A program made the translations under genes and the position numbers. Shown in pieces: positions 1 through 64,000 of a stretch of 64,000 nucleotides of DNA (its first letter is position 1; every line of letters begins with the position of its first letter). Source of the stretch: Heterotrichella gracilis. Taxonomy: Eukaryota > Sar > Xanthophyceae > Tribonematales > Xanthonemataceae. Where the stretch lies: assembly GCA_032358255.1 (NCBI GenBank), contig JAULBX010011101.1, positions 1-64,000 of the forward strand, in the 5' to 3' direction. The notes under the pieces were generated by a model, which was not told the DNA's origin, did not search any database, and saw nothing but the letters and a program-made list of their open reading frames with translations.

Positions 1-1413
1 GTGCAGGTGATTTCAGCTCAATATGGAATTTATAAACACCAAACAAACCTTACTCAGTTACGTGGCTCCCACTGTATATTGCCCCTCTTTACTGCCATTG
101 CTGGCATAAATAGGTCTGAGTGCTCTTGCCCAACCTGAATTCATTTTGGAGTGTCTTGTTTCACAACATGTGATAGTATCGTGTTACAAGACACCACAGC
201 CGGATACAGTGATGCTAAAACTTCGAGCCAGGGAAATATCGCCAAGCCTAAATTATTTGAGCTTTCAAGCAAACGTGAGCAAACCACAAACCCTGCTACT
301 CCACGCAGGAAAAAAACAGCAAGTCTTCTAGATTGTACACAAGAGTTCACAGCTTACACAACATCCTCACTCTATAAAAGTAACAGTCCCAACCTTCCCC
401 ATAAAACCCACAAATACATGTACACAGTGTCCCAAACACACAAGTGCGTACTGCAACCAAAGCTCAAAATCCCAAGTAGCCGTAGCATATGCCCACAGCG
501 TCCCATCTGTCACAGAGTCCAAACCCTGCTCACTCCTGGCCCCCACGCCCCCCCCACAATACCCTTCCAGGTCTTCCAAGGCGCTCCAGGACCTATTGTA
601 CTCGACAGCAGGGGGCATGTACTGTACTGGGTGCTTAATAGTATCACACAGTGAGAGTGCTTGCCCCTGCCACGCCCAGCATCTGCGCCCATTTCCACCC
701 GCACAGAAAATTCCAGCCTCCCCCGCGCACCCCCCCCATGTTGTAAATTGAGGCAAATGCACTAGTGCTGACCGCGCTGCCTCCTCCTTGTACGTCGGGC
801 ACTCAGGACAGTGCTTCAGCAGGGAAAGAAGCACTGTCAATCTACCAGCGCTGTAGGGGCATGCAGGGCTGTCTCCAACCAGTCCCCCTCAGGTGTTTGC
901 CTTGCCTCTCCGCAGCGTGAAGCCTGTCCCACAGCCACTTATACAAGCTCAGTTTGTCTTCAACTTGTATCCCCTGGCTTTTGAAGCACTCCACCTGGAA
1001 GCGCTCTGCGCCTCAGGGCTCTGCACATCCTTCTGCCACAAGGTGGAGGACGCTCCCTGCTGCGTATGCTTCTGGGCGCTGGCATCAACTGCAGAGTACG
1101 GCCAAGGAGAGGATTCAGTTTTGCCAAGGTAGGTACTTTTGGTTTGTTGTCAATACAAAAATGCCACTGAGTGCGTGCTGGTGAAGCTCATGCAACCGCA
1201 GAAGCACTGCAGGGGCAATTGCGTTTAAGGCTTCACAACCTCCCCACTTTGTCATATTGAGCATACGAGGCGCTAAAAGAGGAAGCTGGTAGCCAAATAT
1301 GGCAAGCAGCTGGCTGGGTAAACAACGCTGTTCCCTTGGTGGCATCCAACACCACCTGGGCAGGGGCACACCTGCCCTGGCTGCCACTTCAGCAGGCAGT
1401 GCTTGAGACCTAC
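1..1413. other. No supported gene
   Basis: Mixed-composition DNA without a recognisable coding stretch. Several short open frames overlap on both strands, but none shows a domain or a convincing exon structure. It may contain downstream exons of the candidate minus-strand gene at 1414-1738, which I could not identify. Confidence 0.4.
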
Positions 1414-1738
1414 CTGGTCTGACGATGCCTTCGACCACCACAGGTTGAGCCTGGGAGCCATAGCCACAGAACTTCTCACTTTCGTGCATATCGAACCAAG
1501 GATAGTGGGTCATCCCATTCCTCTCTAGCATGCCTCCCACCCCGTTCAGTTTGTTAAAAACCGGATCCACCCCAAGCTTTCCCAGGTTCAGCCGTCCATC
1601 CGGCTCTTCCTCAACCCAACCAATATACTTTCCGTCATCCTTTTTTAAGTGCACACGCAGCGGACCACCATCACCTGCGCCGTCCATCGTAATGCCTGGC
1701 AACAAACCAACAGGAAACGCCTTGCAGCAGTGAACCAA
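1414..1738 (-). CDS. Candidate exon of an unidentified gene (partial)
   Basis: I do not recognise this protein. The minus-strand frame reads hydrophilic, protein-like sequence containing HLKKDDGKYIGWVEEE and NGMTHYPWFDMHESE. It ends at a good splice donor (ACCAG then GTAGGT, with the GT at 1413-1412), and the frame beyond the donor becomes low quality. This looks like one internal or 5' exon of a real gene whose other exons were not found. There is no family assignment and no certain start. The charged and aromatic composition argues against random sequence, but the call is tentative. Confidence 0.3.
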
Positions 1739-2657
1739 CTCAAGTGCTGCAAGATTGAAGTGCCGCTGGTGGGTAGAAGCGCACTGCGCACGTATTAGTT
1801 ATTGTGGTTGGTTAGTTGGAGAGCCGGAAGCTCAAAAATGGCCAAAATGGAAAATGGAAAAAAAGTGTGGGAAAGCACATTGCGAGATCATCCCCAACTA
1901 GGCACCATTAATCCCCATGAATCAAGCCTCACTAAGTGCACTCAGTTTAATGAACATAATTTATCAATAACCCAACCCAGAAAGCAAGTGCATCCTTTGT
2001 TGGCTGTATCCTGGTACACTTGCTGCAAACCTTCATAAGCGAAGGTGAGCCTTGTAAAATATTTAGACATCCCAGGTCACGTTTTCAGATGTCTAGACCC
2101 TACCATTTGGCACTGAAAATGGGTGGCCAAAAACCATCAACCCCCCACCACTTCCAAGCACTCTACAGAGCATGTAGCACTTCTGTTCACTATCTCTTGC
2201 AGTATGCTGGATCCCATCGTCACGCAAGTGCTGCAGCAATTAAACTAGCAATATGCCCATTGTGGCTGTGCCTGTAAGCATAGCATGGGCCACCAGCGAG
2301 TACACTTCTATTCCTAGAGGCACTGGCAGCAATCAGGTGCTTCATCAGTCTTGGATGGGTACTGCGCATGACATGTGCATTTCATGATGGCTAATGCAAA
2401 ACCCCGGCCATGGCATGGCAGCGATGGCAAGGTGCAACCCAGCATGCGCATATGCCAGGATATCCCAGATATATACCATGGAAAACTCTGCCTGTAACAC
2501 CCAGCTACCTGCCATTGCCCAAACTTCACAAGGGGTGCCTGTATCTGCTCGCGGCATGTGCAGTGTGTACACCTTGGCACTGCACATGTTGCTCCTCCAA
2601 GTGAGGCCTGATCAGCTTGTATGGCATAAGTATTGTTCAAATGGCTGGTTCTGCAGG
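1739..2657. other. No supported gene
   Basis: Intergenic or upstream region of the plus-strand gene at 2658. I see no domain, RNA gene or repeat array. A possible upstream exon of that gene could lie here, because its first ATG directly follows the acceptor-like sequence CTGCAGG. Confidence 0.4.
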
Positions 2658-4133
2658 ATGACCCGTAAGGTTGAGGAGCGCTTCTCAGAGGATGACCTCC
2701 CGCCCCCACTTGAGGCCTCTCGTACCCCCCCTGGTGCCGCAGCTGACAAGGTGATGAAGGAGGTGGCAAAGAACAATTCGTGATTTATTTATTTATGTAT
2801 GTATTTTGCTTTATTTGATTCAAGTATTTTGCTGAAATTTCAACCATACCTAGACAGACGCGCGCTGCCCAAAATCACCTGGGGATTCCCTAAACCCCCA
2901 ATCCCCACAGATACCCTGTTCTGCAACTGCACAAAATCACTTTGGCTCAAATCTGGTTTATAGTCTAATTAACCTTTTTTTGTTGTGCTGTCAAGGTGAT
3001 GAAGGAGGGGGCAAAGGAGCTGATGCACCGCGCGGCGGTGAAGCACGAGGGAAGCATTCCTAAGGGAGATATTGCGGGTGTGGCACAGGTGGGGCTGGAA
3101 TAATTAAGTGGTGGATGCACAAAACTGCTGTGTGAATGAGCTTATTAGACCCTGCCCTGCATGCTGAACAGGATGGCGGGGTGGAGGAGCCAAAATGAGT
3201 ATTTTGCAAAACCCTACTCTTGTCTTAACAACCCCGAGGGTTGGGCCCATCACGCAGGCTGTTGACTTTGCCAGTCTCCACGCCCGGGGCCGCACAGCAT
3301 TGCCATTCGCATGGAGCAACCCCCAGCGTGTGCTGACGGATGGTCATTCCTTGATCCACCATTCCCACCCAATCCCAATCCCAATGCTCACCATAGCTCC
3401 CCACTCCCCAGCCACACCCTGCTGCAAACCCTACGATAATCCCCCTTCTCCCCCACTCCCCCCGTCACGCAGCCTGTTTGATTGCGCCAAGCACAACCCC
3501 AAGGCAGGGCCACACGACATCGCCATGCGCGTGGAGCAGTGCATAGCCTGGGCCAATGGGTAAGCATCCCTCGACTCACCCATTCCCAATGCAAATGCTC
3601 CTATCCTTTTCATCCTAGCCTCCCGATCTCCAGCCACACATCCCCGTCCCCACTAAAAAAAATCCTTTCCCCCCTGCATGCAGGCGGTTGACCGCGCCAA
3701 GCACAACCCCCAGGCTGGGGCACAAGACATCGCTTTGCACATGAAGCAGCGCCTGGCGTTAACTGAAGGATGATCACCCCTCAATCCACCATTTCCACCC
3801 AATCCCAAACCATTTCCTCTATCTCGTTCAACCCAGCCTCCCACTTTCCAACCCTGGCGCAAACCCAACAAAAATCCTACCACATACACACACCCGCAGG
3901 CGGTTGATCGCGCCAAGCACAACCCCCAGGCAGGGGCACACGACATTGCCATGCGCGTGGAGCAGCGTCTGACATGGGCTGAGGACAGGGAGCTTGGGGG
4001 GGGCACATGTTCCAGGGACCGCTGGGTGATGCCAAGCCGCACCCGAACGAGAAGGGGCGCACTTCCAGCAAGAGGGGACACTCGCTGGTGGCCACGCAGC
4101 AGGAGGAGTAGGGGTGGTTCACTACGCGGCTAG
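2658..4133 (+). CDS. Small basic hydrophilic protein with amplified last exon
   Basis: Three exons can be joined in frame: 2658-2750 (ATG start, MTRKVEERFSEDDLPPP), 2996-3088 (ends in SIPKGDIAGVAQ) and an exon from 3900 (AVDRAKHNPQAGAHDIAMRV). The product is short, charged and rich in Lys, Arg and Glu. SIPKGDIAGVAQ is loosely reminiscent of seed-maturation/LEA motifs, but that is only a guess. In the open frame the last exon runs to 4133. A run of eight G at 3996-4003 separates this from another frame (MFQGPLGDAKPHPNE, 4007-4111) that looks more protein-like, so the true C-terminus is uncertain. Three decayed copies of the last exon lie just upstream. The start may be further upstream if an earlier exon exists. 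Confidence 0.5.
2741..3022 (+). repeat. Direct repeats bracketing intron 2751-2995
   Basis: About 37 bases around the donor (2741-2777) recur around the acceptor (2986-3022). Both copies read approximately GCTGNCAAG followed by GTGATGAAGGAGG. The donor GT and the first GT of the next exon are therefore the same base in two copies of one segment. Confidence 0.8.
3236..4000 (+). repeat. Four-copy tandem array, period about 214 bp
   Basis: Copies of the last exon start right after CAG at 3258, 3473, 3684 and 3900, giving spacings of 215, 211 and 216. Each unit carries about 90 bases of exon and the pyrimidine-rich intron before it. The fourth copy is intact. The second has an early in-frame stop, the third stops shortly after the exon body, and the first has diverged most at the protein level. 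Confidence 0.85.
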
Positions 4134-5447
4134 GAAATGAACATGTGGCGCATACCATTGAAGTGTTGCGTGTTTCCTTTCCAATTTTTCCCTTGACAAG
4201 CAATGGTTGTGGCAAGATGGGTCTGGGCGTGGGCAGCCAGTTGGTACACTGTTGGTACACTATTGCAAGCAGGGTGCACCCATGTTGGTGGGTGGGGATT
4301 TCTATAGCAGGCTATGTGTGTCCTCATGCATGTTCAGTAAGGAATCAGCAATGCGCTGCCGTAGCGGTTGGATTAACATGGAAATTTTTGTGCATGCTGG
4401 GTTGGTGGGTAGTTTTGTGCGGCTCGATGGTGGGTGACTGTTGCGACGATGCCTGTAGGTATCTGCAGCATGTAGATATATCTGTTAGGGTGGTATATGT
4501 CATGAGACCTGTATGCGGGAGTGTTGGGGTGGCTAGCAATGTGGCCTGTGTTTGAGGGGCACTAGAGGTGCGCCAAGGAATTGCGCAAACTTGTAGCATG
4601 CTATGCAGCAATGTTACCAATACAATCTGCTGGAGCCAGTGACAACTGCCTGGGTTGGTTGTCTTCCCATGTTCTGGCATGCGCCATGGCCTCTTGAGAG
4701 GGCATGGTGGAAAAGACACCCCAGTCACACAAAGATGCTGGTGTTATTGAAAGGATGTGATAACCACAGAAGCTGCGCTACTGTTGACGTTGCTTTCAAC
4801 ACTTGCCTTCCTCCTCCAACAACCTGTCTTGGCTTCTGTGAAACACAACCCCACTCGTTTACCGTGCTGACGGTCAACATTCACGTTGAGCTTTTAGAGA
4901 CAACTGGTGCCCTCATTCTAGCTTCATAGCCGTTCTTGCCAGTAACAAAAGTTTATAAGACACCGGTGCGTGGAAAGTGTTATGGAGAGGCTGTATTCAG
5001 CAGGATGATGTCACACCTGCTGGCACAATGCATGCAGTCTGGTGCATATGCATGCATATTGGTTGCTGCAAGTGTTCTCATGGGCAGTCCGCCACTGTCT
5101 GCAAAGGTTGTCCGCCGAGGCTTTCAGGTGCATGCATCACATGCTTTAGAAAACCTGCAAATACAAGCTGTTGAACGCCCCTGTGTTCTTACACAAGTAC
5201 AGTTATTGGCAATGCATGCATGAAGCCGTACCAACCTGATCCGACTGATAGGCAGGAGTAAGCCTGAGTACCCTTAACCACGGTACCAGGTTATGGATCA
5301 ATGTTTGTATAGTGTACAGTTCTTGCCACTTGCTGGGTTGTAAACCTGCACAAACTCGGTCCTTCCTCTGTAGGAACCTCCCAAGGAGACCCTCTCCGTA
5401 CTGCGGCCGTTTAGCACCAACCCAGCCACCCAAAATATCCTGCCCAC
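4134..5447. other. No supported gene
   Basis: Region between the small basic-protein gene and ALG13. Only short overlapping frames are present, without domains. The stretch immediately before 5715 is open in the ALG13 frame back to 5448, but is not conserved in character. Confidence 0.4.
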
Positions 5448-5714
5448 GTGATCGACATACCACCTGTGTGGAGTCAGCAGCAGTTCCAGCAGTCAGTACC
5501 CTCCCCCCAGTGTCCCACCCGTACCCACCGCCGCCAGCGCGCAACCAGCCTCAGCCACTCCCTTTCTGGAGCAGATCAGTCATGGTGTGACTGCATCACA
5601 CCACCTCCTGGGCACCACAACCAAGGCCTCAGCGCAACCTACAAGCCCACACCCCACCGCAGCCAGAACCCTCGTGCCTGGCCAACCAATACCCTAGGAG
5701 GGTTTTTCTGGGCC

Positions 5715-6236
5715 ATGACCCGCTCAGTATTTGTCACTGTGGGGACCACCTCCTTCGATGACCTCATCCGGGCAGTGGATAACGCTGACGTGGCATCCGC
5801 ACTCACCCACCTCGGCTACACCCACCTTGTGATCCAAAAGGGGAGGGGAACCTACACCCCACACACCCTCTTCCCGGGGGGGACCGCCTGCCACACCCTC
5901 CCCAGCGGCCTCCTCGTGGAGTTCTTCGATTTCGCCCCCTCCCTGGCCCTCTACATGGACGCAGCTGCCCTCATCATCAGCCACGCAGGCTCAGGCAGCA
6001 TCTTTGAGGCGCTGCGCCTGCACAAACCCTTAATTGTGGTTCCCAACCCCGCCCTCATGGACAACCACCAGGTGGAGCTCGCAAACCATTTCGCGGGGAG
6101 GAAACTGCTGTTCACGTGCCAGCCGCAGGGGCTGAGTCAGCTGCTGCTGGCCATGGATGCGCGCCAGCTGGCGCCGTATGAGCCGGGGGACCCGCAGGCG
6201 GTTGTGGCGTCCATTGACCGGCTCATGGGCCACTGA
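5715..6236 (+). CDS. ALG13: ALG13, UDP-GlcNAc transferase catalytic subunit
   Basis: This is the catalytic half of the ALG13/ALG14 enzyme. The complex adds the second N-acetylglucosamine to dolichol-PP-GlcNAc on the cytosolic face of the ER during N-glycan synthesis. The 173-residue product has the family N-terminus SVFVTVGTTSFDDLI at residues 3-17. The UDP-sugar-binding GT28 motif follows: SHAGSGSIFEALRLHKPLIV, then VPNPALMDNHQVELA. Length matches the free-standing ALG13 of fungi and plants. The ATG at 5715 is chosen because homology begins right after it. The frame stays open upstream to 5448, but that part is proline/threonine-rich and unlike the family. Unlike its neighbours the gene has no visible intron. 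The ALG14 partner is not in the window. It converges with folD downstream. Confidence 0.92.
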   Translation: MTRSVFVTVGTTSFDDLIRAVDNADVASALTHLGYTHLVIQKGRGTYTPHTLFPGGTACHTLPSGLLVEFFDFAPSLALYMDAAALIISHAGSGSIFEALRLHKPLIVVPNPALMDNHQVELANHFAGRKLLFTCQPQGLSQLLLAMDARQLAPYEPGDPQAVVASIDRLMGH

Positions 6237-7508
6237 ACCACAGGCAGAGGCAATCCACGCGCTGATGGGCATCCTCGTCTGGATCTTGCAAATTGACACT
6301 AGCACTGGAATTGGGCGGAGGACGGGGAGGACTTAGCTGTTTCTTGTATCAGGTTTAGGCCTCGTTACCTTCGCTTCAGCAAAGAAACAAGCTAGCATGA
6401 GGGCCACATTGAGGACGAATGTTCAGGTGCTTGCTCAGATTATCCTTGTGAGCCGCTGTTTTGCTGCTCTCCTTATGTGCGCCATTGGTGCTCTTATTTA
6501 TCTTGTCTGCAAAGCAATTTGCATGACGCCTTTTTAGTGCGACGAAAACAGGGCCCTGCATGCTTGTTAACGTTGCATGAGCCCAAGGGTTTATTCAAAC
6601 AGTGGTTGATGTTATTGCTGCCTCTGCTTTGCCTGTGCAGACTTGGACAAGCACAACAACAACCCTTGTGTAAGGAACAATAACCATGTGATAATATCAA
6701 TATGAAGCACTCAAATGGGCCAATATGAAGCACTCAAATGGGCCAGGCGCTGCGTATGCCACCACATGTATCCTCCCATTTGGTTTAAACATCAACACCC
6801 CTGCCAGTGGTGCAGGCTTTCAACATGCCCAGCACGTACCCAGCAGTAGCCTAGTCAAGGCACTGGCAAGTGCAAATTGCTGCAACTATGTGTTACAAGC
6901 CGATAAGCATGCATGCGGACCTCGGGACCAGTTGAAGAAGGTTAGATTCAATTTGGGATTGAACAACAAAATGGCAGGCCCAGACGCTGAGTACCAGGCA
7001 TAGTGGGTCCCCATAATAAAACGCTTAAGCCAGTCTGGACACTTTTTATTCCTGTAACACACAGTCTGTAATTACTGCAACACCCCGTTCGGAAATTTAC
7101 TGTAACACCCAGCCTGAAAAGTTTGACGCCCAGTCTGAAAATATGGACAAAAATTGGCACAATCTGGTCACGTCTGTGCAGCCTGAGCTGTCGTGCACTG
7201 CTGAGCATATGAATTCATCAGCGACCCACTGGGCAGTGAATTCCAAGTGATGCGTTTCCTCGTAGTGGACCCTAAACCGATAAGAAGGCCACCCAAAATG
7301 CTTGCCCTCATAATAGACCCTATTAGGGTTTAGTAAACGCTAAACCCACAGCGGTGTCAAGGCTGCACATAGCCGCATGAGCCATGCAAAGCCCTTGGCT
7401 CATTGATGTCACACAGTGCCCAGCCACTGGCCACCATGAACCTGGGTTCCATATAAAACCCTGATCAGGAACAGACACCCCTGCATGAATTTATCACTGC
7501 GCCTCCTC
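6237..7508. other. Convergent intergenic region with short repeats
   Basis: Lies between the 3' ends of ALG13 and the folD-type gene. It holds a perfect 23-bp tandem duplication (6698-6743) and a degenerate set of CTGTAACACCCAGTCTGAAAA-like units at about 7035-7145. No coding sequence is supported. Confidence 0.5.
6698..6743 (+). repeat. Perfect 23-bp tandem duplication
   Basis: Two adjacent identical copies beginning CAATATGAAGCACTCAAATG. Confidence 0.9.
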
Positions 7509-9371
7509 CTAGAGGTCAACCCTGTACTTTGCAGACAGGATGGTGTTGTGCAGCAAGGCAGCCACCGTCATCGGTCCCACACCACCAGGCACGGGAGTGA
7601 TCGCACCCGCCACCTGCGCCACCTCATCAAACGCCACATCCCCAACCACATGGTAGGGTCTCGGGGTGCAGCCGTCGTCCGGCGCGGGCCCGTCGGGGCC
7701 CTCCGGCAAAATGTTGATCCCCACATCCACCACCACAGCCCCCGGCTTGACCCATTCTCGCCGCACGAGGTGCGGGTACCCCACCGCCACAACCAGGATG
7801 TCGGCGGTTCGGGTGATTTGCATCAGGTCCACATGCGGAAATTCAGTGGCGGCGGTGGCATCTCGAGGTTCACCCAGCATGGGAAGCGGCGGGTAGGGAA
7901 ACCCGCCGGTGGCGGTGCCTTGGGCGGCGTCATTGGGTTGGGATGGTGGGGCAGGCTGCGAATCCCGCACGCCGTCGGCATCGGCATCGGCATCGGCGTT
8001 GGGTGGCGATGATGGCGCATCGGCGGCGCCGGGGCGCGGGACATGCTGCGCCGCTTCCCGCGGCATGGCGATGTGCGCGCTGGTCGGGCTGTACGCCGGA
8101 GCGCCCCCGCCCCAATCACCCCGCCGCACGCCCGCATCCCCATCCTCACCCCCATCCCCGCCCGCCGGCAAGCCGTCCCAGGGTTCGCACCCCGCGTCGT
8201 CCGGAAAAAGCCCGTTGTAGGCGATGCGGTGGCACACGGTGACAGCGGCGGCGCCGGCGTTGCGCAGGAGCATGGAGAGCGGCGTGCCGACGATGTTGGA
8301 GTCGCCGAGGACGACGGCGGTGCGGCCCCGCAGGCGCACCCCTGAGCGCTTGAGCAGCTCCATGCATCCCAGGGCTGTGCAGGGGATGAAGCGCGGGGTG
8401 CGGCCGCGCATCAGGATGTGGCTGCAACATGCACAGAAATTGAGTTCCTTTGGTGATTTCTCCAAGCATCACGGGTTTTACATCGTTTTGTGGGTGTTTC
8501 TAGTTTGTTGAAGATGCACGCCTGATTGCTCAAGCCGCTCCATGCATCCCAGGACAGTGCAGGGGATGTAGGGTTTTGGGTTTCGGGAAGCTAGGGCAGT
8601 GCAGGGCAGGTAGCGCATAGAGTTTTGGGTTTCGGGTAGTTAGTGGTGTGCAGGCGAGGTAGCGCATAGGGTTTAGGGCTTAGGGCTTTCCCCTCAGGAT
8701 TCTTCTCCGCACGCACCCAAAATTGAGCGGGTGGAAGCCATCCACATCCTTGGTAGGGTCGAAGCAGGCGGTGAGCGCATCCTGGTCCAGGTGAGCAGGC
8801 AAGGGGAGCTGCACCAGCAGACCATCGAGGGCAGGGTCAGCGCACGCACGCGCCACAGCAGCCTCCAGCTCAGCTTGGGAGACGCCTTCGGGGAACATGT
8901 GCAGCTCGGCTTTTACGCCCACCTGTGAACGAGGGTTGTATGGGCTCAGCGTAGGGTTTAATGGGCCCTGTGGACGTGGGTGTTGTGCGTTTGCTGCAGG
9001 GTTCTTTGTAGGTCTGGGAGTGGGGTTTGAGGTTTGAGTGCGCGCGCCACAGCAGCTCTGATTGGGGGACCCCTTCAAGGAACATATGCAGCTCGGCTTT
9101 CACGCCTGAGGACGAGGGTTTGCTGGGATGTTGTAGGGTTTGAAGCAGGGTTTAGACTGTGGACTGGGTTTGCGTGTAGGGTTTTTCACCTTTTGGCAGG
9201 CCTCCAGCTTGCGCGCCACATACAGCTGGGAGTCGCTGCGGCTGCCCACAAGCAGCACCGATAGTCCAGGTGACCTCCCCAGCTTCTCTTTCAATCCCAC
9301 CACTTCCCTTGCCATCTCATCCTGCCACTGATCCGCCACCGCGCGCCCATTCAGCACCAGGGCAGTTGAGC
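7509..9371 (-). CDS. folD: Methylene-THF dehydrogenase/cyclohydrolase (5' end missing)
   Basis: Interconverts 5,10-methylene-, 5,10-methenyl- and 10-formyl-tetrahydrofolate, supplying one-carbon units. Minus-strand exons are 9371-9190, 8922-8717 and 8421-7509, and phases match at both junctions. Visible family features are [14 protein letters not shown], the catalytic-lysine motif [17 protein letters not shown], the [10 protein letters not shown] segment, the NAD(P)-binding [11 protein letters not shown] and the C-terminal signature [16 protein letters not shown]. Oddly, about 120 extra residues rich in Gly, Ala, Asp and Pro lie between VTVCHR and [10 protein letters not shown], encoded without interruption and including a (GCATCG)n stretch. 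The first exon, with the start codon and any targeting peptide, was not found. It should lie above 9371. Decayed copies of exon starts sit in both introns. Confidence 0.93.
8527..8571 (-). repeat. Shadow copy of folD last-exon segment
   Basis: Resembles the coding bases at about 8347-8390 (the shared core is CCATGCATCCCAGG). It lies in the preceding intron and is followed by GGGTTTTGGGTTTCGGG. Two further degenerate copies of intron sequence (GCAGGGCAGGTAGCGCATAG-like) follow. Confidence 0.7.
9041..9109 (-). repeat. Shadow copy of folD middle-exon start
   Basis: Matches the first part of the exon at 8922-8717 (real copy about 8847-8922), including GCAGCTCGGCTTTCACGCC on the plus strand. It is interrupted and out of frame, and sits upstream of the true acceptor. 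Confidence 0.8.
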
Positions 9372-11166
9372 CTGGGGTGCGTGGGTGTAAATTAGGGTTT
9401 CGATTAGGGTCCAAGAAAGTTTGGCTAGTGTTTCAGTAGGGTTCGTGCGTGACGCATTGGTGGCTGGCAACCGGCAAGGCTGGGTGGGCGGTGGTGCGAC
9501 GCGGGGTGTGGCTCTAGGGTTAAAGTTAGGGTTTTGGCCACAAACCAATGGTGGGTTGTGACTGGAATGGGCACTGGTGACAAGACATCGCAACAGACAT
9601 ATGTGGTACAACAACATGGCGTGTGAACACTATTACAGGGGGACTGCTGTGAGGCATGTGAAGTCACAATGCATGCATGCATGCATATGCAAGTGTGTTA
9701 CCGTTTTCAGGACAACGCTCCAAAACAGCGTCTGTGACGCTGTGAGTCGCTGGTAGCCTAATCCAAGTTAGACAGCCTGAATAAATGCACGAGCCCAGCG
9801 CAGCACTACTCAAGGAAGTGGGTGGCCGCCGTACCTGTAGAGTACCTCCCATGGTTTGCCCCAATGCCTGCCCATCTGCTGCCCGCACGTGCAGCGTTAG
9901 CAGCCCAACGCGCCAGCATCGCGGCCTTGTGACTGAAACAGTCCCTCGCAACCCCGCTGTCGCCTTCCCACAGGCCGTGGCATGCACATGCGCATGCCTG
10001 GGACCATATGCATGCACCCTCTTTGAGAACGTGCTACTCCAAGGAATGTGCTCAAACTATCCCCGATATGAAGTCACGAATGCAAAGAATTAACGAGAAA
10101 GCAGCGGTCCGAGATAATCACGGGACAAAGGCAGTGACTGACTGGAAAGAAGCAGAATCGGCTATGGCTATGGCTGGTTCGGTGCGCTTTCAACCACAAG
10201 ATGGCACTGTTGGACAGCTGCCTGTACGAGTTCCTTATCACAGGGAACATGACCTTTAACACCTCGTTGATTGAGCACAACCCGTTCAATACTTGACCCA
10301 CGTCGTCCATAGCAGCAAGCCCGTTTCATTTTTTTAGTGTCCTCAACCCCTTGACAATGTGGGCACATGCCAGCATGCCAACCTTCCTTCCTTCCTTCCA
10401 GCATGCCAACGTCTGCATTTGATGGGCCTGTGCGCACCAAAGGTGGGACCACACCTTGAAGATCTTCTACCTGGTGCTTCTCAGCAGTTCCAACTGTTGT
10501 GCTATTCAGTATAGGAGCCAGGGTTGCTGAAAGAAAGAGAGGGAGCGCAGTGCGACAAAGATCGAGGTACCCCTTTCCAGGAGCCCCTTTCCAGCCTGGG
10601 TGTTGATAGTGATAGCCTGTTAACTGAGGCTGGCAGGCCAGTGGCTTGAATGCCCATGTTCCAAGGCTTGACTGCGGCGGCGCAACCCCATGCACAGTGC
10701 GCAAAACAGATTGGCTTCCTTCGTGCAAAACCCCTTTGCAAGGACTCAACGCAAGCTCCAAACTTGAGAACCATTAAACTCCAGGACAATATTCTCCGTC
10801 TACAATTAATGAGCGACAACAGGCTTCAAGTTGACTGCAAGAAGCGACCTATCTAATAAACAGTGCTGGCCAGGTAGAAACGTTCAATGAAAAGATCGGG
10901 AACCATCATGAACAAACAACCCCTCTGTGTTCCTTTTTGCGTAGCAAGCCCCACACGCAGTCGACTATCGGGCCGCCCTGTGTGGGTGTGGTGGTTGGTG
11001 GCGGCAGCATGGCTCTCTCGGTGTCCGTGGCGAAACTGGCCTCGCTACAGGCGCAGTCGGTGGGTGGCCAGCGTGTGGTTCACCCCCCACCCATGCCCGC
11101 CACATCTCGCTCCCACACAAACCCTAGGTCATCTTGGGCCACCGATGCTTGCCCCATGCCACCCCC
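9372..11166. other. No supported gene; probable home of folD first exon
   Basis: Minus-strand flank between RNF10 and the folD-type gene. It must contain the missing folD 5' exon if the gene is intact, but I could not choose one. It contains CATG-rich microsatellite sequence near 9670 and a CCTT repeat near 10383. No other gene is supported. Confidence 0.4.
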
Positions 11167-14100
11167 TCAGTACCTCCTCTGTGCGGTGGACAGCAGCACC
11201 ATCCCCTTCTTCCCCTTCTTCCCACCACCACCGCCATCCTCCCCTTGCCCCCCCCTCCCCGCCGGTGGGGCAACAGGAGCAGCGGCCAGGCGCTGTGCGA
11301 GGGTGGTGGGGGTGGGGGCTGCAGCGGTGGGGGCAGCGCCCCATGCACCGGTGGGGGCTGTGGCTGTGGTGGTGGGGTTGGGGCCCCATGCTCCTGAGGG
11401 GTGGGGTGTGGATCCTGCACCAGAGGGATTGCAAAACCACCATTCAGGAAGGGATTCATGCAACAGAGAACAAGTATCTCTTTGCTACTATTCCTCGTGA
11501 ACCAATGCACCTGTATCAAGTTGAACAGTTTGAAAAGATGCATGTAATTCCTTTATTTTATCAACTCTGTACCTTTCATATAATATTTTTTGAACTATGC
11601 AAATTAATCATTGTCTTTAATCAATTATTAAATTATTATGTGGAGCCTCACCTCCACTACTGGACAGTGCAGGCCCCCACGCCGTCGCGACCCCTCCGCC
11701 CCCTGCCCCCGCCCCCAGCACAGGCCCAGTAGCCGCATACCCCATCCTAGTCATGGCTGCAAATGACACCCCTTGCTGGGGCATGGCGGCGGGATCGGCC
11801 ACCGGGGCAGTTTCTTCTCCTTCCTCCCCTTCCTCTGCTGCCTGCTGCCAGGTGGCAATAGATGCAGCGGGCAGGGGCATGGCCTGCAAGGGAGAAGGGA
11901 TTGATTTGATGACAGACATTTGGTAATTTCTACGGTAATAGGATACTCGTTCTGCAACAACACCCAGCCAGCCCTTGTTGCCATATTTCAAAGTGCAAGT
12001 TCTGTCTCATTATCCACTGCAACCACCCGCTCCGCCTCGTATGCATGCGATGGACCACATCCCTCCACGCCGCCGCCACCACCACCACCACCACCACCAC
12101 TTACCCCCCAACCTCCTCTGCGCAACCAAATATCCTTCTCACACCCACCCACCCACCACCTCACCTGTAACTCGGCAGCCGAGGGCCCCACCCCCGCCGC
12201 GGCAGCTGCCCGCTCGGCTTCCGCCTCCCTATGGGCGCGATGCACCGCCTCCCTTGCCCGCTGCTCCCGCTTCAGTGCGCGCTGGGACAGCTCCTCGGCA
12301 AATGGCGCCATGGCTGAGGGGGGCAGGGTGTTGCTCAGGTCAAGCTCGCACAGCTGGAACGTGCCTGCGGCGGGGGTAAAAGTCGTATGGTTTTTGGGGT
12401 TTTGCCTTAAGGTTTCCTGTGGCTGTGGTCACGCTCAACAGCTGGAGCGTGCCTACACAGATGGGGTAAAAAGCTGGTGGGTTTTTGGATTTTTTTCTTG
12501 GGTTTCGTGTGAGCGACTCACCACCTACATAATGCAAGGTTTAGGATGAGTGATAGGGCTTTACAGGCGGGTTTAACACCTTTTCTTTTCTAGGGTTTAG
12601 GCATCTCCTTAGGGTTTTGTCTCACCTGTGAGTGGCAGGTGCGACAGCAGCCTGAGCCTGCGCCGGGTGGCCTCCTCCTGCACCATCTCCCCGATCAAGG
12701 GTTCCAAGATTTCCCTTTAGGGTTTTAGAATTTCCCATTAGGGTTTTAGAGTTATTGCCCCACCTGTCAGTGGCAGGTGCGACAGGGGCCTGAGCCTGCG
12801 CCGGGTGGCCTCCTCCTGCACCATATGGGTGAGCTCCAGCAGGGGGGCAGTGATAGTGGGGGGGCAGGCGGGGAAGGAGCCCGCGTGCGCCAGCAGCATG
12901 CGCGTGCACAGGGGGCTCAGGAAGAGCATCTGGCCGTCCCGGGACTGGTAGAAGTAGTAGTCGGATGCGGGCGCGGGGGCGGAGGCGTCAGGTGGGGAGG
13001 TGCCTGGACGCAGAGGGGGAGAGGTGGGGGGTGAGGTTTGGGGCCAGACACGCATGGCGGGTGGGCACATGCGGGTGCATGTGTGGCTTTAACTTGGAGT
13101 GTGTGCGTGCACAGGGGGTGAGGAAGATCATCTGGCTATCCCAGGACTGGTAGAAATAGTAATTGAATGCGGGCGCGAGGGCGGAGGCATCTGGCGGTGA
13201 GGTGCCTGGATGGTGGTTGGGGGTGGGAGGGATGTTGGTGGTGTATGTGGTGAAGGGAGGGGGGGGGGGGGCTACATGCGGGCATGTGGTGGTCACGGTG
13301 TGTGGGGTGAGACAACGTGGTTGTGAGTGGGGTGGGGTTGGTGTACAATGTACTCATGTGGTCAACATATACTGGCGCGTGTGCACGCAGCCATGGAAAT
13401 GCTACAGACACACTCTGGAAACCCCAAACCCTAACCCAAACCCTAGACCTACCCAGCAGCGCGCTCCCGCCCCCATCTGGACTAGCTGAAACCACCCCCT
13501 CGCCCCCCTGCCTTGGCGGCACGGGTATGGGCACACCACCACCACCACCAGCCCCCTCCCCCTCCCCCTCCTCGTCCGAAAACACCTGCTCGTAATTGAC
13601 CAACCCCCGCGGCGGCCGTCCGGTAGGGCTGTGTGGTGGTGGTGCGGGTGGTGGTGGTGGTGTGGGGGGGAGGGAGGGGTACTCCTCCCTGTGCCTGGCT
13701 GCTGCTGCTGCCTGGTCCCGCTCCTGGGTGGCTGTGGTGACGGCTGCGGTGGTCACCTGGGGGTGGGGGTTGGGGGTGGGTGGGGGCGGAGGATCGTAGG
13801 TGGGTGGTGTGTGTCGGATGGGACGTGGAGGTGGATAAACGGGTTGCAGCTCGTGGCGCTGCAGCTGCCAACACTGCACCCATACCCTAAAATGAAACAA
13901 CTTCACATATAGTCTATGCCCAGCTGCTTATCAGTGATTGCCCATCCCGTCATTGCCCATCCCCGCCACCCCCCCCGCACACCTTCTTCACAGCAGCAGC
14001 AGCAGCAGCCCCCGCCGCCTCCGCCCCCCCCTGCCCCCCTCCAAAGGGATCGCCAGGGGCCGCCATGTGGCGCTCCCTCCGCTCAGCCCATGCCCTGGCC

Positions 14101-16695
14101 CTCTCAGCCAATGAGTCCATCGCTGCGTAGATGGAGGGGGCTTCGATTGCGGCATCCCAGCCGCCCTCGGATGTCACCTGGGGATGGTGGGCGCCGAGTG
14201 GGGATTATGGAGATGACACATGGTGATTTGCAGGGGTGGTTTAGTATATGCAACCCATATCCGTGCTAGCCCTTAGCAAAGCATCAGCAACAGAATGCTG
14301 GGATGTGCAATGCAGCCCTTGCCAGCGTGTGTTCCTTGTTTTGCTGCGCAACGCTCACCTTGATCGGTACTTTATTTCCATCAATTATATCATTACTATT
14401 TTTTATTTTTATTGTTTTTGTTGTTGCCTACACACCCATGCAAAATCATACCTTTGCGGCGTATCCCGCCAGCTGGCGAGCCGCCTCCTCCCACAGGGGG
14501 GTAGCGTCACACACTGTAGAGAACTTGGCAAATATGTTGACAGCAACTCCCCCTGCGGCCCTCCTCTCTTCTCCCTCCCTTGCTCCCTCCCCTTCGTCCC
14601 CTTTCCCACCCCACGGCCCCGCAGCGCGTGGGGAGGAGGGGGGGTGCTTTCCCCCACTCCCCTTGGCGGTAGGTGAAGGGGAGGGAACAACCTCCTCGGG
14701 TATGATGCTCCCCTTGGGGCGCTTCAGCAGCGTGAAAGTGAGCTCGCTTCCCACCTGCGCATGCGTTGGTGGGAGTGAGATGTGTCACTTGGGGGGCGAC
14801 TTTATATGTCCCGAGTGTGGGTGAAATGGTGGGTGCACCAGTGGTAGGTGTTCCATGCCAGTGCCAGGGTTACCACTATGGTTTTGGATAGGTATTGGTT
14901 CGGAATTCCGTCGCACCTGAGCTGACATGATATGGCGGGCAAGCACAAGGCATGCAGGGTTTTGGCTAGGGGTTCTTTACCGTAATTGCCAGGGTTCCGC
15001 CTAGGATACACCCCTGCATGCGCCGCTGTGGTGCATGTGTGCTGGATGTGTATCAGGTGTTTAGAAACTGCCTTATAAGAATACTTCCGTACCTGCGCTG
15101 ATGTGCCGGCTAGGGTTTTGCCTATAAATTAGATCCGCTCATGTGCTAGGGTTTTAGATGGGGTTCTAGGTAGGTTTTAAATAGGGTTTCCCGTCGCACA
15201 TCCGCTGGAGTGATGTGGTGTGCATGCACCAGTCGCAGCTCCCGGGCCACAATGGGCTGGCAGCACAGTGGGCAAGGGGAGCATGGGCGCAGCTCCTTAG
15301 GGTTTTGAGCTACAGCTAGGGTTTTGGGTAGATAATCCTAAATGCTCTTTATTCTGTGGCTCAAATTGGGATTGCAGGTAGGGTTTCCCGCCGCACCTCC
15401 GCAGGAGTGATGTGGTGTGCGTGCACCAGTCGCAGCTCCCTTGCCACGATGGGCTGGTAGCACAGGGGGCAAGGGGAGCATGCGCGCAGCTGTGCCCCCC
15501 CATTCCTGCTCATGAGGTGGTGCATGATGGAGGGGAATGAGAACACGTGGCCGCAGGGGGTGATCTGGGGGCACAGGGGGGGAGACTCCAGGGAGATAGG
15601 GCAGCGCAGAGGGGAGGAAACCAGCATCTCGACCTGTAAGGAGGGGAAGGAGGATGGGGTCACATGGCCAATGAATAAAAAAGTAGATTCTTTGGCCTAC
15701 GATAGATAAGTAGTTTCCGTTTTGTTCAGAAACATGGAGGTGAAAAGTCGCAAAGGATTAATAAAAGGGGAACAACATCCCAGATTCTGTAGAAACGCTG
15801 TACCCACTGTGCCCAACCCGCACCACATCATCCCAATGCGCGTCCACTCTCTACCGCGTCCGACACAAATAACTTGAATTTTGGCTTGCAGGAGACCCTG
15901 ACCGCATACCGTACCCATGGGGCTGAAACAGGATGCAAAACCCTAGCCCTGAACCCTAAGCTCCCCCTCACCTGCACCACATCGTCCCAGTCCAGCATCA
16001 TGTCAGCGTCAGACGCATACTTGCCGCTGTCCACCGCATCCGAAACCAGGAACCTGAAATTGGCTTGCAGGAACTTATTGCGGTCATAGGGTGCGGGGCG
16101 GGGACCCTGGCGGCGGGCGGGGCCCCCACCGCTCCCCCCACCGCCGGCGCCGCGTCCTCGACCCTGTGAGTGAGGGTGAGAAGGGTGGTTGGGTGGGTGC
16201 TTGTTGCAAGTGATGTATGAACCAACACCCGAGGCTGCACTGGGGGCTGCATGCGGTGGTGGTGGTGGTGGTTTTATGGGGGGAGCCCTGTGGTGCAGCA
16301 AAGCAGGAAGGGCAATGGCATGGTGGCAGCACATACGATAATCCCCGCCTTTCATATGCTTTGCCCCGCAATTGAAATTGCATTCACCCCCCTGGCAGCT
16401 CAGGCCAAATGGCATTGGGGTATGGCAACCGCACGCATGCGTCGCCCTTGGTGCATTGCGTACACCACACATGAATTGAACCAGGCACACAGCGCAAAAG
16501 TGCACTTTAAAATGCACAACACCTGTTTCCTTCACGCACCCTGGCTCCAGAATTGAAGTTCAGGAGGAAGTTTGCATTCATCCCCCTGGTGGGGCTGCGC
16601 CCATATGCCAGGCCCGCCTCGGCACCCTCCCCTGCCCCCGGATCCGCATGCGAGTGTGGAGCTACATCGCGCGGCGCGCCCCTGTCGTGCTGCAC
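11167..16695 (-). CDS. RNF10: RNF10-type RING finger protein (5' end partial)
   Basis: Homologue of the RNF10/plant RING-protein family. Minus-strand exons: from about 16695 to 16540, 16163-15972, 15633-15397, 14754-14452, 14177-13983, 13873-13453, 13003-12764, 12364-12165, 11883-11652 and 11414-11167. All phases close. Family blocks appear in order: MNANFLLNF; YDRNKFLQANFRFLVSDA; the RING region with CGH and CPLC; GSELTFTLLKRPKGS; SDYYFYQSRDGQMLFLSP; RLRPLSHLPLTG; FQLCELDLSNTLPP; and the C-terminal VLLSTAQRRY. Long Ala/Gly/Pro-rich insertions enlarge it. Three RING zinc ligands are serine instead of cysteine (CPIS, FSFPS), so E3 activity is doubtful. The start codon is unresolved. Shadow copies of several exons lie in its introns. 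Confidence 0.9.
12424..12500 (-). repeat. Shadow copy of RNF10 exon 12364-12165 start
   Basis: Copies the acceptor side of the exon plus flanking intron. CAACAGCTGGAGCGTGCCTA corresponds to CACAGCTGGAACGTGCCTG near the true acceptor. It lies upstream in the preceding intron. Confidence 0.75.
12622..12705 (-). repeat. Shadow copy of RNF10 exon 13003-12764 end
   Basis: Matches about 70 bases around the true donor at 12763, including CTGAGCCTGCGCCGGGTGGC. It is separated from the exon by TTAGGGTTTT-type sequence. Confidence 0.9.
13105..13208 (-). repeat. Shadow copy of RNF10 exon 13003-12764 start
   Basis: About 100 bases resembling the start of that exon. It still encodes YYFYQSWDSQMIFLTP, compared with YYFYQSRDGQMLFLSP in the real exon, and retains an acceptor-like CAG. 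It then diverges and frameshifts. Confidence 0.9.
15185..15297 (-). repeat. Shadow copy of RNF10 RING-exon end
   Basis: Around 110 bases closely match 15385-15491, covering the last third of the RING exon and its donor. The copy has TCCGCTGGAG where the exon has TCCGCAGGAG. It lies downstream in the intron, with TTTAGGG-like motifs between the two. Confidence 0.9.
15848..15895 (-). repeat. Shadow copy of RNF10 exon 16163-15972 interior
   Basis: Encodes KFKLFVSDAVESG where the exon encodes NFRFLVSDAVDSG, and shares TTGGCTTGCAGGA on the plus strand. It lies in the downstream intron. Confidence 0.75.
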
Positions 16696-16696
16696 G

Positions 16697-19096
16697 GGCC
16701 TGTCGTGGGACGGGCCGCGCTCTCTGGACGGCCTGTTGGGACCACATGGTTTCGCGTTTAGGGTTTGTGGTTAGTCACACACACTCAATTGTGTCACATT
16801 ACGAAGGGTTTCGGCCAGCATTTGCCGGCTCCCAAACCCTAGAACCCAAAACTCTCCTTGCGATTTGATGTGGAGGGCAGTGTCCTTAGACCCTAAATCT
16901 CATAAACCTCCATGGAGAGTGCATGATGCGTGGCAGGTTTGGGCCAGGTTCCCAGGGTTGACGTTTACAGGTGAGTTCCAATGCCATGGTGAGTCATCCC
17001 CACTTGCATGCCATGTGAATTGCAAAGATGGCATGCGCGCTGCATTGGGAATCGGCAAGCATGCCATGCGATGGGTTCCTGGCTCCTATTTCCAAACCCC
17101 GGCCCACAAGGGCTGTACCAAGCATGTGATGATGTGTTGATGAGCAACTCATGCGCGACATCCACCATGCTCGGAATCACTGTTATAAAAACCGTGCAAC
17201 TCAAACACGGTCCCTCACCTGTGGCTGCGCCTCTCCCCCCTCCCTCTGTCACCGCCTGCCCCGCCACCCCTGCCACCACCCCTGGGACCCGCCTGGGGAT
17301 ACCAAAGAACGGCAATTTAGTCTTGTGCACATAATTGTGCACTGAACTGTAATAACCTCAATACCCTAATATGGGTGCGACTGGGGTGGGCGGAAGTGGC
17401 ATGGAAAGCGCCTGTTGTGTTGGAACCATGCATGCATATTGCAGGTTCACGCCACTAGAGCCATCAACTGTAAGCTCAATTAAGCAGTGTCGGTAAGAAT
17501 ATGTGATGCTAGACGATCACGGTTGTACCAATAGCCCTGGCCATACCTGGCTAGTGTGGCCTGCCCCATCAGGGGTGGTGGTTCTGGGTGGTGGGCGGTG
17601 CCCACGCCTCCCCTTCACATCTTGTGCAGGTCCTACCACCGCCTGGCCACCACCTGTAATACAACACGGATATATCTAGTCCAATCTTGTGAATGACCTG
17701 CTTTGGACACTGATTGGCATTTGCATGCAAGGCCCTAAATACCTGGCACAAATGCTCGGGCCGTGGGGTTGAGGGACGCCTGAACCAGGCTACCCCCCTC
17801 GCCGTCTCCATGTTTGCTCGAGTTCTTGTTTGCGTCTGTCTGGCTGTCGGAAGGTTTGTTCTGGTGCTTGGTATCCTCTTGATTCATGTACAACGAGCAG
17901 GGGACCTAGGTCGAGAGAGATTGCCGCACCGTCCTGCAGGCAAAGCGATCATGTACGAGCTCCAGAGTCACTTCCGAAACAGTGCCAGCCCTACACGCCT
18001 CGAAGGCTCTTTGTTACGTGAAACATCGCCCCGATGCCCACAATGCATGCAAAAAAGGTTTATCCAGATGGGAAATGCAAATCATTGCAACGGGGACAGC
18101 CCCGAGCAATGCCCATTCCAACCACTTTGAAACTGCGCCATAAAAGCAAGGTCTGCGTCCAATCTGCAGACCAGAGACCAAGATTGGCTACGCAGCTGGA
18201 GCATTTACAGCGAGGTGAGTCAATGGCGCCGACATATTCCGGGAATCGGGAGCGCAACTGGTGAAGATGCCAGAGTAGCGGCCCGGTCAACCACCTTCCC
18301 CAACCAGGAATAAAGTATCAGTGTGCTATGTGCAGGCGTTCTGGAGACCACCGACGTAAGTTTGCACGCTATCTTGCATCCATCGCATCACCATGACGGT
18401 CAACGGTGGACCACTCTTGGCATCTGTTTGTGATCCAGTGTACCAGCCAATAAGTGAACTTTAGCTAGCCTGTATGCTGCTTTGGTGCTGGTTAGGACGG
18501 GTAACGGTTGTCTGGCAAGTTACCAACAGTGTTTGAAGCGGAGAGCTGCTGTCACTTAAACATTGAAAAGGACCAATTGCCGTTTAGTGTCGCAAAGATG
18601 GGGTGCACCAAAATAGGCCAGTGTCAAGTGGTGAGCAGTACTTGCACCCTCTTAGCAAACGCCCTGCCATGCTCAAGGCCTGTGGCAAGCGGTTGGTTGG
18701 CAAAGCTGTTGGCTCAACTTCCATTCGCACCATGTTGACCCGTTAAACAGAAGTGGTTGTTGCTGGGGTGGTTTTGGAGCATACGACCTCCAGACAGTTC
18801 CACTGTTGCTGTGAAGTGCCACAAAGGCTCTTGACAGGGAGACTCCTCCTACACTGCATCTCAGCATAGCTCCTGCACCTTTGGCAAAACCTGTGCCGTT
18901 CCTGACCCAACTTGGGCTCTCGGCAGCAAGACTGAAGACCAAGAGCACCGGAGAGAGACCAAGACCAGGACCAAGACCAAGACCAAGAGCAGGGGCGTTG
19001 CAGAAGATGGACTAACTTGAAGAAGACCAGAGCAGAGCAGGAGCTTTTCAGCCGGAGCAACCAGACAGAAGACAACAAGAAAGAGACAGAGCGAGA
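16697..19096. other. No supported gene
   Basis: Divergent region between the RNF10 5' end and the CDH1 gene. It has many short frames but none recognisable. The RNF10 start exon may lie just above 16695. At 18950-18995 there is an (ACCAAG)n-like purine-rich repeat upstream of a possible CDH1 first exon. Confidence 0.4.
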
Positions 19097-19416
19097 TGGC
19101 AGCGACAGTGGCGGACGAGCACAGGGCTCGTCTGGACTCCCCAATGGCGGTTGATAGGTCTGCAGGGCCGTCACCATGGTCAGCAGAGAACCTATACAGC
19201 AGGTAGCTACCTCACGGAACCTGCACTCACGCAGTCACTGTGTCTGCCAATCAGCTGTATGACACTTATTGTACAAAGGACTAGCAGCCTGTCCTTTGGA
19301 AGACACTGTACGGCATTGCCAACCCTGCTACCATAATGACAGCTCCACCTCAAGCTAAAGTTGCAGCCACCAGATACTGCATAGCTGTGGTTTAAATGTC
19401 CCCATTTGGTGTCCAG

Positions 19417-22400
19417 GAGCCCTCGCCAAGCAGTGACCTACAGCGACAGGTTCATCCCCTCGAGGGCGGTGGCGTCGAGGCTCAACTTCTCCCTACTTGA
19501 ACGGGAAGCAGTGGCTTCAGAGTCACGCGCGCCAACAGACCGAGAGGTGGGTTGATGCAAAACACCACCTGGGCATGGGTGCCGTCCTGGACATCCGACC
19601 ATGGGCAGTGGGTGCTCTATTGGCCGCTTGCATGGTGTGTACGCCAACTGAAACCAAGCCTTACCCGTTGGGGATGGTGTGTGCACACAGCTTCCAAGGC
19701 TGAAGCTGGTTGACAAACCCCTCTTGTTTTCACTTCTTCAGGAGTCAAACCTTGCCTACAACCAGTTGCTCCGAACGGAACTGCTGGGTGTCACCCCCCC
19801 TGGCGCGCTCTCACCGGACAAAGCGCACCTAGGCCCGGACATGCTGCGCTCGCCAGCCAGGTAAGGAAAGTTCACACGGCTGTTTAGGGTTTAGGGTAAT
19901 CACTAGGTTGGACAACTGCACACCACATTTTAGGGTTTATGGTTGCCTGCCAGACTGGGCAATCACACGTCACTCAGCTGCATCATCGGCTGACGCCTGC
20001 AACAGGGGGTGTAAACGTACTACAAACTCAAGTTGAGAAGAAATGCAATCTGAAAAAACAAGCAGCAATACTTTTATCCCTTGTGCTGCAGCCCCAGCCG
20101 CAACATTTTCCGGTACAAGTCTGGGGACCGAGACAGTCCCACGGGGGGCCTGCACCTGGAGTCGCCCTACAGCGTGTCGCCCATGGGCAGCGACAACCCA
20201 GCAGCGGCGCCATCGTTGAGCCCCAAACGGGTGCCGCGCAAGATACCGCGCTCGCCCTTCAAGGTACCCTGAACTTTGACCCCTAAGGATATCGCGCTGG
20301 TTTTCAAATGTGCCCTAAACCCTAGGCCCCTAAAGGTACCGCGCTGGCTCTTGATGCTACCCAAAACCCCTGAACGTGCCCGTGCCCCCTCCTCGCCCTT
20401 CAAGGTACCCTAAAGTGCAGAGATACCTCGCGCGCCCTAGTGGATGCACCCTAAAACCCGCGAGCCCTTGATTTACCCTCCCGCCCCTCCCCCTGCCAGC
20501 ACTGTTGGGCCTTCTCAATCCAGCATTGTCAGCACTGTACAGGACGCCACAGCCATTCGTATGTACACAAACCACGTGTACAGAGTAGGGTTAAAAGTTT
20601 AGGGTATTGTCACTCCCCTGCTGTCGATATAGCGTCTATCTGTATGTGCCCACCCCTCACCCACCCCACCTCCCACACCTTACGGCAAGTTTTCCAGGTG
20701 CGGGACGCCCCCTCCCTGCAAGACGACTTTTATAATAACCTGGTGGACTGGTCAAACCAAAACCCTAAACCGTAAGCCTCCCACTCCCTCCCAGGTTCTG
20801 GATGCTCCCTCCCTACAAGACGACTTCTACCTCAATCTGGTGGACTGGTCGAGCCAAAATGTGTTGGCGGTGGGGCTGGGCAGCTGCGTGTACCTGTGGT
20901 CGGCATGCACATCGAAGGTGAGCGGGAATTTTAGGGTTTCTCTAGCTCCATGTACCCTGTGGTCGGCATGCACGTCAATAGTGATGAGGGGTGACAAAAG
21001 CCAGGAGGGTTTAGGGTATTTCTAACTGCATATTGTCTGTCTGCTAATAAAAGGTGACCAACGCTTACCAAACCCTACATTAAACCCTGTGCAGGTGACC
21101 AAGCTCACCAAGCCTTGGTCCAGAGGACAGTGCGTGCATTTCCCCCCCTTTAAACCCTAGACAAACCCTAATCTGACCTGCGCAGGTGTTCAAGCTCAAC
21201 GATTTTGGCCTGGAGGACAGCGCGTGCATTTCAACACCCTCCCCCTCTGTTAGAACCCTAGACAAACCCTATTCCTTACCTGCGCAGGTGACCAAGCTCA
21301 CAGACTTTGGCCCGGAGGACAGCGCGTGCTCCGTGGCCTGGTCGGCGCGCGGCAGCTTCCTATCCATCGGCCTCAACAACGGGGACACGCAAATCTGGGA
21401 CGCTGCCAAGGGGAAAATGTGAGTGGGATGTTGGATGGTGTTCAGGCTGGCCTTGCCATGCTGTGCCTGCTTGGCGGGAAGCAAGTGCAAATGGTTGCGG
21501 GGTTTAGGGTTAGGGTTACGGATGGCGGCGCTGTGTTCGGGGGCAGGTGGTGGGTGATGTGCGCATATGGGCACCCTACCTAGGCCACACGCATGCTCAG
21601 CTCAGGCAATTAGATTAGGGCGAGGGTTAGCATTACTATGATTAGGGTCATCCCCTGCTGACACTTTCCCTGTATGGGTGCAGGCTGCGGGTGATGAAGG
21701 GCCACCGGGCGCGCGTGGGCACCCTTGCCTGGGGCGCGCATGTGCTCAGCTCCGGCAGCCGTGACCGCACCATCCTGCACCACGACGTGCGCGTGCCCGA
21801 GCCCTTTGTCATGAAGTTGACGGGGCACAGATCTGAGGTGGGGCGCAGCAGCATGGGATGAGGTGGAAGGGGGCGGGGGTGGTTCTGGGTGGTCGTCCAA
21901 ATTTAGTGTGCAATTCAAAACCGTACTCAAAATGCCTTGGCTATTGGACTGGGGTGAGGCATAGCCAGGCATGTTAATCAGGCTCATGAACTGGAAATGC
22001 AGATGCTTGCTCAAAATGCATCCCCCCACACCATAGGTGTGCAGCTTCAAATGGTCTCCTTGCGATCGTTGATTGACCACTGGCGTGCCCATGCCATTAT
22101 ATGCATTGCACCCTCCACCCCCTGCATCTTCTGACGCCCCCTTACTCATGCACAAACACAGTGGTCCCTCCACCCGCCACTCCTCGCCATCAATCTATTA
22201 TATTCATATCAGTGATATTATTCTATACTTATTTGATTAATTATTTATGCTAGGTTTTTGCCCCAACACTCCATAGCCATAAACTGGCCACTCCACTCCA
22301 CCCCACCCACCCCCCACCCCCCAGGTGTGCGGCCTCAAGTGGTCCCCCGACGACCGCCAGCTGGCGTCTGGCGGCAACGACAACAACCTGTTCATATGGA

Positions 22401-23178
22401 GCCTGCAGAGCCCCAGCCCGCTGCTGCGGTTCTCGGAGCATCAGGCGGCGGTCAAGGCGATTGCGTGGTCGCCACATCAGCACGGGTTGTTGGCCAGTGG
22501 GGGGGGCACTGCGGACAGGTGCATCAGGTTTTGGAACACCACCACCGGCACGCCGCTCAACTGCATCGACACAGGTGGGCGTGGCGGGGTGGAGGGGTGT
22601 TGAAAGGGGAAGTGGGTGCATTTGGTCGTGGAACCGCATTGTCAGTTTGCCTTCATTGTTGCTGCTGTCCCCTGCCAGACAGTAGGTATGCAGCATCTTG
22701 AGCGTCCAATGTTGAGGGTCCTAAAGCGTATACCCCAAACGCCTTGACCTTGTAGTCCTGCTCCCCTCTACAGGTAGCCAGGTGTGCGGCATCTCGTGGT
22801 CCAACTTTTAGGGTTTTCAACCCTAAGCCATAAATCCTACACCCTTTCATGCCCTGACCTTGTGGTCCTGCTTCCCCTGCAGGCAGCCAGGTGTGCAACA
22901 TCTCGTGGTCCAAAAACGTGAACGAGATCGTGAGCACGCACGGCTACAGCCAGAACCAGATCATCGTGTGGAAGTACCCAAGCATGACCAAGCTGGCCAC
23001 GCTCACGGGCCACACCCTGAGGGTTTTGTACCTGGCGGTGTCGCCCGACGGCCAGACCATTGTGACTGGCGCGGGCGACGAGACGCTGCGCTTCTGGAGC
23101 GTGTTCCCCTCCGCCAAGGCGCAGGGCTCGGCCAGCGACACCGCCATGGGGTCGATGATGCGCACCATGATACGCTGA
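19417..23178 (+). CDS. FZR1: CDH1/FZR-type activator of the anaphase-promoting complex
   Basis: WD40 co-activator that brings substrates to the APC/C in late mitosis and G1. Plants call it CCS52. Exons: 19417-19546, 19742-19860, 20092-20263, 20795-20917, 21288-21418, 21684-21837, 22325-22574 and 22883-23178. Every junction keeps frame. The C-box DRFIPSR lies near the start, followed by [14 protein letters not shown] and the propeller from [20 protein letters not shown]. Repeats carry [40 protein letters not shown] and [12 protein letters not shown]. The protein ends in the Ile-Arg dipeptide that docks on APC/C tetratricopeptide subunits. CDC20 is less likely because of RNIFRYKS and NEIVSTHG. 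The N-terminal exon is unresolved. A candidate ATG at 19097 with donor after 19202 fits only if the second exon starts slightly later. Most introns hold copies of exon edges. Confidence 0.93.
20287..20412 (+). repeat. Three shadow copies of a CDH1 exon end
   Basis: Copies of the donor region at about 20248-20270 (CCGCGCTCGCCCTTCAAG then GTACCCT) recur at about 20287, 20337 and 20389. They are interleaved with CCCTAAACCCTAGG-type sequence. Confidence 0.8.
20697..20762 (+). repeat. Shadow copy of CDH1 exon 20795-20917 start
   Basis: Matches about 60 bases from the acceptor onward, including TGGTGGACTGGTC, and ends directly in AACCCTAAACC. It lies upstream of the real exon. Confidence 0.9.
20944..20985 (+). 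repeat. Shadow copy of CDH1 exon 20795-20917 end
   Basis: Contains TGTGGTCGGCATGCACGTCA, compared with TGTGGTCGGCATGCACATCG in the exon, and lies just after the true donor and a TTTTAGGG motif. Confidence 0.85.
21055..21235 (+). repeat. Two clear shadow copies of CDH1 exon 21288-21418 start
   Basis: Copies after GCAG at about 21094 and 21186 repeat the first 45-50 bases of the exon (AAGCTCA followed by GGAGGACAGCGCGTGC-like sequence). A weaker third piece lies near 21055. AAACCCTAGACAAACCCTA separates them from each other and from the exon. Confidence 0.92.
22029..22075 (+). repeat. Shadow copy of CDH1 exon 22325-22574 start
   Basis: AGGTGTGCAGCTTCAAATGG corresponds to AGGTGTGCGGCCTCAAGTGG at the exon, about 290 bases upstream of it. 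Confidence 0.8.
22683..22816 (+). repeat. Shadow copies of last CDH1 exon start
   Basis: The clearest copy (about 22740-22806) repeats intron plus exon sequence at about 22850-22915, including CAGGTGTGCGGCATCTCGTG, and ends in TTTTAGGGTTTT. A shorter, weaker copy is at 22683-22705. Confidence 0.88.
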
Positions 23179-23673
23179 GCGGCTGGGAGTGGGGGTGGGG
23201 TTGGAGTGGAGCAGCATTTGGGGGCATGGTGTGGCGCGGGCGTGCATGTCCTCTGCCTGCTGAGGGCTGCCAGCTGTGGGGGTGCGTGATGCACTCCATG
23301 GCGTGCTGGGATGGGGTGGCTGGGGGGCAGGGCTACGGACGGCCATGTCCACATGTCAAGTGCTGCCAACTGGGCTTGGCGCTGTGGCACTAGCGGAGAT
23401 GTGTGTCCCAGTGCGGGAGGGTTGTATATTTGGCGCGGCAAACACTTGGCCTGTGCCACAGGGAGGCTTCAGCAGCCAAGTGGCAGAGCAGCTGCGGTGA
23501 CATTTCCCTACAGTGGAACTTTTCCCTTCAAACCTGGCTGTTTTTCTGTCTGTGCTTTGTCTCCATACGTTTTTAGCTACTCAGCAAATATGATTCATGA
23601 CACTGGGTGCACTTGTACCACACCCACAGACCTACCAGTAATCTCTGTTGTGCAAATATGAATTCCGCTAAAA

Positions 23674-23678
23674 TGTAA
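23674..23678 (+). terminator. Candidate TGTAA poly(A) signal for CDH1
   Basis: TGTAA, the usual green-algal signal, about 500 bases after the stop codon. Confidence 0.3.
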
Positions 23679-24593
23679 CAATACCTCTTGCCTGCTCAAG
23701 TCTGAGGTTTGCTGGAACCCCTTGTACCCGGCAAGTAGGCTTGCCACAAGCGATATGCGCTGCACCTTCAATTCTGGTCATTCTGAGTGAGGTGGTGACC
23801 CGTTCATGTTGGGACGTCGCTGTCCACTGGCACTTGACACTGTGTGAACTGTCTGGACGTTGCTCTCCCATTGAAATTATTTAACATTTTATTTCAAAGG
23901 TATTTTGTGACGTCCCGCTAGTGCTGCTAGAGTAGAGTCCACTTGCACTTGACACAGTGTGAACACCAGGGCAACCACCAATACCTCCGAGGCACCCACG
24001 TAATTGCGTTCACTTTGGCTCTTGTGGCATTGCTACTCTGCAATCAACCCATGTGAGCGTGCTTGTGGGTTTTGAGGTAGACCATCATCATTCGGCAGGA
24101 CTCCTGGCAGTAGTACAGTACTACGGGGTTGTTTGCTCTGACCCACCCGCCCACACTGCGCTCGCAGTGCATTGTGACAAACTAAGCATGATGTCAGTAC
24201 AGGGGATGAGGTAGGGTACTGCCTTTGCCTAATCGTCCCCAATCAGTGCTAATTGCAATAGTCAGCGCGATGGTGTTGTGGACTTTGCTGTGCTAACATG
24301 TGTGTTTGATAGCCTACCTACATGCAGCAGAACTGTGCACATCGTTCTAATTGTGAGTTTGAAGCTAAACACATAGCAGGTGTGCAGCTATACCGTGTTC
24401 ATTGAAAACCGTCAAGCAATGTGTGAAACCAGTCATTCAAAATTGGAAGCAGCTAAGCTGCACACAGTGCTACGATGCTGATGCGGTGCCTAGGCCCTAA
24501 ACACAGCATGTTGCAAGGCAGTGTCAGACTTGCGCATTTGTTGAGTACCATATGTTCAAGAATGGAGAATGTCATCACAAGGGTCACAAGATA

Positions 24594-24598
24594 TTACA
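24594..24598 (-). terminator. Candidate TGTAA poly(A) signal for SAM synthetase
   Basis: TGTAA on the minus strand, about 410 bases past the stop codon. Confidence 0.3.
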
Positions 24599-25009
24599 TT
24601 TATGAAGCAGTAGAGCTCAGGGAAAGCGAATGTCCATATAGCGGCTCCAATAGGAAGCCATATTGGTAACTTGAAAACTGGTGCCGCTGGAGGTAAGGCA
24701 AAGCAAAACTAAATACTGACACGCTACGAGCTACTTTTGGCTACTGCTTTCTGCCACTGGGAAGCGGCGGCTGTTGCTGACAGGTGCTGACTGAGCCCAT
24801 CGCTGCAGCCTGGCGTCCACCGCAAAGGCATGATTTATGGGCTGCTCCGCCAAGCCAAGGCTCCAGCACAGTCCACTCTCGCAAGTGGGCAGCATAGCAC
24901 TGTCCGGTGCGCCGGGGCAACGCTCGCTGGGTGAAACCCCCGTCAGTGAGCGGGAAGACCTTCCGCCCTTGGGAGACGCGAGCTGAGCGTAACCACTCAA
25001 GCCCACTGT

Positions 25010-27362
25010 TTACACAGTGAGTGGGATGACCTTCTCCCATGTGAAGTCCGGGTCGTCGCGCCCAAAGTGGCCGTAGGCAGCGGTCTTGATGTACCGGTTG
25101 CCGCCGCGCTTGAGCTCAAGGTTCTTGCCGATCATGCCTGCAGCACCAGGGGTAGCGTTGTTAGGTACAGCATGCACAAGCCACACCCTAAAACTGTTGC
25201 CTCTAGACAGCTGAATGCACCTGGCATATCCCGCCCCAAAAGCTGCAGAACCGGCTGCCACAGCTGCAGTGTGTTGTATATGGCAAGATGTGCAAGCTTT
25301 GCAATGCTGGGGTGGCAGTGGCATGTGTACCCACTGCAGCAGGCGGCGGTATCGCACCTGGGCGGAAGTCGAACGCCTTCTTGACCGCCTCCAGGATCTC
25401 AGCATCGCCCACGGTGCCGGTGCCGTAGGTGTCCAAGAACACAGACAGGGGCTCGGGCACGCCAATGGCGTAGGACACCTGCACCAGGCACCTGCGGGCC
25501 AGGCCGCTGGCGACCACAGACTTGGCCGCCTGGCGGGCGATGTAGGCCCCGGAGCGGTCCACCTTGGTGGGGTCCTTGCCAGAGAAGGCGCCACCGCCGT
25601 GTGCGCCCCAGCCGCCGTATGTGTCAATGATGATTTTCCTGCCGGTCAGGCCGGCGTCCCCGTGGGGGCCGCCGATCACAAAGCGGCCTGAGGGGTTGAG
25701 GTGGAAGATGGTCTTGTCGTCCAGGTACTTCTCGGGCACCACGGTCTTGATCACGTGCTCCATCAGGTCGGCGTGGATCTGAGAGTTGGTGACGTCGGGC
25801 GAGTGCTGGGTGGAGATGAGGATGGTGTGCACGCGGATGGGCACCACGGCGCCGTTGTCCTTCTTGTACTCCACAGTCACCTGCAGATCATGATTAAGGG
25901 TTTAGGGTTCAGAAGGGGAGGCTTGCTGTTAATGAGTGCCTTTCTATAGGCACAGGACAGCACAGGCAAAGAGTCCCACATGGAAAGCAAGCAGCTGAGA
26001 TTTAAACTGGACCAAGTGCATGAAAAAAATCGAGCCAGAGGGACGCAGGAGCATACCTGGGTCTTGCCATCGGGCCTCAGCCACGGGCACACGCCGTTCT
26101 TGCGGACCTCGGTCAGCTTGTAGCCCAGCTGGGTGGCCAGCATGTGGGTGAGGGGCATCAGCTCGGGGGTCTCGTCGGTGGCATAGCCAAACATGTGGCC
26201 CTGGTCACCGGCACCAATCTCCTCCAGGGTCTTGGTCCCCATACCGTGCACGCCCTGGCCGATATCTGGGGACTGCTCCTCCAGGTGGACCAGGACCTTG
26301 CAGTTTGCGCAGTCCAGACCCACGTCGTCGGAGATGAAGCCAATCTCCTTCACGGTCTTGCGCACCACCGCCTCGTAGTCCACCTTGGCCTTGGTGGTGA
26401 TCTCACCGAACACCATCACCATGTTGGTCTTGGTGGCAGTCTCGCAGGCCACCTGCAGGAGGCGCAGGAGGGTAGTTCAAGCAGCAGCTAGGTTTCAAAA
26501 GCCGGTAGATGAAAGTGGAGACTAGAACAGGCAGCGCAGGTAGCTCAAGCAGCAGCTAGCTGTCAAAAGCCAGTGGCTAAAATGGAGCACAGCACAGGCA
26601 GGGCAGGGAGTTGAAGCAACAGCTAGCTTTCAAAGCCAGTGGCTGGAAAGGGAGAACAGGACAGGCAGTGGAAAGTAGGCTGTGGGTTACCTTTGACTCG
26701 GGATCCTGCTCCAAGCAGGCGTCAAGGACGGCATCGGACACCTGCACACACACAAAGCCATGTCAAGGCTTGGGCTATGGGTGGGGGAGCCCAGAGGGTG
26801 GATCTTCAGGCATGGACAGGTCGAAGGTTGTGACAAGCATCAACGGACTCCATCTGTCACCAAAAGAATACAGGTTATACAGAACGTCACTTTTCCCAAC
26901 GGGTGGAAGAACCTTCTTAATTTAGTCAGGCACTTGGTCGGCAACAGATCACATGCAGGGGTACAGGTCTGCAGCAACCAAGCCTAGCCGAAAGAAGCGA
27001 CGTAAAACAAGGACACCAGCTTGTGACAACCATTGGGCAACGTCAGAGACTAAAACAACCGGCTGCCTCTCAAGGCAACTTTTTGTATTGCTGGTAGCAT
27101 GCCACTGCATTAACAGGGATCCAACTGTGCCCAACTCAAAATACTCGACGAAGCATAGAACCAACGGCAACCCAGTAAGACTAGATCAAACCCTGCCCCT
27201 TCGAATTGGTATTCGTGCAATTCGAGTTGAGTTTGGGTTCACAGATCTCAGTGATCGTGGCCGAGCAGATCATCATACCTGATCGCAGAGCTTATCGGGG
27301 TGCCCCTCGTTCACGGACTCGGAGGTGAACAGGAAAGTGCCGATTTCTCCGGACTGAGCCAT
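25010..27362 (-). CDS. metK: S-adenosylmethionine synthetase
   Basis: Makes S-adenosylmethionine from methionine and ATP. The complete gene has five exons on the minus strand: 27362-27279, 26741-26691, 26452-26057, 25880-25358 and 25137-25010. They total 1,182 bases, giving 393 residues, exactly the plant/algal length. Recognised motifs are [17 protein letters not shown] near the N-terminus (methionine/ATP site), the ATP-loop [15 protein letters not shown], and the phosphate-binding [20 protein letters not shown]. The C-terminal domain carries [14 protein letters not shown]. Three of the internal exons begin with GT immediately after AG. Intron 2 contains a three-copy tandem repeat of about 67 bp. 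The gene diverges from the HDHD2-type gene, with about 770 bases between start codons. Confidence 0.98.
26471..26675 (-). repeat. Three-copy 67-bp tandem repeat in SAM synthetase intron
   Basis: Units start near 26472, 26540 and 26607 and share GCAGCTAG, TCAAA(A)GCC and ACAGGCAG-type blocks. It is intronic and non-coding. Confidence 0.85.
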
Positions 27363-28136
27363 CTTGACTCCTGCAAGTAACAGAGCATGGGTTACAGGAA
27401 GTTGGCATGGAATATTTTGCGCATTGAGCTTGGCGGGGAGGGAGCATGGTGGGTGGTCGGGTAGCAGAAGAGCTCACCTTGATCCGCTCAAGGTATCTTG
27501 CGAGATGAAAGCAAGGGTGATCGAGAGGTTCTCTAACTCGTCAATGCGGTTGACGTCCAGATCATCACGGCTTTATACCTTCTCCACGCCGCAACCCCCA
27601 CTCTGGCCGCCAACTTCACTCCTCGCTTTCCCTACATGTTTATGCCCCAATTGGTTGCAAGATGCAAATGCCCAAAAGGTTGAAGCGCAAAGCTCGCTCC
27701 GTAGTGGAGTCGCCAAGTATCAGCCTCATTTGTTTCAGCCTGTATCCAGCACCGGTTCTGCTGAACATGGCACAATCCCACTATGCATGCATTCAAGGGC
27801 CAACAAATGCAGACATGCGGGTCTCCGTGTGTGCGTCGTGTCGGCTGTGAGAAGCAAGCCTGTCACCTTCATACGCGTGGCATGTTCTGCAGTTGACTGC
27901 AAACCAGACCTTTCTTGCGGTTGACGCCATCAGTTACCAGAACAGCCACAGTCAGAGGCACCAGGTGAGGATTGCATGCGTGGGTTGCCACTTTGCACCT
28001 CTGCATTTCAAGCCAGTGTGAAAACATGTGCTGCTGGATTTGCTTCAAGTGTTTTCAACTGTACACAACCATAGCACTCACAGAACAATTATGACGGCAT
28101 GCGGGATGTGCTTTGCTCAGGACACACCCCACGGCC
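27363..28136. promoter_or_regulatory. Divergent intergenic/promoter region
   Basis: Separates the start codons of SAM synthetase (minus) and the HDHD2-type gene (plus), so it should hold both promoters and 5' leaders. No clear TATA box or other motif could be assigned. Confidence 0.4.
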
Positions 28137-30525
28137 ATGGCCTCCCCCACCAATCGCATCGAAGGAGTCCTGATAGACTTGAACGGCACCCTGCACGTGG
28201 GCAAGTCTGAGATACCTGGAAGTGTTCAGGCCCTGAAGAACCTGCGGGCTGCGGGCCTCAAGGCACGTACTTGGTGTAAAAGCCCGCCTTATTTGTTTTT
28301 TCCCATGTTTTTTTCCATGGTCTAGTCAACCAGGTACACAGCACAAGTGGTAGTTGGTCTGGGGTGCCTGGGTGTTGTGCAACATACCGTAATCAAACAA
28401 TCATTCGCCCATGGTATCATTTGCGACAAGGAGACCCAGGATGGCCGTGTCATGCTGGCATTAAAAGTTTCCAAAATTTTTTACTCTACCCTCTGACAGT
28501 CAAATGTTGCTTTATAGGTGCGGTTCGTTACCAACACGACAAAGGACACGGTGTCCAATCTGCTGATGCTGGTGCAGTCCCTGGGGTTTGAGCTGCACAG
28601 GAAAGAGGTATGCACACCTGCACTGCACAGCCAATTTGCACGTCGGGGGGTGATTGTGCACATGATTCCTTTCAACGACATTACCGTATCTTGATTGTTG
28701 GATGTATTGCCTGTGTGTCAATGCCTTATGTTCACCTTGCACTTGAACAAAATTTTCTATCTACCTATTATTAGATGTACCATGGTGAATCAAGGAAAAT
28801 TGAAATAGATGCGCGCTGATGCCGCTTACCACCTTCACAGCATCAGCGCTGGCTGGCTGCTCTGAAATAACTACCGGCTGCCTTCAATTTATTCCACCCA
28901 ATTTCCATGTGCACACAGGTTTTTTCCTCCCTGCAAGCTGCCCGCAAGCTCGTCCAGGACCGGCGGCTGCGTCCATACCTGCTCCTGCACCCCACAGCAT
29001 ATGAACAGGATTTTGAGTGTCATATTTGCCCCGGGTTTGCCTGCATTGATCCTCCCCTTTCCATTTGCACACAGGTGTTTTCCTCCCTGCAAGCCGCCTG
29101 CAAGCTACTCCAGGATCGGCAGCTGCGGCCATACCTGCTCCTGCACCCCAACGCCATGCCGGATTTCTCTACGTTGGACCAGGAATACCCTAATGCCGTG
29201 GTGGTAGGGTTGGCCAAGGAGGTGTTCAGCTTTGAAAACATGAACAAGGCCTTCCGGTGAGGCTAATCTTATTACGGTCGACAATGAGCATCGCATTTGG
29301 TGGCAAGGGTAACCGTAGCTACACAGCTAGCTTGAGATCGATGGTATGAAGTGTGGAGTGGCGTAGCACAATTCTGGACACAGATTATATCTGGTCGCTG
29401 ACCAGACAGCTAGGGTGCTCACCAGCATGTATACTGGCCGCATGCCGCATGACGCTAGGTCTCAGATGATGTCAGTTGTAGTACTATTGACAACCCTTGG
29501 ATGGCCCTGCAGGCATCTAGTCCATGGCACATCATGGCCTACGCCACTGGTATTGTGACGGGCATAGATATATTTATGTGCGTTCGATCACTACAGCCAG
29601 ATTAGCATTCAGCACTACTGTGAATGCCTTGCACTACTCAGCCCTGTCCTTGCACGGCTTTTACCTTGTGAGCTGCGCAGCATCTTGATGGATAGCCCTG
29701 ATCCAGGTGTAGGGTTTAGGGTTTGACATCAGGCATCCGTTTTTGTTTATAACTACATACGTCACCTTGTGGGCCACGCAGCATCTTGATGGATAGCCCC
29801 GCGGCGCAGCTGATTGCCATTCACAAGGGGAGGTATTTCAAGGAGGAGGATGGCATCTCACTGGGGCCGGGACCCTACGTGGCGGCCCTGGAGTACGCCA
29901 CTGCCAAGACAGCACAGGTGCGTGTATGGACCAGCCTTTAACAGCCTTGGGGTTGTGAGCGTAAAGGATCAGCACCTGCTGTCAGCTTGACTGTGGCTAA
30001 TGTCCAGGACCACTTTGGTTGCAAGCGCTCTGCTGCAAATGGGCTCATGCCAAATGGGATATTAGTACCATTTATTATAGTGGCTGTATGCGATGGTCGC
30101 TACATGCAAGCATATTTGCAAGCATATGGCGATTTCAGCAAATTTCGCTGTGACGTTTCAGCACATGCACGTATACAAGTACTCTACCTGATAATTTTGC
30201 CTGTGTGTTTATAACGCATTTTCCATTTCATAATTCGCTTTTTTTCATTCATGCTGCCCGCGTGCAGGTTGTGGGCAAACCCATGCCCTCGTTCTTCCAG
30301 CTGGCACTCGAGGACATGGGCTGCGATGCGCGCCACGTGGTCATGGTTGGGGACGATGTGCGGGACGATGTAGGGGGCGCACAAGGGGCAGGCCTGCGTG
30401 GCGTGCTGGTGCAAACGGGGAAGTACCGTCCCGGGGATGAGGCTGCGCATGGCGTCACCCCGGATGCAACGGTGCCAGATTTTGCTGCGGCAGTTGAGTG
30501 GGTGCTCCAGCGCACAAAGGCGTAG
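28137..30525 (+). CDS. HDHD2: HDHD2-type HAD-superfamily phosphatase
   Basis: HAD hydrolase of the HDHD2/LHPP group, probably a small-molecule phosphatase of unproven substrate. Five exons (28137-28262, 28518-28607, 29075-29256, 29782-29917, 30268-30525) give 263 residues in frame throughout. The four HAD motifs are visible: [26 protein letters not shown], the lysine in [22 protein letters not shown]. Motif I has Asn where many HAD enzymes have the second Asp, as in HDHD2. The cap carries [19 protein letters not shown] and [14 protein letters not shown]. The ATG at 28137 is chosen because homology starts at once. Intron 1 appears to use a GC donor (AAG then GCACGT), since only that junction keeps frame. 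Introns 2 and 3 contain shadow exon starts. Confidence 0.95.
28908..28998 (+). repeat. Shadow copy of HDHD2 exon 3 start
   Basis: About 90 bases match 29063-29150, including the acceptor (CACACAGGT) and CATACCTGCTCCTGCACCCC. The period is 155 bp. Confidence 0.92.
29655..29730 (+). repeat. Shadow copy of HDHD2 exon 4 start
   Basis: Contains GCAGCATCTTGATGGATAGC, identical to the true acceptor and exon start at 29779-29798, and is followed by TAGGGTTTAGGGTTTG. Confidence 0.92.
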
Positions 30526-30910
30526 CAAGGTGTGGAGTGTGTAGCATATAGCCTGTGCTCAATGTATATTACGCCCCGCTGGAATGTACTCGTACGCGCA
30601 GTGCTGGCAGCAGTAGATGTGGGGTGGGCAATAAAAACCATGTCTGTTGGGACGAGAGGCACGCACTTTGACCCATTTTAACTGGGTATAGCAAGCGCAT
30701 CAATCGTGCAATGGTGAAGGAACTTGGGTGGATGGGCAGGCCTACTGCAGCCAGTCCAGAACCTGCAGAACGAATTCACAGCCACAATTGTTCACACCAT
30801 CGTCCATTGATAGCTGTATCGCATGTGAACCCCAATCAAACTTCGTTGGCAATCCTGTCACTGGTGGTTCCCAGACCTTGATCATTGACCATCTAAATAC
30901 TTCCGGCTTT

Positions 30911-30962
30911 AGCAGGAGGACTTTAATATATCACCTCAATATATTAACGTCCTCCTGGCTTT
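30911..30962. repeat. Inverted repeat (about 21-bp arms)
   Basis: AGCAGGAGGACTTTAATATAT and its near-perfect reverse complement flank a loop of about 7 bases. A related GGACTTTAATGTATCAC stretch occurs at about 43488. Confidence 0.8.
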
Positions 30963-31580
30963 AGCTAGGTTTTCAAACTATTGGAATAGGTTGAAATTAA
31001 TTTTTGAGGCATGCCCGGCAATTGAGTTAATTTTGAGGCATGCCGGCATGTCTGCTGGCACAGATTTTGTCGGACTGTTGCCATTGTTCCCATATATCCC
31101 CTATTATATTTATAGGTGCCACCATGGATGGTGCTATGCTTGTTCTTTAATCCTTTCTTTTCTAGAAATCCAGCCAGCATGCCAATGGAAGGCAATGCCC
31201 ACACTTTGGCCACCTTTGCAATTTGGAAATTGGCGGCCAAGCTTCTTGTGACAGGAATCGAATTAATCAACTGCCATTAGCTGGGGTCCATATTACACAC
31301 CTTTATTGACATATGGCAACACATGAAAAAACAGTAATTAATGTTCAATGCTATGGCAACGCAATCAATCAAATTTTGCTCACAGCTAGCGCAGACTGCA
31401 CTGCCAAAGCAACTGCTGGAACACCACCATGGCGCCCTAGTGAGGCTTGTCAACCCCGTCCTGCCACCCTCGGCTACAAACCAACTGCACCCCTCTGTCC
31501 CTTGACCCACCCAACGACAGTGCTACACAACCAACGCCGATTTGTCACGCGAACAGCTCCAGCAACTTGCTGGCAACTTT

Positions 31581-31585
31581 TTACA
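31581..31585 (-). terminator. Candidate TGTAA poly(A) signal for AN1 zinc-finger gene
   Basis: TGTAA on the minus strand, 174 bases after the stop. Confidence 0.4.
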
Positions 31586-31704
31586 CCCTGCAAATGCCCA
31601 AGAAAGTCAAACACCGATGTTGATGTGTTTGTCACCTCGCTGTGTTGTCTTGCCTTGCCACTGTGGCCGCTGCAGCATTTTGCCAACAGCTCCTGCTGCC
31701 TGCA

Positions 31705-31737
31705 GTGCCCGCCGGGTGCTGCCTCTCCACATGCGCC
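31705..31737 (-). repeat. Shadow copy of AN1-gene coding end, beyond the stop codon
   Basis: GGTGCTGCCTCTCCACATGC is identical to coding bases at about 31805-31827. The copy lies past the stop codon and is joined to it by ACCCTAAACCCTAAA. Confidence 0.92.
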
Positions 31738-31758
31738 AACCCTAAACCCTAAATCAGC

Positions 31759-33423
31759 TCACGACACCACGCAGCTGCTGCTGCTGCTGCCTGCTGTACC
31801 AGCCAGGTGCTGCCTCTCCACATGCGCCACCAGCGCCACAGGGTCGTTGAACACCTGGCTGCAGTGGGGGCAGCGGTCGGTGCCCCCACGCGCGGCGGCC
31901 GTGGCGGGGTTGGGCGTCGGCGGCTCGGGGTTCTGGTGGCGAAGCTCGTAGTGGTTGATGAGCTCGGGAACTGATGCAAAGCTGGTCCCGCACAGCTGGC
32001 ACACCTCTCGACCCTGCCCCTGGAGGGGCTGGGAGGGTGGTTGTGGGCGGTGCGCTTGGGTGGGTTGGGCGCGCGCCTGGGACGGTTGCGCCTGCGCAAG
32101 CAGGGGTGGGCAGGTGGGCGAGGGCACAGGGGTTTGGGTTAGGTCAGCACATGTGTAGGGTTTAGGATTGGTCAGGGCATGTTGGATCCAGCGCTTGTGC
32201 TTCATTTCATTTGGCTCTCCACCAGGTATGAAGGTGTGCACGGGTGAAGGTGCAGCAAAAACATCACAGGGAACCTTGGGCTGAAGCTCATTTTTTTAGG
32301 GTTTTAGGGTGTGTACCTTGGGCTGGGTTTTTGGAGGAGCAGCGGGCTTGGCATTTGTGTCCACAGCGGTGCTACCAGTACCAAGCAAGTTGGAGAAGAG
32401 GCGCGACATGGAGGTTGTTTGCCTCGCCTGGGCCGCCCTGGCTGTGCTGGCTGCGGGAGCAAGTCACAGGGGAGAGGTGAGGGGCCAGCAGCACTATTTT
32501 AGGGTTTAGGGTTTAGGGTTTGGGGTGTAGGCAGTGCCACGGAGGTTGCGTGCCTCCCTTGCCCCCGCTTTGGCTGCCGTGGCTGAGGGAAGCAAAGCAC
32601 AGGGGAGGGGTGAGGAGCGGCACTGTCAGGGTTTAGGGTTTAGGCGGTGCCGTGGTTGCAACAGGTGTGGCGTAGCTATGAGGCTGCCTAGCTGCCATGC
32701 ATGCGCGTAACAGCTGCAGCAATAACCCACAAAGTCACATCTTATGTGCCGCATGTTTCGGTTTGCGGCAAGTTGGTAAGAGCCACATCCAGCAGGCCAT
32801 CACCTTGGGCACCCCCTCCATCCCTCGCCCATCCCACCAATGCAGCACTTTTTGTTTCAGTGTACAGCCAGCAGCATATCAACCAGAGCAGCAATTCTCG
32901 CCTGCCCTTCCGGGACACGCGTGCTCCCAGGGGAACCTGTGGCTTTAGGGTGTAGGGTGTAGGTGTAGGGTTTAGGGTTTAGGCCACGTTTCTTACCTGC
33001 CCTTCCCGGACAAGCATGGTCCCCAGGGAACCTGTGCTTCAGGCACACCTCCACAGCACAGTCCTTGCACTTGTACACGTTGACAGCTGTCAGCTTCTCC
33101 TTACAGCTGGGCACGGGGCACTTCCTCTTCTTGTGCACCTTGTTGTAGTTGTCCGGGTCGCACGCTGCTTGAGAATGGGCCTCGAAGGCCGCGTGGGGGT
33201 CCTCCCCGGGTTTTAGTTTTATGGCTTTGGCGCAAAGCGGGCAGATCACGGTGTCGTCAGCTGCTGCGTGGGGACAGCTGTGGGCAGCGTAGGTCCGGTG
33301 CTCCAGGCAATAAATGGCACGGCACCGGTCGCAGGTGAAGGGGAGGAAGTCAATTTGGCCGCAGTCGGACACGCTGCAGTGCTTTCCAATGCCCATCATA
33401 TCTGCCCGCTCCTGGCTGTCCAT
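31759..33423 (-). CDS. AN1/C2H2 zinc-finger stress-associated protein
   Basis: Resembles plant SAP11/13 and animal ZFAND2, which have paired AN1 fingers. These proteins bind ubiquitin or proteasome machinery under stress. Three exons (33423-32997, 32450-32317, 32091-31759) give 297 residues. AN1 finger 1 runs from CSVSDCGQIDFLPFTCDRC to HSC. AN1 finger 2 runs from CPVPSCKEKL to FPGDHAC. A low-complexity Ala/Gln/Pro linker follows. Two C2H2 fingers close the protein (CQLCGTSFASVPELINHYE and CPHCSQVFNDPVALVAHVE), then a Ser-rich tail ending CVVS. The start MDSQERADMM at 33423 is chosen just before AN1 homology. The frame is open far upstream, but that stretch is not protein-like. The middle exon (SRLFSNLLGTGSTAVDTN) is less conserved but phases match on both sides. 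Confidence 0.92.
32493..32525 (-). repeat. Interstitial telomere-like repeat
   Basis: Three to four TTTAGGG units in the AN1-gene intron, between the true exon and its shadow copy at 32527-32612. Confidence 0.85.
32527..32612 (-). repeat. Shadow copy of AN1-gene exon 2 start
   Basis: About 85 bases resemble 32400-32480 (GGAGGTTGCGTGCCTC versus GGAGGTTGTTTGCCTC, then AGGGGAGRGGTGAGG), with the exon start and the intron before it. It is followed by TTTAGGGTTTAGG. Confidence 0.85.
32898..32960 (-). repeat. Shadow copy of AN1-gene exon 1 end
   Basis: CGCCTGCCCTTCCGGGACA and CCCAGGGGAACCTGTG match the exon end near 32993-33043. The copy runs straight into TTTAGGGTGTAGGG. Confidence 0.88.
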
Positions 33424-35690
33424 AATTGGCAGCCTTAGCTGGGCCCCGAGAGCCCACAGCCGTCTAGTTGACGAGGTAGAGGGAACCTTAGGCCAAGACC
33501 AACGGCCTCGCACCAAGTTTGCGTTGGGTAAATATGTAATTCGCTGCAAGAAGTTTGGTTGAGTATCTGTGTGCGGTTGTTTCCTATCGCATAATCGTCG
33601 ACCAACCCAAGGAAGGTTCCAGACGGTAGACCTATAAAAAGAGTGTGGTGTGACGTTTGTCCGAGCGCGATAAAGATACAATGGTCCGGTCGTGTATTCT
33701 GCTGCTGCCCAACTGCTTTCTTTATGTAGGCAACAAAAGTGTGCGAAGTCAACAGCTTGTGTGAAGTCAATATGCATGCATATAACGAGGGTTTTCCTTC
33801 GTCCATAGTAAACCCTAAAAGAGGGTCGTATTTTGTTCAATGATTTATAATCGATACAAAAACAGAAAAGCTAATTGTCCCTATTGTGGTAAGCTTTGGT
33901 CCTTTCCTACAGCAGGAACAAAGCAAGTAATTATTTGGTACTTCCATATGGTCTGACATGCAAGGGTAAATCAGTCTGCTGTCCACTTTAGGAGCCAGCA
34001 GAGATTATGTGAACCCTATATCACCGTCACACATATTTGGGGCACCTGGCAGCTGCACGCTCTCAGTTGTGTGCACACAATATACACACACACTACTCCC
34101 CAATTGCCACAGCCCGCAGACCACACACACACGCGCGCACACACAGCTGTGCCTAAGAACATATACCCCCTGACCCGGCAAGCAGCGTTGAACCACCCTG
34201 TGAACATGCCACCCATCACATTCAAGCAGCACCTAGCTGAAACCGCTTGCGCTGGATTCTGTAGTATTGACCAGGTCAGTGTGGCGGGGTCACCCAACAT
34301 CAACGATATTTTGAGGTTCCCTTGGAGTTTCTCAGTTCTCTACTTAACCCATCCCAAGACAAGGGCATCAGCTGGTATGGATAACCTAGTAGGGTCCTGG
34401 GTTTCTGCCTGATACAGTCAGGTACTTCAGATAAGGTCACAGGCCTCCCATCACCATGGTATGGCACGTCCCGTGTCTATCGGTATCTGATGTGCGCCTC
34501 ATGTAGTGCTGGCCTCAAGGCACCTGCTGCCTCTTCTGCAGGGTCACGTTGCTAAACCTAGTTGCTGAACCCTAAACCCTACCCCCTTGACCCATCCTCT
34601 GACCAGGTTCCAGAGCAGTGCTTGCCTGCAGGTAGACCTTAGGGTTTAGGGTTCAGGGTTTGTGCATGCAGGAAGGTTATGCCCCACTAGGTCACACCAG
34701 GCAAAGATCCCTAAACCCTAGGCCTTTAAACCTAAAGCCATGCTGCCCCTCCTGGCAACTGCTGTCCTGCCTTGCCCTGTACTGTACACCCGCCAAATTA
34801 CTGCTGCCCAGCCGCCTGCAACCTGTTCCCAACCCTAGCTTAGGGTCCTGGGGTTCAAGCATTACCCACGCGCTGGGGCCCCTAGGTACAGTTTACAAGT
34901 GCACAGGAATCACCTGCTCGGCTTTGCGCTCACAGGCAAAGCGAGCCCTGGTGCTGGCTGCCAATGCCTGCCGTAGCAAGTAGCAAGCTCCTCCAGCAAG
35001 CTCCACCATGGCGGTTCAAAATTTGCTCATAACACTCATAGCCAGAGGCCTGGGTTGTGTATGCAGCACTGTCAGACCTAGTTGAGGCCCATCCATGTGC
35101 ACATGTGTTGCCTATAATAGGGTTCTTGGGCAACAGCAACCCTAGCTAGCCCACAGGCTGGGGCTAGGTAGACAGGCCAGACCCGCGGTGCCGTTCAGCT
35201 GGCCGCGGAGCGGCAACTTGCCCGCTTTCCGGTTCTATAGTTGCTCCCCTATAACGTGTATCGTCAGACATGCACCAAAATGACACGAGCACCGCTTCGG
35301 CTCATGCAGCTTCCGCAGAAACTCGAGTTGCAAATGCAACAAAAATGGGCGCATCGCTCCAATGAACCTCTTGAGATAGCAGCCGACGGGATCGAGGGTT
35401 GCGCAGTATATCGATACGTAACCACCACGCTACCACCATACTTCTAAAGACGTTGTCTTGCTTGATAGTGCAGAACACCTACAGCATATTTTTACTGCCC
35501 CTTACACTGGTACTAAGCAAACGACAGCTTGCATGTACCCATGTGGGCGATTGCACACTGCAAGTAAATGACACAATAGTCCCGGCAACTTGACTGTCTC
35601 AGCCAACTCTGCAAAGTTGTGGGGTTACGCCTAAATCCACTGCTCTTTTAGTACAGTGCACTGCTGCTTTCACTGGTGCCCCACAGTGCG
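33424..35690. other. Divergent intergenic region
   Basis: Holds the promoters of the AN1 zinc-finger and papain-family genes. It contains a CA/TG-rich simple repeat at about 34068-34150 and scattered CCCTAAACCC motifs (34570, 34635, 34710). No gene is supported. Confidence 0.5.
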
Positions 35691-38600
35691 ATGCATCCCC
35701 ATGTGGTAGGCCAACGGTGTGGGCACACAGCACTCGCAAAGGCAGCATGCGTTACTCTCACGCTGCTTTGCCTAAGCATTCTGGCCTACGGCAAACCCCT
35801 CATCTCCAAAGAACAGAAGGACGCGGTGAAGCAAGAGGTTGCAAACTTCAAGGTAGGTAGCTGCCGGGGCATGCGTGTGCCGTGCGGTACAAGTGCTGCA
35901 GATCGACATGTCCAATCAAGCACAGAGGTGGTGCGGCTGATCCTCGAGTGCTGCGCGCTGGTGGTGCTTGTGCTGATGCATCTCGTGCTGCTTGAACGTT
36001 GGTTGAGAGCGGCAGTGGCGGTTCGCGTCCTGCAAGCGGTGGCGCACTGCAGTTTTGTCGCGACTCACAGCGTTGTGCGCCATGTCCCCACAGGCTCAAG
36101 GGCTGGACGGCTACAAGGCATGGGCGAAAGGGAAGGGAAGGAGCTTCGCAAACGACAAGGTGCGACACAGTGCGTTGCGCTGGAGTCAGCTTGTAAGCGA
36201 TCGCGAGACGCGGCCCACGTGATCCCCCTTATCGTTCACCCTGGCATGCGGTGTAGTTCAGGGTTTGGTGCAATCGCCGCTCTTTTGCGGGGACTGTGGT
36301 GTGTGATGGGAAAGTATGTATTCGCAGATAGGCCGTTGTTCTGCATCCCCTACTTTCTGAGCCCAGGTGTTCTACCGTTTTAGCTAGCCCCACCAGTGAT
36401 GAACCCCATGGCCAGTCACCACTGTTTGTGTGCGCTGTGCTCACCAGCGGTTCTCCTCTCCGCGCAGGAATCAGAGCAGCGCCACGGGCTGTTCCTGAAG
36501 ACCCTTGACGAGGTCATTGACCTCAACAGCGCGCAAGACTCGTGGCTGGTACGTAAACGCACGCGCGCATGCATGCATGCATCTGCACGCAGGAATCCCA
36601 CCAGTGTGTGTGGAATGTGCGTAATGTGCGCCGGCGTGGGTGTTAGCACCGGCCTGATGGAAGGTTTTGAGCCACACCTTGTATGATACATGCGCGCACG
36701 GTGCCAACGCGAACCCCAAGCTGCGGGCTTGCATGCACAGTCCAGATCTCCAGCTCGATGGCCATGCCAGGTGGCAGAGGGCAGTACTGCCACGTTACAT
36801 GCAAGTTAACGTAACCAGTCCATCTGCAGCTATTAGCCTTAGGCAATAGACCTCTAGTTTGTCGTGTGCACTCGCCACATCCAGAGGTGGCAGGTCCAAA
36901 TTGGCACCCTGGAGTGTTGTTAATGGTTCACAGCAGCACCTATAGCTAGTCACCACTTAGGGTGAGCATCCCTTACAGGCTGCTTGCTTCCTGTCTGCTC
37001 TCGAGCCCTAGGGTTACCCTAAGGGTAGCAAGGGGGCACTCAAGCAGGTTGCCCCCTTGCTACTCTAGGGCTGGCCAGTAGCCCCTGTCAAGTGCTTCCA
37101 GTCTGCTTCCTGGGGGTGTATATGACTTTGGAGTTGGTGTTCTTATATTTTTTTCTGCTTAGATATGTGAGCTTGGTTCCTGACCCCTGTCCCTAATATT
37201 CCGCCTCAACCCTAACATCCAGACTAAACCCTAGACCCCAGTCCCTGGACCCCCTCCCAGGCGGGCGTGGCCCATGTTGCAAACCCTGAACCCTAAATCC
37301 CTCCCTGCAGGCGGGTGTCACCCAGTTTGCTGACTGGACTGATGATGAGAAGAGCGCCCTTGTGCCAGGTGTCACTCCACCAGCGGCGGGGACGCAACAA
37401 CCAGCCGCCAGGAAGCTGCTAGGTGCGAACCATAAAGCCTAAACCCTAAAGCCCTAAAGCCCTAAAAATTAGCGCTGTTGCAAAGCGATTGCACAATTGT
37501 TCACAGAGCTTGCGTGGTTTGGTTAAGGGGAGTGAAGGCAGAAATCAAGTGATTTTAGCGAATTATCACCCAATGAGTTAAAACTTGTCCCCGTCATCTT
37601 ATGGTGCAAACCCTAAACCCTAGATCACAGCCCCACCATCATCATCAACGTGCAGCATGGCCAGCAACGTGAATAATGGATCTGCACAACCCTGGGGATT
37701 GCACATCATGTTTGCAATGTCCGTGGTAATCATTCAGCACTCTTTATCTGAATGCCATTCGATCAGCATACATGCTACCACGACCATGACAATCCTTGGC
37801 CGGCATGCAATCAGCGTGAACGGTAACCATGCACCAATCGATGCGCAGGGATCATGACTGATGATCAGCATTATCAGTATCCATGATCAGCATGCAGAAC
37901 AAGATCTTGGTTGCATGCGATTAGCATCCATGTCATGCTAGTAACCATGCAGCAAGGCCATGACAGTCATGTGTGTGTCACCACAGGCGGCCGCTCCACC
38001 CTGGCTACCCCCCCCGCCAGCTGGGACTGGCGCACCCAGGGGGCAGTAACACCCGTCAAGAACCAGGGGCAATGCGGGTCGTGCTGGGCGTTCTCGGGCC
38101 TAGGGTCCATCGAATCCGCCTACCTCATCCAGCGCAGCACCTCGCTTGACCTCTCAGAGCAGGAGGTGGTGAGCTGTGCGGACCCCGCCATCCAAGGGGG
38201 GTGCAATGGGGGCCAGCTGACCGCCTCCTTCCAGTATGCCAAGGCCAATGGGAGCGTGGACGAGACGGTGTACCCCTACAAGGCGGTCACCGGCACCTGC
38301 AACATGACTGCCAAGACCAGCGTGTCACCCTCATCAAAAACCTGGGTGACCTCCTATTCAGTCAGCTCCACAGAAGCAGCGCTGCTGACCGACACCTTTG
38401 CGGGCCCCACCATCAACTACTTTGTTGTCTACAGCAGCTTCTACAACTACGTGTCGGGGGTGTACCAGCAGGCAAACTGCGTGATCAACTCCACCAACAC
38501 CGCCTACAAGGGGACGCACTCCATGCTGGTGGTGGGCTGGGACACAGATGCAACGGGGATCCCCTACTGGATCATAAAAAACTCCTGGGGGACCAACTGG

Positions 38601-39101
38601 GGTCAAGGGGGGTATATGTATCTGTACAGGGGGAGCACCATGTGCGCCAACGGGCAGTACAACGTGCGCGCCACAGCCCTCCCCGCCCAATCCCCACCCC
38701 CATCCCCACCCAAGCCCCCCTCGCCATCCCCCCCACCACCCAGCCCACCATCACCATCTCCACAGCCGCCACCATCACCAAAGCCACCATCGCCGTCACC
38801 ACCACCACCCTCCCCCCCACCACCACCTCCCCCGTCACCACCACCACCCTCTCCTCCCCCACCACCTCCCCCGTCACCATCCCCATCGCCACCCTCCTCA
38901 CCACCTCCCCCACCACCATCCCCACGGCCACCCTCCTCACCACCTCCCCCACCACCCTCCCCACCGCCACCCTCCCCACCGCCACCCCCACCACCATCCC
39001 CATCGCCACCATCCTCACCACCTCCCCCACCACCATCGTCCTCCCCACCACCACCTCCAACCCTACTTAAGGGTTATGGCAAGCCTGGTAAGGGGCGTTG
39101 A
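35691..39101 (+). CDS. Papain-family cysteine protease with Pro-rich tail
   Basis: Secretory C1A protease. Five exons (35691-35852, 36094-36159, 36468-36548, 37311-37422, 37987-39101) give 511 residues in frame. A hydrophobic signal segment (ACVTLTLLCLSILAYG) sits near residues 20-34. The I29 inhibitor prodomain follows, with GVTQFADWTDDEKSA. The mature domain starts near PASWDWRTQGAVTPVKNQ. Catalytic residues are all present: Gln/Cys in QGQCGSCWAFS, His in GTHSMLVVGWD and Asn in IIKNSWGTNWGQGG. After the catalytic domain come about 135 residues of Ser-Pro/Pro-rich repeats resembling algal cell-wall hydroxyproline-rich modules, ending LLKGYGKPGKGR. This suggests an extracellular-matrix or vacuolar enzyme. 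The ATG at 35691 gives the signal peptide directly. Confidence 0.95.
37256..37300 (+). repeat. Shadow copy of protease exon 4 start
   Basis: AGGCGGGCGTGGCCCATGTTGC corresponds to AGGCGGGTGTCACCCAGTTTGC at the true acceptor, and is followed at once by AAACCCTGAACCCTAAA. Confidence 0.88.
38690..39062 (+). repeat. Pro-rich coding microsatellite
   Basis: CCA/CCC/TCC-rich repeats encoding the Ser-Pro/Pro-rich tail of the protease. Confidence 0.9.
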
Positions 39102-39221
39102 AGCCCTAGCCTACATGGCCCAACCCAGGTCGCAGCGACATCCAGCCCTTTTCTTGCAGCTCCTTTGACCTACGAGTCAGGCCTCGAAGTGGTGCCTCTT
39201 ATGCCGCAACCATAGGTACAG

Positions 39222-39226
39222 TGTAA
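39222..39226 (+). terminator. Candidate TGTAA poly(A) signal for papain-family gene
   Basis: TGTAA 121 bases after the stop codon. Confidence 0.5.
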
Positions 39227-41347
39227 CAACCACTAAGGTTGATGTGAGAGGGGCTTGCAGACTTCCCTGCGGCAGGGATTTTTAGGCAGCAGGAAGCTGC
39301 CTTAATTTCATGTTCTCCTGACTCCCCCCGAGGGGACTGACTTGTTGACTCCTTCGTTTTCACGATTCTGCCCCTTTCCCGAGCGCACATTGGAGAAGAT
39401 CCATTTTCTCACTCCCAGCAACACTGTTTTTTGTTCAAGGCCCAGTCGTAGGCGATTAGGCCATCATAGGGCTGAGACCTTGAAAAGAGGGTCCTTTTCG
39501 TTTGCACTTTTTTGATCTGTGAACGTAGTGAAAATGTTCACAGAAAAGAGCACTATTGTTTTTTAAGCCTCTTTCACTGGCTGACTTTCATGCATTGGCT
39601 GGTCATATTTTGTTGGAAACACACATGAGTGAGCGAGCTGCAACCCTGGCAGGCATTGGTTGTTGCCTGGCAGCGGGTTGTATTTATTTTGAATTATTGA
39701 TAGCTGATTCAGAATTTAATTGCATTGCATGTTTTCCAGCGCGCATCAATTCCTGCGTGTCACTGATTGGGTTGCAACGTTGTACAAGGGAAAACCCTCC
39801 AAGGTACACATGTTCTGGATACTGCATCAGGAATAAAAATGCGCCAGTTTTCAACACTGCAAAATCATGTAGCGCCCTGATGTGGTGCACATCAATAAAT
39901 GGGGATGGTCATATGATATTTCTTCCAAAGGCAGGCTGTAATTCAAAGCAGTGCACTTCCACATGTGGACCACACAACATCGGCCAGGTCGATCATCGAT
40001 GTTTCAACCATCTCCAAAATATTGATTAGAGGCTTGGCGCTGCTATGCAATGCCATTGGCTATCCATGGAGCTGCAGCAACTTGCAGCAACGCGCGACTC
40101 GGAGCTGAGCTGAGCTCGCGCGTTAAGTGGAAACAATTATTGAACCACTTTTTTTTTTTACCTCTATGGAACAATGGTAACATTTCAGCCCAGCGACGTC
40201 TGCCCAGTGCCAGGAATATCCCTGCCAGTGTGAGCAAACAAAGGAATGCAATGCATTGTCTGGAATGTTCCAAGATGCGTCATCTGATTACACTGATAGG
40301 CACTGCAGGTACGGTACCAGTAGACCGTATGATCGTCAATGCCACGATTGATAAAAACATTGAAGAAGCGTCGTGCAATAGCACTTGCATTCACATGCAC
40401 CTCCAGGCTATACTCTAACTGAGTTAGTAAACTAAACAAATAATTAATATAATAAAAATACAATACAATAAAAAGCATGCTTGTGTGGCTACGCACTACC
40501 AAACAACGTAACCAAGCTGGGTTTGTCATCCACTCCTCAGTGACAAGCTACGTCAGCCGATGACAAACCATGCATTGGCTAAATGTGCGCCAAATAGCAC
40601 ATATGTGTGGCCCCTACCCACATCATAACGTACGCAAGCGCTGCTAGCCACGTTTGCCACGCGCGTGCAGGTAGCCACATGCATCCCATTCACGTGCTCC
40701 ATGGTACATTAAACCGTTAGCCCCCAAGCCATTCATGTGCTCCATGGCATATAAACCCCTAAACCCTTATCCATTCGGCTTCATGGTATGTAAAACTGAT
40801 GACCACCATGTAGGAAGCCACATGCAGCGAGCCACATGCGTGTCACGAGGCGCTCCATAGTAGTAGCCACCATATCCCAAACCCTAAACCCCAAGCCCTG
40901 TCGATGCCAATGTGCATGACAGGGCCTGCGCGCGCATGTTGTTCCCAAGACGTGCTGCCGAATCCTAGAAAGGTGGAGAAAACAAAAGCAAATGCAGCAG
41001 AACTTCAACGAATAGCCTGAAAGTGGCATGAAGCATGGTCACCCTCAACGGTTAGCTAGAATGTGGCACAAAAGGTCAAGATTCAACTGTGTAAAGCATG
41101 CAACTGTAGCGGTTGTTCACGGGATAATGCCGTTTAATGGATTGCGCTGCCCTGTTGACAGCAAGGGACCTGTGCGGCCGGCTCTGGATGCCACAGCACA
41201 AGCTGCAGTGCCTAAACCCTGCATTCGGGACCCTCTGCGTGTTGGTGTGGGTGTGGGCGTGTGTGGGGTGGCGCCATGTGTACACGCAGAGTGTTTTGGC
41301 TGGCTTTGGAAGGATTGCGTGGCACCAAGGAGGGCGCTGCTGTGGGA

Positions 41348-41380
41348 CCCTAAACCCTAAGCCCTAAACCCTAAACCAGC
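41348..41380 (+). repeat. Interstitial telomere-like repeat
   Basis: CCCTAAACCCTAAGCCCTAA followed by ACCCTAAACC, outside any recognised gene. Confidence 0.85.
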
Positions 41381-42551
41381 ATCTGCGATGCGTCAGCTGC
41401 TTGGGGCAGGTCCTGTGCCGCCAGGGGTTCTGCTGCTAGGGTCTGCGCTGGTAGGGTTTAGGTCGCAAGGGTCTGTGCTGGTAGGGTTTGTGCCGCTAGG
41501 GTTTATGCTGCCAGGTTCTGTGCTGCTAGGGTTTGTGCTACTCCCTGCTACGCCCCCCTCACTGCTCTCCCCCCCTGAGGCTGTGCTTGGTTGATCCCCT
41601 TGCACTGCAAGTTGCAAGCAGCGATTTTGCAACCCTTCAGTAGGGTTGCTCGCCACGCCATCCCTGCTTGGTCTGTGCTCAAACCCTACAGCAGGGTTGC
41701 TCGCCACGCCAACCACAAACGCGGGCACCCCCGGGACCTGCGGCGCTCCTCCCCACACATCCTGATGCCTCCCCTCCCCTTGCGCCGCCTTCCACTGTTC
41801 CTCCCCTGGCACCCCGCCACCTGCCCCCCCCGCGACACCCTGCGCCCCATTCCCACCCCTTGCACCCACCCACACTCTCCGCCAGGTGGCGAACGGGGAA
41901 GTGGTCCAGGCCCTCCATGTGGTTCGGCTGGCTGCTGACGTGGCAGTGGTGGTGCCAGCGATGGCAGCGGAGCCGGCCTGTGGTTGGCTGTGACCAGAGC
42001 TAGGGTGCTCCGACGTTGTTACGCCTCGCAGTCCCGACGCTGTTTCGCCTCGCAGCTCTTTGAAGAAGCTGGGGTTGGTTGGAAACCCTGGGGCAGGGTT
42101 TTGGGGCTGGCCCTGGCCCTCCCAGTCCACTACTACCACCATAATGGGGATGAGCTGGTTGGGGGCTGAGGAGGGGTACTGCACATGCGGGGTACAAGCA
42201 GGGGGGTAAGAAACAAGTAGGTGAGTAAGGAGTGTACCACTTTCTACACTGAAGAGTGGGGCCGCACAAGAACCCACACCAGGGCAAGCACCAACCCCCA
42301 CAATGTAGCATGTACTACGAACCCACACGAGGCTGTGCACCTGCACAAAACCGTACACTAGGGTGTGCCCTAACCCACACGCACACCCGCACCTGCACAG
42401 CCGGCGGCAGCACCACATCAGGCAGGCCCCTCGGCAGCCCGCACAAAACCCTACACTAGGGCATGCACCCTTAGCCCCCCCACATTGGCTGTGCACCCTT
42501 CCAAAACCTCACACTATCAAACACCCTACATTACAACCCCACCCGCACCTG

Positions 42552-44967
42552 CACAGCCGGAGGCAGCACCAGCTCAGGCAGGCCCCTGCGCCTGCGAAGC
42601 CAATTTTGGCCCTGTAGGGTGCACCGCAGCCATGTGAGCATCAGCAGCAGCATCGAGGCAGCCATGCACGCCACGCCCACCATCCACATGTGCGGCGACA
42701 GCCTGCTTGTCTGCCCCTTGGCTACGCACTTGCTGGTGGAGTCAAGTTCGGAGGAAACCTGAGGGGGTGAGGGCGGGGGAGGCGTCGGTGGGGCGGGGAG
42801 CAGGGTTTCCTATCAGTCACCCGCATAGAAGGGTAAGGGTTTTGTAAGGGTTTTGTAAGGGCGCCCACAACCCACATGTGGGGCGACAGCCTGCTTGTCT
42901 GGCCCCTGGCTATGCACTTGCTGGTGGAGTCAAGTACAGAAGACACCTGAGGGGTTGAGGGCAGGTGAGAGGGGCGGGAGAGGTGTCAATAGGACGGGGT
43001 GGAAGGGCCTTGTATCTGTTATTGACACAAAATGGTAATGATATTCCTATCGGCGCCCACATGTGCGGCAACAGCCTGACTGTTGGGCCTCTGACAGTGC
43101 ATTGGCTGGTGAATTCAAGTACAGCGGAAACTAGGTTGGCCACATAGATGAGGCCCACACCTATCGGCTGCGTGCCAAACCCTAAACCTCAAACCCTACT
43201 TTCCAAACCCTATTTCCTCACCTGGACCTCGACCTCCAAGGGGACCCCACCCCCTCCTGGCTGCATGCTGTACCCTAAACCCTAACTTCCGAACCCTAAT
43301 TGCTCACCTGGATCTCGAGCTCTATGGGAGCCTCGCACCCATTGGCTACGTAGAAAAAGCCCATCCCTTCTTGGCTGCACACCAGCCCTGTATCGTACTC
43401 CTCGTTGGGGTGCAGGAGGTTCAAGGGGAGGAAGGAACCAGGTGGAGCTGCGGAGCAGGGGAGGGATGTCAGAGTGCGAGCAGTAGGACTTTAATGTATC
43501 ACTAGGAATTTAGCACATCAATATCTGATGTATCAAAACCCTCACAGTGCGGGTTCAAAATATACGTATATGGGAAGTAGTGGACCCAACAACGCGGATA
43601 CTGGGGCGGTGGACAATGCGACGACCCTAAGTCAAAGCGCAGCGGGATCATGCCTGGATGGCTCTCCTTAAAACTGGCAGGCATACTACACGGCGTTGCA
43701 CACCCAACAATGGCCCTTTTTATGTGCGTATAAAAATTACTGTACCTAGCTTCAGCGCCAGGGTGCACGGCTGCACTGTCAGCTTTTATCCCTAAACCCT
43801 AAACAAGGGTTTGGGTGCGGGGCACATGGTAGGGTGTGTTGTACCTAGCTTGAGCGCCAGGTTGCACTGGCCGCCGCCCTGTTCATAAACCATAAGTAAG
43901 GGTTTGGGTGTGGGACATGTGGTAGGGTTTGTTGTACCTAGCTTGAGCGCCAGGTTGCACTGGCTTCCACCCCAGCCCGAGGCCACCCCCACAAGGGTGC
44001 TGCATCCCCAGGAGGCAGCGGTGTTGTTGCGGGTGGTCAGGCAGGTGCCTTGCATGAACAGGCGGGACACGCTGCGGGACAGGGGGTGGGGAGGACTTAG
44101 GGTTTGGTGTAGGGTGTAGGGTGTGCTCTGCTTGAAAGCCTTGGGAGGGAGTCCCTAATGCCTATAACCCTGACCCTTGACCTAACTGGAGAGAGGTGGT
44201 GGTGTCGTGGGTGGGGTGGGCTCCTGGAAGTGCCTGTGGCTCACAGTGTGGGTGGGTTTGGTGGGTTGCACTTTTCAGGCTCTAAGGGCAAAGGTCAGAT
44301 TTGTAAGCACAAACCCCTAAACGTTCCTGAGGGCGACTGCAAGGGCGCACGGCTCACGAGGTGCCAACTCCCCCCACGGGAACCCTCGTGGCAAGGTTTC
44401 AAGATGCAGCTGTCCCCCACGTGCATGCACTGCGCGCTTTTGCACCATGGGTGTAAACAGATACGCCGAGCACTAGAACTGCTGCTGCCCAAGTTGGCCT
44501 ATTTACGGCGAGTAGCGCGTCCCTGTGACTGCGCTGGCTTCAAAACCTTGTTGGGCGGGTGCAAACGAGTCTGCCATGGTTAGCACCTCGAGGAAAAAGC
44601 CTGTCAGCGCTGGAAGACAGTATGCTACGGTGAACACGCAAACCGACAGTCCGTCTACACCTGAAAAAGGTCGGCCCATACCGTTGGCGCACGCGTACTT
44701 CAAGCCACCACGAGAGATATTCATTCCCATATGTCTGACTGTCGTAGGGTCGTACCTGACCCTCGATGCGGCGCAACCCTGGGGCAGGGAGTACTCCACC
44801 TTTGCTTGGTACACGAACGGGTCGGAATAGGCGCTGAAGGCAAGCATCACGCACTTCCCCGCCTCGATCGTGTCGCCTGCTGTTTGCTGCAACAGGGAAA
44901 CACATGCCCACATGCCCACAAGGGCCCACCTAGCCCCAATAGGGGGGTGTGGCCGTCTTGAGCGCAT
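42552..44967 (-). CDS. Unrecognised secreted/type I membrane protein (3' end partial)
   Basis: I do not recognise the family. Exons 44967-44756, 44071-43938, 43447-43308 and 42758 to about 42552 join in frame. The N-terminus has a signal peptide (hydrophobic WALVGMWACVSLLQQTAG). The lumenal part is Cys-rich, with GKCVMLAFSAYSDP, MQGTCLTTRNNTAASWGC, GGSQCNLALKL and EEYDTGLVCSQEGMGFFYV. A hydrophobic span (WMVGVACMAASMLLLMLTWL) is followed by a basic stop-transfer LRRRRGLPE, the signature of a single-pass type I protein with a short cytosolic tail. NNT is a possible N-glycosylation site. The exon may end at 42552 (CAG then GTGCGG); later exons are unknown. Every intron carries copies of the adjoining exon. 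Confidence 0.7.
42885..43140 (-). repeat. Two shadow copies of membrane-protein exon 4 start
   Basis: Copies at about 42885-42952 and 43057-43137 resemble 42690-42763 (CAGCCTGCTTGTCTG, TGCACTTGCTGGTGGA, GTCAAGT). Spacing is about 190 bp. The nearer copy is better preserved. Confidence 0.9.
43217..43262 (-). repeat. Shadow copy of membrane-protein exon 3 end
   Basis: CTCACCTGGACCTCGACCTC corresponds to CTCACCTGGATCTCGAGCTC at the true donor. CCCTAAACCCTAACTTCC lies between them. Confidence 0.85.
43747..43890 (-). repeat. Two shadow copies of membrane-protein exon 2 end
   Basis: CCTAGCTTGAGCGCCAGGTT recurs at about 43849, as well as at the exon (43937), with a weaker copy at 43747. CCCTAAACAAGGGTTTGGG-type DNA separates them. 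Confidence 0.9.
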
Positions 44968-47115
44968 CTGGAGACAGAAACAGACACGTCAGGAGGAAGA
45001 GACCGTCGTTGTACCGCGTTGTTTGACCTTGGCGAGGCTTGAGGTCAACAGCTTAAAGGAAGGAAGGCAATACCTCCCACGTGCGATCCTCGGCCGCTAG
45101 ACGATGGATGTCCCACAGCGCACGATGGATGCAGGAGCTGCCCAGTTGTTGGTTTCACTCAATCGCAGGTGTTTCTTACAAGCTTCAAGCGCCGGATCGA
45201 ACTGCTGCCCGCTCAGAGCCTGGGTTTGAACTTTTTAAAAGTCGTCCGGTACACCTTTGCCGAGTACGTGCCCAAACGGCCGGGGTAAACCCTTTGAAAA
45301 AGCGTATACACGAAGCAAGAGGGGCTGCTGGGACACCCAGTGGAAAGGGGTAACAAGCCACTGGGTAGATACCTTCGGGGCTGGCTGCAGGCCTAGTTGC
45401 AATGCACAAATATCGGCAGCGGCATGCGTCCACCGACCCACGTGCACATCAAACCCTTTGTAAACGCTATAACCCTCCAAGTTGCTGCACACAAAACACC
45501 CCCTTCGTTTCCTGTTTGTGGCCGATTGCCTCAGCCCGCGCGCCTTATGAAACCTCAAAACGTCTATAGGAAACTTGTAGAACGGTCACTCCACCGCCTG
45601 ACCTGATTAGGCAGCAAGATCACCAACCACTGTACCGCTGTGTAGGTTTTCCCCTAGGGGCTGCGCGCTGTTGCACCAAACTCCTGCAAAGCAAGCCACG
45701 CAGGGTACTAGGCACGCAGCGTCCCTGCCAGCAAGAAAACGCGTTCCTTGCATTGTAGGGGTGAGTGGCAGCAATATGGTGCACCATGGCAGGGACAGTG
45801 GCAGGCTGCTGGCAACAGCAAGACTTCTAGAACCTTGTTGGCATACACATGCTGGCGGCAGGGACTCCCACCTTGGAGGTGCCAGCGGTTGCAGCAGCTT
45901 ACACCACAACTGTTACAGGGATATGCGCAACATGCCCGCAATGGGACCAATCGCCTGGACAGGCTGCTGCCCACTTTTGTGCAATATTGCCTTCCAATTG
46001 AAGCTGCCCACGGCAGCCCTACCCCATTCCTCACCCCTGTGAGACACTGCATTGGGTGCATGGGCACTTGCTGCAACATCAAACAGCCTGGGGGGTTGCA
46101 GGGAGGTGCGGGGGGGTTTAACGCACATGGTCAAGACGTTGGCACCTACAGTGAGAAAAGAAAGTGTGACGCATGCTGAGTTTCCAGTGTCTCCTCGCAT
46201 GCATATGCCCAACTGAGCCACACTGTGGCGGGTGCCCTTCCTGCGGACAGGCTCTGCCATCTTTCAACTTGGTAGAATTGCCTGTACTGTCACATTGTGA
46301 CTTGTTGACATCAAGAGAGCGCAACCCAGGTGCCGCCAGAATTGCACATAAACAGGTGTTACAGATATGTAAGGTCGATAATTTAGCTCCTACCCCCCGG
46401 CGGCAAGTGGTCAAGCGCACACCCGCCAGGTCACAACCCCTGTGCAAAGTACAAACATATATATTGTTGAGGCAAATGTAGGCCTGCATCTTCCTTTTCA
46501 TCTCACCTACACAGGGTTCAGAACATGCCCTAGGCTAGCTGAAAACAGCATCTACAGCACAGCAGGCACCCCTGAGAACCCTAAAGGCACCCCAGGGTGT
46601 CGCCTGCGTGTGCTGTTGGTTCCTACCCGTTCGCCCCGAATACAACACCTGCCCTATTCGCCTGGGCACTGCCGCAGGAGCCCCATGCAGCAGCGCCACC
46701 TGGCGAGCCGGTGGACCCTAAATAGCAACCCAAGAGAGACGTTGAAGTGCATGAATGCGCCCACCCCCCAAAACACAGAAACAGGAATACCCGCGGCGGC
46801 CCCCGGCAGCACGCCAATCAAGAATGAACCCTAAAACCCTCCCCGTGCCAGTAAAACCCTTCCGAGCCTGTCGGCACAAGGGGGGAAAGAATGTATGGGA
46901 GAAAAGCCCCCAAGTGAACACAGCACAGCCACTGCCCACCGCCCCCACCCACCGGCACAAACCCTACACCCTCGCCTTGCATACCCTACACACGCAGCCA
47001 CACCACCCGTCCCATCAACACACAAAATGGCGCCAGCGCGCGCGCATCAAGGCGCCCCGGAAAAAGAAACCCTGCCCAGGGTTTTGCCGGTGCAGCCCAA
47101 AACGGGACCCCACAT
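44968..47115. other. No supported gene
   Basis: Between the membrane-protein start and the CHLH stop, both on the minus strand. It therefore contains the membrane-protein promoter and the CHLH 3' end. Only short uninformative frames are present. CCCTAAA-type motifs are frequent at 46840-47000. Confidence 0.45.
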
Positions 47116-50100
47116 TTACTCCACGCCCTCAATCTTGTCCTCCACGTCAGTGTACAGCTGGCGCAGCCTGTCGATCTGGTCGGGGCTGGCCTCCCAGTAG
47201 CCCCTGCCGTTGGCCTCCAGGAAGGTGGCCACAAGCTTCCTGCAAAACGGGGAGGGAAAGGCGCAGTCAGCAAAAGGGCGAAACAGGGGTTGTGAGGGTG
47301 TATGCATGGCTGCTACCAGGAGGACAGGGTGAGCGGACTTGCATGACAAGACACTGCCCAAGCACTAAGTTCCAAAGCCTTGGCAAACCCCCACCCATAC
47401 ATAAACGCATTCCCACATGTGGTGCCCGACTCGAAGCAACCACCACCACAATCAATCCACCATCACCCGCCACAAAACCCCACCTGAACGAGCTGGAGTT
47501 GGTGTCCATCAGCTTAAACCCTGAACCCTAAACGCACCACCTGAAGCTTCCTATGAGTTGGCGTTGGGGTCCTTAAGCCTAAACCCTAAACCCTACAGGC
47601 ACCCACCTGAACGAGTTGGGGTTTGTGTCCATGAGCCTCTGCTGCATCTCCTCATCCTCGATGAACGTGGAGTTTGCCTCGTCATACACCCAGTTGTCAA
47701 CCTCGCCAGAGGTGGCTGACCAGCCCATGGTGTTGGTCATGCGCTTCTGGATCTCGCGCACGCCCTCGTAGCCGGAGGACAGCATGCCCTCGTACCTGAG
47801 GCAGTGGGGATTTGGCTGAGAATTTAAAGGGGTAATATTGGGTGCTAGGGGACCTAAATATTAGGGACCTACACATTCTCTGAGAGGAGTTTGTACAAAC
47901 ATGGATACTGCCCATGGTGTATGCACATATATACAACACACTCTATTCCTATGATTGCGCATACACAACACACCCACAACCCTAACCATGCCCTGGCCTA
48001 GGGTTCCCACGCACCACTTGGGGTTGAGCAGCTTGGTGTGCGCGTCCAGCCTCACGGTCTTGCCCAGGCTGCGCACCATCTACCCTAACACACCCTACCA
48101 GAGGGTCTCAACACCCTATAAACCCCACCCTAGTATAAACCCCATACCCCAGACAAACCCTAGCCAAAAATTTCCCACGCACCACTTGGGGTTGAGCAGC
48201 TTGGTGCGCGCGTCCAGGCGAACAGTCTCGCCCAGGCTGCGCACTTGCGCGTTGGCGGTGGTGGTGTCCGCAATGAACGACGCGGGCTTCTTCCCGTCCC
48301 GCCTCAGCCCCGCAACCAGCTTGGTGGGGTCGGAGTCAAAGTAGTGGGACACGTCGGTGAGCGAGATTTCCGAGGAGTCCAGGTTCTGGAAGGTGACGTC
48401 CACGGTCTTCATAGCAGCCACAAACACGTCGCGGTTCATCTCGCCGCCAGCGCCGGGCCTGTGAGTGGCGGGTTGGGGGTGGGTGAGGCAGCAAAGAGCG
48501 TGGGATGGGGGGATGGAGGTTAAGTGCGGCAAGCAGCTGTATGGCCGTGGGGGTGGGGGTGCAGCCGCTATATACCATGCGCCCTAGATCGCCAAAGGAT
48601 GCACTCTATGACATCGTGCAATGCGTTACACGTCCTGAAGTCCCATCCTCCCGTGTTACCCAGCCCCGCAGCTCACCTGTCGCTGTTGAATGCGAATGAC
48701 TTGCGCGACACATACATCTCCTGCAGCTGGCTCTCATCGCTCCAGGAGCTGTTCTCCACCGCCAGGTTGACGTTGGAGGAGTAGGAGCCCGAGCTGTTTG
48801 AGAACACGCGGGTGGCGGCCTCGCGCAGGGAGACACCCATCTCCTCAGCCTGGGTGGGGAAAGGAGGGTTTGGGTTAGGGTTTTGGGAGGGGGTTGGTCA
48901 GGTTTTGAGAAGGCGCGGTCGGAGCCCACCCTTTCCGCCCAGAGAGGGCTTGTGGACAATGTATTTCCATGTTCAGTGTTAGGGCCCAGCAGCCAACTAT
49001 CTCGTGCTTGTGCAGATTATTTAGGTCTAGCGTTTAGGTCAGCACTCAACCCATGATAAAGCTTTGCTCCGTGGCCAGTTGTCAGGGTTCAAACCAATGG
49101 ACATTTCCAGAGCCCACCCGCTTACTCCATGCCTAGGGTTTAGGGTTACCGTATAACCCACCTGCTGCCTGGCGTGCTTGCGCACGTAGTTCATGTCCTC
49201 CGGCTCATCCAGCTCCGCCGCCATCTTCACAGCCCGATCCAGCAGGTTCATCTGGTTGACAAACAGGTCCCGGAAGACACCGGAGCAGTTGACCACCACG
49301 TCGATGCGGGGCCTGCCCAGCTCCTCCAGGGGGATGACCTCAAGCTTGTTCACGCGGCCGAGCGCGTCGGGAACGGGCCGGATGCCGATCATCATCAGCA
49401 CCTGCGGGGGTGGGGAGGTAAGGTGAGTGATGAGGGAGGGGGAGGCATGCGTGCATCCTGAGAACCGTGGTGGAGGCGTGTGTGTGCAGTGGGTGGCGGG
49501 AGGAGGGGATTTTTTATGTTGCATGGGTGCGTGCAAGTCACCACAGCGCATGAGACCCACTGATTGAACCTGACAATAAGGTACCACACGCCGCTTCCAG
49601 GGCCTGGGAAAACAGCCCCACAGGCACCAAGGAACTGGGCGGAGTCTCACCTGTGCGAGCGACTCCCCGTAGGTCTTGATGTTGTCTGTCCCCCACAGCA
49701 CCAGCGCGATGGTTTCGGGGTACGCCCCGTTGTTCTCCACGCGCTGCCTCTCAATCAGGCGGTCCACCACCACCAGCGCGGATGCGACAGCGGCTGTGGT
49801 GGGGATTGACTGGGGATCCAGTGCGTGGATGTTCTTCCCCGTGGGGAGCACGCCGGGGTTGCGGATGGGGTCGCCACCTGCGGTGGTGGGTGGGTGAGGA
49901 ATGGGGGGTGGGGATGGGATGGTTAGCCTCCTCAGCTAGACACCCGCTGGCTGAAAATCGCTGTTACAAAACTGCCACTTGGGTCAAAGCCCTGAACTTT
50001 AGACCCTCCTTATCAGTCACATGCTTGCCATCCAGACCCTGCTTCATTGCACCCAGCCCACACACTGGCAGGAAACCCTGGCATAAACCCTTAAACCCTT

Positions 50101-53100
50101 GCTCCTCACCTGGGCCTGGCTCCACATACTCTCCGTTCAGCGCCTGCTTCAGGGCGCCTAGCTCGTTGTCCTTCACAATCTGGCAAGGGGGGAAAGGGAG
50201 CAGGGGTCAGCAAGGGGAGGTCACAATACCCACCATATCAAATCCACCATGTGAACAACATACATCAACATCAAAGGTGACAAAAGCAATCGAAGACCAG
50301 ACGTGTAAACAACGTGACGCAGCGCTGTCCAGGGTTTCTAGGGTTTTGTGCAGGGCTTCATATTGGATTCTTGTAGTATAAGCCTCTCACCTGCTCCAGG
50401 CAGAACTCCAGGTATGTGAACAGGGTCACCAGCTCCTGCCTGTTGGCGCTCTTGAACTGGGTACCCTGCAGCGCCTTCACCCAGGGCTCAACGCCCAGGC
50501 CTGCGGGGGAGAGGAGGGCAGGGTTAGGGCTTGAAAAGGCATGGGTAGGGTCCGACAGGCTTGACATGGCTTGGGACTGGCACTGGGATGAGGCACAGCC
50601 AGCAACATGTTGCAAAGCTGGATGGCAGCAGAGAAGCAGCACGGCAGCTGGCAGAATGTGTGGAGGATTTAGACGTAGCTTTAGGGTTTAACCCAAAGGA
50701 GGATGAATGCGCCACCCACCAGTGAACTTGGCCAGCTGGTCGAACACATTGCTGCCGATGCGCCCGTCTGCGCCTGTGCGCCGCTTGACAAACTCTCCCA
50801 CAGCCACGCGCGAGGCACTGGTGATCTCCTGGAGAAGCTCAACCTCCGCCAGAATACCCTGCAGACATTAGGGTTTACGGCATTAGGATTCGGGACTAGG
50901 GTACAGAATGGCAGGTTTCAGGCGTGATTTTAGGGTGAGGTGCTTTGGCTTTCTTTTTAGCAGAGCCACGATTCTCAGAGATTTTCCGTGACAGCGTGCG
51001 AGTTCCAAGCATCCTTTCACCGCCAACAACAGTTGAAGGGCCATGTGATTGAAACCCAGTCCCAAGCTGCACTAGAAAATAGATAGTGCTGAGTCGCACC
51101 TTGTTGTTGTTGGCATAGATCTCCTCGATCGAGCGCCCTATGGCCTTTGCCAGGATGGAGGGCAGGCCCTTGATGGGGGGGTTGTTGTCGGGGCGGTCGA
51201 TTTCAGCGATGTTGACCAGGGTGGCCACCGCCTCGTCCGCGGTGGGGGGGCAGCCAACCACGTGCAGCCCGCAGGGGAGGAGCCTGGGGGAAGAGGGGAG
51301 GAGAAGGTTAAATTTAAAACACGTAGGATTGGGGTAGGTGGGGGACATGCTGGAGTGGGGTGGGTGCAGGTATTGGTTGGAGCAAAGCATGCCAGCAGAT
51401 TGTCCTGCATGCACCCGCCCCCCAGGATGGTCAGCAGTACCCTTCACTTGACCCTACACACGTGTGTATATATACCCTTCCCTTGACAGTAAAACCCCAT
51501 CTTAGTGGTTCTGAAACCCCCACCCCGCGCCTCAACTCAATCTCCATGAGCTTGCAGTACACGTTGCCCACCACCAGGTCCCTAAACCCTGCCCCCAAAC
51601 TCTCAACACCCCCAAAAACACCCTCAAAAATCCATTAACAACCCACACCCAACAAACCCATCGCCACTGCCCAGCCAGGCACGCCCCTTGACAGAAACAG
51701 AACGCACCTGGACTCAATCTCCATGAGCTTGCGGTACACATTGCCCACCACCAAATCCCTCTGCTCGGTGTCCAAGTCCTTGGCAAGGCCATCCGGCAGC
51801 TTCACGTCCTTGTCAAGGTTACACTGGCGGGCAGTGGCCATGATGGAGTCGCAGATGGCGGGGCCGCGGCCGCCCTCGCGCAGGGACTGGTAGGAGGAGA
51901 TGAGCTCCTTCAGCTCCTGTGAAGGGGGGGAGGGTTGGCAAGTGGGTGAGCGTGGTGCAGAATCAGTGTTTAGGGTTTAGGAGAGCGTGTGGCAGTCCCT
52001 ATGGCAGTGCAAACCCTAGGAGTTACACCCAATCAATATAACCCAGGCCATACAACCGCATAGAATGTGCCAGCGGTGGATTCCCTCGTACAACCCCGCG
52101 TTCTTAACAGTGGGCCAAAAAATAAGGGTTTAGGGCTTCACACTTCAGGGTTTTCGCCACCCACCTTGAGCCCCTTGTACAGCCCCGCGTTCTCTGCAGG
52201 GGGGGTGAGGTAGGAGATGGTGTTGGCGTAGGAGCGGCGCTTGGCGATGGTGGCCTCGGAGGGGTTGTTGGCCGCGTAGTAGTAGATGTTGGGGATGGAC
52301 CCGATGAGGGAGTCTGGGTAGCACACCCCCGACATGCCCACCTGCTTGCCAGGCATGAACTCCAGGGAGCCGTGGGTGCCAAAGTGGAGCACCGCGTCGG
52401 CCTGCGGGGGAGGGTTTTCAATTAGGGTTCTTGTTAGGGTTTGGAGTGAAGGGTTGTGGTGAGGGTAAGGGTTAAAACTCCAAGGAGCCGTGGGTGCCAA
52501 AGTGGAGCACCGCGTCGGCCTGCGGGGGAGGGTTTTGGTTAGGGTTCTTGTTAGGGTTTTGTAGTGCAGAATCGTGGTGAGGATAGGGCAGGAACTCCAG
52601 AGGCTTCAGGCATGCTGGCAATAGGGCAGTAGAGGCCGTTGTGAGGGGAGGTTGTCCATAAGAACAGCAGATGCATGGCGTCATCCTCGTACACAAAGGT
52701 GGGGTGGGCTGCACCCCATGAACACACCCCACAACCCCAAAAAATTACCCTAAGATACCCTAGAAAAAACCCTCCTCACCTCGAAGATCTTCTCCAGGTA
52801 GGTGTAGTAGGCGGCAAAGCCGTGGTGGGGGGAGGCGGAGCGCGAGAACAGCAGGCGCATGGGGTCGCCCTCATACCCAAAGGTGGGCTGCACGCCGATG
52901 AACACATTTCCAAAGGTCTTGCCGTACACCAGCAGCTGCTGGCCGTTGGAGTTGAGGTTGCCTGGCGGCTTGCCCCAGTTCTCCTCCAGGGCCTCGGAGT
53001 ACTCGCACAGGCGCTGGTACTCGGGCACGTCCATCCTGGGGGTTGGAGGGTGGGGGGTGAGGGGGGAGAATGAGGGATATTGGAGCTGGTAGCTTGAGCT

Positions 53101-56100
53101 CAGTTTGGCTCATTTGGTGCGGGCGGTGGGTGAGGAGGAGAGGCAGTAAAAGATGGTTTTGGCGCCAAAAGCAGGTGGCGTGAATATTTTGAATGATCCG
53201 CAAATGGCAGAGAGTGGGCAGTGGGGGCGATGATGCAAGGCAGCACTAGGGCAAAACCCTAGCAAGGGTAAAGGCATGCTCCTCACCCGTATGGCACGCT
53301 GAGCTCGGTGCTTGATCACACTCTTCATCGAATCACCCAAAACCCAAAACCCTATACTCCACGCCATGACCCTACATTCCTCACCTGTATGCCACGTTGA
53401 GCTCCGTGCTGTTGAAGCGCGCCTCCTCGTTGTTGATGACGCTCTTCATCAGCTCGTCCTCGTTGGCGGGCAGGGTGCCCACGTCGTAGCCGTCGTCCTG
53501 GAGGTCCTTCAGAACCCTAGGGGAAAGGGGAAGGGTTGGTTAGGGTTTAGGGTTTTGCAGGGTGCCCATACAAACAGCTGTCGACCTGGAGGTCCTTATA
53601 AACCCCAAGAGGGAGTGCAACTACTCAGAGTGAGAGATTTAGGAACAGGAAGGGCATCGCGCAAGGCAGAAAGCTTTGATGGATTCCTAAACCCAAAAAA
53701 TATTTGAGCTCCCGCTCGAACACATGTAAGCATTCAACACATGGCAACCCACCTGTAGATGGACCCAAACACGTTGAGGTAGGCGGCGGTGCCCACGTTG
53801 CCCTTGTCTGGCGGGAAGCTGAACACAGTGATGGCAAGCTTCTACAGCTTTTTAAAACACCCACTTCTAAACTCCACTAGGGTTTTACACACCCTATTCC
53901 ACCCATTTCCAAACCCTCCTTGCTACCCTAGTACCCACCTGTAGATGGACCCAAACACATTCAGGTAGGCAGCAGTGCCCACGTTGCCCTTGTCTGGCGG
54001 GAAACTGAACACAGTGATGGCCAGCTTCTTGAGCGCGGTGGGCTTCTTGGCCAGCTTGGCCCAGTTGATGGCGCGCTTGCACAGCGACTCGATCCGGTCG
54101 GGGAGCGAGTGCGACTTGCCGGTGTTGGAGTCGCGGCCCGCAAACACGATGGGCTCGATGCCGCCGTCAAGCTCGGGCAGGGCGACCTGCGGGATGGGTG
54201 ATGGCGGGTTCAGGAGGGGGCTCCAGTAGAATATGGCGTGGAATTAGTCGGAGGATGAGTGGGTGGGGGTGTGAGGGGCTTGTGGTGAAGCTATTATATC
54301 CCCATGGCTGATGGGGGATAGGAAGGGGGCCTCACAACCAGGGCAGGCATCAAAATAACCCTCGCCAAGGGCATCTCTCCCGCACACAGTTTCAAAACCC
54401 TCCCAAAGGGATTTTGAATGTAGGATTTAAGGATTCCCATCCCCACAATCTTACCTGCAGCGCCACCTGCACGGGGTGCACCCCCAGCTCCGACTCCAGT
54501 CAAGGGTTTTCAGGGTTAGGGTTTTGGGGTTAGGGTTCCCGTCCTCACCTGCAGCGCCACCTGCACGGGGTGCACTCCCAGCTCCGACTCCAGCCACTCC
54601 TCAGTGGTCTGGAACACCAGGGGGAGCGACACCAGGTAGGGCACGTTCAGACCCTTGAGGGCGTCCACAGCCTTGGGGGCATCCTGGCGGGCGGGGCCAC
54701 CCACCAGCGCAAAGCCTGTGAGTGGGGTTAGGGTTTAGGGTTTATAGATTAGGCATGTGACTATGCGTATGCAGTGTTGCCATTTTCTTTGTATACACTT
54801 TGGTCATATGATATATCTTATTGATAAATATTTAGTTGCAAGTTTCTCCGCAGGGTCACATCAGCGTGCAGATGCTGCACATATGCACATGGCGCGAGCG
54901 TGCAACATGCAAAACATACAACGCATGTCCATCCCTACCAGTGAGTGACACCACGCAGTCCACAAAGCTCTTGCCAGAGCCCAGGGGGTCGTAAAAGTAC
55001 TTCTTCACGGGCAGGGAGAAGTCCAGGCCGCCAGCAAACACGGGGATGACGCGCGCACCCCTGGCCTCAAGCTCAGACACCACACCTGCAGAGGGGTAGG
55101 GTTTAGGGTTTAGGGTTTTCTTGTAGGTTTTTTTTTGGCAGAGTAGAATTGAGTACTCCCCTTTATGTAGGTATGTAAGGGTTGCTTTGCGTAATAGGGC
55201 TGACTGCAGGATACAAGCCCATGGTTTGCGACCGGGACAGCCTTGAATTACAAGGGCACGGAGTAAAATCACCCATATGCATTGCCACGGCGACCCTTCC
55301 GCCACCCACACCCCATACCCCAGCATGCCGGCTGCTAGCTTCGGCATTTGAATCCCCACCCCACCGCTGGCTATCTGTCCACCATTCCCAATCATGAGGC
55401 TGACAGTTGATGCACCTTATCCGGCGCTGCAGCGCTTATGATCAAACCTGGGACAGCCGCACTGCGGCACCCTACCCACAGCACCACGCCAACCCCCTTT
55501 GCACATCCACCCAGAACGGTCCACCTGTTTGTGTGTGCAACCCCCCCATCTCCTGTCCCATCCCAGGAAAATGAACGCGGTATCGCTGTCCACCCATGCA
55601 TGAATGCTTGGATTGTAGGGCAGTGCCTCTTAAAATCTCGCACTTTAGGCCTCCCCTCCCAAAACCACCCCGCACCCACCTGCGTAGTGGCCCTCATCTC
55701 CGGTCACTAGGTGGGAGCGCTGCAGCACTAGGCCGATGATGGGGGCGTCCTTGGGCAGCTGGATGTCCCTGCGTGTGTCGTACCAGTTGAGGTACTCCTT
55801 CAAGTCCTCGTACATGGTGGGCGCCACCGGGTGCCAGATGCCGGTCTCGGGGAACAGCTCGGGCTCCTTGGTGTCGAATTTGGACCCTGGAGGGGTGGGA
55901 AAGGGGAGGTGGATTAGGTATGATGGCTCCAGAGACCCTAGATTGTGCAATTGCTGAACCCTGGAACCCTAAACCCTTGCTGAACCCTATAGTGCGCCAA
56001 ACTCGCCATTGTGCCGATTCACCATCCGGCGCATTCCAGCGGTTCCCACGCGACCACCCGCCCGCCCAAATGTATGCGGCCCCAGGCCTTTGCCCTTAAA

Positions 56101-58380
56101 AATCAGGGTCAGCTGCAGGAGTTCAGGGTTGAAGGTCGCTGCTTACCCTTGAGCTCCGGCACGTAGGCCTCTGTCAGGCTGAGCAGCAGGTTCTCAAGGA
56201 TTCACGGTTTATACCTTAGGTTCTATGCAGGGTTTTCAGCGCTTACCCTTGAGCTCCGGCACGTATGCCTCGGTCAGGCTGAGCAGCAGGTTCTCCAGGT
56301 TGTCGAAGTTGCCCACCAGCCGCAGGGGCTTAAGGGTTCAGGGTCTAGGGTTTCAAAGTACCATCCTTTTGGCTCCGGCAAAAGCACCACCGCGCGCCTC
56401 AGCAGCAGGGGATCAAGGTGAAGGGTTTTTGCAGGGTTTGAGCGCTCACCCTTGAGCTCCGGCACGTATGCCTCTGTCAAGCTGAGCAGCAGGTTCTCCA
56501 GGTTGTCGGAGTTGCCCCCCAGCCAGTACTGCAGGCTCTGCACAAAATTGCGCGCGTCCTGCGCCTTGTCGCTGGGCAGGTACTTGAGCACCTTGGGCAG
56601 GGTGCGCACAAGCTTGAGCAGGCCCTCCTCAAAGTTGTCGTTGTTCTTGCGCGCGTTCTTCATGAACTGCAGGATCCCCGGTGAAATCGTAAGTTTGAGG
56701 GCAACTTCCAGTACAATCAGCAGGACTGTGATCACAATACGGGTTGCAGGACGGACTCCAGTAAATTGTGGGTTGAAGGCGAACCTCCGGTACACCTCAA
56801 CCCTCTTTGATTCCTCAACTCCAATGTCCTCAAAGCTGCTTTGCAACCCTAGTAAAGCCCTAAACCCTACCTCGCCGATCATGGACTTGCTCTGCCCCAG
56901 CTGGCTCATCTCGAAGGTCCCCAGCTTGTTGAGACGCATGACCGCGGGCATGGATGGGAACACCAGGCAGGCGTCCAGGGTGTCGCGGCAGGGCTCAACT
57001 GCGGCGGTGATCTGCAGGGGGATGCGGGTGGGTGAATTTAGTGTGGGTGTGGCGTGGTGTGGTAGGGGGAGGGGTGAAAGGGTGTTGTGTGTCTGGAGGT
57101 GGTGCAAGGTGCAGAGTGGTACTGGACTGGTGCGGTCATGCGGCTCTACTAGATGCACTTGGCGACCACCTGCCGCGTCTGTTGTGTAAAGTCTTTGGCA
57201 TATTCTACAGCACTGCAAGTCCACGATGATTGCGACGTGCATCCTCCTTGCAGGTACAGCCTCCAGCCACTACCAACCCCCTTCCACCTGCTCACCCATC
57301 CACCCAGATGCTACAACATTCTGCTGATTCCCTCACACCCCCATGCACCCAGATCCCTGCCTTTGCACCCAGCCGATCCCTGCTATAAAACCCAACTTTC
57401 TCTTTTTCGCACCTTCTCAGCCAGCTCCTCGATGAAGATGAGCGAGCCGATGAAGATGTTGGCGTCGGCCACATCCTTCTGGAACATCTCGTAGTTGCTG
57501 GCATCGCGCAGCTCCTCCAGGAGGTACCCCACGATCTCGAAGCACGCCGTCTTGTTGGTGGCGTTGATGTTCTTCACGGCCTGGTCGAGGGAGGACTGGT
57601 ACTGTGCCTCCAGCACGACGTACACCACCTTGACCACCTTGCGGCCATTGGCGACGGGCACCACGCGACGGGTCTCGGGGTTGGTGCTTGTGAACAGACC
57701 GCCACCTGGCACAAAGCAGGAGACAGGAAGGGTTCACGGTGTATGCTGCGTAGTTTGGGAGCCTTAGTGTGCTGGAGAGGGGAGTGTTGTCAGCAAACGG
57801 CCAACTTTTGGTTTGCATCAGATGTGAAGGGACCCATCAATGTAAGTGGTTTGTGAGCAAATGAGGCGAATATGAGGGACGCCAGCAGCCAATTCAGCTA
57901 CTTATAAGCCTGTAGTTGGAGGCTGTGGGATGCAATTGGGTGCAGGGCTTCCAGTGTTCATCGACGGACTAGATACGTGATGGTGAATATCTTACCTGGG
58001 CCACCACCCAAGTCCACCTTCACTGGCTTTGGTCCAGCTGCCACCATAGTAACAACCTACGGGGAACAGTAACAGTGGTTGACAAAGTTCGTAAACTCAT
58101 ACAAAAAAAGCAGCAACAGAACTGCAGGAAAGAAGCCCTCACCTTGCGTGTTTGGTTGACGCCATTGGACAGGCTAGCCCTCTGCAAGCAACAGGATTAC
58201 AGTTAGACCAGCGCAACAAGCAGCAGAAGGTCATAACGCAGAAAGCCCACGAGTCCTCTGCCCCACCTTTCCAGAAAAGGGGTTGCTGCGGCGCGCCACA
58301 CGGCGAGATGTGGGTGCAATCAGCTGCCTAAAGCTGCCAGTGCTGGTCTCTGCCTCGAGGGGCACCCTGTGCGACGCCAT
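47116..58380 (-). CDS. CHLH: Magnesium-chelatase subunit H, chloroplast
   Basis: Porphyrin-binding large subunit that, with CHLI and CHLD, inserts Mg2+ into protoporphyrin IX, the first committed step of chlorophyll synthesis. It acts in the plastid. Twenty-four exons on the minus strand: 58380-58267, 58181-58143, 58056-57996, 57705-57413, 57011-56871, 56666-56450, 55886-55680, 55085-54939, 54715-54549, 54186-53939, 53516-53385, 53035-52780, 52401-52165, 51916-51708, 51283-51100, 50858-50720, 50500-50391, 50179-50110, 49877-49651, 49401-49162, 48849-48677, 48458-48183, 47795-47607 and 47239-47116. They total 4,200 bases, 1,399 residues, and all phases close. The N-terminal about 60 residues are Ser/Arg-rich, as in a transit peptide. 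Conserved blocks include [59 protein letters not shown] and [16 protein letters not shown], ending [12 protein letters not shown]. Many introns carry shadow exons. Confidence 0.98.
47480..47578 (-). repeat. Two shadow copies of CHLH exon 23 end
   Basis: CACCTGAACGAGCTGGAGTT near 47483 and a weaker copy near 47540 resemble the donor region at 47603-47640. Both run into CCCTAAACCCTAAA-type sequence. Confidence 0.88.
48005..48085 (-). repeat. Shadow copy of CHLH exon 22 end
   Basis: About 75 bases nearly identical to 48177-48247, including ACCACTTGGGGTTGAGCAGC and the GT donor. Confidence 0.95.
51536..51590 (-). repeat. Shadow copy of CHLH exon 14 end
   Basis: CAATCTCCATGAGCTTGCAG and TTGCCCACCACCA match 51714-51760, then the copy ends in CCCTAAACCCTG. 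Confidence 0.93.
52470..52560 (-). repeat. Shadow copy of CHLH exon 13 start
   Basis: GGAGCCGTGGGTGCCAAAGT followed by GGAGCACCGCGTCGGCCTG and the intron after it duplicate 52360-52440 almost exactly, with a period of about 122 bp. Confidence 0.95.
52645..52732 (-). repeat. Shadow copy of CHLH exon 12 interior
   Basis: GAACAGCAGATGCATGGCGTC, CACAAAGGTGGG and CTGCAC align with 52828-52905, a part of the exon that contains no splice site. Confidence 0.8.
53281..53335 (-). repeat. Shadow copy of CHLH exon 11 end
   Basis: GTATGGCACGCTGAGCTCGG matches GTATGCCACGTTGAGCTCCG at 53388, but about 15 bases of the exon are missing from the copy. Confidence 0.85.
53548..53600 (-). repeat. Shadow copy of CHLH exon 11 start
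   Basis: CTGTCGACCTGGAGGTCCTT matches CCGTCGTCCTGGAGGTCCTT near 53490. It lies upstream of the true acceptor. Confidence 0.85.
53752..53846 (-). repeat. Near-intact shadow copy of CHLH exon 10 end
   Basis: About 90 bases differ from 53937-54030 at only a few positions, mostly synonymous. The donor and the reading frame for [18 protein letters not shown] are intact. Confidence 0.95.
54450..54510 (-). repeat. Shadow copy of CHLH exon 9 end
   Basis: GCAGCGCCACCTGCACGGGG is identical in the exon and the copy. The copy has a stronger donor (CAG then GTAAG) and is followed by AGGGTTTTCAGGGTTAGGG. Confidence 0.95.
55088..55125 (-). repeat. Interstitial telomere-like repeat in CHLH intron
   Basis: AGGGTTTAGGGTTTAGGGTT directly beside the exon 8 acceptor. 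Confidence 0.85.
56140..56355 (-). repeat. Two shadow copies of CHLH exon 6 end
   Basis: ACCCTTGAGCTCCGGCACGT recurs at about 56147 and 56246 besides the true copy at 56449. The longer copy spans about 90 bases and ends in TTAAGGGTTCAGGGTCTAGG. Confidence 0.95.
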
Positions 58381-59889
58381 CCTGTGCAGCCCTGCCAAGT
58401 CCGGTAGAGAGCTCCACACCTAGTTCAGCGCAAGCATGTTTCTCTCGCGATCAAGGGGCTGATGGATGCGCTGTGTGCTGCGGCCTGCACGAGCCACAGA
58501 CTTTGTGCTGGTGCTGTCGTGGGACAGGGCTGGTGTGCGCTCTGCAAGCGCAGGTGGGGTGGGCAGGTGAGTGGGCGAATCAGGGCTTATCTCGACAGGA
58601 TCAGAGCCAATCGCGAGGAAATGGGTGCGGATCAGGTGGCCGCAGGCCGCAGGGCCGATGGGTCCCGCCTCCAGGGGTATAGTGTATGACCTATCAACTG
58701 GGGACTTGCCAGTGCATGCAAATGGTTCAAAAATTGTGTATGGTGCAAACATGGTGTATTTAGCGAGCTGAAGGCAGCTGCTGAAGCCCAGAAGTGCAAG
58801 TGTTACAGCACAGTCCACACCAGGCTGACCTATCAGAGCTGCCAGCTGGGCAGTGATGGTCATCGCACCAGTTGCAAAAGCTATGTGCATGCAAATCGCG
58901 CCCTGCCAGTATTTCTGGCTGAAGGGCTTCAAGCTTTTGTAGTTGTGCTTAAACCCTGCACACCTGAAGTTGTGATTTGGGCCACTAGCAGTCGCTGGGG
59001 GTTTTAATCTTGACCTCTCAGAGGCTGCTGCCATAGGGTTTATCTACTGCGAGTGAATGCACTCGCCAGGAGTGAGGCACAGGGCGGCTATTGTGGTGCT
59101 ACAGGCACTTTGTTCAGGTGATACACTTCAAAATTGTTCAACCTGGTCTTGAGGGGGGATGGTGTGGGCAAGTCTCTGTGGGTGGAACGCACACTGTTAT
59201 GGCACGAGGTTGTGAATCCTGCACGTTGCTCTGGTTGCCAGCCAGCTTCCCACTTTCCTTCTGGCCTAGTACTACTGTGAGTGGCCAGAACTGCCAGGTA
59301 GGGTGATAGGCACAGTGCGTGCTATAGTACATAGGCAGTGCTCAGCCATGGCAGAGCCCACATGGGAGAAGACAGGGACAATACCACCACGGGTTCGTGC
59401 CCACTGGCCAGCTGCCCAACAAGCGCTTGTGGCCAGGTCACGTTGGCACCATGGTTTGGAGCAATAGGAGGATGCTGTCAGCCCAACCCAACCAGGGTGA
59501 GGACAAGTTGCCAACATGTGTTGGACTTGAGGATGTTACAACATACATACGAGTGGAATAGCGAGTTTCGAGGTGGTGGTTGGTGCCAGGTGGCTCCAGT
59601 AAGCGGGCTGTCATAATAGGTTGTCTGAACACAAACACAACAGCTTGGAGGTGTGCAGCAACTGAATAAGGTAGATAAGTAGGTCCAGCAAGACGTTTGC
59701 ATTGCAGCAAACCATAATGAAAGCGCTGGTCACAGTGTAAGAAAACCAAACAATTGCTCTGCCAAAACAAAAGAGCGGCGGAGGCTGTAGACTGCGCAAG
59801 CTCCTGCCGTCAACAAGATGCCACCCATCAAAAACAACATGCGGTCAAGGGAAGGGCTGCAGCCATCCCATTCGTTTCATACACCCAGT
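58381..59889. promoter_or_regulatory. CHLH upstream region and 3' end of Cys-rich gene
   Basis: Contains the CHLH promoter/5' leader and the downstream part of the minus-strand gene ending at 59890. A 204-codon open frame on the minus strand (59034-58420) lacks any domain or splice support and is not called. No clear promoter motif is visible. Confidence 0.4.
59536..59540 (-). terminator. Candidate TGTAA poly(A) signal for Cys-rich gene
   Basis: TGTAA on the minus strand, about 350 bases beyond the stop at 59890. Confidence 0.35.
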
Positions 59890-61398
59890 TTACTTGCCGC
59901 CCACAGGCATGCACAGCTTGATCTTTGCCAGGTAGTCGACCCTGTCATCGGTGGCCAGCCTGTACCCAGCAGGGCACGAGAGGCAGCCCGAGGATGGGTC
60001 CCATGTCCTGCACTTGAGCTGGTACTTGAAGTCGAGGCACCTGTGGGATTGGCGGGGGGGTCAGTCAGGAGGCTTGGCCCAATGGAGAGGCGCAGTTGTT
60101 TGCACAGGGCAAGAGGTTTAGGGTTTAGCATTCAGGCACCGTCACAGCAGGGCAGAAATCACCCAGCAGGGGAGAGTTCGTCAGGCAAGTCTGCAGCCAT
60201 TCACAATGCACTGACTTTACGCGTTTGGCTGGTCCAGGCAACTGTTTAGAGTTAAGGGGGGGGGTAGGGTCCAGGCAGCGTACTTTGTGATGATGTTGAA
60301 CTTCTTGACATATGCGGGCCTGCCCATCCACCATGGATTTTGCTTTGCGGCGCCCTTGGGGCACCTGGTGCACCCGCCTGGCTTGCCGGTGTCGCTGTCC
60401 TTGGCATCAAAGCCGTTGGGAGACTTGGAGTTGGGGTTGCAGTTGAGGCCCACATAGGCGCCGGTGCTGGACCTGCCCAGGCCAGCGTACTCGCACACAA
60501 AGGCGTTCAAGTACTTGTAGGGGTTCTGGGGGTCGCCCTCCAGACCCTTGATGGGGTCGTACCCGGCGAAGCTCCTGATGTAGGCCTGCAGGGGGGGAGG
60601 AGGGGGGGGGCGTTGGTGTTGGTGGTGGGTAACCATGGGTGGCACCTGTGGCTGACGGGGGCCAAAGCCAACGCAAGTGCAGCTTTCAAATGACAGTAGG
60701 TACGAGGTTGCCCCGCGACAGAGCAGCTGTTGACTGAGGGATCAAAGCTAGTGGGTGTGGGTACAGAAGGGGAACGACAAGCAGCAGGCAGCCATATACA
60801 GTGGTGCTTGCGGGGGCACAGTTTGGTACCTTGGGGCACTTGGTGCAGCCAATGTTGCGTTTGCAGTAGGGGCCTGTCGTGGTCTTTGTGGCGCCCAGGC
60901 AGCGCATGTTGAAGCAGCTGATGCACTGTTGGATGTTGTTCTTGGCATAGACTGGCGCCAGCACATCGCTCTTCTTCTTGCCACCAAGACCGATAATCAG
61001 CTTGGGAGAGATGATGACCAGCCCAGCACCACAGTTTGCGTTCTGTGCAGCCAATGCACCTGCAAGACGGGCAACCAAGGGCGTTTAATGAAACAGGGCA
61101 AACCCTACCAGAAGAGCTGCCTCCTCCCATGTTCAGGCAACGCACACCAACTGAGGCATAAGCCCATGGGTCCTTAAGGTGGGAGCGTGTTTGGCTAGTG
61201 TGACCGACCAAAGTGGGGGTCTTGCAGGCGTACACAATCACAGGTGGAGGCCTGCCAGGAGGGGTGGTTGGCGCAGGCTGTGCAAGGGTGGCTGCTCTCT
61301 GCACGGGTTGGAAGGCACGCAACTAACTGAAACGCATGCTGAGCCTCACCTGATAGGGTGGCGAGAGTGGCCACGAGGGCCAACAGAAGAGCTGCCAT
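59890..61398 (-). CDS. Unrecognised Cys-rich secreted protein
   Basis: I do not recognise the family. Four exons (61398-61350, 61059-60830, 60585-60284, 60040-59890) give 243 residues in frame. The N-terminus is a signal peptide (MAALLLALVATLATLSG, then ALA). The mature part has regularly spaced cysteines in CxxC pairs: CISCFNMRC, CTKCPK, CTRCPKG, CLSCPAGYR. The C-terminus is DYLAKIKLCMPVGGK. Two blocks end in a similar Cys-x2-Cys-Pro-Lys unit at an exon boundary or just before a basic segment, hinting at internal repeats. It is probably secreted or wall-associated, by inference from the signal peptide and the disulphide-like pattern only. Upstream in-frame residues before this ATG exist but would bury the signal peptide. 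Confidence 0.72.
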
Positions 61399-64000
61399 TG
61401 CAGCCTTTGGGCTGCGATCGGTACGCAGCAAGCCTTCCTCTCGGGAGAACTGCAGGGAGACGAACAACAGGCGTTAGTCTTGTGTGCAGCCATCTTGTAT
61501 ACTAACCCACAGCTCATGGTCAGTGTGGGCAGCCAGCAACCAGCGGTTTCAACCAGGTGAACTGAGTATGAAGTGCAAGTGCTCTAAGAACGTGAATGTG
61601 GTGCCGAGTTGCATAAAAGGTCAACCCCGAGTCGGTGGACCACAAACGCCGGTTTACAGCTGGCACAAAACTCGACCACCGCCACAACGAACTTCCAGCA
61701 AGCACGCTTGCACCCACAACTTCAAGGTTCCAAGTTGCAACAATGCCCTTCATAACCACTGCTCAGTGTTCACATCCACTGGTTTATGAGTTATACTCGT
61801 GTGTCGGTCATTTGGACAGGTTGGGGTGCGACACACAAAACGGTTGCTCTGACTCGATTACCCAATCCTAGGCAACAGCGGAGGGCGGTGAAAGGCAAAA
61901 GCAATTGGAAAGCACGAATGCGCTTCGTTGCAGAACAGGAGCCAGCAAAACAACGGCAGGGGGCACCAGGTGAAGCAGATCTGGAAGGTGCATTGCTAAC
62001 TACCAGTACAGGTGGGTGCCAGCCCTACCACACGGTGCGACCAACGCACTATCCAAGCCAACCGATCACAGCCTACGTGTGGCAAAGGGTAACACACTCG
62101 ACGTGTTTTGCTTGTGAGATCCGTTTTTAATCCGTAAACGTGTCGCTGGGTGACAAGGTGAATCACCCCACCTACCCAACCCAACCCCGCACCTAGATCC
62201 GACCTTGCACTTGACCACACGATACAATCAAGCACATACCTGTCTTTACTTGCTCGCGCTTGCTCGGAACTATCCTGCTCGGCCTGATTATGGTGTGCAG
62301 TTGTGTTAATCGGGTTGGGTTTATGAAGCAAGTGCACAGGCGCAAAGTCCGTCGCCGCCAACCACCACGCTGAGGCGGGGGCCCGAATAATTACACATTT
62401 AACATAGGGGTGTAATACAAACTGAGCCAATAATGGTGCTAACCCCTTCCAATTTGAAGCATTCTGAGCTCGTCTAGGTGGTCGGCGGCACTGTTTCCCA
62501 CCGTCCGACATGCAGACCAACCGTTCGATTGCTGCAGCACACCTGGCACTGTGGCCAGCTGGCGAGCAAGGAAGACTTGAGAGGCCAAAGAGGGGTCAAA
62601 GCGCGTTCTCTATCGCTGCAACACAATAATATGTAGATAACAGGCCCTGGCGTGTCCTTGCACGTGGAAATGTACCAGCTTTTGCCAAAAGTGTTTGCCA
62701 CCTGCCAACCCCCACCTCCCTGTCCCAACAGGTTTGGCATGCCACCCACCCACCACCCTCTTTCTTCTACCCTCCTAGACACCGCCCATACCCACAGCCT
62801 GGGAGTCTTTCACCTTTGCCTATATGTGTTTATTTAGCCAGGCAAAGCCCCCCTTTTGGGAGGGAGGCCAAACGGGGCTTCGCCACAGTGTGCACAGGGT
62901 GAACGGTAAGGGCTCTGCATACTATTTCAACTATAAAGGCATGCCTTTGTGCCCTGGATGCAGTCTGTGGGGGGGCACCTGGCCACTTGCATCCTCTGAA
63001 TCTGCACCACATACAATATATTGGCGCTAAATAGCGCCTGTCTGCAAAGCACAATAGTGTGGTTGCCACCAGCGTAGGCAAAGGGTTGTCGTTACCAAGC
63101 CCGTGTCCTTGAGGCACATGCAGCACACTGCACAGTGCCCTTGCGTCCACACATGCATGCCCAAGCGCTATGTTAGTCCCCTCACTGGCCACAATTGGGC
63201 GCCCACCCCCCCTGCCCCCCCTGTGCTGGCCGAGGGGATCAGCCTGGCCACCACTGACCGGGACATGGGCCTTATATGCTAGGCCTGTGGTGTGGCAATC
63301 AGTATCTACTTTTATAGAGGAAGAATATAATTACATACGAGTGAAGGTGCCCCTGGCCTGCACACAGCAACCAGGGGTAGTCAAAGGTAGTCCATTCAGC
63401 CATTCTGCCCCTGCTGCCAGTCCTGCTGAAACTGGGCACGGCACACAAGTAATAAGCGTGCACGCCTGCTGCCCCAGGCTTTATGTCATCATAAATATGT
63501 ATTCATTGTACAATACGTTTATGCACAGTTAGCACAACCAAGCTCCGCTAGTAGGTGCTCTAGGTGTGGGTCTAGGTCGCCTAGAGTGGTCATTAATAAG
63601 TACCCGCTTTACCTTTGCGTTTTACCCTATTTATATTTTTTTGGGTCTGGATTTAATTGGGTGGATAATTATTCTGCTTTTGGCCAGTGTCGCAATAACG
63701 CCTGGAGATATCACATTTTGGGCAAAGTTGGACCTCGTGTACATATCACGCATTGCAACTACGCAACGCAATTTAGCTGCATTGCAGAGATGGTATAAGG
63801 AGTATCAGACATGGCTGGCTGTCGCAAAAGCATTAATTGGGCGCCTTGCAGACAATACGGCAATCAAGATGGCAGTTACAGTGTTACAGGAAAGTGTGCC
63901 AGATGTAGGTCACGCGCAATGTTCACAAAGCGTTCATGTGCCAGATTTGCACGCACGTGGCATCACCGGTACTACACCCCACACCGGAGTGAATTATTCT
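61399..64000. other. No supported gene
   Basis: Upstream region of the Cys-rich gene to the window end. It contains only short frames without domains, AT-richer towards 63600. No repeat array or RNA gene was recognised. Confidence 0.45.

Follow-up and report, generated by a model that had tools for sequence, protein, structure and literature searches.

Introns of the alga Heterotrichella gracilis hold decaying copies of neighbouring exon ends, often beside telomere repeats

The window and its exon-end copies

Here we describe a stretch of 64,000 nucleotides of the alga Heterotrichella gracilis (the window, bases 1-64000 of contig C113 in an assembly of 68.5 Mb and 903 contigs), together with a sample of 18 other GC-normal stretches of 10 kb each (180 kb), one of which, L021, directly follows the window on the same contig. 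The scope is one genome, of which about 244 kb was examined, and the gene models are ab initio; they were self-trained, comprise 44 genes with 329 introns (73 in the window, 256 in the sample), and their splice signals converge on CAG/GTGAG ... TGCAG/G. Among the predicted proteins, matches to Pfam or to solved structures confirm FolD, CDC20/CDH1, S-adenosylmethionine synthetase, a HAD hydrolase (HDHD2-like), an AN1/ZFAND2-like protein, a papain protease and ChlH; a membrane protein gene has no Pfam match, and Rfam and tRNA scans of the window returned no matches. The names RNF10 and HDHD2 are carried over from the original prediction, and we take the former gene to be putatively RNF10-like. 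Seven low-GC loci (70 kb) and genes with less than 300 nt of predicted coding sequence were left out before counting. The low-GC contigs of the assembly (0.33-0.37) are C1 (894 kb; L002 and L022-L026) and C100 (L004), and the C1 stretch that was examined (L023) carries dense intron-free open reading frames, bacterial in look and presumably Bacteroidota-like; the assembly holds bacterial companions, so that 68.5 Mb somewhat overstates the size of the algal genome.

Copies of exon ends recur along the window, and we give each with its source, identity and period. FolD (minus strand) has an acceptor-side intron copy at 8516-8568 (of exon 8336-8388; 85%, period 180 bp) and another of exon end plus acceptor at 9040-9127 (of 8846-8944; 85%, 187 bp). 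The RNF10-like gene (minus strand) has acceptor-crossing copies at 12438-12511 (of 12350-12421; 76%, 90 bp) and 13102-13231 (of 12899-13029; 81%, 202 bp), donor-crossing copies at 12618-12686 (of 12756-12824; 93%, 138 bp, with a AAACCCTAA-rich spacer) and 15190-15294 (of 15387-15491; 90%, 197 bp), and a copy of exon interior at 15844-15893 (of 16024-16072; 80%, 180 bp). CDH1/FZR (plus strand) carries two donor-crossing copies at 20326-20414 (of 20233-20274 and 20251-20273; 74% and 96%, 93 and 141 bp), a donor-side copy at 20956-20984 (of 20893-20921; 86%, 63 bp), an acceptor-side copy at 21534-21608 (of 21671-21757; 74%, 149 bp), and acceptor-crossing copies at 20694-20759 (of 20791-20856; 80%, 97 bp) and 22741-22804 (of 22851-22913; 88%, 109 bp), the last with telomere repeats in both orientations in its spacer; a tandem array at 21086-21329 (TRF period 102, 2.5 copies) runs to the real acceptor and exon start (21288). 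The HDHD2-like gene (plus strand) has acceptor-crossing copies at 28902-28994 (of 29058-29150; 90%, 156 bp) and 29663-29698 (of 29764-29799; 92%, 101 bp). In the AN1 gene (minus strand), an acceptor-crossing copy lies at 32538-32618 (of 32407-32485; 82%, 133 bp), a donor-crossing one at 32895-32941 (of 32990-33036; 83%, 95 bp), and the end of the last exon, 31802-31829, is repeated in the flank at 31711-31738 with no splice site (96%, 91 bp).

The membrane protein gene (minus strand) has a copy at 41638-41663 (of 41689-41714; 92%, 51 bp), donor-crossing copies at 42331-42431 (of 42487-42587; 83%, 156 bp) and 43214-43254 (of 43300-43340; 76%, 86 bp), two successive copies of the acceptor region 42674-42781 at 42862-43131 (88% and 75%, 188 and 373 bp), and, for the exon from 43938, a donor-side array of about three exon-end copies at 43741-43972 (91%, 93 bp). 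CHLH (minus strand) bears donor-crossing copies at 47479-47513 (of 47602-47636; 89%, 123 bp), 51526-51583 (of 51703-51760; 88%, 177 bp) and 53280-53312 (of 53378-53410; 88%, 98 bp), as well as others that were first predicted as exons, at 48004-48076 (of 48172-48244; 92%, 168 bp), 53747-53848 (of 53933-54034; 92%, 186 bp), 54450-54502 (of 54544-54596; 94%, 94 bp) and 56141-56199 (of 56241-56299; 95%, 100 bp). Elsewhere in CHLH are an acceptor-crossing copy at 53557-53620 (of 53470-53532; 79%, 88 bp), a nearly full acceptor-crossing tandem at 52476-52588 (of 52358-52470; 89% overall, 118 bp, gap 5), a copy of exon interior at 52635-52717 (of 52819-52896; 79%, 184 bp), and further copies at 52083-52114 (of 52172-52203; 81%, 89 bp) and 56218-56321 (of 56422-56524; 91%, 203 bp). 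The last of these is still an exon (56247-56328) in the models, yet lies in a stretch without a match in the ChlH structure 4zhj; at least one probable copy was in this way counted as exon.

Two further arrays were also seen: tandem units of about 215 bp, with some 72-87% similarity to one another, that occupy part of a short predicted gene and the DNA following it (3246-3982), and a three-copy 67-bp array, unlike a nearby predicted exon, in an intron of the S-adenosylmethionine synthetase gene (26471-26668).

The gene list of the original prediction holds for seven genes and fails for the papain protease, in which no exon-intron pair reaches a score of 100 and only exon-exon pairs in the repetitive tail (38751-39059) do. 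Likewise, the pattern is present in the range first proposed for it, 8527-56450, but is not confined there, being found across the sampled genome, if unevenly: five of the 18 sample loci (L005, L006, L013, L015 and L021) lack exon-intron alignments, and L007 and L011 have nine each.

Number, source and anatomy of the copies

An ungapped scan for local repeats 20-1500 bp apart, with low-complexity sequence and the telomere motif masked, gave, for the window, 49 direct repeats at a score of at least 100, no inverted ones and none in a single shuffled version; the corresponding counts were 118, 13 and 0 in the other stretches (180 kb) and 8, 0 and 0 in the low-GC stretches (70 kb). At this threshold, 36 of the 56 chained pairs in the window have one member in an intron and the other in an exon or across an exon edge into its intron. 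Across window and sample, the 183 chained pairs have a median period of 122 bp (30-373 bp, 5-95%), a median matched length of 59 (27-134) and identities of 0.72-0.96 (5-95%). Counted by intron, a copy of a flanking exon with an alignment score of at least 100 is present in 25/73 introns of the window and 51/256 of the sample, and the controls (window, sample) yield 0 and 1 for reverse complements, 1 and 0 for other introns and 0 and 0 for shuffled sequence; at a score of at least 70, there are 32 and 71 such introns and at most 4 and 14 in controls. About one intron in five of this alga holds a decaying copy of a neighbouring exon end. These counts bear out the original claim that introns contain copies of their own flanking exons, and its figures of more than 30 cases, sizes of 25-110 bases and periods of roughly 50-290 bp are correct.

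The origin of the copies is strictly local. When exons up to eight away were compared, the flanking exon was the source in 86/656 comparisons, the next exon in 2/570 and exons two to eight away in 1/2,246, which is 3/2,816 for all exons one to eight further than the flanking one. Young copies are common (41 exon-intron pairs are at least 90% identical), identities form a continuum and the source is almost exclusively the flanking exon, which supports the view, already put forward in the original prediction, that local duplication is continuing.

A typical copy takes in 30-110 nt of an exon, from its end (donor side) or its beginning (acceptor side), along with the splice site, and is placed in the neighbouring intron in the same direction, mostly 60-300 bp away. 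Copies on both strands and on both sides of introns had been described, and among the 75 best alignments (low-complexity ones, with dust above 1.2, excluded) 36 are donor-side and 39 acceptor-side; 60 of the 75 come within 3 nt of the junction, in keeping with the remark that copies usually span the splice site. They are direct, local, same-strand and junction-crossing, as in tandem duplication of the exon-intron boundary; such a duplication would also carry the intron part of the unit, and its spacer would match the sequence beyond the copy. Of the 60 copies that come within 6 nt of the junction, 48 have the copied GT or AG, which indicates that the template was unspliced DNA or pre-mRNA; copying from spliced RNA is disfavoured, since the copies keep splice sites.

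Similarity is lopsided about the junction: exon-side identity is about 0.85 across the nearest 19 nt (0.78-0.92 by position), and intron-side identity, in ungapped comparison, falls to about 0.55 within some 6-16 nt and is at background level from about 17 nt on. Exon and intron are repeated together in clean tandem arrays at 21086-21329, 43741-43972 and 52358-52588 of the window and in L003, L012 and L014, and in other loci the spacer is unrelated. The median intron length is 398 nt with copies versus 251 nt without.

Placement of the copies and their telomere repeats

One account of these observations is local tandem duplication that strikes uniformly, with the bias to exon edges arising from selection and from a constrained partner that keeps a pair recognisable for longer. 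It predicts the strictly local, junction-crossing, neutrally decaying copies that are seen, and the several arrays built of full tandem units of exon and intron fit it as well. We set it against a simulation of random tandem duplication on the same gene structures, in which message-preserving changes were kept and substitutions and indels added (four settings, five replicates each; pairs less than 60 bp apart excluded from the comparison). The four settings gave exon-intron, intron-intron and intergenic pairs in the ratio 1 : 1.2-1.4 : 0.95-1.1, and even heavy block turnover brought exon-intron pairs to at most 1.2 times the intron-intron and 1.8 times the intergenic ones, whereas the observed counts are 113:24:3, of which the exon-intron count is favoured by the removal of 17 predicted exons from the models (4 in the window, 13 in the sample), each a duplicate of an adjacent exon, since exon-exon pairs thereby become exon-intron pairs. 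Among pairs at least 90% identical, the counts are 41:6:3, and the homology-confirmed genes of the window have 26 exon-intron versus 2 intron-intron pairs. L021, which has only one predicted gene, holds two of the three intergenic pairs, and these may stem from genes missing from the models. Copies also occur at coding ends next to intergenic DNA (10 exon-intergenic versus 3 intergenic-intergenic pairs), which places the focus on coding boundaries and not strictly on splicing. The pair classes thus disfavour uniform neutral duplication, which we regard as unlikely; nor does it predict the side-specific telomere repeats described below.

TTTAGGG is the telomere repeat of this genome: 101 overlapping exact 35-mers of it were found, and on seven contigs they begin, in telomere orientation, among the first 7 bases. 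The repeat in the introns is the alga's own telomere repeat, as in telomerase-type insertions at breaks. Its density, counted as the 8-mers TAGGGTTT/AAACCCTA per kb, is 3.65 in introns of the window and 1.40 in those of the sample, against 0.52 and 0.40 in intergenic DNA and 0.06 and 0.18 in exons. The motif is present in 42/66 introns with copies versus 59/263 without, and when length is controlled, 25.9 (sd 3.3) copy introns would be expected to hold it, a shortfall from 42 that none of 5000 permutations made good. Copy-rich genes are also motif-rich genes (Spearman 0.58 over 37 genes with at least three introns).

The association is specific to the copied side. Among introns 220 nt or longer, the share of bases within 80 nt of the junction that telomere repeats cover is 17.7% on the donor side when that side is copied and 7.0% when it is not, and 13.6% versus 3.4% on the acceptor side, the uncopied figures being those of the other side of copy-bearing introns; in introns without copies, coverage is 3.1% on the donor and 4.6% on the acceptor side (again at least 220 nt), versus 1.8% in mid-intron; the repeats are closer to junctions there as well, a point against the break-repair account below. 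In 50 spacers between copy and source, 638 bases are covered by telomere repeat, compared with 305 (sd 49) at random places in the same introns (0/2000 reached the observed value). At L008 2271-2566, a unit of about 135 bp is duplicated at 93% identity, and the joint carries 27 nt of filler, most of it telomeric. The original prediction did not connect the copies with these accompanying repeats, which are the best clue to their origin.

The orientation of neighbouring repeats is only suggestive: G-then-C versus C-then-G neighbours number 6:6 within 20 nt, 13:6 within 40, 19:9 within 80 and 26:18 within 150, so that convergent orientation is a weak sign of telomerase. Along introns, telomere runs are TTTAGGG-sense in 85 cases and CCCTAAA in 77 in the first third, and 31 and 96 in the last third; CCCTAAA near acceptors could reflect a preference for pyrimidine tracts.

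Possible origins and known systems

Copies and telomere scraps together look like the scar of a recurring DNA-break repair that lengthens introns. From these marks we infer breaks, fill-in, telomerase and a reason for the favouring of coding boundaries, and, judged on sequence, the balance seems to us even for the following course of events. Breaks, or opposed pairs of nicks, would recur in some genes near the ends of coding sequence, and staggered ends would be filled in before joining, duplicating some 30-130 bp of flank, so that the exon end and its splice site come to be repeated within the intron. TTTAGGG or other filler would often be added at the joint, in the way that telomerase acts on breaks. 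The message would stay intact through one copy of the splice site, while the other becomes intron and decays like non-coding DNA, and further slippage could make arrays. The targeting of coding boundaries might stem from transcription-linked breaks or nicks at exon edges, or from conversion that preserves such pairs. Of the accounts that embrace both marks, the flank copies and the telomere filler, break repair is the simplest. Small tandem duplications from fill-in at staggered breaks were reportedly described by Vaughn and Bennetzen in 2014 and by Schiml in 2016.

Gene conversion between an exon and its copy would maintain likeness in the exon-like part and let the intron part diverge; copies would then seem younger than their true age and outlast intron-intron pairs. 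Indeed, similarity within the copies is far higher in the exon part than in the intron part, which we assessed with a z-scored test after the null for splice-anchored intron alignment (600 pairs) proved too permissive. The intron part is recognisable (z>3) in 29% of 48 pairs versus 53-86% in simulations; among young copies (exon identity at least 0.88, testable spacer) it has z>3 in 43% and z of at most 3 in 13/23, compared with z>3 in 98-100% of simulated young pairs without block turnover and 73-97% with it. The spacer of the CHLH copy at 53747-53848, for example, is not recognisably copied (z about 0). With so many young copies at z of at most 3, fill-in alone is insufficient, and filler, re-breaking or exon-limited gene conversion is needed. 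Three readings fit: frequent filler in the spacer, rebuilding of the introns that surround copies, or conversion that has kept the exon-like part similar. Mismatches within copies are mildly clustered (mean z 0.77, se 0.18, 62 alignments), as conversion would have it. In addition, two light-harvesting paralogues, L027 (C84) and L028 (C217), differ at only 3/266 nt of exon 2, and the introns that follow (153 and 196 nt) barely beat shuffled sequence (score 92 versus 70.5, sd 12.7), which is consistent with exon-limited conversion or homogenisation in this genome. However, these genes belong to a special, conserved family, and conversion neither makes copies nor accounts for the telomere repeats or for the small number of intergenic pairs; as the main explanation, it strikes us as quite improbable. 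A third light-harvesting gene (L029, C211) has, by eye, exon-end copies of its own on acceptor and donor sides, at sense positions 474-540, 800-1000 and 1770-1950.

It had also been proposed that the copies serve as alternative exons, decoy splice sites or new introns, and retention for function could extend to enhancers. Four CHLH copies keep frame and splice sites well enough to have been predicted first as exons, 13 exons of the sample likewise duplicate a neighbour and were intact enough for the gene finder to use, and copies with an identity of at least 0.86 show a somewhat stronger third-position bias (mismatch by codon position 0.069/0.069/0.157) than the whole set (0.183/0.157/0.255). 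Against this, 152/184 indels are not multiples of three and 16/75 copies contain in-frame stops, so that the frame and codon constraint expected of a functional alternative exon is not seen in the copies. Within the part of the alignment listed, three of the four CHLH repeat peptides are insertions or unaligned relative to ChlH 4zhj, the fourth lying outside that part. The case for decoys is similarly weak, as the copied splice dinucleotides are retained about as often as identity predicts (GT in 22/28, 20.0 expected; AG in 26/32, 21.9 expected). The copies decay like non-coding DNA, freed from coding constraint, and we consider it very unlikely that function maintains them. As for new introns, classic AGGT gain, in which the 3' end of an intron repeats the end of the upstream exon, fits at most 1 of the 75 best alignments, and we set it aside. 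The sole candidate for intron gain by tandem duplication is a 103-nt predicted intron at L003 2224-2326, whose 3' end matches the end of the upstream exon.

Mobile introns (introners) or another transposable element could account for a motif shared intron-wide, but near-identical intron copies in many genes were not found: the two copy-bearing introns searched against the genome (simple repeats and very common words skipped), those with the RNF10-like copy at 12618-12686 and the CHLH copy at 53747-53848, match only themselves and their own exon, and the 329 introns share just 5 between-intron matches, four of them of 33-39 nt, so that we give such elements scarcely any credence. Tandem copies can be mis-assembled, yet pair members differ by 4-28% and the same pattern appears in many genes and contigs, which makes an assembly artefact the least credible of all.

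Returning to break repair, a broader claim is that a telomere-linked pathway of this kind, preferring the boundary between coding sequence and intron, is a main source of intron sequence in the alga, repeatedly duplicating exon ends and adding telomere repeats, with the surplus turned into intron; we advance this only tentatively, as a possibility. The question of what makes introns longer, and what supplies their sequence, is an old one, and few systems allow the events to be counted. In this alga, the events are frequent, age-graded, local and often telomere-tagged, so that rate, break position and repair pathway become measurable, and if the focus on coding boundaries is mutational, it would reveal an unknown link between gene structure and DNA breakage.

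Each step of the proposed mechanism is known elsewhere, and in the literature searched, which was covered in part, we found no report of exon-end copies combined with telomere repeats; the comparisons below are limited to the portions of each source at hand. CST-Pol alpha fill-in at break ends produces small tandem duplications, which resemble the algal copies in being short, local, direct copies of the break flank, and CST-Pol alpha is itself a telomere complex; those duplications follow induced breaks in human and mouse cells, and the portions at hand report no exon-end focus or telomere filler (PMC8355091). Telomere repeats are likewise inserted at double-strand breaks in rodents and primates as interstitial repeats with changes to the flank, sometimes with duplication (6/130 rodent and 4/25 primate loci); there, however, only a minority of loci show duplication and introns receive no special mention, whereas in the alga repeats and exon-end copies occur on the same side (PMC2246262). 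Direct repeats close to splice sites also lie near intron borders and have been ascribed to break repair, but they average 11.4 bp and are read as marks of intron insertion, while the algal matches have a median of 59 bp and comprise exon plus splice site (PMC11782384). In potato RdRp, a genomic duplicate across the splice junction changes intron-exon structure and reuses the parental splicing signals, in a report that also describes the Rogers model of intron gain by AGGT tandem duplication (PMC4974935). In both potato and alga, the duplicate crosses the intron-exon boundary; in potato, this concerns one gene and a new spliced intron, whereas in the alga the event recurs across the sampled genome, and the extra copy is mostly absorbed by an existing intron, with telomere repeats alongside (PMC4974935).
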